The position numbers and the translations under genes are program-made. DNA of 34,580 nt from Solirubrobacterales bacterium (GTDB lineage: Bacteria; Actinomycetota; Thermoleophilia; Solirubrobacterales; Solirubrobacteraceae): positions 1 through 34,580 of the forward strand of contig JAFAXX010000170.1 in assembly GCA_019240655.1 (NCBI GenBank), written 5' to 3'. The notes under the pieces are model-generated. The model ran no database searches, was not told the DNA's origin, and saw only the letters and a program-made list of their open reading frames with translations. Positions 1 through 34,580 of this stretch are shown here, one piece after another (the first letter of the stretch is position 1; every line of letters begins with the position of its first letter).

Positions 1-297
1 GGGCATTCGGTCAAGCACTCCTACGTCGGCGTCGAGCTGAACCCGAGCTCGACCTCGGGCGGCGCTCAGATCACCACGGTCCAGCCCAGCTCACCGGCCG
101 AGAACGCGGGCCTGCAATCCGGCGACGTGGTCACCGCGATCAACGGCAAGGCGGTCGCCTCCACCGAGCAGTTCATCGAGACGGTCGACAACTATCCCCC
201 CGGCCAGACGATCACCCTGCAGGTCAAGCGCGGCGGCGCAACCAAGTCGGTCCAGGTCCAGCTCGGGACCCGTCCCCAGAGCGCCCAGAACGGGTGA
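1..297 (+). CDS. HtrA/DegP-like protease, C-terminal PDZ domain (partial)
   Basis: The window opens inside this gene; only the last 98 codons are present, read in frame from base 1 to a TGA at 295-297. The translated end is a single PDZ domain: a YVGVEL strand, then PAENAGLQSGDVVTAINGKA, the usual groove and GD-V turn of HtrA-type PDZ domains, and a final strand with QVKRGG. In actinobacterial HtrA/PepD proteins a trypsin-like domain lies upstream and the protein is anchored at or exported across the membrane to handle misfolded proteins. The protease domain is outside the window, so catalytic competence cannot be judged; a PDZ protein of another kind is possible but less likely. The gene converges on the small membrane protein gene, with a tandem repeat array between them. 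Confidence 0.8.
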   Translation, partial: GHSVKHSYVGVELNPSSTSGGAQITTVQPSSPAENAGLQSGDVVTAINGKAVASTEQFIETVDNYPPGQTITLQVKRGGATKSVQVQLGTRPQSAQNG

Positions 298-300
298 GCC

Positions 301-535
301 GCCGGCTCACTCGGTGCTGATCACGACGATCCCGAGCACGACGATCCGCCGGCTCACTCGGTGCTGATCACGACGATCCCGAGCACGACGATCCGCCGGC
401 GCACTCGGTGCTGATCACGACGATCCCGAGCACGACGATCCGCCGGCTCACTCGGTGTTGATGAGGACGATCCCGAGGACGACGATCCGCCGGCTCACTT
501 GGTGCTCATCACGACGATCCCGAGCACGACGATCC
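301..535. repeat. Five-unit 47-bp tandem repeat spanning a stop codon
   Basis: Five consecutive 47-base units start at 301, 348, 395, 442 and 489. Units 1-3 are nearly identical; unit 4 has several substitutions and unit 5 a few. Unit 5 overlaps the 3' end of the minus-strand gene ending at 495. Read on the minus strand, each unit carries the codons for the gene's last residues (GIVVLGIVV, then a short STE/STK tail) followed by its TGA stop. The array therefore looks like repeated copying of the gene's tail, stop included, into the gap between two convergent genes. The period is not a multiple of three, so it cannot extend the protein. No hairpin with a T-tract is seen in a unit. Confidence 0.9.
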
Positions 536-734
536 CCAGCACCACCACCGCGCTGAGAACGAACACGACCACCCACGCGGCGCCGGCGGCGGTCCGGCGG
601 TCACGGAGCGCGTCGGCGACCGAGGCCGCACTCGAAACGCCGACGGCGAACAGCACCGAGATTCCGACGCCTGCCAGCAGGGAGTAGACGACGACCTTCG
701 CGAGGGTCGCGGTGTCGATGATCGCGGCGGTCAC
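495..734 (-). CDS. Small membrane protein downstream of PiT transporter
   Basis: A 79-residue protein starting at a GTG whose bases overlap the TGA stop of the PiT transporter (GTGA, 4-base overlap), which argues for translational coupling and fixes the start. It has two hydrophobic segments, roughly residues 10-36 and 49-74, joined by a short polar loop (DALRDRRTAAG), so it is probably a two-helix inner-membrane protein with both ends on the same side. The family is not recognised. Being coupled to a phosphate transporter suggests an accessory role in that complex, but this is inferred from position only. A longer reading of the same frame back to 1457 is a shadow of the transporter gene. 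The last codons lie in the terminal unit of the 47-bp repeat. Confidence 0.7.
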   Translation of the reverse strand: MTAAIIDTATLAKVVVYSLLAGVGISVLFAVGVSSAASVADALRDRRTAAGAAWVVVFVLSAVVVLGIVVLGIVVMSTK

Positions 735-1834
735 GACGCCTGCGCCGCCCGCGCGAATCGGGTCCGGCGGACCAGGATCAGACTCGCCAGCAGCGCCAGC
801 GCCACCAGCCAGATCAGCATCGGGCCGAGCACGCCGGCGCCCAGCGCCTGCTGGAGAAAGTAGACGGCCGCCCCGAACAGGCCGGCGGCCGGGAGGGTCA
901 GGACCCAGGCGACCGCGATGTTCCCCGCCACGCCCCAGCGGACGGCGGACAGTCGCTTGGCCGCGCCGGCGCCCATCACCGCGCCCGATATCACATGGGT
1001 CGAGGACAGGGGATAGCCGAAATGCGACGAGGCGAGGATGACGGACGCCCCGGCGCTCTGGGCGGCGAAGGCCTGGGCGGGGTCCATCCGGATGATCCGG
1101 GTGCCGACCGTTCGGATGATCCGCCAGCCGCCCGCGTAGGTGCCGAGGGCGATCGCCGAGGCGGCGCACAGCACGACCCACGTCGGCACGTAGACGTGAT
1201 CGGCGCTGATCGTGCCATGGGCCACCAGCGCCAGCGTGATCACCCCCATCGTCTTCTGGGCGTCGTTGGTGCCATGTGCGAGCGCCAGCATCCCGCTCGT
1301 CAGCACCTGCCCGAGGCGAAAGCCACGGTTGACGAGGCCGGGGCGCCGGCGGCCGAGCATGGCATAGACGGCCACGATCGAGACGCCCGCGACGACGAAG
1401 GCGAGCACGGGTGCGATCAGCGCCGGGACGACGACCTTGCCGATCAGCCCGTCCCAATTCACTCCCGAGCCGCCGACCGCGGCCAGCAGCGCGCCGATCA
1501 CGCCGCCGATCAGCGCGTGCGAAGAGCTCGAGGGCAGCCCGAAGTACCAGGTGATGAGGTTCCAGATAATCGCTCCGATCAGCCCCGAGAAGGCGACCGC
1601 CTCGGTGATCTTGGCCGGATCGATGATCCCGGTGGCGACGGTGGCCGCGACCTTCAGCGAGACGAACGCGCCGGCGAAGTTGAGTACCGCGGCGAGCGCG
1701 ATCGCGGTCCGGGGCGATAGCGCGCGGGTGGAGATCGCCGAGGCGATCACGTTCGCGGTGTCGTGAAAGCCGTTGGTGAAGTCGAACGCCAGCGCGGTGA
1801 CCACCACGAGGACGACGAGGATCGTGCTCTGCAT
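731..1834 (-). CDS. pit: PiT-family inorganic phosphate transporter
   Basis: A 367-residue polytopic membrane protein of the PiT (PHO4) family, which imports phosphate or metal-phosphate with a cation. Both family signature repeats are visible: GFHDTANVIA near the N terminus and HGTNDAQKTMGV in the second half, along with PSSSSHALIGG and the mirrored PLSSTHVISG motif. Length is normal for short bacterial PiT proteins. It starts at an ATG 31 bases after the PPK1 stop and is coupled at its end to a small membrane protein, so SixA, PPK1, PiT and the small protein form one likely operon. The DUF47/PhoU-like partner that often accompanies PiT is not in the window. The neighbourhood suggests that imported phosphate feeds polyphosphate synthesis. 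Confidence 0.93.
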   Translation of the reverse strand: MQSTILVVLVVVTALAFDFTNGFHDTANVIASAISTRALSPRTAIALAAVLNFAGAFVSLKVAATVATGIIDPAKITEAVAFSGLIGAIIWNLITWYFGLPSSSSHALIGGVIGALLAAVGGSGVNWDGLIGKVVVPALIAPVLAFVVAGVSIVAVYAMLGRRRPGLVNRGFRLGQVLTSGMLALAHGTNDAQKTMGVITLALVAHGTISADHVYVPTWVVLCAASAIALGTYAGGWRIIRTVGTRIIRMDPAQAFAAQSAGASVILASSHFGYPLSSTHVISGAVMGAGAAKRLSAVRWGVAGNIAVAWVLTLPAAGLFGAAVYFLQQALGAGVLGPMLIWLVALALLASLILVRRTRFARAAQAS

Positions 1835-1865
1835 CAGGCCGGCGCCGCCTTCGGAGGCGCCGGGC

Positions 1866-3989
1866 TCAGCTCGCCACCATCGACGCCTGGTCGATGGCCC
1901 GCTCCATCAGCTCCCGGTGCACGGCGCGCGTGCCGCCCCGCCGGCGCGCCCAGTGGCGGTCGGAGCCGAGCGTCCAGGCAAAGCAATCGTCAGCCAGGCA
2001 GCGCTCGAGCGTGTCCTCGAGCTCGGCCCTCAGCTCCCGGTCCTCCACCGGCGCCAGGAGCTCCACCCGCGTGTCGAGGTTGCGCGGCATGAGGTCGGCG
2101 GAGCCGATGTAGTAGACGTGCTCGCCGCCGCGGTGGAACGCGTAGATGCGGGAATGCTCGAGGAAGCGCCCGACCACCGACACCACGTTGATCGTCTCGC
2201 TGACTCCCGGCAGGCCGGGAACCAGGCAGCAGATCCCGCGGACGTTGAGGTCGATCGGCACGCCCGCCTGCGAGGCGCGGTAAAGCGCTTCGATGCACTG
2301 TTCGTCGACGAGCGAATTCATCTTCATGACGATCCTGGCGTCGGTGCCGTCCTGGTAGGCGGCGGCGGTCCGCTCGATCTCCTCGATCAACGGACGGCGC
2401 ATCCACGCCGGGGCGACGAGCACTTTGCGCTCGTGGTTGGGGTGGCCGTAACCGGTCAGCGAGTTGAACAGGTTGGCCACCTCCTGCCCGATCTCGCGGT
2501 CGGTGGTGAACAAGCCGAAGTCCTCGTAGAGCCGGGCGTTCTTGGCGTGGAAGTTGCCGGTCCCGACCATCACGTAGTGGCGTACGCCCTCGCGTTCGCG
2601 GCGGACGACGAGGATCGCCTTGGCATGGGTCTTCAGACCGGGGATGCCGTGCACCACGTGTGCGCCGACTTCCTCGAGCGCACGTGACCAGTGGATGTTC
2701 TGGCGCTCGTCGAAGCGGGCCTTGAGCTCGACCATGCACACGGCCTGCTTGCCCTTCTCAGCTGCTTCGATCAGCGAGGGCACCAGCGCCGAGTCGTCGG
2801 AGGTCCGGTACACGGTCATCTTGATCGCGAGGACGTTTGGGTCCTCGACCGCCTGCTTGACGAACCGCTCGACGCTGGTCGCGAACGAGTGGTAGGGGTA
2901 GTGAACGAGCACGTTGCCGGCGCGCATTGCGGCGAACACGTCGGGCTGCTCGCCGCGGTCGCCGGGGCCGGGGCCGAACGCCGGGTGAGTGAGGGGTGTC
3001 CACGGCGATTGCCGCAGCTCGGGATGGCCCTCGACGCCCGCGATCTGCCAGAGATCGCCGAGGTCGAGCATGCCCTCGACGTCGTAGACCTGGATCTCGT
3101 CGACGCCGAGCCAGTCGATCAAGCTGTTCCGCAGCGCCGGGTCCATGCTGGCGCCGACCTCGAGCCGGACCACCTCGCCGAAGCGCCGTCGGCGCAGCTC
3201 GTCCTCGACCGCCCGCAGCAGATCGTCGGCCTCGTCGGAGACCTCGAAATCCGCGTCGCGGGTGACCCGGAAGAAGTCGTAGCTGACGATCTCCATGCCG
3301 GGAAACAGCGTGTCCAGGTGCCGGGAGATGATCTCCTCGAGCGGGATGAAGGTGTCCTTGGCGATCTCGACGAAGCGCGGCAGCACCTCCTTGGGCACCT
3401 TCACGCGCGCGAACGCGTCGTGGTCGGCCTCGGGGTCGTGCAGGCGCACGATCAGGCTGAGGGAGAGGTTCGAGATGTACGGGAACGGCCGTCCGGGACC
3501 GATGGCCAGGGGTGTCAGCACGGGAAAGATCTGCTCACGGAAATGGCGCTCGATCTCGCCGGCGGGCGCGTCGGACTCGTTGCAGGTGATGATGCGGATG
3601 CCCTCGCGCGCGAGCGCGGGCCGCACGACCTCGGCGAACTGGCGGGCGTGACGACGATCGAGCTGGCGCACGCGCGCGGCGATGCCCTCGAGCGTCGCCG
3701 TGGGCGAGAGCCCGTCCGGCCCGCGGGCGTCGATCCGGGCCTCCACCTGGTCGTGCACCCCGGCCACGCGGACCATGAAGAACTCGTCGAGGTTGGTCAC
3801 GAAGATGGCCAGGAACTTCACCCGCTCGATCAGCGGCAGCGACTCGTCCTCGGCGAGCTGAAGGACGCGATCGTTGAAATCGAGCCACGAGAGCTCGCGG
3901 TTGACGTACAGAGACGGATCGGCGACGTCGAGCGTTGCGGTGCTCTCATCGCCGCGAAGCGCGTCAGTCTGCAGCGATGAGTCGCTCAT
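1866..3989 (-). CDS. ppk1: Polyphosphate kinase PPK1
   Basis: A 707-residue PPK1, which reversibly polymerises the gamma-phosphate of ATP into polyphosphate through a phosphohistidine. The N-terminal domain opens with YVNRELSWLDFNDRVL and NLDEFFMVRVAG, as expected. The catalytic phospholipase-D-like domains contain GLKTHAK, whose His is residue 455 (the position of the autophosphorylated His in E. coli PPK), and FHRGGEHVYYIGSADLMPRN with His619, the second conserved active-site His. Full length, no lesions. The ATG overlaps the SixA-like gene's TGA by 4 bases and the PiT gene follows after 31 bases. PPK2 does not fit the motifs. Confidence 0.96.
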   Translation of the reverse strand: MSDSSLQTDALRGDESTATLDVADPSLYVNRELSWLDFNDRVLQLAEDESLPLIERVKFLAIFVTNLDEFFMVRVAGVHDQVEARIDARGPDGLSPTATLEGIAARVRQLDRRHARQFAEVVRPALAREGIRIITCNESDAPAGEIERHFREQIFPVLTPLAIGPGRPFPYISNLSLSLIVRLHDPEADHDAFARVKVPKEVLPRFVEIAKDTFIPLEEIISRHLDTLFPGMEIVSYDFFRVTRDADFEVSDEADDLLRAVEDELRRRRFGEVVRLEVGASMDPALRNSLIDWLGVDEIQVYDVEGMLDLGDLWQIAGVEGHPELRQSPWTPLTHPAFGPGPGDRGEQPDVFAAMRAGNVLVHYPYHSFATSVERFVKQAVEDPNVLAIKMTVYRTSDDSALVPSLIEAAEKGKQAVCMVELKARFDERQNIHWSRALEEVGAHVVHGIPGLKTHAKAILVVRREREGVRHYVMVGTGNFHAKNARLYEDFGLFTTDREIGQEVANLFNSLTGYGHPNHERKVLVAPAWMRRPLIEEIERTAAAYQDGTDARIVMKMNSLVDEQCIEALYRASQAGVPIDLNVRGICCLVPGLPGVSETINVVSVVGRFLEHSRIYAFHRGGEHVYYIGSADLMPRNLDTRVELLAPVEDRELRAELEDTLERCLADDCFAWTLGSDRHWARRRGGTRAVHRELMERAIDQASMVAS

Positions 3990-4474
3990 GCCGGCTCTTC
4001 CGCCGCGGTTTCATCGCCGCCGAATGCGGGCGCGCCCGCTTGCTCAGCGCCGGCGATCGCCTCCAGCTCGTGAGGTCGCATCAACACCAGCAGCTCTCCC
4101 TTCTGGACCGCGGCCAGTCCGCCCTTGCGCATCCGCGCCTGAGCCCCGGTCAGGTCGTGCAGCGTCATCGAGAACGACGGATCGTGGCCGACGAGCAGGA
4201 CGTCATCGAGGCCGGCGGTCACGTCGCGTACGTCGAACGGCTCGCCGGCCAGCGCGGGGCTGGCCGTGACCGGCACCCCGAGCGGCCGGCAGGCGAGCTC
4301 TGCGGTCTGCATCGCGCGCCGCTTCGGGCTGCTGAAGCAGGCGTCGAGATGGACCGACAGCCGCCAGAGGGTCAGGCCGGCCGCCTCGGCGTGGCGCATC
4401 CCCCGGTCGGTGAGCGGGCGTTCGTCATCGCGGTTGCCGTCGCGGGCCTCGGCGTGGCGAAGCAGCCAGAGCAT
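3986..4474 (-). CDS. sixA: SixA-like histidine phosphatase
   Basis: A 162-residue histidine phosphatase (phosphoglycerate-mutase fold) of the short SixA type. The N terminus carries the RHAEA catalytic motif (LLRHAEARDG) with the nucleophilic His, followed by LTDRGMRHAE; a second conserved piece, LLVGHDPSFS, supplies the later catalytic His. SixA in E. coli dephosphorylates phosphohistidine proteins. Here the gene is the first of the operon and is translationally coupled (ATGA) to ppk1, a placement often seen in Actinobacteria, so a link to polyphosphate or phosphorylated-inositol metabolism is possible. The substrate cannot be read from the sequence. No strong ribosome binding site is visible upstream of the chosen ATG. 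Confidence 0.85.
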   Translation of the reverse strand: MLWLLRHAEARDGNRDDERPLTDRGMRHAEAAGLTLWRLSVHLDACFSSPKRRAMQTAELACRPLGVPVTASPALAGEPFDVRDVTAGLDDVLLVGHDPSFSMTLHDLTGAQARMRKGGLAAVQKGELLVLMRPHELEAIAGAEQAGAPAFGGDETAAEEPA

Positions 4475-4509
4475 GCTGCAACTGTACGCTGCCTCGGCCG
4501 CCGGGTACC

Positions 4510-4640
4510 GGCTGACGGAGCCTCACCGGGCGGACGGAGCCCACCAGGCTGACGGAGCCCACCAGGCTGACGCCCACCAGGCGGACGGACCCCCGCCGGC
4601 CGACCGAGCCCGGCCGGCTGACCGAGCGTCACCGCCGGGC
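4510..4640. repeat. Degenerate ~18-bp tandem repeats after dehydratase stop
   Basis: The 154-base gap between the SixA-like gene start and the dehydratase stop is mostly a run of about seven degenerate units of 18-19 bases. The clearest pair, on the minus strand, reads CGTCAGCCTGGTGGGCTC twice in a row. Another unit contains CCGCCCGGTGAGGCTC, matching the gene's own end CCGCCCGGCGGTGACGCTC around its TGA, so the array again seems seeded from the stop-codon region. No coding sequence or clear promoter is seen in the gap. Confidence 0.7.
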
Positions 4641-5600
4641 GGGCCCACCGCCGAGCAGCTCCGCGAACCGGAGCGGGTCGAGGTTGCCGCCGGAGAGAAT
4701 CACCCCGGCGCGGTCCCGCCCGCCCAGTTCGACGCGTCCGGAGAGCAGCGCCGCCAGCCCGGCCGCGCCTCCGGGCTCGAGCACCAGCTTCAGCCGCTCG
4801 AAGCCGAAGCGCATGGCGTCGACGAGCTCGGCATCGGACACCGTGACGATCGCATCGACTCGCGCCTGGGCGATCGGGAAGGTCAGCTCCCCGGGCGTCG
4901 GCACCTGCAGCGCATCGGCGATCGTCCGCGGCACGTCGATCCGGATCCGCCGGCCGGCGGTCAGCGAGCGGCGATAATCGTCGGCCGCCGCGGGCTCGAC
5001 TCCCACAACTCGCGCCCCGGGACACAGCGCCTTGACCGCGGTGGCGCAACCGGCGATCAGCCCACCGCCGCCGACCGGGACGACCAGCACGTCGAGCCCG
5101 CCGGCGTCCTCGATCAGCTCGAGCGCGGCGGTGCCCTGGCCGGCGATGACGAGCGGATCGTCGAACGGTGCCACGAGCGTGGCGCTCCGCTCGACGACGA
5201 TCCGGCGCGCGATCGCCTCCCGATCCTCGCTGTAGCGGTCGTAGGTGACGACCTCCGCGCCGTAGGCGCGCGTGGCGGCCAGCTTCACCGCCGGCGCGTC
5301 GGCGGGCATCACGATCGTCGCCGCCGAGCCGAGCAGCGAGGCGGCGAGGGCGACCGCCTGGGCGTGGTTGCCCGAGGAGAACGCCAGCACGCCGCGCCGC
5401 CGATCCTCAGGCGAGATCGAGGCGATCCGGTTGTACGCGCCGCGAAACTTGAACGAGCCGGTTCGCTGCAGCAGCTCGGCCTTCAGCACCACCGCGGAGC
5501 CGGCCCGGGCGGAGAGCGTCCGGGAGGTGATCGCCGGGGTGCGGTGCGCGACGCCGGCGAGCCTCCTCGCCGCCGCCCGGACGTCCTCGAGCTCCACCAT
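4629..5600 (-). CDS. PLP-dependent threonine/serine dehydratase
   Basis: A 323-residue fold-type II PLP enzyme of the threonine ammonia-lyase/serine dehydratase/serine racemase group. The PLP lysine sits in GSFKFRGAYNR, the phosphate-contact loop is SSGNHAQAVA, and the glycine-rich phosphate-binding loop is PVGGGGLIAG. The C-terminal ACT regulatory domain of biosynthetic IlvA is absent, so this resembles the catabolic, unregulated short form that deaminates threonine or serine to a 2-oxo acid and ammonia. Racemase activity cannot be excluded. The ATG start lies 6 bases after the stop of the Ppx/GppA gene, indicating co-transcription, although no metabolic tie to that neighbour is obvious. Confidence 0.88.
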   Translation of the reverse strand: MVELEDVRAAARRLAGVAHRTPAITSRTLSARAGSAVVLKAELLQRTGSFKFRGAYNRIASISPEDRRRGVLAFSSGNHAQAVALAASLLGSAATIVMPADAPAVKLAATRAYGAEVVTYDRYSEDREAIARRIVVERSATLVAPFDDPLVIAGQGTAALELIEDAGGLDVLVVPVGGGGLIAGCATAVKALCPGARVVGVEPAAADDYRRSLTAGRRIRIDVPRTIADALQVPTPGELTFPIAQARVDAIVTVSDAELVDAMRFGFERLKLVLEPGGAAGLAALLSGRVELGGRDRAGVILSGGNLDPLRFAELLGGGPARR

Positions 5601-5606
5601 CGCCGC

Positions 5607-7172
5607 TCAGCCGATCGACAGCCGGCGGCCGAACACCCGCTCGAACGCCTCCTCGTCGCCGTAGCGCTCGACGCTCCAGCGGGGGACGGTGAGATCGCCG
5701 GCGGCCTCGAGATACAGCACCGCGCCGTGGCCGTTCGGCCGCAGCCGGGCCTCGCTGACCGACTGGTCACGCCCGCGCTCGAGGTGCTCGGCCATGCGTA
5801 AGATCACCGCACAGCGCTCGAGCAGCTCCTCGTCGCCCTCATCGGCGAGCGAGGCGAGCTCTCCTGGCTTGGGCGCGCCCTTGCGGTGATAGCGGCTGAT
5901 CTGGGCGATCAGCGCCCGCTCACGGGGATCGAAGCCCGGCAGCTCGGCGCTGACGATCAGGTACTGGGAATGCTTGTGGTGATCGTCGTAGGCGATCGTC
6001 ATGCCGACGTCGTGGAGCATGCCGGCGGCCCAGAGCAGGTCGCGCTCGCCGGGCTTGGGCACGAACAGGCCGCCGGCGACGAGCGAGTCGAACATCTGCA
6101 GCGACAGGCGGGCCACATGCTCGGCATGGGTCATGTCCGCCTGATACTGGATGGCCAGGTTGCAGACCGCCGCGTGGCGGACGTCGTCGAAGCGCGGCTC
6201 GCTTCCGGCGAGCATCTCGCGGGCCAGGAAGATGCCGTCGCGCAGACCCGCCTCGGTGACCTCGATGCCCGCGAAGGCGCCGAGCTCGAGCACCGTCTCG
6301 ATCACCAGCGCGGCGGCCAGGATGATGTCGCCGCGCCCCGGCTTGATGCCGGGAACGCTGCCGCGCTCGGCTACCGGCAAGCGCGCCAGTGCGCGCACGA
6401 GCGCGCCGATCTCCTTGGCGGTGATGACGAAGCCCTGCACCCCGATGTCGAGCTGGCCGGCCCGGCGCTGAGCCGCGGCCGCGAGGTTGCGGACCGCGCC
6501 GCCGATGCCGACCAGGCGATCCCCGGCCTCGGGCAACCAGCCGGTGGCGGCCAGCGTCTCCCGAACGTGGGCGCGAACGCGCTGGAGGTCCTTTTTCTTG
6601 GCCGGACCCGAGCCACACAGGAACCGCTCGGTGAGCCGCACCGCGCCGAGTTCATACGACTCCAGCTCGGCGGCCTCGCGGTCGCGCACGCGGATCAGCT
6701 GCAGGCTGCCGCCGCCCAGCTCCAGCACCGCGCCGTCGGTCAACGTCGAGGTGTTGATCGCCGCCACGTACCCGAAGCGCGCCTCGTCCTCGCCGGAGAG
6801 GACCTCGATCCGCATCGACGTCGCTGCCTCGGCGCGGGCGACGAACTCCGTCTGATTGGCGGCGTCCCGGATCGCGCTCGTGGCCACGACGTGAATGTCG
6901 CGCGGGCGAAGCGCGCCCGCGGCGCAGAAGCGCTCGAACACCGCCAGGGTCTCGAGCCCGCGCTGCATCGCCGGCTCGCTCAGCCGGCCCGAGGCGCCGA
7001 GGCCCTCGCCGATCCGGACCGTCTCGTAGAGCTCGTCGGTGCGCTTCCACCACACCCCCGGAACGAACGTGAAGACGACCAGGCGCCACGAGTTGGAGCC
7101 GAGGTCGATCACCGCCACCTGGCGGTTCGGCTCACCCGTGTGGCCGGCCGCACGCGTGGATCGCCAGCTCAT
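5607..7172 (-). CDS. Ppx/GppA exopolyphosphatase with C-terminal HD domain
   Basis: A 521-residue protein with two parts. Residues about 18-310 are the ASKHA-fold Ppx/GppA phosphatase domain: phosphate-1 loop VIDLGSNSWRLVVF, then ELGGGSLQLI as phosphate-2 loop. Residues about 325-500 form an HD-type helical domain with HDVGMTIAYDDHHKHS, as in long Ppx proteins. The family hydrolyses terminal phosphates of polyphosphate and/or the pentaphosphate of (p)ppGpp; which applies here is not decidable. The ATG at 7172 is the only good start before the first motif, though no strong Shine-Dalgarno sequence is seen. The start region itself is duplicated once upstream. Functionally it opposes PPK1 encoded 1.6 kb downstream. 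Confidence 0.92.
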   Translation of the reverse strand: MSWRSTRAAGHTGEPNRQVAVIDLGSNSWRLVVFTFVPGVWWKRTDELYETVRIGEGLGASGRLSEPAMQRGLETLAVFERFCAAGALRPRDIHVVATSAIRDAANQTEFVARAEAATSMRIEVLSGEDEARFGYVAAINTSTLTDGAVLELGGGSLQLIRVRDREAAELESYELGAVRLTERFLCGSGPAKKKDLQRVRAHVRETLAATGWLPEAGDRLVGIGGAVRNLAAAAQRRAGQLDIGVQGFVITAKEIGALVRALARLPVAERGSVPGIKPGRGDIILAAALVIETVLELGAFAGIEVTEAGLRDGIFLAREMLAGSEPRFDDVRHAAVCNLAIQYQADMTHAEHVARLSLQMFDSLVAGGLFVPKPGERDLLWAAGMLHDVGMTIAYDDHHKHSQYLIVSAELPGFDPRERALIAQISRYHRKGAPKPGELASLADEGDEELLERCAVILRMAEHLERGRDQSVSEARLRPNGHGAVLYLEAAGDLTVPRWSVERYGDEEAFERVFGRRLSIG

Positions 7173-7366
7173 GCCCGGATCATCCGCGGCGCGGCGGACG
7201 GCGACGCCAGCTCATGCCCGGATCATCGGCGGCGCGGCGGACGGCTCGCCGGGCGGGCGGACTCCCGCTCTGGCCGCCCGCCGCCGCCCCGCGGGGGCGG
7301 GCTCCCACTCTGGCCGCCCGCCGGTCACGGCATGTCCGTGGCCGCCCGCCGGTCACGGCATGACCG
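7162..7366. repeat. Intergenic duplications of a start and of a stop region
   Basis: The 180-base gap between the DUF294-type gene (stop at 7353) and the Ppx/GppA gene (start at 7172) is built of short repeats. On the right, a 28-base unit at 7339-7366 contains the DUF294 gene's last codons and TGA and is copied almost exactly at 7311-7338, with decayed pieces (TGGCCGCCCGCCG) near 7271. On the left, a 43-base unit at 7162-7204 contains the Ppx/GppA ATG and its first codons, and is repeated at 7205-7244. So one gap holds a copy of a translation start and a copy of a translation stop. No independent gene is seen. Confidence 0.85.
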
Positions 7367-9224
7367 CGGCGCCCGGACGGAGCTCGGCCGCGATCCGCTT
7401 CTGGATCGCCGCGATCGCCCGGAACGCCTCGCGAAGATGGCTCCGGGTCAGCCCGCTCAGCCGGGTGGGATCGAGGTAGTCGTCGGGCGCCTCGCCCTCG
7501 CGGAGTTGCTCGACCTGATGGCGCAGCCGCAGCCCGCCGATCAGCTCGAAGGCGTCCTCGAGCGTGTGCGCATCGCCGGCCGGCAGGGTGCCGGCCTCGG
7601 CCGCGGCGTGCAGCCGCGCGGTCGTCGAGGCGCTGGTCACGCCGGCCGCCATGCCGGCCCAGCGAGCGAGGTCGACGATCGGGATGATGCCGCCGTGCTT
7701 GAGGTCGAGCCGGCCGCGGTGCTCGCCGGTGTGCTCGACGACGAGGCCGCGGAAGAAGCCGGTGGGGGGGCGCTGGGAGAGCGCGAACCGGGCCAGGAGC
7801 CGGAGAAGGGCCGGGTTCTCCGGAGCTGGGCGGAACGCGTCGGAGACCGGAGTGCCGGTGTGCACGCCCCACACGGGTCGGCTGTCGACGAGCACGGAGA
7901 CCAGGATCAGCGCCTGCTCCTGCGTTGGATCGGCGATCCAACTTCGCGCCGCGCGCTGCCAGGAGTCCACCGACCGCACGAACAGCAGGTTCGAGGCCGA
8001 CGCGCCGTGGGGATCGGGCACCAGGCCGCAGCGCTCGAGTCCGGCCACGACGGTCCGCCCGATCGCGTGCAGGGCGGCCCGGACCTCGGTCTCCGCGATG
8101 TCGCCGAACCAGGCGATCGCGCTGTCGACGTCCGCGCTCGGCGTCGTCTCCCGCCGCGCCTGGCTGCCGAGGGCCAGCCAGGCAAACGGGGCCGGGGACT
8201 CGCCGGCGTCCCGGACGGCGAATTCGAGCAGCCGCCGGGTCAGCGCGTCGACCACCACCGCGCGGACGGCCATGATGTTCGCCGGGGCGACGCGGGCATC
8301 GAGCATGGAGACGGCGCCCGCCGGGATCTCGCGCGCGGCGGCGGCCAGTTCCTCCACCGTTCGGGACCGGGCGATCCGCTGGCGCAGGAAGACCGACGAC
8401 CGGATCTGCGCGGCGACGACGTCGAGGTCCTCGAGCACCCCGAGGATCGCCCCGGTCGCCGAGACGACCGGGAGGTGGCGAAAGCCGCGGTCGAGCATCT
8501 CGAGCAGGACCTCGCCGCCGAGCTGGTCGGGCCGGCAGGTGTAGGCGGGGGCGGACATCGCGGCCGAGACCGGCGCATCGCCAGGCAGCCCGCCCGCGAC
8601 CACACGGGTGCGCAAGTCGTGATTGGTGAGGATCCCGAGCGACCCATCGCCGCGGTCGACGACGACCGAGGTGGCGTCGACGGCGGCCATCCGCTGGGCC
8701 GCCTCACGGATCGGCGTCTCGGGGCCGCAGATGACCGCGCGGCCGCGGACGAGCGCCCCGACCGGCTGGTAGGCGGGGTCGGACGCCGGCGCGGAGAGCG
8801 CCCCGGCGAGCTCGGCCGAGGCCTCGAGCAGCGAGCGGGCGACGAAGCGCAGGCCCGACTGGCCGCTCAGGGCCTCGCGCGCTGCGGCGGCCTCGATCCG
8901 GTAGCACACGGTGTCCTCGGCCGCGCGCGCCTCGAAGCCGGTCGGCAGCCCGGAGAGCATCGAGCTGTGCCCGAACAGCTCACCTTCGCCGAGCAGGTCG
9001 AGCGTGCGCCCGTCGTGGACGATCTCGACCGCTCCGCTTCGCACCACGCGCAGATGCTCGACCGGGTCGGCGCCCTCGGCGAAGATCGTCGTCCCCGCCG
9101 GATGCGCCTCGATCTCGGCCGCGGCGGCCACCCGCTCGACCGTTTCTCGACCGAGCGCGTCGAAGGGCGGGTGCTCGCGCAGAAAGCGCGTGACGTCGAG
9201 AAGTGCCGCCGGCGCGCCGCTCAA
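7353..9224 (-). CDS. cNMP-binding/CBS/DUF294 nucleotidyltransferase-like signalling protein
   Basis: A 623-residue modular protein. Residues about 10-120 are a cyclic-nucleotide-binding beta-barrel (LLGEGELFGHSSML); about 150-270 hold a CBS-domain pair (VVDRGDGSLGILTNHDLRTR, then GFRHLPVV); about 300-450 a DUF294 nucleotidyltransferase-like domain with LGSQARRETTPSADVDSAI, in which the G-S and D-x-D positions are kept; the remainder is the DUF294 C-terminal helical domain. Such proteins are thought to sense nucleotides and modify or regulate partners; the target is unknown. I place the start at TTG 9224-9222, which overlaps the GMC oxidoreductase stop as TTGA; the open frame runs far upstream but that part is only a shadow of the GMC gene. 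Coupling suggests it regulates this transport/oxidation operon. Confidence 0.85.
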   Translation of the reverse strand: MSGAPAALLDVTRFLREHPPFDALGRETVERVAAAAEIEAHPAGTTIFAEGADPVEHLRVVRSGAVEIVHDGRTLDLLGEGELFGHSSMLSGLPTGFEARAAEDTVCYRIEAAAAREALSGQSGLRFVARSLLEASAELAGALSAPASDPAYQPVGALVRGRAVICGPETPIREAAQRMAAVDATSVVVDRGDGSLGILTNHDLRTRVVAGGLPGDAPVSAAMSAPAYTCRPDQLGGEVLLEMLDRGFRHLPVVSATGAILGVLEDLDVVAAQIRSSVFLRQRIARSRTVEELAAAAREIPAGAVSMLDARVAPANIMAVRAVVVDALTRRLLEFAVRDAGESPAPFAWLALGSQARRETTPSADVDSAIAWFGDIAETEVRAALHAIGRTVVAGLERCGLVPDPHGASASNLLFVRSVDSWQRAARSWIADPTQEQALILVSVLVDSRPVWGVHTGTPVSDAFRPAPENPALLRLLARFALSQRPPTGFFRGLVVEHTGEHRGRLDLKHGGIIPIVDLARWAGMAAGVTSASTTARLHAAAEAGTLPAGDAHTLEDAFELIGGLRLRHQVEQLREGEAPDDYLDPTRLSGLTRSHLREAFRAIAAIQKRIAAELRPGAAVMP

Positions 9225-10819
9225 ACGGCCGCTGGGGTCGCCGGCTGCTCGGCGCCCCCCCGCGCATCCTCCTTGAGCAGGTCGGCGCACTTCTCGCCCA
9301 CCATCATCGTCGTGATGCACGGGTTGATCGCGGGGAGGAAGGGAAGGATCGACCCGTCGGCGATCCGCAGGCTGCCGACGCCTCGCACGCGCAGGCGCGG
9401 GTCGACCACCGCGAGCGGATCGGACTCCGGGCCCATGTGGGCGCTGCACGCCGGGTGATACACCGTGTTGTGCGTCTTGTGCATGTAGTCGATCAGCTCG
9501 TCGTCGCTCTCGGCGTCGGGCCCCGGAGCCAGCTCGGCGCCGGCCCAGTCCGCCATCGCCGGCTGGGAGACGATCTTCCGAGCCAGCCGGATGCCGTAGG
9601 CCATCACGCGTTCGTCGTGGCCGTCGGGGTCGGTGAAGTAGCGGGGGTCGACTCGAGCCCGGTCGCGATAGTCGCGCGAGCGCAGCCGGACGGTTCCGCG
9701 CGAGCGGCCGCGACAGACGTTGGGGGTCAGGCAGAACCCGTTCTCGGTGGTCGGATAGCCCCAGCGAGCCGTGTTCATGTCGAACGGGACCGATCCGTAA
9801 TGCATCATGAGATCCGGCCGGTCGAGCCCCGGCTCGGAGGTCGAGAACAGCCCGATCTCCCACCACTGAGTCGATTGGCGCACCATCGGCCGCTTGGAGT
9901 CCCACTGGACGATGCCCTCGACGTGGTCGTCGAGGTTCTCGCCCACGCCGGGAAGGTCGATCAGCACCGGGATCCCGAACTCCTGCAGGTGCTTCCCCGG
10001 GCCGATTCCGGAGAGCATCAGCAGCTTCGGCGTGTCGATCGCGCCGGCGCTCAGGATGACCTCCCGCCGGGCCCGCACCGACGCCTGGGTGAGCATGTCC
10101 GGCGTGAGATATTCCACTCCGGTCGCTCGTCGGTTGTCGATCACCACGCGCTTGACCCAGCAGCCGGTCCGGATCTCCAGGTTCGAGCGCTGGCCGATGA
10201 TCGGATGCAGGTAGGCGTGCGAGGACGACATGCGTGTGTTGTCTGGCGCGGCGTTGATCTGAAACCAGCCCGCTCCGTTTGTCACCGTGTGCCCCTCGTT
10301 GAAGCGGCTGGTCGGCAGCCCGGCCTGGCCCGCCGCCTCGAGCAGGGCGACGCCGCACGGATCCTGGGGCGGGACGGTCATGATGTTCACGGGCCCACTG
10401 CGCCCGTGATGATCGCCGGGTCCGTCGTTGGTCTCGAGCCGCCGGATGAGCGGCCAGCACGCCTCGGCGCTCCACCCCTCGCAGCCCATGGCCGCCCACT
10501 CGTCGAGGTCCTCCTTCGGCGTCCAGAAGGCGATGCACGAGTTGTGCGAAGAGCAGCCGCCGAGGACCTTGCCGCGAGCATGGCGCAGGAAGCTGTTGCC
10601 CTTCTCCTGGCGCTCGACCAGATAGTCCCAGTCATAGCCCGAGTCGAGCAGGAACATCCAGTCGCCGAGCTTCAGGACGTGCTGGTCGTCGACGTCGGAG
10701 GGGCCGGCCTCGAGCACGCAGACGCTGACCGACGGGTCCTCGGACAGTCTGGCGGCAACCACGCAGCCGGCCGTGCCGCCGCCGGCGATGACGTAATCGA
10801 ACTCCCCGGCCTCGATCAT
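9221..10819 (-). CDS. GMC-family FAD oxidoreductase (choline-dehydrogenase-like)
   Basis: A 532-residue GMC oxidoreductase. The N-terminal FAD dinucleotide fold is [20 protein letters not shown], followed by VCVLEAG and the GMC signature region [18 protein letters not shown]. Near the C terminus the active-site His lies in [10 protein letters not shown] and the second catalytic residue, Asn, in [10 protein letters not shown]. These enzymes oxidise primary alcohols to aldehydes with FAD. Overlap with the upstream APC permease (ATGA) and the downstream DUF294 gene (TTGA), and an aldehyde dehydrogenase transcribed divergently, suggest uptake and two-step oxidation of an alcohol; choline to glycine betaine is the attractive guess because betaine-type methyltransferase genes lie nearby. 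Other alcohols remain possible. Confidence 0.9.
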
Positions 10820-12408
10820 GGCATTGCGTCCCCGAGCGGCGCGGGAACCGGGGCCTCGGGTATCTGGGCTCTGTGCTCGGCCAGCACCTCAGATCCCTTC
10901 TTCACCTGCACCGTGTAGTAATAGATTGCACCGATCGCGACGATGATCGCGATGAACAGTGGGGCGGACCATTGCCAGTACCAGTGAGCCTTGCCCACGG
11001 CGTTGTAGATGGCGTTCCTGGGCCAGGCGATGTTGATCAGCACGAGGACGCCATAGCCCACCGCCGCGATGTTGACCGGCATGCCCAAGCGCCCGAGGGA
11101 GAAATACGGGCCGTGATCGGGCTTCGGCCAGGTACCCCGGAACCGGCGGACCAGCATTGGCACCGTCACCCCGAGATACGCCAAGTAGAACATGATGATG
11201 GCCAGCGAGGTGAGAACGTAGAACGCGCTCTGATTCGACACATTGACCCCGATCAGCACGAGGGTGAGGATCCCGGTCACGAGCGCCGGGATGACCGGCA
11301 CCTTGCGCGCGCCCGAGACCCGAGCAATTGCCGAGCCGAACGGCAGCTGATTGTCACGCGCCATCGAGAACATCATCCGGATCGTCGCCGTTTGCACGGC
11401 CAGGCAGCAGACGAAGATGGCAAGACCGGAGTCGGCCAGGAACACGTTGCCCGTGGTGTTGCCGAACGCCTTCTTCATCACGTACGGCAGGCCGAGGAGG
11501 CCGATGTTCTTGTCGTGAATGTTCCGGTTCGACATGATGCCGAGGAGGATCACCAGGCCGCCGATCGTGGCGGCCGCACCGATCGCGCGGATGATCGCGG
11601 GCGGCGCGTGCCTGCGGGGGTCGTTCGTCTCCTCGGCCAGCGTCCCGGCCGTGTCGAACCCGTACATCACGTAGGCGCTGACCAGCCCGCCGACCAGCAG
11701 CGCACCGAAGTAGCCCCAGGCGTGGCCGGCACCGTACCCGTAGGTGTGGAAGATGACTGTCGGCGAGTGATGCGCGTGGAACACCAGCAGGATCACCAGG
11801 ATCGTTGAGCCACACAGCTCGGCGGCCACGCCGATGTTGTTGATACGCGACATCAGCTTGACGCCGAGCATGTTGATGATCGTGGTGATGCACACGAGGA
11901 TGCCGCCGAGCACGAGCGCGTTCTGCGCCCCGCCCTTTGTGCTCGTCAGCCCGGCGTCGGCGGCGCCGCCGAAGATCTGAAGGTGGGTGGTGATCTGGGG
12001 CAGTACGACCTGCCAGTCGACCGCCACGGCGGCGATTGTGACGATCGCGCCGATGATGTAGATCCAGCCGACCATCCAGGCTGAGACACCGGATGTGAGG
12101 TTCTTGGACCACTGGTAGACCGAGCCGGCGATCGGATACTGCCCGGCCATCTCCATGAAGCAGAGCGCCACCAGAATCTGTCCGCCGACCACCACCGGCC
12201 ACGTCCACCACACCCCCGGGCCGGCGTTCAGGTACCCGAATCCGAACAGCGCGACGACGCCGGTGAGGATCGAGATGTAGCTGAACCCGGCGGCAAACGA
12301 CGAGAACGAACCCAACGAGCGGTCGAGCTCCTGCTTGTAGCCGAAGCCGGCGAGCTCGTCGGCGTCGGAAGCCGACAGGGTGGTCGGTGTCTCGTCAACG
12401 GTTGCCAT
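10816..12408 (-). CDS. APC-superfamily amino acid/amine permease
   Basis: A 530-residue permease with about twelve hydrophobic segments. The N terminus is polar and then reads FGYKQELDRSLGSFSSFAAG, the GYKQEL.R motif typical of the APC subgroup that imports GABA, choline and other amines in Actinobacteria and fungi (BAT1/UGA4-like). The first helix contains the unwound small-residue stretch expected for the substrate site. Start chosen at ATG 12408-12406, 7 bases after GGAGG; an upstream extension in the same frame lacks such a site. It is the first gene of the permease-GMC-DUF294 operon and diverges from the aldehyde dehydrogenase. The substrate is inferred, not shown. Confidence 0.88.
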   Translation of the reverse strand: MATVDETPTTLSASDADELAGFGYKQELDRSLGSFSSFAAGFSYISILTGVVALFGFGYLNAGPGVWWTWPVVVGGQILVALCFMEMAGQYPIAGSVYQWSKNLTSGVSAWMVGWIYIIGAIVTIAAVAVDWQVVLPQITTHLQIFGGAADAGLTSTKGGAQNALVLGGILVCITTIINMLGVKLMSRINNIGVAAELCGSTILVILLVFHAHHSPTVIFHTYGYGAGHAWGYFGALLVGGLVSAYVMYGFDTAGTLAEETNDPRRHAPPAIIRAIGAAATIGGLVILLGIMSNRNIHDKNIGLLGLPYVMKKAFGNTTGNVFLADSGLAIFVCCLAVQTATIRMMFSMARDNQLPFGSAIARVSGARKVPVIPALVTGILTLVLIGVNVSNQSAFYVLTSLAIIMFYLAYLGVTVPMLVRRFRGTWPKPDHGPYFSLGRLGMPVNIAAVGYGVLVLINIAWPRNAIYNAVGKAHWYWQWSAPLFIAIIVAIGAIYYYTVQVKKGSEVLAEHRAQIPEAPVPAPLGDAMP

Positions 12409-12498
12409 CAATCGACCTCCTGGTCTGCGCATCACGTGGCGCGACCACAACACCGCGACCGCTCGAGCACCGAGGTGGCGCCAAGGTATGCCGCGGCG

Positions 12499-12546
12499 TT
12501 GACCTCCGCCTGATCGCGCAGGTATATATCAGTTGTCGAACTGTGT
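12499..12546 (+). promoter_or_regulatory. Aldehyde dehydrogenase promoter with GntR-type operator
   Basis: Within the 160-base divergent gap, a sigma70-like promoter TTGACC (12499-12504), 18-base spacer, TATATA (12523-12528) points to the aldehyde dehydrogenase. The -10 lies in ATATATCAGT (12524-12533), a 10-base word also present at the GntR gene's own promoter. Directly after it is the inverted repeat CAGTT-GTCG-AACTG (12530-12543), containing the GT-N3-AC core common in FadR/GntR operators. A repressor bound here would cover the -10 and transcription start and could also reach the divergent permease promoter. No clear -35/-10 was found for the permease. Confidence 0.6.
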
Positions 12547-12568
12547 CAACGCGACCTCGAGGGCAGCC

Positions 12569-14032
12569 ATGGCCATCAACACCCTGCAGCAGATCTTCGT
12601 GGGCGGCGAATGGACGCCCAGCGCGAGCGGCGAGACGTTCGAGGCGACGAGCCCCGCCACCGGGGAGCGGATCGCCGCGGTTCCCCAGGGCGACCGCGAG
12701 GACGCCCGGAGGGCGATCGCCGCGGCGCGGGCGGCCGCCGACGGCTGGGCGCGGCTGACCGCGTTCGAGCGCGCCGCGAAGATGCACGCGGTCGGCGACG
12801 TGATCGAGTCCCGCCGAGAGCATCTCGCCCGCACCCTCACCCTGGACCAGGGCAAGCCGCTCAAGGCCGAGGCGTTCGACGAGGTCGACGAGCTGATCGA
12901 GTACTGGCGGATGGCCGCGGAGGACGGCAAGCGGCTCGGCGGCGAACTGCCGAATTCGTTCTCGGCCGGAAAGCGCGTCCTGGTGGTTATGCGCGCCCGC
13001 GGCGTTGTCGGCGTGATCAGCCCGTGGAACTGGCCTTACACGATGCCGGCGGAGCTGATCGCGCCGGCGCTGGCCTGCGGGAACGCGGTCGTGTGGACGC
13101 CCGCACCAACGACGGCGGTGTGCGCGATCGAGCTGGCGCGCTGTCTCGCCGACGCCGATCTTCCGCCCGGGGTGTTCAACTTGGTCACCGGCCCCGGGCC
13201 GGTGGTCGGCGACGAGATCGCTCGCAATCCCGGGACCGACGGGGTCGGCTTCATCGGGTCGACCGGCACCGGCCGCCTCGTGGCGCAGGCGGCGGCCGGC
13301 AAGGCGACGCTGCTCGAGATGGGCGGCAACGGACCGCTGGTCGTGCTCGAGGACGCCGACCTCGACGCCGCGGTGGACGCGACGCTGACCGCGTGCTACC
13401 TGTGCGCGGGTCAGAGCTGCACGGCCGGGGAACGGATCCTCGTCCACCGCGCGGTCGAGGGCGAGTTCGTTGACCTGCTCGCCCGCCGGGTGACCGAGCG
13501 GATCCTGCTCGGAGACCCGTTCAACGACCGAACCACGATGGGCCCGCTGAACAACGAGCCGGTGGCGATGAAGATGGACGAGCACGTCGACGACGCGGTG
13601 CAGCGGGGCGCAAGCGTGGTCAGCGGCGGCGCCCGCGCGCCCGGTCATGCCACTCCGCTTTACTGGCAGCCCACCGTGCTCGCCGGCGTCCCCGCGGACG
13701 CCCGCGTCGCGGTCGAGGAGACCTTCGGCCCGGTGGCGCCGGTCGTGGCGGTCGACTCGCTCGAGCACGCCATCGAGCTGACCAATGCCTCGCCGTACGG
13801 GCTGCTGTCGGCGATCTTCACCGCCGATCTGGGCCGCGGGCTCGAGTTCGCCGACCGGGTACGCACCGGCTGGGTCAACATCAACGAGTCGAGCAACTAC
13901 TGGGAGGCCCACCTGCCGTTCGGCGGGCGCTCGGGCAGCGACAGCGGCATCGGCCGGGTCGGCGGCTCCGAGGTCATGCGCTCATTCACCGAGCCCCAGA
14001 CGATCGTGCTGACGCCCCATACGCGCGCGTAA
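12569..14032 (+). CDS. NAD(P)-dependent aldehyde dehydrogenase
   Basis: A 487-residue ALDH-superfamily enzyme that oxidises an aldehyde to a carboxylate with NAD(P). The cofactor loop is GSTGTGRLVAQ, the general base is Glu250 in LLEMGGNGP, and the nucleophile is Cys284 in CAGQSCTAGER; all are intact. Length is standard. I choose ATG 12569, preceded by GAGGG at a suitable distance, over an upstream TTG in the same frame at 12533, which lies inside the proposed operator. Divergent transcription from the APC permease and GMC oxidoreductase suggests it finishes the alcohol-to-acid conversion; betaine aldehyde is one candidate substrate but specificity cannot be read from motifs. Confidence 0.92.
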   Translation: MAINTLQQIFVGGEWTPSASGETFEATSPATGERIAAVPQGDREDARRAIAAARAAADGWARLTAFERAAKMHAVGDVIESRREHLARTLTLDQGKPLKAEAFDEVDELIEYWRMAAEDGKRLGGELPNSFSAGKRVLVVMRARGVVGVISPWNWPYTMPAELIAPALACGNAVVWTPAPTTAVCAIELARCLADADLPPGVFNLVTGPGPVVGDEIARNPGTDGVGFIGSTGTGRLVAQAAAGKATLLEMGGNGPLVVLEDADLDAAVDATLTACYLCAGQSCTAGERILVHRAVEGEFVDLLARRVTERILLGDPFNDRTTMGPLNNEPVAMKMDEHVDDAVQRGASVVSGGARAPGHATPLYWQPTVLAGVPADARVAVEETFGPVAPVVAVDSLEHAIELTNASPYGLLSAIFTADLGRGLEFADRVRTGWVNINESSNYWEAHLPFGGRSGSDSGIGRVGGSEVMRSFTEPQTIVLTPHTRA

Positions 14033-14049
14033 GCGAGCGATTGGAAGGG

Positions 14050-14066
14050 GCTGCCCTTCGGGCAGC
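14050..14066. terminator. Hairpin between convergent ALDH and GntR genes
   Basis: A perfect 7-base stem GCTGCCC/GGGCAGC with a TTC loop lies in the 74-base gap between two convergent genes. There is no T-tract on either side, so if it ends transcription it does so weakly or in both directions. Position is the main support. Confidence 0.45.
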
Positions 14067-14106
14067 GTCCGTGGGGCCGGCAATCCGAGCTGCCGCGAGC
14101 AGGGGG

Positions 14107-14769
14107 CTACAGCACCGCCCGGATTTCGCGCTCGAAGGCGCCGATGTGCCGGGCGAGGATCTCGCGGGCGCCTTCGGCGTCGCCGTCGGCGATCGCGCGC
14201 AGCAACTGCTCGTGCTCGTGCACGCGCGCGAACAGACCGGGGAGGCGATCGATCACCAGATGCCAGATGCGCAGCGACAGGTTGAGGTAGCGCCCGAGCG
14301 TCTCCTCCATGAACGGGTTGTTGGCGCAGCGGTGGATGAACCGGTGCACCCGGGCGTCGAGCGCCATCAGCGCCGCGCCGTCGGCCCCCGGGCTGCGCGC
14401 GAGCTCGTAGAGCAGCGCGTCGAGCTCGGCCCGCTGCGCCTCGGTGATTCGCTGGGCCGCCCGGTAAGCGGCGTGGCTCTCGAGTTGCCGGCGCACGTCC
14501 GAGATGTCGGCGAGATCGGTGATGTTGATCTCCGAGGCGAATGTGCCGCGCCGCGGGAACACCGTGACCAGGTTCTCGAGCGCCAGGCGCTTGATCGCCT
14601 CGCGCACCGGCGTGCGACCCATCTCGAGCTCGCGGCCGAGCGCGTCTTCATCGATCGGCGCGCCGGGCGGGATCCGCAGCGTGACGATCCGGTCGCGCAG
14701 TTCGGCGTAGGCGCGGTCGGCCAGCAGGCCGCGCGGCGCGCTCGTCAGGCGGGAGGGTTCGGTGCTCAC
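14107..14769 (-). CDS. GntR-family regulator with FCD effector domain
   Basis: A 220-residue transcription factor. Residues about 10-80 are the GntR winged helix: LRDRIVTLRIPPGAPIDE, then ALGRELEMGRTPVREAIKRL and VTVFPRRGTFAS. Residues about 85-215 are an all-helical FCD ligand domain of the FadR class with conserved acidic and His positions (LDARVHRFIH, later VHEHEQLLRAI and ILARHIGAFE). Family members bind a metal and a small carboxylate, and release DNA. The start is GTG at 14769. It converges on the aldehyde dehydrogenase gene and its promoter region shares the word ATATATCAGT with the ALDH promoter, so control of the oxidation module plus itself is likely. Confidence 0.9.
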   Translation of the reverse strand: MSTEPSRLTSAPRGLLADRAYAELRDRIVTLRIPPGAPIDEDALGRELEMGRTPVREAIKRLALENLVTVFPRRGTFASEINITDLADISDVRRQLESHAAYRAAQRITEAQRAELDALLYELARSPGADGAALMALDARVHRFIHRCANNPFMEETLGRYLNLSLRIWHLVIDRLPGLFARVHEHEQLLRAIADGDAEGAREILARHIGAFEREIRAVL

Positions 14770-14779
14770 CGGCCGGCCA

Positions 14780-14813
14780 GGGGGACGAACGCCCCCAACG
14801 CTGATATATCAGT
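14780..14813 (-). promoter_or_regulatory. GntR gene operator and leader hairpin
   Basis: Upstream of the GntR gene, CTGATATATCAG (14801-14812) is a perfect 12-base palindrome; with the next T it contains ATATATCAGT, identical to the word over the ALDH -10. This suggests autoregulation. Between it and the GTG start is a short hairpin, GGGGG/CCCCC with a 7-base loop (14780-14796), that would lie in the leader if transcription starts near the palindrome. Confidence 0.55.
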
Positions 14814-14860
14814 CATCGGTTAGCCGCGAGCCTAACAAGCGGCGCGCCACCCGGCAAGGG

Positions 14861-17323
14861 CTAAGTGACCGGCCGCGACGGTTCCTCGCGGCGCACCAGG
14901 CCGAGCCGGTGGGCCTGGGCGGCGGCGTCGACGCGCCGCTTCGCGCCCAGCTTGCGCAGGACGTTCGAGACGTGCACCCCCGCGGTGCTGGGGCTGATGT
15001 ACAGCGCGGCGGCGATCTCACGGTTGGTCTGCCCCTCGCTGAGCAATTCGAGCACCGCCAGCTCGCGGCGGGTCAGGACCGGAGCCGGGCCACTCTCAGC
15101 CGGCGTCGGCACCGCTCCGCCGGTGCCCTCGAGCGCGGCGAGGACGCGATCGATCATGCGTTCGAGGTCGGCCACCCGCCCATCGGCCCAGGCCGCCGCA
15201 AACGCGGTTGCGCTCAGCTTCGATCGCAGCCGACCGAGCGTGGCGTCGCGGTCGGGGGCCTCGGCGGGCGGCACGGGCGTGCCGAGCGTCGCACGCAGCC
15301 GGTCGACGGCCGCCAGCGCCTCAACGGCCAGTCGCGGATCCTCCCGGCACAGCCACGCCGCAACGAGCTCTTCGAGCACGCTGGCGAGTCGCCAGCGGTC
15401 GCCGAGGCGCCGGTGGATGAGCAGCGCCGAGTGCAGCAGTCCGGCGTTCTCGTGCGTGGGGCGTCGCCGCCGGCGGCCGGCGATCGCCAGCTCGTGCATG
15501 GCCCACGCGAGCCCTTCCTGGAAGTCGAGCCGGCGGGCGATCGACAGGGCTTCCTCGAGCCGCTCGGCGGCGAGTGCCGCGTCTCCGCGGTACAGAGCGG
15601 CGGCGCCGAGGTTGACCAGCGCCGAGGCGGCGTCCTGGAAGTCTCCGGCGGCCTGGAACTCGGCCAGCGCGGTGCCGCACAACCCCTCCGCGTCGTCGCA
15701 GTCCCCGGCCAGCCACGCCACGAACCCGAGGTAGTCCTGCGAGCTGGCGATGTTGTGCGCGTCGCCCAGGTCGCGCCAGACCTCGAGGCTCTGCCCATGC
15801 AGCGCGCGGGCCTCGTCGTAGCGGCCCTGCTCACGCGCGATCCCGCCGAGCCGCTGCAGCGCGGTGGCGCTGGCGCGGCGGTCGCCGAGGGACTCGGTCA
15901 GCCCGAGAGCGCTCTCCAGGCGGGTTATCGCCACGCCGTAGTCGCACTGCAGGAAGGCGACCTCGCCGGCCCGGATCAGCGCCTGTGCGGCGGTGGGCGC
16001 GGGAATCGCCGCGCGGTCGTCGAGCGCCTGGTCGAGGCACCGGCGCGCCTCTTCGTAGTAGCCGCGGCGGTACCAGAACGGCCACAGGACGGAAGCGAGC
16101 TCGACCGCGTCGGCCGGCGACTCCTCGAGCCACCATCGGAGCGCTCGGCTGAGGTTGTCGTGCTCGAGCTCGAGCACGGCTCTCTGCCCGTCGTCGTCGG
16201 GGCGTGCCGCCGCCGCGTCCGCCAGCGCGCGATAGAAGCGGGCGTGCCGTTCGCGCGTCGCCGGCGCCTCGCCACTCGTCTCGAGCAGCTCGGACGCGTA
16301 CTGCCGCACGGTCACCAGCAGTCGGTACCGAGGCGGTCCCGGGCTGTCGACGACGTGGACGAGCGAGCGGTCGACGAGCACGCCGAGGAGGTCGAGCACG
16401 TCGCCTCGCTCGCTCGGATTCGACGCGCCGACCGCTTCGGCGGCGTCGAGCGAGAAGCTCCCGCGAAACGCCGCCAGGCGCCGAAACAGCTGTTGCTCGG
16501 CCGGCTCGAGCAGCCGGTGGCTCCACTCGAGCATCGCCCGCAGCGTCTGATGGCGAGCCGGCGCGGTGCGGTTGCTCTGGCGCAGGAAACTCGACTCGTG
16601 AGCGAGGCGCTCGGCGATCTGCAGGGTGCCGAGCACGGGGACCCGCGCCGCGGCCAGCTCGATGGCCAGCGGCATCCCGTCGAGGCAGCGGCAGATCCGC
16701 GCGGCGGCGGCGAGCGTGTCCGGGTCCTCGAGCGCGAACGAGCCGCTGGCCGCCGCGGCGCGCTCGATGAACAACTCGACGGCGCCGGCCTCGGCGGCCT
16801 CCTCGCCATCGACCGCCAGCCCCAGCACCCGCCAGACGTGCTCCCCCGGGATACCGAGCGGTTGGCGACTGGTGGTCAGGACCCGGACGGCCGGGGCGCG
16901 CTCGAGCAGCTGGACGACGAAATCCGCGCAGCCGTCGACGATGTGCTCGCAGTTGTCGAGCACGAGCAGCGTCGACTCCGGGAACCGGCGGGCGACCGCC
17001 GCCGGGGTCGGCTCGACGGTCGGCTCGTCGGGATGCAGCGTCGTCGCGACCGTCCGGGCGACCAGCCCGCCGTCCGGCGTCGTCGAGAGGTCGACCCACC
17101 AAGCGCCGGCGACGAAGTCGGGGCGCACGGCCTCGGCGAGGCCGGTGGCCAGCCGCGTCTTACCGGCGCCGCCGGGGCCGCAGAGGGTCAAGACGCGGGT
17201 GCGCCAGACCAGCGAGCGCAACTCGCCCAGCGCCTCGTCGCGGCCGACGAGCCGCGTCAGCGGGACGGGCAGATTGCCCAGCACGGCATCTGCTTGGGTG
17301 TTGCCTGGATCGTCGCAGCCCAT
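14861..17323 (-). CDS. LuxR-family regulator with NB-ARC-type ATPase and TPR-like repeats
   Basis: An 820-residue regulator. Residues about 15-300 form a P-loop ATPase (TRLVGRD, Walker A GPGGAGKTRLA, Walker B-like TLLVLDNCEH, and VLTTSRQPLGIPGEHVW). A winged-helix part and a long helical TPR-like region (DYGVAITRLESALGLTESLG and similar) follow. The last about 65 residues are a LuxR helix-turn-helix: LTRRELAVLELLSEGQTNRE and then HVSNVLRKLGAKRRVDAA. Such proteins are large, ligand- or ATP-gated activators. Start chosen at ATG 17323 (MGCDDPGNTQ) just before the ATPase; the open frame continues to 18250 but that stretch crosses a terminator and the antisense of other genes. Target genes are unknown. 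Confidence 0.88.
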   Translation of the reverse strand: MGCDDPGNTQADAVLGNLPVPLTRLVGRDEALGELRSLVWRTRVLTLCGPGGAGKTRLATGLAEAVRPDFVAGAWWVDLSTTPDGGLVARTVATTLHPDEPTVEPTPAAVARRFPESTLLVLDNCEHIVDGCADFVVQLLERAPAVRVLTTSRQPLGIPGEHVWRVLGLAVDGEEAAEAGAVELFIERAAAASGSFALEDPDTLAAAARICRCLDGMPLAIELAAARVPVLGTLQIAERLAHESSFLRQSNRTAPARHQTLRAMLEWSHRLLEPAEQQLFRRLAAFRGSFSLDAAEAVGASNPSERGDVLDLLGVLVDRSLVHVVDSPGPPRYRLLVTVRQYASELLETSGEAPATRERHARFYRALADAAAARPDDDGQRAVLELEHDNLSRALRWWLEESPADAVELASVLWPFWYRRGYYEEARRCLDQALDDRAAIPAPTAAQALIRAGEVAFLQCDYGVAITRLESALGLTESLGDRRASATALQRLGGIAREQGRYDEARALHGQSLEVWRDLGDAHNIASSQDYLGFVAWLAGDCDDAEGLCGTALAEFQAAGDFQDAASALVNLGAAALYRGDAALAAERLEEALSIARRLDFQEGLAWAMHELAIAGRRRRRPTHENAGLLHSALLIHRRLGDRWRLASVLEELVAAWLCREDPRLAVEALAAVDRLRATLGTPVPPAEAPDRDATLGRLRSKLSATAFAAAWADGRVADLERMIDRVLAALEGTGGAVPTPAESGPAPVLTRRELAVLELLSEGQTNREIAAALYISPSTAGVHVSNVLRKLGAKRRVDAAAQAHRLGLVRREEPSRPVT

Positions 17324-17444
17324 GGCGCATCCAATTACCCCCGGCGCCCGGGATTCTATGGGCGATCTAAACACCGGCCGGCCGCGAGTACAGATTGTCC
17401 CGCCGGCACTAAAGATTCGCCGCCAATAACGGCACGAGTGCCCG

Positions 17445-17851
17445 ATGTGCAGGCCGCGCTTCAGCTCCAGGATGGTGCAGGGCGGCGGCATGAGCCACGC
17501 CGGCGGGAACGGCGGCGCGACGGGCAAGCCGGGCGGGAACCCCGCGGGCGGCGGCACGACCAAGGCCCACGCGCCGAGGTGCACCGTGGCGACCACCTCC
17601 CACAAGGTCGTGCTCAAGGCCAAGAAGGGCTCGAAGTCGAAGCCGGGCATTCGCTGACCTCGGCGCTCGGGCCTGTGAGCGCCAGCGTCAGGGCGGGGCG
17701 GCCACTCACCCTCACGGTGAAGCTGCCGGCCGCGGCGCTCACCGCCCTGGCCCGCAACGCCGCGGAGTCGGTCACGTTCACGGTGGCGGCGCCGAACGGC
17801 AACGGCACTGGTGGCGCGAGCGCGCCGATTGCTCGCCTGCAGCGCGGCTGA
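17445..17851 (+). pseudogene. Frameshifted remnant of a secreted protein C-terminus
   Basis: Two plus-strand frames join into one recognisable protein tail. Frame one (from ATG 17445) runs through a Gly-rich stretch to CTVATTSHKVVLKAKKGSKS and stops at 17657. In the next frame, open across that point, the text continues SLTSALGPVSASVRAG, then LTLTVKLPAAALTALAR and VTFTVAAPNGNGTG, stopping at 17851. LxxVxxxVxAGxxLTLTVKLPxxALxxLAR-like tails are familiar at the ends of exported repeat proteins in Thermoleophilia (recollection, not a search). The break is near 17640-17655. No signal peptide or upstream domain is present, so this is probably a truncated, frameshifted fragment. A sequencing error or a small real gene is the alternative. 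The LuxR gene's promoter should lie in the remaining 17324-17444, where nothing definite was seen. Confidence 0.55.
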
Positions 17852-17890
17852 CCCGGGCGATAACCCCGGGAGGGGGCGCCAGCCCCCTCC
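17852..17890. terminator. Two hairpins between pseudogene and MttB-like gene
   Basis: CCCGGG (17852-17857) pairs with CCCGGG (17865-17870) around a 7-base loop, and an alternative, stronger stem GGAGGGGGC/GCCCCCTCC with loop GCCA occupies 17869-17890. The second is nine perfect pairs and lies 1 base outside the MttB-like stop codon on the minus strand, making it a good terminator for that gene, although T-poor. Confidence 0.65.
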
Positions 17891-17891
17891 T

Positions 17892-19334
17892 CTAATCCCC
17901 CAACTCGACCCGCCGGCGCGCGACGAACTCCTGGAGCTCGTCGCGCACGGCGTCGTCGAGCGGGGGCGGCTCGTAGCGCTCGAGGGTGGCCCGCCAGATC
18001 TCGGCCGCGCGGGCGGTGGTGTCGCGCGCGCCGCGCTTGCTCCAGCGGTCGAAGTTCTCGGTCGAGGAGAGCAGCGGGCGGTAGAAGCACTCGCGGAAAC
18101 GCTCGAGGGTGTGGGCGGCGCCGAGGAAGTGGCCGCCGGCCCCGACCTCGGCGTGCGCCCCGAAGGCGAGCGACTCGTCGTCGATCTCGAGCGGGGTGAA
18201 CTCGTGGCGGAGCTCGCGCAGCAGCTCGATGTCGACGATGAACTTCTCATAGCAGGAGACCAGCCCGCCCTCGAGCCACCCGGCCGAGTGCATCACGAAG
18301 TTGGCGCCGGCGAGGAACGTGGGCAGGAAGGTCATGAGCGACTCGTAGGCCGCCTGCGCATCGACCGTCTGGGAGGCGTTGAGCGCGCCGCCGCCGCGCC
18401 ACGGCAGCCCGAACCGCCGCGCGATCTGACCGGTGCAGAGCACGCCGATGCCGGACTCCGGGGTGCCGAACGAGGGCGAGCCCGACTGCATGTCGGTGTT
18501 CGAGAGGAAGGAGCCGAAAACCACCGGGCACCCCGGCCGGATCAGCTGTGCGAGCGCGATCCCGGCCAGCGCCTCGGCCATCTGCTGCACCAGCGTCGCC
18601 GGCAGAGAGACCGGGGACATCGCCCCCATGAGCAGGAACGGGGTGATGACCACGGCCTGGCCCGCGTTCACGTACTCGAACATCGCCGCCAGCATGCGGT
18701 CGTCGTAGCGCAGCGGCGAGTTCACGTTGATCAGGCTGATCGAGACCGGGGCGCGCTCGATCGCGTCGCGGCCGCCGAACAGGATCTCGCCCATCCGGAT
18801 CGTGTCGGCGGCATTCCGCCCCGACGTGACCGAGCCCATATACGGCTTGTCGGAGAGGGTCTGGAGCGCGTAGACCATGTCCAGGTGGCGGGAGTCGAGC
18901 GGCCGGTCCTCGGGCTCGCAGATCGTCCCGCCCGGCGAGTCGAGCTCGGGGAAGGTCTGGGCGAGCCTGACCAGGTTCTCGAAGTCCGCCATCTTGGCAT
19001 CGCGCCGGGTGTCGCCCTCGCGGATGAACGGACAGCCGTAGACGGGGGCGAACACCATGTGCTCACCGCCTATGTGGGCGGTGTGTTCGGGGTTGCGGGC
19101 CTGGAGCTCGAACTCCCGCGGGGCCTTGGCGACCTGCTCGAGGATGAACTCCGGGTCGAAGCGGACGCGGTTGTCGTCCTCGACGACCTGACCGGCGGCG
19201 CGCAGCAGCTCGACCGCTTCCGGAAACAGGAACTCGATCCCGAGCTCTGAGACGATCCGGCGCCAGCCTCGGTCGAGCGTGGCCATCGCGTCCTCACTGA
19301 GGACCTCGTAGCGCGGCATGGCGTTGACGAACAC
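17892..19334 (-). CDS. MttB-superfamily corrinoid methyltransferase, non-pyrrolysine
   Basis: A 480-residue protein of the trimethylamine methyltransferase (MttB, COG5598) superfamily, a TIM-barrel that moves a methyl group from a quaternary amine to Co(I) of a partner corrinoid protein. Recognisable stretches: GIEFLFPEAVELLRAAGQVV, then VFAPVYGCPFIREGDTRR, later GSFLSNTDMQSGSPSFGTPE and NFVMHSAGWLEGGLVSCYEK. The frame is complete with no internal TAG; its TAG (17894-17892) is the terminal stop, so this is the non-Pyl branch that includes the glycine-betaine enzyme MtgB and related proteins. Start is GTG 19334, 5 bases after GAGGAGG. It diverges from the iclR-corrinoid pair across 56 bases, the expected partner. 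Substrate unproven; glycine betaine or another betaine is likely. Confidence 0.9.
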   Translation of the reverse strand: MFVNAMPRYEVLSEDAMATLDRGWRRIVSELGIEFLFPEAVELLRAAGQVVEDDNRVRFDPEFILEQVAKAPREFELQARNPEHTAHIGGEHMVFAPVYGCPFIREGDTRRDAKMADFENLVRLAQTFPELDSPGGTICEPEDRPLDSRHLDMVYALQTLSDKPYMGSVTSGRNAADTIRMGEILFGGRDAIERAPVSISLINVNSPLRYDDRMLAAMFEYVNAGQAVVITPFLLMGAMSPVSLPATLVQQMAEALAGIALAQLIRPGCPVVFGSFLSNTDMQSGSPSFGTPESGIGVLCTGQIARRFGLPWRGGGALNASQTVDAQAAYESLMTFLPTFLAGANFVMHSAGWLEGGLVSCYEKFIVDIELLRELRHEFTPLEIDDESLAFGAHAEVGAGGHFLGAAHTLERFRECFYRPLLSSTENFDRWSKRGARDTTARAAEIWRATLERYEPPPLDDAVRDELQEFVARRRVELGD

Positions 19335-19354
19335 GGCGGCCTCCTCGATTGCGC

Positions 19355-19390
19355 TTGACCTCAGGGCGTGCCTGCGTAATATATCCGTTC
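19355..19390 (+). promoter_or_regulatory. Leaderless-type promoter of first iclR gene
   Basis: TTGACC (19355-19360), a 16-base spacer and TAATAT (19377-19382) form a strong sigma70-like promoter. Transcription would begin about 7-9 bases beyond the -10, at or next to the ATG at 19391, so the mRNA should be leaderless. The same 56 bases must also hold the promoter and GAGGAGG site of the divergent MttB-like gene. Confidence 0.65.
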
Positions 19391-20191
19391 ATGGAACAAG
19401 AGTTTCAAGTATCCCGAGGCCCCGCGGCGGCCCCCGGCGTGGCCGCGGTCGACCGCGGAGCCGAACTGCTCCTCCGCGTGCTCGAGAGCGAGGCGCCGGT
19501 CGGGTTGAGCGAGCTGGCCGCGGCCACCGGCATACCCAAGAGCACGGCGTCGCGGCTGGTGAGCGCGCTCGAGCGCCGAGGCCTGATCGAGCAGGACGGC
19601 GAGCGCGGCCGCCTGCGCCCCGGGCCCGCGATCCTCCGCGTGGCCGAGCGCGGGATGCTCGAGCGCAACGTCATCGAGCTCTCCCGGCCTTCGCTCGACG
19701 CGCTGGCCGAGGCATCGGGCGAGACGATCAACCTGGCCCTGGCCGCGCTCGGCGGTGTCGAGCACGTGGCCCAGGTCGACGGCCGATACTTCCTCGGCAC
19801 CGGCCAGTGGCTCGGTCGCCTGGTCGACTACCACTGCACGGCGACCGGCAAGGTGTTCATGGCCCTGGGGCGCTCACCGCTGCCGGCGAGCCCGCTGCCC
19901 CGCCACACGCCGGCGACGATCACCGACCCGGCGGCGCTCGAGGCAGTGCTCGAGACCGTCCGGGACGAGGGCGTTGCGATCGCTGTCGACGAGCTCGAGC
20001 AGGGAGTCGCGGCGATCGGCGCGCCCGTGTACGGCGGGCGCGGAGACGTGATCGCGGCCGTGAGCATCTCCGGTCCGACGATCCGCATGACCCCGGCCCG
20101 GATCGGCGAGCTGACGCCCGTCCTGATCGACGAGACGCGGGCCCTCAGCCGCCGCCTCGGCCACCGTGAACAAGGAGAACTAGCCGCATGA
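19391..20191 (+). CDS. IclR-family regulator (arm 1)
   Basis: A 266-residue IclR regulator. Residues about 15-80 are the winged helix (LSELAAATGIPKSTASRLVS and GLIEQDGERGRLRPGP); the rest is the IclR ligand domain with GETINLAL, GTGQWLGRLVDYHCTATGKV and the terminal VYGGRGDVIAAVSISGP. I choose ATG 19391, since the promoter -10 ends 8 bases before it and an earlier in-frame start would lie inside the promoter. Its stop overlaps the corrinoid protein's ATG (ATGA), so regulator and corrinoid protein are co-translated. It diverges from the MttB-like gene, which it probably regulates together with its own operon; the ligand may be the methylated substrate. Confidence 0.9.
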   Translation: MEQEFQVSRGPAAAPGVAAVDRGAELLLRVLESEAPVGLSELAAATGIPKSTASRLVSALERRGLIEQDGERGRLRPGPAILRVAERGMLERNVIELSRPSLDALAEASGETINLALAALGGVEHVAQVDGRYFLGTGQWLGRLVDYHCTATGKVFMALGRSPLPASPLPRHTPATITDPAALEAVLETVRDEGVAIAVDELEQGVAAIGAPVYGGRGDVIAAVSISGPTIRMTPARIGELTPVLIDETRALSRRLGHREQGELAA

Positions 20192-20853
20192 CGCATGAGG
20201 AGACCCTGCAGCTGCTCTACGACGAGACCCTCGTCGGCAATGCCCCCGTTGTCGCCGACGCGGTCAACCAGGGGCTCGCTTCCGGGCTCGAGCCCGAGCG
20301 GATGCTCTATGACGCGCTCATCCCCTCGCTCGAGGAGGTCGGCGCGCGGTTCGAGCGGGGCGACTACTTCGTCCCCGAGATGCTGATCGCCGCCCGCGCG
20401 ATGCAGGGGGCGCTCGACATCCTCCGGCCACTGCTGGCCGACACCGGGACCGCGGAGGTGGGGACGTTCGTGATGGGCACGGTCAAGGGCGACGTGCACG
20501 ACATCGGCAAGAACCTGTGCAACATCATGCTCGAGGGCGCCGGCTTTCACGTGATCGATCTCGGGGTGAACGTCGCCCCGGAGCGGTTCGTCGCCGAGGT
20601 GGAGGAGCACCAGCCGGACATCGTCGGCTTCTCGGCCTTCCTGACCACGACCATGCCGATGTTTAAGGCGAACATCAACGCGCTCGAGAAGGCCGGTCTG
20701 CGCGATCAGGTGATCGTGATGGTCGGCGGCGCGCCGGTCACCCAGGAGTACGCCGACGCGGTCGGCGCCGACGGCTACTCGGCCGATGCATCGTCGGCGG
20801 TCAAGAAGGCCAAGCAGCTGATCCAGCTGCGGCGCGAGGCGGTGGCGGCGTAA
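20188..20853 (+). CDS. Corrinoid (B12-binding) methyl-carrier protein, arm 1
   Basis: A 221-residue corrinoid protein of the MtaC/MttC/MtgC type. Residues about 1-85 are the helical cap domain (B12-binding-2) and about 90-215 the Rossmann-like cobalamin domain. The signature DVHDIGKN supplies lower-axial ligand His104; SAFLTTTMP and VMVGGAPVT are the other cobalamin-tail contacts. The protein carries the methyl group from a substrate-specific methyltransferase to the pterin enzyme. It overlaps the iclR gene by 4 bases; the MttB-like gene is divergent, the MeTr-activator operon starts 301 bases downstream. A near-twin lies at 28489-29154 with about 74% ungapped identity. The TAA stop sits in the first unit of a tandem repeat. 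Confidence 0.95.
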   Translation: MTHEETLQLLYDETLVGNAPVVADAVNQGLASGLEPERMLYDALIPSLEEVGARFERGDYFVPEMLIAARAMQGALDILRPLLADTGTAEVGTFVMGTVKGDVHDIGKNLCNIMLEGAGFHVIDLGVNVAPERFVAEVEEHQPDIVGFSAFLTTTMPMFKANINALEKAGLRDQVIVMVGGAPVTQEYADAVGADGYSADASSAVKKAKQLIQLRREAVAA

Positions 20854-20954
20854 CTTCGCGGGCGACCATGGGGCGGCATGACTTCGCGGGCGACCATGGG
20901 CGGCATGACTTCGCGGGAGAGCGATGGGCGGCATGACTTCGCGGAAGACGATGG
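20845..20954. repeat. Four-unit 27-28-bp repeat starting at the corrinoid gene stop
   Basis: Four units at 20845, 20873, 20900 and 20928. Each contains GACTTCGCGG or the equivalent AACTTCGCGG followed by a GATGG/CATGG end. The first unit includes the corrinoid gene's last codons and TAA; in the three copies the same place reads TGA, so every unit keeps a stop codon in register with the gene. It fills the first third of the 301-base gap before the MeTr operon. Confidence 0.9.
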
Positions 20955-20956
20955 AG

Positions 20957-20984
20957 TGGTACCATCTGGCCCACATTGTGGCAC
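20957..20984 (+). promoter_or_regulatory. Operator-like motif in MeTr operon leader (copy A)
   Basis: A 28-base stretch beginning TGGTACCATC and ending CCACATTGTGGCAC matches a stretch at 29913-29940, at the second iclR start, in 24 of 28 positions. Its right half on the minus strand is GTGCCACAATGTGG, one of three copies of GTGCCAYRAYGTGG in the window. It lies about 170 bases before the MeTr start, outside the tandem repeat. No convincing -10/-35 pair was found beside it. Confidence 0.6.
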
Positions 20985-21032
20985 TACCGGGGAGACAACT
21001 CGCTCGCCTCGGTGCTCACGGGCTCGAGAACA

Positions 21033-21071
21033 GGGTCGAGAAACGTCCACCAGGTGGTCGTTTCTCGACCC
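21033..21071. promoter_or_regulatory. 39-base near-perfect palindrome in MeTr operon leader
   Basis: GGGTCGAGAAACG (21033-21045) pairs exactly with CGTTTCTCGACCC (21059-21071). Inside, CCACC and GGTGG pair around a single A, and only one T-T position is unpaired. On RNA this is a very stable 18-pair hairpin 84 bases before the MeTr ATG. There is no T-tract after it. It could be an attenuator, a processing or stability element, a large operator, or a dispersed REP-like palindrome. The rest of the leader to 21141 holds a second weak stem (CGGCTTCGGGCCG) and the AAGGGAG ribosome binding site at 21144-21150. Confidence 0.7.
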
Positions 21072-21154
21072 GGCTTCGGGCCGCCTGACCCGCGACGATG
21101 TCACCAACCTGTGCACACGCCTGGGCATGCCGCCCATCGTCGAAAGGGAGACGC

Positions 21155-22042
21155 ATGGATACAGTGCTTCGGTCGCGGTCGAAGACCGTCGCGATCGGCG
21201 CCGAGCAGCCGTTCTGCATCATCGGTGAGCGAATCAACCCGACCGGCCGCAAGGCCTTCGCCGAGCAGCTGAAGGGCGGCGATCTGAGCACCGTGGTCAT
21301 CGACGCCCGGGCCCAGGTCGAGGCCGGCGCCGACATGCTCGATGTCAACGCGGGGATCCCGCTCGTCGACGAGCCCGAGCTGCTCAAGGCGATGCTGCAG
21401 ACGGTCCAGGCGGCCGTCGATGTGCCGATCTGCATCGACTCATCCGTGATCGAGGCGCTCGACGCCGGCCTGACGGTGTACGAGGGCCGGGCACTGGTCA
21501 ACTCAGTGACCGCCGAGGACGAGCGCCTGGAGGAGATCCTCCCGCTGGTGGCCCGGCACGGCGCAGCGGTGATTGGTCTGGCCAACGACGAGACGGGAAT
21601 ACCCGAAACGGCGCAGAAGCGACTCGAGTGCGCGCGCAAGATCCTGAGCGCGGCGGATGATCACGGCATCGCGGCAGAGGGCGTCTTGATCGATCCGCTG
21701 GCGATGACCGTCGGCGCCGACACCGACGCAGTCACGACGACGCTCCGGGCCATCCGCCTGATTCGTGATGAGCTCGGCGTCAACATGTGCCTGGGCGCCT
21801 CCAACGTGTCGTTCGGGCTGCCGGAGCGTCCTGCGCTCAACGCCGCCTTTCTTCCCATGGCGATCAGCGCCGGCCTGACCAGCGCGATCATGTCGACGGC
21901 TGAAGTCTGCGTGCAGAGCGTCCGCGCGAGCGACCTCTTGCTCGGGCATGATCCGTGGGGGACGAACTGGATCGCCGCGCACCGCCTTCGGCAGGCTTCG
22001 GCCAAGGCCACCACCATCGACCGGGAGAGCGCGGCGGCTTGA
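21155..22042 (+). CDS. Methyltetrahydrofolate:corrinoid methyltransferase (MtgA/MtvA-like)
   Basis: A 295-residue pterin-binding TIM barrel of the dihydropteroate-synthase/MeTr family. It should pass the methyl group from the corrinoid protein to tetrahydrofolate. Conserved pieces in order: IIGERINPTGRKAF, GADMLDVNAGIPLVDE, PICIDSS, LVNSVTAE, VLIDPLAMTVGAD and CLGASNVSFGLPERPALN, the last being a strong MeTr hallmark that dihydropteroate synthases lack. ATG 21155 follows AAGGGAG with good spacing; an earlier ATG in the frame has no such site. First gene of a coupled operon with the activator and DUF1638 genes. It is the only MeTr in the window, so it probably serves both corrinoid proteins. 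Confidence 0.93.
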   Translation: MDTVLRSRSKTVAIGAEQPFCIIGERINPTGRKAFAEQLKGGDLSTVVIDARAQVEAGADMLDVNAGIPLVDEPELLKAMLQTVQAAVDVPICIDSSVIEALDAGLTVYEGRALVNSVTAEDERLEEILPLVARHGAAVIGLANDETGIPETAQKRLECARKILSAADDHGIAAEGVLIDPLAMTVGADTDAVTTTLRAIRLIRDELGVNMCLGASNVSFGLPERPALNAAFLPMAISAGLTSAIMSTAEVCVQSVRASDLLLGHDPWGTNWIAAHRLRQASAKATTIDRESAAA

Positions 22043-23937
22043 GCCAGTCGACGCCACCACGTTCCCGGCAGCCGTTGAGCCCGCCGCTCCAGCCGCGTCC
22101 CGCAGACGGCGCGGAGCGAGTGCGGCTGCGCTTCGTGCCCGAGGGCGCCGAGGTGCGGGTGCCGAGCGGGACTCCGGTGTTCGACGCCGCCAGCTGGAAC
22201 GGGATTGCCATCGACTCAACCTGCGGCGGTCACGGCACCTGCAAGAAGTGCAGGGTCCGCGTCGTCTCCGGCGAGTTGCCGGTCGACACCGTCGACCCGC
22301 GGGCGTTCACGGCTGAGGAGCTGAGGGACGGCTGGCGGCTGGCCTGTCGGGCCAGCGCTCGGGACGATCTGGTCGTCGAGGTGCCGCCGCTGCAAACGCG
22401 CCCCAAGGCGGCGCTGGCGGGTGTAGGACGTCATGTCATCCTGCGCCCGTCGGTGCAAAAGCGCCACCTCTTGCTTCCCGAGCCCTCGCTGGAGGACCAG
22501 CGACCCGACCTCCAGCGTGTGCTCGACGCACTCGACGACCTCGAACCGAAGGCGTCGATCGAGCTGCTGCGGACCCTCGGCGGAACTATGAGAGCGGCCG
22601 ACTTCGACGTCACCGCGGTGATCTGCGATGAGGACTTGATCGATCTCGAGCCCGGCGACACCACCGACCGGCGGTTCGCAATCGCCTTCGACCTCGGGAC
22701 GACGACCGTGGTGGCCACGCTGGTCGACCTCGAGAGCGGCCAGCCGGCGGCGGTGCGCTCGATGCTCAACCGACAGCAGCCGTTCGGCGCCGACGTAATT
22801 ACTCGCATTTCGACCACGATGCTGGACCCTCAGGCGTTGTCCACCCTTCAGGAACGAGCGCACGAGACGATGGCCGAGCTGACCGAGGAGGTCTGCGCCG
22901 AGGCAGGAGTCGATCCTGCCGAGATCTACGAGATCACCGTATGCGGCAATGTCACGATGATGCAGCTGGCCCTCGGGATCGATCCCGAGCCCCTGTCCAT
23001 GGCGCCCTTCATCGTCGCCGCGCACAGCTTCCCGTCGGCTCGCGCACGGGACTTCGGCGTGCAGGTCCATCCTCGCGCCCCGGCCTTCATCTTTCCTTCG
23101 CTGGGCGCCTATGTCGGCGGAGACATCGTGGCCGGAATGCTGGCCACCGGGTTGACTCGCGACCGCCGGCTGCGCATGTTCATCGATGTTGGCACGAATA
23201 GCGAGATCGCCGTGGGCTCCAACGAACGCGTGCTGGCCTGCGCTGCGCCCGCCGGTCCGGCGTTCGAGGCGGCGCAGATCAAATGCGGGATGCGCGCGGC
23301 GGAGGGCGCGATCGAGGGCGTGAGGATCGACGACGACGACATCGGCCTGGAGGTCATCGGCAGCACGGACGCCGTGGGAATCTGCGGATCGGGTCTCGTC
23401 GACGCCGTGGCCGAGCTCGTTCGCTGCGAGCTGCTCGACCACACCGGCCGGTTCGTCCCCGACGAGCTCGCCGCCGAAATTCATCCTGGGCTGGCTTCTC
23501 GGTTGACTCGAGTCGGAAAGGAACGAGTGTTCGTTCTGCATTGGCGAGGCGACGACCCCAGCGCTTCCGTGTTCCTGTCCCAGCGCGACGTCCGTGAGCT
23601 GCAATTCGCCAAGGCCTCGATTGCCACCGGCTGGCACATCCTCCTGCGCGAGCTCGGCATCGAGGCCGGGGACATCAGCCAGGTGCTGCTGGCGGGAAGC
23701 TTCGGCGCCTACCTGACCCCGCTCAGCGCGGTGCGCATAGGGTTGGTGCCGAAGCTGGCGCTCCCGCGGATCATCTCGGCCGGCAATGTCGCCGGCGAGG
23801 GCGCCAAGATCGCGACGCTGTCCTACCGTGAACGCGCCGAGACCCAGTCGATCCTGCGCGAGGTCGAGTACGTTGAGCTGTCCGGCCGCGCGGACTTCAA
23901 CGACCTGTTCGTCGACCAGCTGGCCTTCCCGGGATGA
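22039..23937 (+). CDS. Reductive activator of corrinoid proteins (2Fe-2S + ASKHA, RACE/RamA-like)
   Basis: A 632-residue protein that restores oxidised Co(II) corrinoid to active Co(I) using ATP. The N-terminal ferredoxin-like domain has four cysteines, 62, 68, 71 and 103, in a C-x5-C-x2-C-x31-C pattern of a plant-type 2Fe-2S cluster. After a linker, residues about 210-620 are the DUF4445/ASKHA ATPase domain: AIAFDLGTTTVVATLVDLES, then FIDVGTNSEIAVG and LLAGSFGAYLTP. This is the bacterial 2Fe-2S type rather than the archaeal 4Fe-4S RamA. The start is TTG 22039, which overlaps the MeTr stop as TTGA; a GTG at 22121 is an alternative but would leave a very short ferredoxin lead. Followed by DUF1638 with ATGA overlap. 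Confidence 0.92.
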   Translation: MSQSTPPRSRQPLSPPLQPRPADGAERVRLRFVPEGAEVRVPSGTPVFDAASWNGIAIDSTCGGHGTCKKCRVRVVSGELPVDTVDPRAFTAEELRDGWRLACRASARDDLVVEVPPLQTRPKAALAGVGRHVILRPSVQKRHLLLPEPSLEDQRPDLQRVLDALDDLEPKASIELLRTLGGTMRAADFDVTAVICDEDLIDLEPGDTTDRRFAIAFDLGTTTVVATLVDLESGQPAAVRSMLNRQQPFGADVITRISTTMLDPQALSTLQERAHETMAELTEEVCAEAGVDPAEIYEITVCGNVTMMQLALGIDPEPLSMAPFIVAAHSFPSARARDFGVQVHPRAPAFIFPSLGAYVGGDIVAGMLATGLTRDRRLRMFIDVGTNSEIAVGSNERVLACAAPAGPAFEAAQIKCGMRAAEGAIEGVRIDDDDIGLEVIGSTDAVGICGSGLVDAVAELVRCELLDHTGRFVPDELAAEIHPGLASRLTRVGKERVFVLHWRGDDPSASVFLSQRDVRELQFAKASIATGWHILLRELGIEAGDISQVLLAGSFGAYLTPLSAVRIGLVPKLALPRIISAGNVAGEGAKIATLSYRERAETQSILREVEYVELSGRADFNDLFVDQLAFPG

Positions 23938-24551
23938 CCGCCGGGGTGATCGCCTGCGGAGCGCTTGCCGCCGAGGTCGGTGCGGTGGCGCGGCGGCGCC
24001 AGTGGCCGGTCGCGATCCATCCGCTTCCCGCCCTGCTGCATAACCAGCCCGAGCGCATCGCGCCCGAACTCGAGCGGCAGCTGCGTCGGCTCTGCGATCG
24101 CTATGAGCGGGTCGCCGTGGCTTACGGAGACTGCGGCAGCTACGGCGCGATCGACGAGGTGCTGCGCCGCTTTGGCGTCGCGCGGCTGCGCGGCGACCAC
24201 TGCTACGACGTATTCGCGCGCGAGGAGGTGAGCGCCGCGCTCGAGCAGGAGCCGGGCACCTATTTCCTCACCGACTTCCTGGCCCGGACGTTCAGGTACA
24301 CGGTGGTCCGTGAACTTGGCCTCGACCGCTACCCGGAGCTTCGGGACGAATACTTTCGTCATTATCGCCGCGTTCTCTGGCTCGCGGGGCGACCCACCCC
24401 GGCGACCAGGGCGGCGGCGGAACGGGCGGCGGACATCCTGCAGCTGCCGCTGTTCGTCCGCCGTGTTGGCACGACAGGTCTCGAACGGCAGCTGGCTGAG
24501 CTTCTGGGCCAGGACACAGAAGAGCCGGCGCTCACTCCGCTGTCTGGGTGA
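23934..24551 (+). CDS. DUF1638 protein of the methyltransferase operon
   Basis: A 205-residue protein of the DUF1638 family. It begins MTAGVIACGALAAEVGAV, and has the family's Gly/Cys loop VAYGDCGSYGAIDEVL and GDHCYDVFA. DUF1638 genes repeatedly sit beside corrinoid methyltransferase and activator genes in anaerobes, but no biochemical role is known to me. Conserved cysteines (IACGA, GDCG, DHCYD) could bind a metal or cofactor; that is a guess. It overlaps the activator gene by 4 bases, so it is translated with it, and ends 1 base before the convergent DUF4432 gene, with no room for a dedicated terminator. Confidence 0.85.
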   Translation: MTAGVIACGALAAEVGAVARRRQWPVAIHPLPALLHNQPERIAPELERQLRRLCDRYERVAVAYGDCGSYGAIDEVLRRFGVARLRGDHCYDVFAREEVSAALEQEPGTYFLTDFLARTFRYTVVRELGLDRYPELRDEYFRHYRRVLWLAGRPTPATRAAAERAADILQLPLFVRRVGTTGLERQLAELLGQDTEEPALTPLSG

Positions 24552-25673
24552 CTAAGGTCGCTCGCTGGAACGCGCCGAGCTGACCATGCGCGTCACCCGT
24601 GCAGCGAAGGCGTCGATCTCCTCCGGGCCGACCAGCGCTCCGAGCTCGAGGTCGTATCCGCGCCGCTCGCCCGGCTCCAGCTCGATCAGCTCGGCCCGGA
24701 CGCGAGCGTCCAGACGGCCCTCGATGCGGTTGGTGCAGGGCTCGATGCCTACGACATAGGTCCCTTCACCGAGCATCCGCCACAAGAAGTGGTGGGGAAG
24801 CTGTCGGTGGTTGAACACCTCGTAGGCTCCGAGCTGCAGCTCGCGGTTGACGACCGCCACGGGAACCGAGCCGTCGGCCTCACCGGCCAGCTCGTGCTCG
24901 AACGCTTGCTCGACGAAGTTTCGTCGCGGCCCGTGCATCCTGCGGTAGCCCTCGACCTGATCGGTGCCGCGCACGCTCACCCGCGTGGCGGGGACCGCGA
25001 GCTCGGCGCCCTCGTCGACCACGGGCCAGCCGAGGTTGACGTGGTAGAGCAGCATGTGCGGCGTCAACGAGTGGCCGATGTTCTCGACCTCGTCGCGAAT
25101 CCTCAGTCGTGATTCACCCACCCGAGACTCGATCGAGCGACGCAGGAGCAGCTGCTCGCCGAACACCGAGGCCTGCACCACCTCGCCGGTCGCCCAGAGC
25201 ACGCATTCGTCCCCGTCCCACCGCTCGCCGTAGCCGATCAGCTTCGCCGGGCGGTTCGAGACGCGTCCGTGCAGGCCATAGTCTTCATACGGCTTCGGCG
25301 GGTAGTGGTACTGCTCCGCGGTGTCCCGAGCCATGAACAGGGCGTGGTCGAGCCCGCATGTTGTCAGCAGTCCGCCGCCGAAGCTGCGCATGAAGCCAAG
25401 CCCACCGGGCTCGTAGTACCAGGGTCCCGAGAACCCAACCGGGGACTGCCACGCCAGAGCCATGCCGGCGAATTCGCAGCGACCGATGTCGAACGCCCGG
25501 TCGACGATCACGTCGAAGGCAAAGCCGGTGCCGGTGCGGAACTCGAGGACCCGCACCCCGCGCTCGCTGCCATCGGCCAAGGTAACCGCGCGTACCCCAG
25601 CCAGCTGCTCCAGGCGTCCGATTCGCTTCAGCAGATCGGTTCGCGTGAAGGCCTGTCCGCGGAGGCTCGGCAT
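24552..25673 (-). CDS. DUF4432 aldose-1-epimerase-like protein
   Basis: A 373-residue protein of the DUF4432 branch of the galactose-mutarotase-like beta-sandwich superfamily. Visible features: FDVIVDRAFDIGRCEFAG, LGFMRSFGGGLLTTCGLDHA, GLHGRVSN and MLLYHVNLGWPVVDEGAE, matching the conserved Arg, His and Glu/Asp region of mutarotase-like folds. DUF4432 members occur in sugar and polyol catabolic clusters; their reaction is generally unassigned, mutarotation or isomerisation of an unusual sugar being the usual guess. It is the last of four genes (isomerase/epimerase, Gfo/Idh, SDR, this) separated by 8-12 bases, a single operon reading away from the corrinoid 2 gene. Confidence 0.85.
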   Translation of the reverse strand: MPSLRGQAFTRTDLLKRIGRLEQLAGVRAVTLADGSERGVRVLEFRTGTGFAFDVIVDRAFDIGRCEFAGMALAWQSPVGFSGPWYYEPGGLGFMRSFGGGLLTTCGLDHALFMARDTAEQYHYPPKPYEDYGLHGRVSNRPAKLIGYGERWDGDECVLWATGEVVQASVFGEQLLLRRSIESRVGESRLRIRDEVENIGHSLTPHMLLYHVNLGWPVVDEGAELAVPATRVSVRGTDQVEGYRRMHGPRRNFVEQAFEHELAGEADGSVPVAVVNRELQLGAYEVFNHRQLPHHFLWRMLGEGTYVVGIEPCTNRIEGRLDARVRAELIELEPGERRGYDLELGALVGPEEIDAFAARVTRMVSSARSSERP

Positions 25674-25685
25674 TGCGGACTTGCC

Positions 25686-26450
25686 CTAGTGCATCGCCCA
25701 GCCGCCGTCGACCAGCACGGTCTGGCCGGTGATGAACGACGAAGCATCGCCGCTCAGGAACACCACCGCGTTGCCGATGTCGGCCGGATGCCCACGGCGC
25801 TTGACGCACTGCTGATCGAGGACCCACTGGTTGTACTGCTCGGGATCGGGGTGAATCCTCTCCGCGTCGGTGGGAAACGCGCCCGGCGCGATGGCGTTGA
25901 CGTTGATCCCGTCCGGCCCGAGCTCTCGGGCCAGCGCCCGGGTGAAGCCGACGACGGCGCCCTTGGACGAGACGTAGTCGAGCAGCATCGAGAAGCCGAG
26001 GAAGAGCGTGACGGACGAGACGTTGACGATGCGGCCGTGGTCTCGCTGCCTCATCGGCTCATAGCAGGCGCGCGCGAAGAAAAAGTAGCCCCTGAGGTTG
26101 ACCGCCAGCACCTGATCCCACTCCTGCGGCGTAATTTCGGTCCACGGGCGGCGCGGATAGATCGCCGCGTTGTTGACCAGCACGTCGAGGCCCCCGAATT
26201 CCTCGACGGTGCGGCCGACCGCCGCCTCGACCGACGGCTGATCGGCGACGTCTGCTTCGATCGCCAGCGATCCGACGCCGAGCTGACCCGTCAGCTCGGC
26301 CACCTGAGAGGCGCGCTCCGGATCGATGTCGACGCAGGCCACGCTCGCCCCCGCGGCCGCGAGCGATGAGCAGATCCCGTGGCCCAGGCCCCCGCCGGCC
26401 CCGGTGACCAGAGCGACCCGTCCGGCGAGGGAGAAGGCCGCGACGCTCAA
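25686..26450 (-). CDS. Short-chain dehydrogenase/reductase
   Basis: A 254-residue classical SDR. The cofactor loop is VTGAGGGLGHGIC, followed by VDIDPE, which favours NAD(H). NNAAIYPRRPW is the NNAG-type element, and the catalytic Ser, Tyr and Lys occur as NVSSVTLFLG and DYVSSKGAV. The C-terminal VLVDGGWAMH is typical. The start is TTG 26450, 10 bases after the Gfo/Idh stop, because no ATG or GTG in frame precedes the cofactor loop. In this operon it most likely oxidises a hydroxyl of a sugar, cyclitol or sugar acid. Confidence 0.9.
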   Translation of the reverse strand: MSVAAFSLAGRVALVTGAGGGLGHGICSSLAAAGASVACVDIDPERASQVAELTGQLGVGSLAIEADVADQPSVEAAVGRTVEEFGGLDVLVNNAAIYPRRPWTEITPQEWDQVLAVNLRGYFFFARACYEPMRQRDHGRIVNVSSVTLFLGFSMLLDYVSSKGAVVGFTRALARELGPDGINVNAIAPGAFPTDAERIHPDPEQYNQWVLDQQCVKRRGHPADIGNAVVFLSGDASSFITGQTVLVDGGWAMH

Positions 26451-26460
26451 CCGCGCACCA

Positions 26461-27534
26461 TCAGCTCAGCATCTCGGTGACGGTGATGGCGCGACCCTCG
26501 GTCACCGAGCGATAGGCCGCCTCGCACAGCGCCATGGTTCCAAGCGTCGTGGTTCCCGAGATCTCAGGCTCCGCGTCGTCCTGGATCGCGCGCATCAACT
26601 GTCCCATCGTGCCCTTGAAGGCCTGTGGAAACCACCGCTCCTCCCACCGCGGGGATTCCCAGCGTCCGTCCATCGTACGGGTGGTCCACGCGATCGTCGA
26701 GGGGCTGCCCTCCGGGTAATCCGGCCAGCCGATCGTGCCTTTGGCGACCCCCTCAGTGCCCTCGACGCGCCACTCGATGCGATGATCGGCCCACGTGAAG
26801 CAGTTGTCGATTCCGACCGCGCGGAGATCGTTGTCCCACTCGAGAACATAGAACGCCATGCCGTCGATGTGCTCGAAGTCGAGGCTCGGGTCGCGGCGCA
26901 CCGAACACAGCACGCGCGCGGGATCGCCGAAGAGGAAGCGAAAGGCGTCGAGATGGTGGATCGACATGTTGAGCAGCGCGATTCGCCCGTAGGGCTTGAT
27001 GAACTCCTGCCAGTGGGGTCGCGCGTTCATGACGATTTCCGCCACCACCGGCTGGCCGAGCTCCCCGCGCGCGAGTAACGTCTTCAGCGCCCTCATCGAC
27101 TGGTCGTAGCGCATGTTGTGGTTTACGGCCAGCCTTTTGTTCGCCGCCGCCGCTGCGCGCACGATCTCCTCGGCTTCCCGCAGCGTGAACGCAGCCGGCT
27201 TCTGCGTCAGCACGCCTTTCACATGCGGCCGCTTGACCGCTTCGCGCACGATCTCGAGCTGCTGATCCGGAGGGAAGGCGATATCGACGATCTCGATTCG
27301 CTCGTCGTCGAGCAACTCGCTCCAGGTGTCGTAGACGGTCTCGATTCCGTTCTGCTGGGCCGCTGCGCGGGCGTGCTCGGGGGTCCGCGAGGCGATCGCC
27401 ACGACGTCGAAACCCGCCTCGCGATACGCCGCGAGGTGCACGTCACGCATGATGAATCCCGCGCCGATGCAGCCGATCCGGTAGTCCGTCTTCGGCGGCA
27501 GATCCGGTCCGATGTTCAGATCGAAGTCGGCCAT
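26461..27534 (-). CDS. Gfo/Idh/MocA-family oxidoreductase
   Basis: A 357-residue NAD(P)-dependent sugar or cyclitol dehydrogenase. The N-terminal Rossmann fold has YRIGCIGAGFIMRDVHLAAY; the family's EKP motif appears as VLTQKPAAFTLREAEEIV, with the Lys kept and Glu changed to Gln; the C-terminal domain includes MSIHHLDAFRFLFG with the catalytic-region HHLD. Members oxidise glucose, inositols and related compounds. I start at ATG 27534 (MADFDLNIGP), since the upstream extension to 27606 overlaps the neighbouring gene and has unlike composition. It lies 8 bases after the isomerase/epimerase gene's stop. Confidence 0.9.
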   Translation of the reverse strand: MADFDLNIGPDLPPKTDYRIGCIGAGFIMRDVHLAAYREAGFDVVAIASRTPEHARAAAQQNGIETVYDTWSELLDDERIEIVDIAFPPDQQLEIVREAVKRPHVKGVLTQKPAAFTLREAEEIVRAAAAANKRLAVNHNMRYDQSMRALKTLLARGELGQPVVAEIVMNARPHWQEFIKPYGRIALLNMSIHHLDAFRFLFGDPARVLCSVRRDPSLDFEHIDGMAFYVLEWDNDLRAVGIDNCFTWADHRIEWRVEGTEGVAKGTIGWPDYPEGSPSTIAWTTRTMDGRWESPRWEERWFPQAFKGTMGQLMRAIQDDAEPEISGTTTLGTMALCEAAYRSVTEGRAITVTEMLS

Positions 27535-27542
27535 CGCACGAC

Positions 27543-28364
27543 CTAGGCCCGCACAGAGATCTCCCGCATGATCTCTGCGGTGTTGTCGTAGGCCTGCTGA
27601 GCCCATTCGACGATCTTGTCTGGATCGGGGGAGTACTCGAGCTCGATCGACACCGTCCCGTCGTACCCCGTGTCGCGGATCGCCGACAGGTACTCCTTGA
27701 TCGGTGTCACACCCATCCCGGCCGGCAGATCGCCATGAACCTTTCCGTCGCAGTCCGAGAGGTGGATGTGACCGATCAGCCCTTTCAACTCGTTGACGTC
27801 GTCAAACGAGGCATCGGACAGATGCAGATGGGAGATGTCGGCATTGGCGCGCACCGCGGGGTGATCGATCTCCTGCACGAACCGCACCAGCTCATGCACA
27901 TCCTTCAGCAGTGCCTGTTCGAAGGGCTCCAGCTCCAGGACGACCTCGAGGCCCTTGGACTGCGCATATTCGCCGGCCTCCGTCACCATCTCCTTGGCCA
28001 GATCCCAGATGGCTTCATTCGGGAACACCTCGCCGTCCCAGAAGTACTCGCCCACGACCAGCAGCACGTTGCGCGCGCCGAAGAAGGCTCCCTGGTCGAC
28101 GTAAGCCTTGATCCGGTCGAGGGTGAAGCGGCGCACCGACGGGTTGAAGTCCACGATCCCGAACGCGACGCAAACGACGGATCGGATCGGCAGTCCGACC
28201 TCGGCGGCCGTCTGCCTGATCTCCTCGCGCTCGGCGTCATTCAGGTCGAGCGGGTCCTCGAAGATGTCGTACGTGTCAAACCCGATCCGCTTGGCCGTAC
28301 GGATGCCTTGGAGCCGGTCCACCTTCGTGTCGAGCCACGTGGAGCTGATCATCCCCAATTCCAT
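27543..28364 (-). CDS. Sugar phosphate isomerase/epimerase (AP-endonuclease-2 TIM barrel)
   Basis: A 273-residue xylose-isomerase-like TIM barrel. The expected metal ligands are in place: VVLELEPFE (Glu), ANADISHLHLSD (Asp and His), IGHIHLSDCDGKVHGDLPAG (His) and SIELEY (Glu). Relatives include inosose dehydratase (IolE), IolI and 3-keto-sugar isomerases or epimerases. The ATG at 28364 is preceded by AAGGAGG (28376-28370) and by a good promoter, so this is the first gene of the four-gene catabolic operon. Together with Gfo/Idh, SDR and DUF4432 it points to cyclitol or sugar breakdown through an oxidised keto intermediate; the exact substrate is open. Confidence 0.9.
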   Translation of the reverse strand: MELGMISSTWLDTKVDRLQGIRTAKRIGFDTYDIFEDPLDLNDAEREEIRQTAAEVGLPIRSVVCVAFGIVDFNPSVRRFTLDRIKAYVDQGAFFGARNVLLVVGEYFWDGEVFPNEAIWDLAKEMVTEAGEYAQSKGLEVVLELEPFEQALLKDVHELVRFVQEIDHPAVRANADISHLHLSDASFDDVNELKGLIGHIHLSDCDGKVHGDLPAGMGVTPIKEYLSAIRDTGYDGTVSIELEYSPDPDKIVEWAQQAYDNTAEIMREISVRA

Positions 28365-28369
28365 CGCTG

Positions 28370-28454
28370 CCTCCTTACCGCACTAATTCGATAGTGAGCG
28401 ACGAACCAACGGGCAACTCTTCCACAACCCTCTGCGCGCTTGCAAGTTGGTTCG
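28370..28454 (-). promoter_or_regulatory. Promoter of sugar-catabolic operon with 9-base inverted repeat
   Basis: On the minus strand: TTGCCC (28416-28411), 17-base spacer, TATCGA (28393-28388), then AAGGAGG (28376-28370) before the ATG at 28364. CGAACCAAC at 28402-28410, inside the spacer, has its exact inverse GTTGGTTCG at 28446-28454, upstream of the -35. Two such arms 35 bases apart could be paired operator half-sites. A smaller pair, CACTA/TAGTG (28381-28396), overlaps the -10. No terminator for the corrinoid 2 gene was identified in the same 124-base gap. Confidence 0.6.
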
Positions 28455-28488
28455 CCCGCTTCGGCTCGGCTTGCCCCTGGGCTCCTGT

Positions 28489-29154
28489 CTATGCCGGCGT
28501 CAAGGCCCGACGCTCGTCGAGCAGTTGCTTGGCCCGCTTGGTTGCGCCTGCGGCATCGGCCGAGTAACCGTCGGCTCCGACCGCGTCGGCGTATTCCAGC
28601 GTCACCGGCGCCCCCCCGACCATGATGATGACCTGCTCCCGCAGCCCGGCCTTGGTGATCGCCTCGATGTTCGCCTTGAACATCGGCATCGTCGTGGTCA
28701 GGAAGGCCGAGAAGCCGACCACGTCCGGGTCGTGCTCGCGGATCGCCGCCACGAAGGTCTCGGGCGCCACCTGCACGCCGAGGTCGACGACCTTGAAGCC
28801 TGCGCCCTCGAGCATGATGTCGACGAGGTTCTTGCCGATGTCGTGGACATCGCCCTTTACGGTCCCCATCAGGAACGTGCCGATCGTCTGCGCGCCGGTG
28901 TTGGCCAACAGCGGACGCAGGATATCCAGCGCTCCGCTCATGGCCCGGCCGGCAATCAGCATCTCGGGCACGAAGAAGTCGCCGCGCTCGAAGCGCGCGC
29001 CCACCTCCTCCAAGGCCGGGATCAGAGCCTCGAACAACATCGTCTCGGGGCCGAGGTCCGCCGCCAGGCCCTGCTCGGTGAGCTCGAGCACAGACGGCTT
29101 GTCTCCCACGAGGGTGCGGTCGTAGAGCTGCGTGAGGATCTCGTCGTGGGTCAT
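28489..29154 (-). CDS. Corrinoid (B12-binding) methyl-carrier protein, arm 2
   Basis: A 221-residue twin of the protein at 20188-20853: same length, no gaps, about 164 identical residues by hand count. Cap domain about 1-85, cobalamin domain about 90-215, with GTVKGDVHDIGKNL (axial His104), SAFLTTTMPMFKANI and MVGGAPVT. It should accept a methyl group from a dedicated methyltransferase, here probably the UroD-family enzyme encoded 1.8 kb away, and pass it to the shared MeTr. Its ATG overlaps the iclR stop by 4 bases exactly as in arm 1, so the iclR-corrinoid pair looks like a duplicated cassette. Differences concentrate in the cap (residues 21-40) and the C-terminal tail. Confidence 0.95.
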   Translation of the reverse strand: MTHDEILTQLYDRTLVGDKPSVLELTEQGLAADLGPETMLFEALIPALEEVGARFERGDFFVPEMLIAGRAMSGALDILRPLLANTGAQTIGTFLMGTVKGDVHDIGKNLVDIMLEGAGFKVVDLGVQVAPETFVAAIREHDPDVVGFSAFLTTTMPMFKANIEAITKAGLREQVIIMVGGAPVTLEYADAVGADGYSADAAGATKRAKQLLDERRALTPA

Positions 29155-29930
29155 GTGACTCGGTTGCCTCCGTTGGGTACCGCGCAGATCGTTCTGGTCA
29201 GCGCCTGGGTGCTGAGCACCACCTCTTCAGCCAGCTCCCGCAGGCGCCCGCGGGTCGTCCGGGCGGTGGGCGCGGAGACGGAGATCGCGGCGATGACCGT
29301 GGCCTTCGAGGTGAACACCGGCGCGGCGGCCGAGCAGAGCCCGGCGTCGAGCTCCTCCCAGGTCGTGGCGTAGCCGCGCTTGCGCACGCTCTCGAGCTCG
29401 CCCAAGAGATCGGCGACGCTCGTGATTGTGTTGGGACCCAGCTTCTCCAGCCGGCCCGTGGGTGGCTGAGATGCACCGAACGCGATGAACACCTTGCCGA
29501 GCGACGATGCGTGAGGCGGGATCCTCCGGCCGACCCAGTTGCCGGCGCCGAGCGGATGGTGGCTGTCCACCTGGGCCAGCCGCGCCACGCCGCTCGGGGT
29601 GGGGATGGCAATGTTCGCCGTCTCGCCGGTGCGCTCCTCGAGCGCCTCGAGGTACGGCAGCGCAAGGGTGGCGAGATCCCCGATGGCACTGTCCCGCTGA
29701 GCGTAGTCCACCAACACCGGCCCGGGCCGGAAGCCGCCGCCGGGCTGGCGCTGGGCCAGGCCGTTACGCTCGAGCGCCCGGAGCAGGCGCGCCGCGGTGG
29801 ACTTCGGTAGCCGCGTCTCGGCCATCACCGCCGATAGGGAAACCGGCTGGTCGCGCTCGACGAGTCGGACCAGAACGCGTGCCGCTCGTTCGATTGACTG
29901 GGCGCCGGCCTCTGGTACCATCCGGGCCAC
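29151..29930 (-). CDS. IclR-family regulator (arm 2)
   Basis: A 259-residue IclR regulator: winged helix at about 10-75 (LSAVMAETRLPKSTAARLLR, GGGFRPGPVL), ligand domain after (TGETANIAIP, GAGNWVGRRIPPHASSLGKV, VFTSKATVIAAISVSAP). It is homologous to the arm 1 regulator but clearly more diverged than the corrinoid twins. The start is GTG 29930 or, three codons later, ATG 29921; the predicted -10 is adjacent to the GTG, so a nearly leaderless mRNA starting at the ATG is the better guess. Coupled (ATGA) to the corrinoid 2 gene. The operator-like motif covers its promoter and start, suggesting autoregulation. Confidence 0.9.
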   Translation of the reverse strand: MARMVPEAGAQSIERAARVLVRLVERDQPVSLSAVMAETRLPKSTAARLLRALERNGLAQRQPGGGFRPGPVLVDYAQRDSAIGDLATLALPYLEALEERTGETANIAIPTPSGVARLAQVDSHHPLGAGNWVGRRIPPHASSLGKVFIAFGASQPPTGRLEKLGPNTITSVADLLGELESVRKRGYATTWEELDAGLCSAAAPVFTSKATVIAAISVSAPTARTTRGRLRELAEEVVLSTQALTRTICAVPNGGNRVT

Positions 29931-29959
29931 ATCATGGCACCGTCGAGTCGCGCGGTCAA
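29913..29959 (-). promoter_or_regulatory. Promoter and operator-like motif at second iclR start (copy B)
   Basis: On the minus strand, TTGACC (29959-29954), 17-base spacer, CATGAT (29936-29931). The -10 lies inside GTGCCATGATGTGG (29940-29927), a copy of GTGCCAYRAYGTGG. The wider 28-base stretch 29913-29940 matches the MeTr leader motif in 24 positions. A repressor here would block the -10 directly. The motif's far end, ATGGTACCA on the minus strand, also holds the likely ATG of the regulator. Confidence 0.65.
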
Positions 29960-29969
29960 ACGATCAGTG

Positions 29970-30932
29970 CTACCCGGCCGTCCTCCACGTGGTGAGGCCC
30001 TGATGTTCGGTGCGGACCGCCAGGCCGGTTTCGACAGCGAGGTCCAGGTGGGCGCCAACGGAGCGCGCGAGCTCCACCGCCATTTCGGCGAACGGCCCGA
30101 GCGCGTGATCGGCAACGCGCCAGAAGTGCTCGAGCCGCTGTGGCCGGGGCCCGAGCTCGCTGCGCAGGCATTGGTCGAGATCGTCGACGAAACGCTCGCT
30201 CGCGTCGAGGAATGTGGTCACCTCCCCGCGGCCCTCGATCGGCGGGTAGTGGCTGGTGCCCAGACGTTCCGGGGCCAGGTCACGCAACCGCCCGATCGTC
30301 CCGCGGTAGCTCTCCACCGAACTGTAGGGCGGCGGGCCGACGAGGTCACCCGCCGTTGTGTAGAGGCCGCGTTCCAGCACCGCGTCGATCACGATCGCGG
30401 TGCCGCTGGGCGGATGCCAAACTCCCAGATGTCCCGGCGAGTGCCCCGGGAGCCCGAGCACCTCGAGCTCGATCGCGCCGAGGTCCAGCGTTTCGCCCGC
30501 CTCGATCGCTTCGTCGAGGGTGGTGTCCGGTCCGGCGGCGTCACGCAGCCAGTTCCAAGTGCTCTCGTCGTAATCGAGTCCCTGGCCCCGGTACCACCCA
30601 TACCGCTCGCGAGAGATCACCTCCCAGCGCTCGAGCCAGTCTCGATCGTGCGCGGAGGCTCGCAGGCGGGCCTTCGGCGCCAATCGCCGGAGCTCGGCGT
30701 TGCCGCCGTAATGGTCCACGTCGGCATGGGAGATGAGGACCTCGTCGACATCGGCCAGCTGTCGGCCGAGTTCGGCCAGCGCGGGAGCGATCACGTTCCC
30801 GGCCGTCCCGTGAACCCCGGTGTCGACGAGGAGCAGCCGGTCGTCGCCGGCCACGAGCCACTGTGCGAAGCGCCGTACGCCCAATGTGGAGGAGATGCGA
30901 TAGATGCGAGGTTGGACTTCTTCGATGGACAC
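29970..30932 (-). CDS. Metallo-beta-lactamase-fold hydrolase
   Basis: A 320-residue MBL-fold protein. The metal motif is SHADVDHYGG, i.e. HxDxDH where the textbook form is HxHxDH; later ligands are GLPGHSPGHLGVW (His), VIDAVLERG (Asp) and TSHYPP (His). Relatives include lactonases, glyoxalase-II-like thioesterases and many of unknown substrate. The start is GTG 30932, giving MSIEEVQPRIYRI, a normal beginning for the fold. It diverges from the UroD-family gene over 66 bases and precedes the iclR-corrinoid 2 pair by 39 bases with a separate promoter between. A lactone hydrolase acting on an oxidised sugar would fit the neighbours, but that is inference. Confidence 0.88.
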   Translation of the reverse strand: MSIEEVQPRIYRISSTLGVRRFAQWLVAGDDRLLLVDTGVHGTAGNVIAPALAELGRQLADVDEVLISHADVDHYGGNAELRRLAPKARLRASAHDRDWLERWEVISRERYGWYRGQGLDYDESTWNWLRDAAGPDTTLDEAIEAGETLDLGAIELEVLGLPGHSPGHLGVWHPPSGTAIVIDAVLERGLYTTAGDLVGPPPYSSVESYRGTIGRLRDLAPERLGTSHYPPIEGRGEVTTFLDASERFVDDLDQCLRSELGPRPQRLEHFWRVADHALGPFAEMAVELARSVGAHLDLAVETGLAVRTEHQGLTTWRTAG

Positions 30933-30991
30933 TTGTCACTCAGTTCCAGGGCAGATTAGGATCTCTGCCAAGGAGATCATCGCTCAGGAGG
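30933..30991 (+). promoter_or_regulatory. Promoter and dyad upstream of UroD-family gene
   Basis: TTGTCA (30933-30938), 18-base spacer and TAGGAT (30957-30962) is a plausible promoter for the UroD-family gene. The inverted repeat GGCAGA/TCTGCC (30950-30955 and 30964-30969, 8-base loop) brackets this -10 and could be an operator. AGGAGG at 30986-30991 lies 7 bases before the GTG start. The same gap must also serve the divergent MBL gene. Confidence 0.5.
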
Positions 30992-30998
30992 ACCGCTC

Positions 30999-32168
30999 GT
31001 GACCACTGCGGAGCGAACGCGCATCGCGTTCAAACACGGCACGCCGGACCGGGTGCCGGTTCATTGCTGGCTGGGGCTTCCGCTGATCCGCGAGCTCAAG
31101 CCGAAGGACAAGTCGATGCTGGACATGCTGCATTGGTGGATCGACGATCCGATGGGGTCGATCGTGAAGATGCAGCAGTCGCTCGGACTGGATCCGATGA
31201 TCACCACCTACAGCCAACACATCGGCGAGCACGAGATCTGGCCGCGCATGCTGTTCCCGCGCCCGTTCGAAACCGACGACTGGGTGGAGACGTTCGAAGA
31301 GACCGGACGCGGAGATGGGTGGCGCGAGCACGCCCACCGCATATGGACCCCGGACGGGGAGCTCGACTACTCGTATCGGACCGAGGACGGTTTCGGCACC
31401 TCCTGCCACGACTTCTTGCTCAAAGGCGATGAGCCCGAGCGCAAGCTCGAAGCGTTCCGGCACTTCCCCTCGGCTGATCTGTACGACATGTCGGTGCTGC
31501 GCAGCGTGGTCGAGAAGGTCGGCGAGGAGGCGTGGTGGCTGCATCACGTAGTCGGTCCCTGGGACATGGCCGCCGAGGTGCGTGGCCTGGTCGATCTCTC
31601 GATGGACGTGTACGACCGCCCGGCTTTCGTCCACGATCTGATGCGCTTTTGCACCGACTGGTTGAAGGGCTTCTACCGCCGGCTCGGGGAGGCCGGGATC
31701 CATTCGATTTCCATGAATGAAACGTGGGTCGGTGTCGGCGTCGCCCCACAGCACTTCCGCGAGTTCATGAAGCCCTACGACGCCGAATGCGTGCAGGCGG
31801 CGCACGAGGCCGGCTACCTGGTGAGCTTCCACAACTGCGGGCGCGCCACCCTGCTGCTCGAGGATATGGCCGACACCGGTCCGGACGCCGTCGAGACGCT
31901 GACCTCCAACCGGTCCTCTGGCGACGTGGACCTCGCGGACGCCAAGCGACGGATCGGGGACCGAGTCTGCCTGTTCGGAGGCTTCAACGAGCACCTGCTC
32001 CACGAGGCCGACGCCGACGCCGTACGCGAGGAGGTCAAGCGCTGCCTCGACGACGCGATGGAGGGCGGCGGGTACATCCTGCGCTCCACCGGGCAGATCT
32101 TCAACGCCAAGCCCGGCTTGATCGAGGTCATGTGTGAGACGGCCCGCGACCTCGGCCGCTATCGGTGA
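30999..32168 (+). CDS. UroD-family corrinoid methyltransferase (candidate MT1)
   Basis: A 389-residue member of the uroporphyrinogen-decarboxylase/MtaA superfamily, a TIM barrel that in methyl metabolism carries a zinc-activated methyl donor or acceptor. It is not a HemE: the heme-substrate loop is lacking. The opening ERTRIAFKHGTPDRVPVHCW is the family N terminus. H278 and C280 (SFHNCGRAT) form the HxC zinc motif; the third Cys usual in a later GGF-LS-GC segment is replaced by Gln in GGGYILRSTGQIF. GTG 30999 follows AGGAGG. With a corrinoid gene and an ABC sugar-type importer as neighbours, it probably demethylates an imported O-methyl compound onto corrinoid protein 2. A methylcobamide:CoM-like role is unlikely since no CoM genes appear. 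Confidence 0.85.
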   Translation: MTTAERTRIAFKHGTPDRVPVHCWLGLPLIRELKPKDKSMLDMLHWWIDDPMGSIVKMQQSLGLDPMITTYSQHIGEHEIWPRMLFPRPFETDDWVETFEETGRGDGWREHAHRIWTPDGELDYSYRTEDGFGTSCHDFLLKGDEPERKLEAFRHFPSADLYDMSVLRSVVEKVGEEAWWLHHVVGPWDMAAEVRGLVDLSMDVYDRPAFVHDLMRFCTDWLKGFYRRLGEAGIHSISMNETWVGVGVAPQHFREFMKPYDAECVQAAHEAGYLVSFHNCGRATLLLEDMADTGPDAVETLTSNRSSGDVDLADAKRRIGDRVCLFGGFNEHLLHEADADAVREEVKRCLDDAMEGGGYILRSTGQIFNAKPGLIEVMCETARDLGRYR

Positions 32169-32396
32169 GCGGCGCGGGCGAGACGACGCCAACCGCCTGT
32201 TCGAGTCCGAGACTTCCGCCGAAGCTTCGGCCGGACGGCTTGCACTGACGCCCGGGCTCTGGCGCGACTGCCCGTCCGCCGGGCGGGGCGCGCTCAGTCC
32301 CATCGGGCGGTGCGGGCGCGGCTCAGTCCCGTCGGCCGGTGCGGGCGCGCTCGGTCCCGTCCGGCGATGCGGGCGCGCGCTCACCCACCCGGGACG
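32169..32396. repeat. Degenerate ~28-30-bp repeats after the UroD-family gene
   Basis: In the 337 bases before the ABC transporter gene, 32289-32385 holds three degenerate units of 28-30 bases, each starting CTCAGTCCC or CTCGGTCCC and ending in GCGGGCGCG. The end of the UroD-family gene, with its TGA inside ATCGGTGAGCGGC, resembles these units loosely, so a link to the stop region is possible but weaker than elsewhere. The remainder (32169-32288) shows no gene. Confidence 0.6.
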
Positions 32397-32440
32397 TCGA
32401 CATGGGGTGCCGCAGGTGCCATAACGTGGAACAAAATTCC
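32397..32440 (+). promoter_or_regulatory. ABC importer promoter with operator-like motif (copy C)
   Basis: TCGACA (32397-32402), 17-base spacer, CATAAC (32420-32425). The -10 is embedded in GTGCCATAACGTGG (32416-32429), the third copy of GTGCCAYRAYGTGG, with the same placement relative to -10 and -35 as copy B. The inverted repeat GGAA-CAAAA-TTCC (32428-32440) follows at the expected transcription start. The leader is then about 70 bases, ending in GAGGAGG. Confidence 0.6.
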
Positions 32441-32505
32441 CTTTTTGTGTCGACGATCTGATAGGAAGCGCCGGTCAGGTACGTCTACTCCGAGGAGGGG
32501 TGTCT

Positions 32506-34161
32506 GTGGTCGTCTCGGATCGCAATGGTGAGCCACGGGAAGGCGAAGGCGAAGAGAGCTCGCCGGCGGCGACGCTAACGCGCGCGCAGCTGATCAAGGG
32601 GGCAGCTGCCCTGGGGGTCGGGGCCATCGTGGGCGGTTGCGGATCTTCGTCGTCATCCTCCTCGCCAACGACCTCCGGCGCCACCAACGGCCTGCCGAGC
32701 GGGGTAGTCGGCGGTCCCACTGGCTTCGCCGGGGCCGAGCGCTACCAGTACGGCGCCGACACAGCCGCCGGACGGGCAGTCGAAGGGCTCAAGCGCTTGA
32801 CCAACAACGGCCGCAAGCAGATCACCCTGAACATGCGAATGTGGAGCGGCGCCACCGGTCAGCTTACGGTGCCGTTTCCGAAGGGCGCCCCGGCGGTGGC
32901 CGAGCTGCTGCAGAAGGAGACCGGGGTCAAGCTCAACCTCGTGGCCATCGATCCCACGACCCAGATCGCCAAAAATCTGCAGACGATCGCCACGCGCGAC
33001 GGGTCAAACCACATTCTCGTTACCTCGATCGAGGACAACGGTGACTATGCCGAGGCCGGGCTCGCCCTGAAGCTCGACGAGTTCATGAACAAGTACCAGC
33101 CGGACTGGTCAAATGACTATGTCGGCGGCCCCGCGCAGGTCGCGATGATGACCCAGTACGGGGGAAGCACGTACGCCGTCTCGATGGACGGCGACTACCA
33201 GGTGTGGGGCTACCGGATGGATCTGTTCGAGGACTCCAACAACCAGCGCGATTTCAAAGCCAAGCACGGCTACGACCTCGCCTTCCCGAAGACCTGGTCA
33301 CAGCACGCAGACGTCGCCGCGTTCTTCACACAGCCGAACAAGAAGCTGTACGGCTCCGTCGATCTCAAGAACCCGTACTGGGGCTACGTCAACTGGATGA
33401 TGCGCTACGTGAGCGCCGGAAGCCCCAATCAGCAGTACTTCGACCAGAATGCCAAGCCCTTGATCGACAGCCCGGCCGGCATCCAGGCGACCAAAGAACA
33501 CGTAGCCTCGATGGCCTGGACCTATCCGGACACCCTGTCCAAGAGCTGGCCTGAGGAGTACGCCACGATGGGCGCGGGCGGAGCCGCGATGGGGTCATTC
33601 TTCTCCAACGTGACGAAGTTCATCACTGCGGGCAGCCCACTCGACAAGGGGTACGGGAAGTACATCCGTACGACGCTGCCGCCGGGCCGGATGGTCAACG
33701 GAAAGCTCGTACAGCGGTCGGTCATCTACTTCAACAACCAGTTCGTCGTCAACGCTTTCTCCGATCCGAGCCTCCACGAGGCGGCCTACCTGGTGTTGCA
33801 GTGGCTGAGCTCCAAGCACGTCTTCGACTGGCTGACCGGCAACCCGGCCGGTTACATGGATCCGAACCGGGTCAGCGCGCTCGACGATTCCCTCGTGCGC
33901 AGCAGCTACAAGCCCTACGCGTGCGATGAGCTCAAGACCATCATCCCACACACGGCGCCCCCGATTCTGTCGATCCGCGGCGCGCGCGAGTACACCCAGG
34001 CCCTCGACAACAACTTGCAGAAGGCTTTGACGAAGCAGATCACCCCTGAGCAGGCGATGTCGCAGACGGCCGCGTCGTGGGAGGCGATCACCAACCGAAT
34101 CGGCCGCCAGAAGCAAATCGCCGCCATCAAGGCGAGCCAGCCCGCCTGGCCGACAGCCTAG
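32506..34161 (+). CDS. ABC transporter substrate-binding lipoprotein, family 1 (sugar type)
   Basis: A 551-residue extracellular solute-binding protein. The N-terminal segment LTRAQLIKGAAALGVGAIVG ends in a lipobox GGC with Cys45, then a Ser-rich linker, so it is a membrane-anchored lipoprotein. The mature part shows the two-lobe periplasmic-binding pattern of the carbohydrate (CUT1-like) group, for example FPKTWSQHADVAAFFTQPNK and AAYLVLQWLSSKHVFDWLTG. GAGGAGG at 32492-32498 is too close to GTG 32500 but well spaced for GTG 32506, which I choose. A partial permease gene starts 6 bases after its stop. It likely imports the carbohydrate-like methylated substrate of the arm 2 enzymes; size and long insertions suggest an oligosaccharide or glycoside is possible. 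Confidence 0.9.
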   Translation: MVVSDRNGEPREGEGEESSPAATLTRAQLIKGAAALGVGAIVGGCGSSSSSSSPTTSGATNGLPSGVVGGPTGFAGAERYQYGADTAAGRAVEGLKRLTNNGRKQITLNMRMWSGATGQLTVPFPKGAPAVAELLQKETGVKLNLVAIDPTTQIAKNLQTIATRDGSNHILVTSIEDNGDYAEAGLALKLDEFMNKYQPDWSNDYVGGPAQVAMMTQYGGSTYAVSMDGDYQVWGYRMDLFEDSNNQRDFKAKHGYDLAFPKTWSQHADVAAFFTQPNKKLYGSVDLKNPYWGYVNWMMRYVSAGSPNQQYFDQNAKPLIDSPAGIQATKEHVASMAWTYPDTLSKSWPEEYATMGAGGAAMGSFFSNVTKFITAGSPLDKGYGKYIRTTLPPGRMVNGKLVQRSVIYFNNQFVVNAFSDPSLHEAAYLVLQWLSSKHVFDWLTGNPAGYMDPNRVSALDDSLVRSSYKPYACDELKTIIPHTAPPILSIRGAREYTQALDNNLQKALTKQITPEQAMSQTAASWEAITNRIGRQKQIAAIKASQPAWPTA

Positions 34162-34167
34162 GGTGGA

Positions 34168-34580
34168 GTGGAGCAGCACGCGCACTCGACGGCTCGGAGG
34201 CCCGCGGAGACGCGGTGGCTGAGCCGTACCGCCATAGGGGCACGTTCCACCAAGCAGATGTCCCGGCTGCTGATCGCGCCGGGGCAACTGCTGCTGTTGT
34301 TCCTGGTCGGCTTCCCCGCCCTGGTGGCGATCTACGTCAGCCTGACGAACTGGTCGCCGACCAACGGCCATGCCTGGTACCAGGCCTACCGCGACGTCAC
34401 CAGCTATGGGTTGAACAATTACTGGAACGCCCTCCGCGGCAGCGAACTGTGGTCGGCGATCCTGCGGACTGTCGAGGTGACCGTCCTGGCGGTCGGCGTC
34501 GAGTTCCTGCTCGGCTTCGCCCTCGCCCTGTTGTTCGTCAGAGAGTTCCGCGGGCGGAGCCTGCTCACGGTCGTGTTTCT
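34168..34580 (+). CDS. ABC sugar transporter permease, MalF/UgpA type (partial)
   Basis: The gene runs off the window; 137 codons are visible from GTG 34168, or from ATG 34258 if the basic 30-residue lead is not translated. The first membrane helix is LLIAPGQLLLLFLVGFPALV, followed by the familiar IYVSLTNW, an external loop with NNYWNAL, and a second helix starting ILRTVEVTVLAVGVEFLLGF before ALALLFVREFRGRS. This order is standard for the first permease of CUT1-type importers. It belongs with the upstream binding protein; the second permease and ATPase are presumably beyond the edge. Confidence 0.88.
   Translation, partial: MEQHAHSTARRPAETRWLSRTAIGARSTKQMSRLLIAPGQLLLLFLVGFPALVAIYVSLTNWSPTNGHAWYQAYRDVTSYGLNNYWNALRGSELWSAILRTVEVTVLAVGVEFLLGFALALLFVREFRGRSLLTVVF

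Follow-up and report, generated by a model that had tools for sequence, protein, structure and literature searches.

The CmuA/CmuB chloromethane system is used by aerobes. For glycine betaine demethylation by MtgB/MtgC/MtgD, a set comprising an MttB-superfamily enzyme, a corrinoid protein, a methyl-corrinoid:tetrahydrofolate methyltransferase (MeTr), a RamA-type activator and a DUF1638 protein is reported in Ruegeria pomeroyi, in the excerpted text of PMC12478193. Fitness data in Phaeobacter tie DUF1638 to B12 reactivation, according to the passages on that protein in PMC5764234. A hub with several inputs is already known from Eubacterium limosum, where, as the excerpt of PMC12155760 describes, three MttB-type enzymes (MtpB, MtcB and MtyB) charge one corrinoid protein, MtqC, with one MeTr, MtqA. 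Neither a sugar-linked UroD arm nor a corrinoid route for O-methylated sugars was found in the published literature searched.

The window analysed here is the entire contig C157 (34,580 nt) of a MAG that its relatives place in class Thermoleophilia, with 191 contigs, 91.5% completeness and an estimated contamination of 4.4%. A sequence-only reading had placed in it enzymes of the MttB and UroD superfamilies, two corrinoid proteins, two IclR regulators, one MeTr and one ATP-dependent activator (RACE). All these families lie where it put them and exceed their Pfam cut-offs by a wide margin, and the single MeTr and single activator hold for the MAG as well as for the window (PF00809 and PF14574 profile searches). 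Its association of such sets with acetogens and methanogens is too narrow, given the set in Ruegeria pomeroyi, which the excerpt of PMC12478193 describes as an aerobe from the environment. On balance, we consider it probable that two demethylation arms, one for glycine betaine and one for a substrate of O-methyl sugar type, drain via the MeTr, RACE and DUF1638 protein of arm 1, the resulting methyl-tetrahydrofolate then being oxidised.

The methyltransferase of arm 1 belongs to the MttB superfamily (17892..19334, minus strand; PF06253, 625 bits against a cut-off of 25) and matches the PDB entries 4yyc, 2qne and 9yce ('glycine betaine methyltransferase') over nearly its full length with E values of 6e-125 or better (9yce, E 6e-125, residues 6-480). 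It is not of the pyrrolysine type, because its reading frame has no internal stop; as trimeth_pyl it scores 275 bits, under the model cut-off of 525. The matches indicate that it is probably a glycine betaine:corrinoid methyltransferase. IclR regulator 1 (19349..20191, plus; PF01614 and PF09339) is 61-75% identical to genus copies at the equivalent place, and the corrinoid protein Cor1 (20188..20853, plus; PF02607 and PF02310) groups in the tree with arm-1 copies of the genus (support 97/96). NCBIfam MtgC models are hit under their cut-off (203 vs 370 bits). The proposed common outlet follows on the plus strand, with a MeTr of arm-1 type by its tree position (21155..22042; PF00809; PRK07535 of NCBIfam, 313 bits against a cut-off of 259) and a RACE/RamA-type activator (22039..23937; Fer2 and RACo linker, middle and C-terminal domains). 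Directly behind RACE lies a gene that the sequence-only reading did not list, encoding a DUF1638 protein (23934..24551, plus; PF07796, 93 bits), a partner of RamA-like activators.

MttB, IclR1, Cor1, MeTr, RACE and DUF1638 occur in this order at 9/14 same-genus loci, the remaining five being broken off by contig ends; judged by gene order, this is a genus-level block. The window also has genes for a GMC oxidoreductase (minus), an amino-acid permease (minus), an aldehyde dehydrogenase (plus) and a GntR regulator (minus) (9221..14769; Pfam), which are probably the choline-side supply for arm 1. Their order recurs beside MttB in the relative G059 (locus L136) at 64-87% identity, with one additional IclR-like gene between. 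The window GMC protein scores 383 bits against the betA model, under the cut-off of 732, whereas BetA near the same-genus MttB of locus L045 passes as an equivalog match (808 bits), with copies of 86-87% identity in L047 and L134. At genome level, BetA is among the MttB neighbours in G082, G073 and G081, and the GMC-permease-aldehyde dehydrogenase set in G059; neither was found in the fetched MttB flanks of G063, G064 and G078. Dimethylglycine-dehydrogenase-like genes lie near same-genus MttB in L042, L051 and L052, and at genome level in G070, G059 and G067; that of the window's genome is on a separate contig. Since choline-oxidation genes adjoin the block in some same-genus loci, glycine betaine is the probable substrate, and arm 1 would perform glycine betaine demethylation as in Ruegeria.

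Arm 2 consists of the corrinoid protein Cor2 (28489..29154, minus; PF02607 and PF02310; grouped with arm-2 copies in the tree, 97/92), IclR regulator 2 (29151..29930, minus; Pfam; 70-73% identical to copies beside UroD in L029, L030, L037 and L038) and a UroD-superfamily methyltransferase, a candidate O-demethylase (30999..32168, plus; PF01208; 69-85% identical to its relatives). The Pfam match of the latter is limited to the C-terminal part of the model (residues 165-383, 109.6 bits). Its whole-protein predicted model, of moderate confidence (mean pLDDT 69.6), retrieves UroD and MtaA structures in Foldseek (E 1e-13 to 4e-11), and weak profile matches are found to CdmB (E 0.0009) and MtaA 4ay7 (E 0.009). 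Membership of the MtaA/CmuA family (TIGR01463) was rejected at 50.6 bits against a cut-off of 235.4. His278-x-Cys280 is invariant in 11/11 relatives and the last barrel strand lacks Cys in all 11; by the rule given in the excerpt of PMC10418091, this motif may lean towards an O- rather than an S-demethylase, but Cys 218, 324 and 349 are also invariant in the clade. The type 1 mlp gene cluster of that excerpt, with several MtaA-like proteins, a corrinoid protein and RACE and no MeTr, does not fit the window, which has a single UroD gene and a MeTr.

The UroD-IclR2-Cor2 module was not found in the 145 other genomes searched in the family, and arm 2 was probably acquired. A MeTr adjoins the module in 2/4 actinobacterial relatives but not in the window. 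Arrangements in relatives include UroD|IclR2-Cor2-MetV-MetF-MeTr-RACE (L029) and UroD|IclR2-Cor2-MeTr-RACE (L038). The separate MeTr or activator for arm 2 that would contradict a common outlet was sought and not found in the MAG. Its four PF00809 matches are the window MeTr, a MetH-like frame of 1243 aa on C1 and one protein each on C16 and C22, both taken to be FolP-like by their score and reading frame, so that the search of this 91.5% complete MAG found no second MeTr of the window's kind. PF14574 matches the window RACE and a 32-position fragment within a broken, decayed relic on C21, and no second intact RACE was found. Consistent with one outlet, arm-2 MeTr proteins of relatives form a clade of their own (100/100) with the window MeTr outside it, and arm-2 RACE proteins do likewise (98/98), the window RACE falling in the arm-1 group (92/98). 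Cor1 and Cor2 lie in their separate clades and each carries one DxHxxG motif (DVHDIG at residue 102); as they are 75% identical, a reaction of arm 1's MeTr with Cor2 is plausible. The partnership with MeTr appears loose, because G153 (L037) pairs UroD, Cor2 and its own RACE with a MeTr that lies elsewhere and is just 37% identical. Since the window has neither a MeTr nor a RACE next to arm 2, in contrast to some relatives, this arm probably borrows the outlet of arm 1, Cor2 being served by arm 1's MeTr, RACE and DUF1638. The proposal of two methyl sources with one outlet stands in gene content, with two further amendments: the arms are not equals, arm 1 being a genus block and arm 2 an island, and sharing is a local state.

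Indeed, among 10 relative UroD loci, four have a MeTr and four a RACE in the fetched stretch, which would also suit two independent arms with nothing shared, if the MAG lacks a fragment that encodes a dedicated MeTr and activator for arm 2. Incompleteness leaves room for this: the contig stops 2.4 kb past UroD, and absences in the MAG are no proof, because HemE was not found in it either, though COX1 is present. However, the MeTr and RACE genes of L029 and L038 lie on the Cor2 side, which in the window is fully assembled and holds sugar genes instead, and the failure to find an arm-2-type MeTr in the MAG also speaks against independent arms. We regard them as unlikely.

The neighbours of arm 2 bear on its substrate. 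On the minus strand lie genes for an aldose-1-epimerase-like DUF4432 protein (24552..25673; PF14486, 330 bits; PDB 3ty1), an SDR dehydrogenase of the glucose-1-dehydrogenase subfamily (25686..26450; PRK07231, 229 bits against a cut-off of 215), an IolG-like GFO/IDH/MocA oxidoreductase whose true start is perhaps further in (26461..27606; best NCBIfam match iolG, 109 bits, under the cut-off of 355), a TIM-barrel sugar epimerase/isomerase (27543..28364; PF01261, 124 bits; D-tagatose 3-epimerase structures, E 1.7e-17) and a metallo-beta-lactamase-fold hydrolase (MBL; 29970..30932; PF00753, 92 bits), possibly a sugar lactonase. On the plus strand, an ABC solute-binding protein of SBP_bac_1 type (32500..34161; PF01547, 50 bits; 43% identical to a copy in L128) precedes a gene start cut by the contig end (34168..34580), which has no Pfam match but tblastn matches of 35% in L032 and 44% in L128 adjoining a solute-binding gene, and which probably encodes an ABC permease.

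MBL homologues occur at 4/10 UroD loci and 0/20 control stretches (p 0.008). The corresponding figures for a sugar-acid-type dehydratase, a query picked after the loci had been inspected, are 4/9 and 1/20 (p 0.022). Enrichment at the 10 relative loci is not significant for SDR, DUF4432 and zinc dehydrogenase (p 0.12, 0.10 and 0.29), and none of those loci has a match to the window GFO, TIM or solute-binding gene (0/10 each). The Chloroflexota genome G152, which has the UroD clade, holds homologues in a row of the permease (44%), solute-binding protein (43%), TIM epimerase (42%) and GFO protein (62%, over 361 residues). Some 8 kb separate this row from PfkB, RbsD/FucU, a corrinoid protein (62-64%), RACE and a different UroD-family gene (22%), outside the window's UroD clade. 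Because UroD relatives in two phyla adjoin sugar-type genes, an O-methyl-sugar substrate is suggested, and arm 2 probably acts on an O-methylated sugar, sugar acid or cyclitol.

Alternatively, UroD may take its methyl group from a methoxylated aromatic compound, from a halomethane or from a methyl thiol, with the sugar genes as mere neighbours. Aromatic methyl ethers, halomethanes and thiols are the substrates of the known UroD-superfamily corrinoid enzymes in the excerpts of PMC13222342 and PMC10418091; the weak matches to CdmB and MtaA point the same way, and SDR and other sugar-type families are big and versatile. We nevertheless find this alternative doubtful, given the recurrence of MBL and dehydratase above controls, the 62% identity of DUF4432 to a copy in a Chloroflexota UroD locus (L036), the kinases, an aldolase and epimerases near UroD in relatives, and RbsD/FucU ending in G152 15 bases before the UroD-family gene, which a corrinoid protein follows. 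For aromatic ethers, moreover, the genome already has a LigM-like gene.

A role in methionine synthesis rather than catabolism, with the corrinoid proteins shuttling methyl to or from homocysteine, is improbable: the excerpt of PMC12478193 reports such a dual role for MtgC/MtgD in Ruegeria, and a homocysteine S-methyltransferase domain protein lies near UroD, Cor, MeTr and RACE in Chloroflexota locus L033, but the genome has the MetH-like frame and Pfam found no homocysteine-binding domain among the window proteins scanned. That a chimeric or mis-binned contig joins loci of two organisms is very improbable, since the drop in GC3 (0.88-0.96 up to Cor1, 0.81-0.91 after) that, with the failure to find arm 2 in the other 145 family genomes and the estimated contamination, would fit it starts within the arm-1 operon (MeTr, RACE, DUF1638) and not at the DUF1638/DUF4432 border.

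The two-arm scheme builds on gene content, gene order, phylogeny and a MAG in which no second intact MeTr or RACE was found; from these we infer the substrates, the acquisition, the cross-reaction of MeTr and RACE with Cor2 and the direction of flow. MttB would transfer methyl from glycine betaine to Cor1 and MeTr from Cor1 to tetrahydrofolate, with RACE and DUF1638 rescuing oxidised cobalt. The adjacent ABC transporter would take up the O-methylated substrate for demethylation by UroD and Cor2 of the IclR2 module, the demethylated sugar passing to the epimerase, dehydrogenases, DUF4432 and lactonase-like gene products. Cor2 would hand its methyl to arm 1's MeTr and be maintained by arm 1's RACE and DUF1638, and the methyl-tetrahydrofolate of both arms would be oxidised by a MetF-MetV fusion, which adjoins the LigM-like gene on another contig (C142).

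Polysaccharides of plants and microbes often contain O-methylated sugars. More tentatively, we propose that a distinct UroD-superfamily clade serves corrinoid demethylation of O-methylated sugars, sugar acids or cyclitols in Actinomycetota and Chloroflexota, and that its module was imported here and plugged into a glycine betaine outlet, giving a two-superfamily methyl hub with a MetF-MetV drain in a probable aerobe. If arm 2 uses an O-methylated sugar, UroD methyltransferases would gain a new substrate class and soil bacteria an extra source of C1 units. The locus also offers a clean test of modularity, as it combines a single MeTr and a single activator with two corrinoid proteins whose relationship is known, and each of these can be assayed in vitro.

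Set against the excerpted reports, the locus resembles the CmuA/CmuB system in its UroD-type enzyme and MeTr outlet, but CmuA fuses methyltransferase and corrinoid protein, whereas UroD and Cor2 are separate genes (PMC13222342). That separation is shared with the UroD-superfamily MT I systems of the same excerpt (the O-demethylases MtvB/OdmB/VdmB/MtoB, and CdmB), as is, in some relatives of the locus, the proximity of MeTr and RACE to UroD; the window UroD differs in its distant sequence, sugar-type neighbours, IclR regulator and lack of its own MeTr. Like MtgB/MtgC/MtgD of Ruegeria, arm 1 combines a PF06253 enzyme with a RamA-type activator, DUF1638, and a corrinoid and a pterin-binding protein that are separate polypeptides. 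Further parallels are that the organism has COX1 and that some loci of the genus have genes for choline oxidation close to the block. Unlike Ruegeria, its genes form a single tight block with an IclR regulator, a MetH-like protein is also present with no homocysteine-binding partner among the scanned window proteins, and a second, UroD-type arm is joined (PMC12478193). As in the E. limosum hub, several substrate-specific methyltransferases would feed one MeTr and one activator (RamQ there); the inputs of that hub are all of the MttB superfamily with a common corrinoid protein (excerpt of PMC12155760), whereas the window pairs one MttB-superfamily and one UroD-superfamily input with a corrinoid gene apiece.

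The gene map, built from a codon-position scan and Pfam searches of the window, places phosphate/polyphosphate genes, among others, in its left part, followed by Pfam-assigned GMC oxidoreductase, amino-acid permease, aldehyde dehydrogenase and GntR genes (9221-14769). Between GntR and MttB lies a large regulator of LuxR type, which has TPR and AAA-like domains (14861-18250) and whose longest frame runs into the 3' end of MttB. MttB itself (17892-19334) is on the minus strand, divergent from the plus-strand run IclR1-Cor1-MeTr-RACE-DUF1638 (19349-24551), in which Cor1, a corrinoid protein, and MeTr, the methyl-corrinoid:tetrahydrofolate methyltransferase, are 301 bases apart (20854-21154); in loci L041, L044 and L051, about 1.3 kb separates the Cor1 and MeTr matches. 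Convergent with this run, the minus strand carries genes for DUF4432, an SDR, a GFO/IDH/MocA oxidoreductase (GFO), a TIM-barrel epimerase (TIM), the second corrinoid protein Cor2, IclR2 and a metallo-beta-lactamase-fold protein (MBL) (24552-30932). Divergent from the MBL gene, the plus strand carries UroD, then the gene of a solute-binding protein and a probable permease gene (30999-34580), of which the start alone is present before the contig ends at 34580. Pfam thus confirms the two methyltransferases, two corrinoid proteins and two IclR regulators (42% identical to each other) of the sequence-only reading.

That reading also counted one MeTr and one activator, RACE, and proposed that they serve two methyl inputs; the count is borne out both in the window and in the genome, a metagenome-assembled genome (MAG) of 191 contigs and 91.5% completeness. 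The MAG has one MttB. Among four PF00809 matches, only that in the window is a MeTr of this kind; a candidate on contig C22, whose pterin-binding domain (211 bits) lies in a frame of 672 aa, is read as FolP-like. PF14574 matches the window RACE and a fragment on contig C21 (C21:5227-5812, L054), rejected as a second activator because its pieces match in different frames, a gap interrupts them and no frame is complete. The search for further MeTr or RACE genes in the MAG hence found no second intact one. The best piece of the C21 relic (78-79 residues) is 58-61% identical to arm-1 RACE (n = 3) and 51-54% to arm-2 RACE (n = 3), and the contig also holds an 841-aa dimethylglycine-dehydrogenase-like gene; the relic may be a leftover of a second arm-1 locus. 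The five PF02607 matches are Cor1, Cor2, a MetH-like protein and two MerR-type regulators, the last two (on C168 and C139) being rejected as methyl carriers because both contain MerR DNA-binding domains. No CmuA-type fusion is present. PF01208 finds the window UroD and a MetE-like protein in the MAG, and nothing else; because this search misses HemE although COX1 is present, absence from this MAG is weak evidence.

Phylogenetic trees separate the two arms. Cor1 groups with same-genus arm-1 copies (support 97/96), Cor2 with those of arm 2 (97/92). Three arm-2 MeTr proteins form a clade of their own (100/100) that excludes the window's, whose path and identity (83%) place it with its same-genus counterparts, though in no small well-supported set. 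The window RACE falls in a 13-row arm-1 group (92/98), apart from the arm-2 RACE group (98/98), in a tree that carries a warning that long branches meet; several rows in the trees are long branches, and MeTr segment L051 and RACE segment L040 were left out for a stop within the tblastn match. The trees indicate that arm 2 here has probably lost its own outlet or never brought one, the only outlet found being that of arm 1. Both corrinoid proteins carry a DVHDIG motif. Since Cor1 and Cor2 are 75% identical, the simplest reading is that Cor2 would use the arm-1 MeTr and RACE. The idea of a shared outlet stands up to the tests made here.

In the genome collection, UroD has relatives of 69-85% identity at ten loci, four actinobacterial (two Thermoleophilia, two Actinomycetes) and six from Chloroflexota, of which two share a genome. 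Window-type UroD occurs in 1 of 146 family genomes (its own) and in 5 of 399 class genomes, the other four belonging to another family; one of these class relatives (G299:C2:103667) coincides in position with the Thermoleophilia locus L037, which puts the window's organism in this class. Presence of UroD on plasmids was considered and rejected, with a match in one of 72,556 records at 28% identity; Cor2 relatives appear in 132 plasmid records, all below 60%. UroD is divergent from IclR2-Cor2 in all four actinobacterial loci. Beyond Cor2, locus L029 continues with MetV, MetF, MeTr and a RACE truncated where the contig stops. L038 has MeTr and RACE there, and L037 RACE alone, the only MeTr elsewhere in its genome being 37% identical. 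L030 breaks off at MetV, and a second contig of its genome carries a MetV-cluster gene, MeTr, RACE and DUF1638. In the window, UroD-IclR2-Cor2 is kept, and sugar genes occupy the place of the MetV-MetF-MeTr-RACE of L029. Within the stretches compared, counterparts of the window's corrinoid, MeTr and RACE genes are missing from four of the six Chloroflexota loci; MeTr is present in L036, and all three in L033. In L032 and L033 the UroD superfamily is also represented by several paralogues of varied sequence (24-31% identity to the window UroD), which suggests several methyl inputs. One relative with arm 2 also carries a different sort of block, in which MeTr, DUF1638, corrinoid protein and IclR genes lie beside a flavin amine oxidase (L083, contig C217 of G154).

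What arm 2 demethylates is approached through families and neighbours. UroD falls in no named NCBIfam family: its best match scores 63 bits where the cut-off is 244, and that to MtaA/CmuA 51 where it is 235. A profile search gives no more than weak links to CdmB and MtaA. Its clade has an invariant His278-x-Cys280, no Cys in the last strand and other invariant cysteines elsewhere; under the rule in the excerpt of PMC10418091, this pattern leans towards an oxygen substrate. UroD has neighbours of sugar type in both phyla, among them SDRs, MBL, DUF4432, IlvD/EDD-type dehydratases, zinc dehydrogenases and TIM epimerases, as well as kinases, a DeoC-type aldolase and a LarA-like protein. The ten UroD loci (mean 16.5 kb; L031 and L036 from the same genome) were compared with 20 control stretches (mean 20 kb) that a script picked within these genomes, on contigs known mostly from MeTr matches and so not neutral. 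For each chosen relative query the source locus was excluded, and the dehydratase query was trimmed by its initial 110 residues because they overlap UroD in a different frame. MBL is found in 4/10 UroD loci and 0/20 controls (p 0.008), dehydratase in 4/9 and 1/20 (p 0.022), and any of MBL, DUF4432 and dehydratase in 6/10 and 1/20 (p 0.002). SDR (5/10 against 4/20, p 0.12), DUF4432 (2/10 against 0/20, p 0.10), zinc dehydrogenase (3/9 against 2/20, p 0.29), and MeTr and RACE (each 4/10 against 2/20, p 0.14) are not significant. One control overlaps a known MeTr locus; including it raises SDR from 3 to 4, MeTr from 1 to 2 and Cor2 from 2 to 3, and leaves MBL at 0 and dehydratase at 1.

GFO, TIM and solute-binding genes occur in 0/10 UroD loci and one of 20 controls, and an alternative holds that the arm-2 substrate is not a sugar, the sugar genes being mere neighbours. 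The one control is the Chloroflexota stretch L128 (contig C104 of G152), which shares its contig with a corrinoid/RACE/MetV/MetF/MeTr locus (L087). At 2256-7484 it carries in a row homologues of the window permease (44%), solute-binding protein (43%), TIM epimerase (42%) and GFO (62% over 361 residues), followed by more epimerase, GFO and RbsD/FucU genes and then, in the opposite direction, by PfkB, RbsD/FucU (two in total), a UroD-family gene that shares 22% identity with the window's, the gene of a corrinoid protein (62-64%), and RACE; G152 has the window's UroD clade elsewhere (L035). Two phyla thus have the same sugar cassette close to UroD-family and corrinoid genes, the UroD-family gene here being of a different clade from the window's. 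Because of this cassette, the non-sugar alternative is weakened and we regard it as unlikely, whereas the O-methyl-sugar reading gains: on the best reading, the arm-2 substrate would be an O-methylated sugar, sugar acid or cyclitol. The cassette likewise strengthens the best overall explanation, a betaine arm 1 and a probably sugar-type arm 2 on the arm-1 outlet, to which we give slightly better than even chances. Its more specific form, in which a UroD clade of two phyla would demethylate O-methyl sugars, sugar acids or cyclitols and was imported here onto a betaine outlet, also gains from the cassette and is put forward tentatively, at somewhat under even chances.

Arm 1 is a genus-level block. 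RACE occurs in 15 of 146 family genomes: the window's own, 13 of the 27 others listed in the genus and one of another genus. MttB-IclR1-Cor1-MeTr-RACE-DUF1638 keeps this order at 9 of 14 same-genus loci, DUF1638 being cut by the contig end in two of the nine; contig ends cut the other five before MttB. Among seven genomes with longer flanks examined, G082 has a true BetA close to MttB (808 bits against a cut-off of 732; 86-87% copies in G073 and G081), G059 has the window's own GMC-permease-ALDH-GntR set, and neither was seen in the flanks of G063, G064 and G078. G059, G070 and G067 have, close to the block, a dimethylglycine-dehydrogenase-like gene 72-80% identical to the C21 copy, and the window MttB aligns with the solved glycine betaine methyltransferase 9yce (residues 6-480). 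On these neighbours and this alignment, arm 1 is read as a putative choline to glycine betaine to dimethylglycine route.

Downstream, the MAG has a MetF-like gene on contig C63 and, on C142, a gene fusing MetF and MetV (an open frame of 653 aa, or 539 aa when counted from its first start), directly preceded and overlapped by a LigM-like gene (5tl4, E 5e-150), both at C142:23608-26617 (L129:5609-8618). This LigM-like aryl O-demethylase is likely a third entry of methyl groups into methyl-THF. Two more GCV_T-domain proteins, with scores like that of the LigM-like one, are encoded on C124 (L130:3786-5492) and C155 (L131:4925-6289). There may therefore be at least three entries, so the single methyl-THF outlet first proposed holds for the corrinoid step and not for the whole methyl-THF pool.

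Among the literature matches listed, none reports by title or abstract opening a corrinoid-enzyme demethylation of methyl sugars or O-methyl-inositols, and the word Thermoleophilia occurs in none of those listed by a further search. As far as the excerpts of the papers cited here go, the arm-1 design is that reported in Ruegeria, RamA and DUF1638 included (PMC12478193; RamA-like and DUF1638 proteins are also treated in PMC5764234), and the general design is that of Eubacterium limosum, where several inputs feed one MeTr (PMC12155760). What is less familiar is that enzymes from two superfamilies, each having a separate corrinoid protein, would drain into a single outlet and, most of all, that a UroD arm associated with sugar genes occurs in two phyla.
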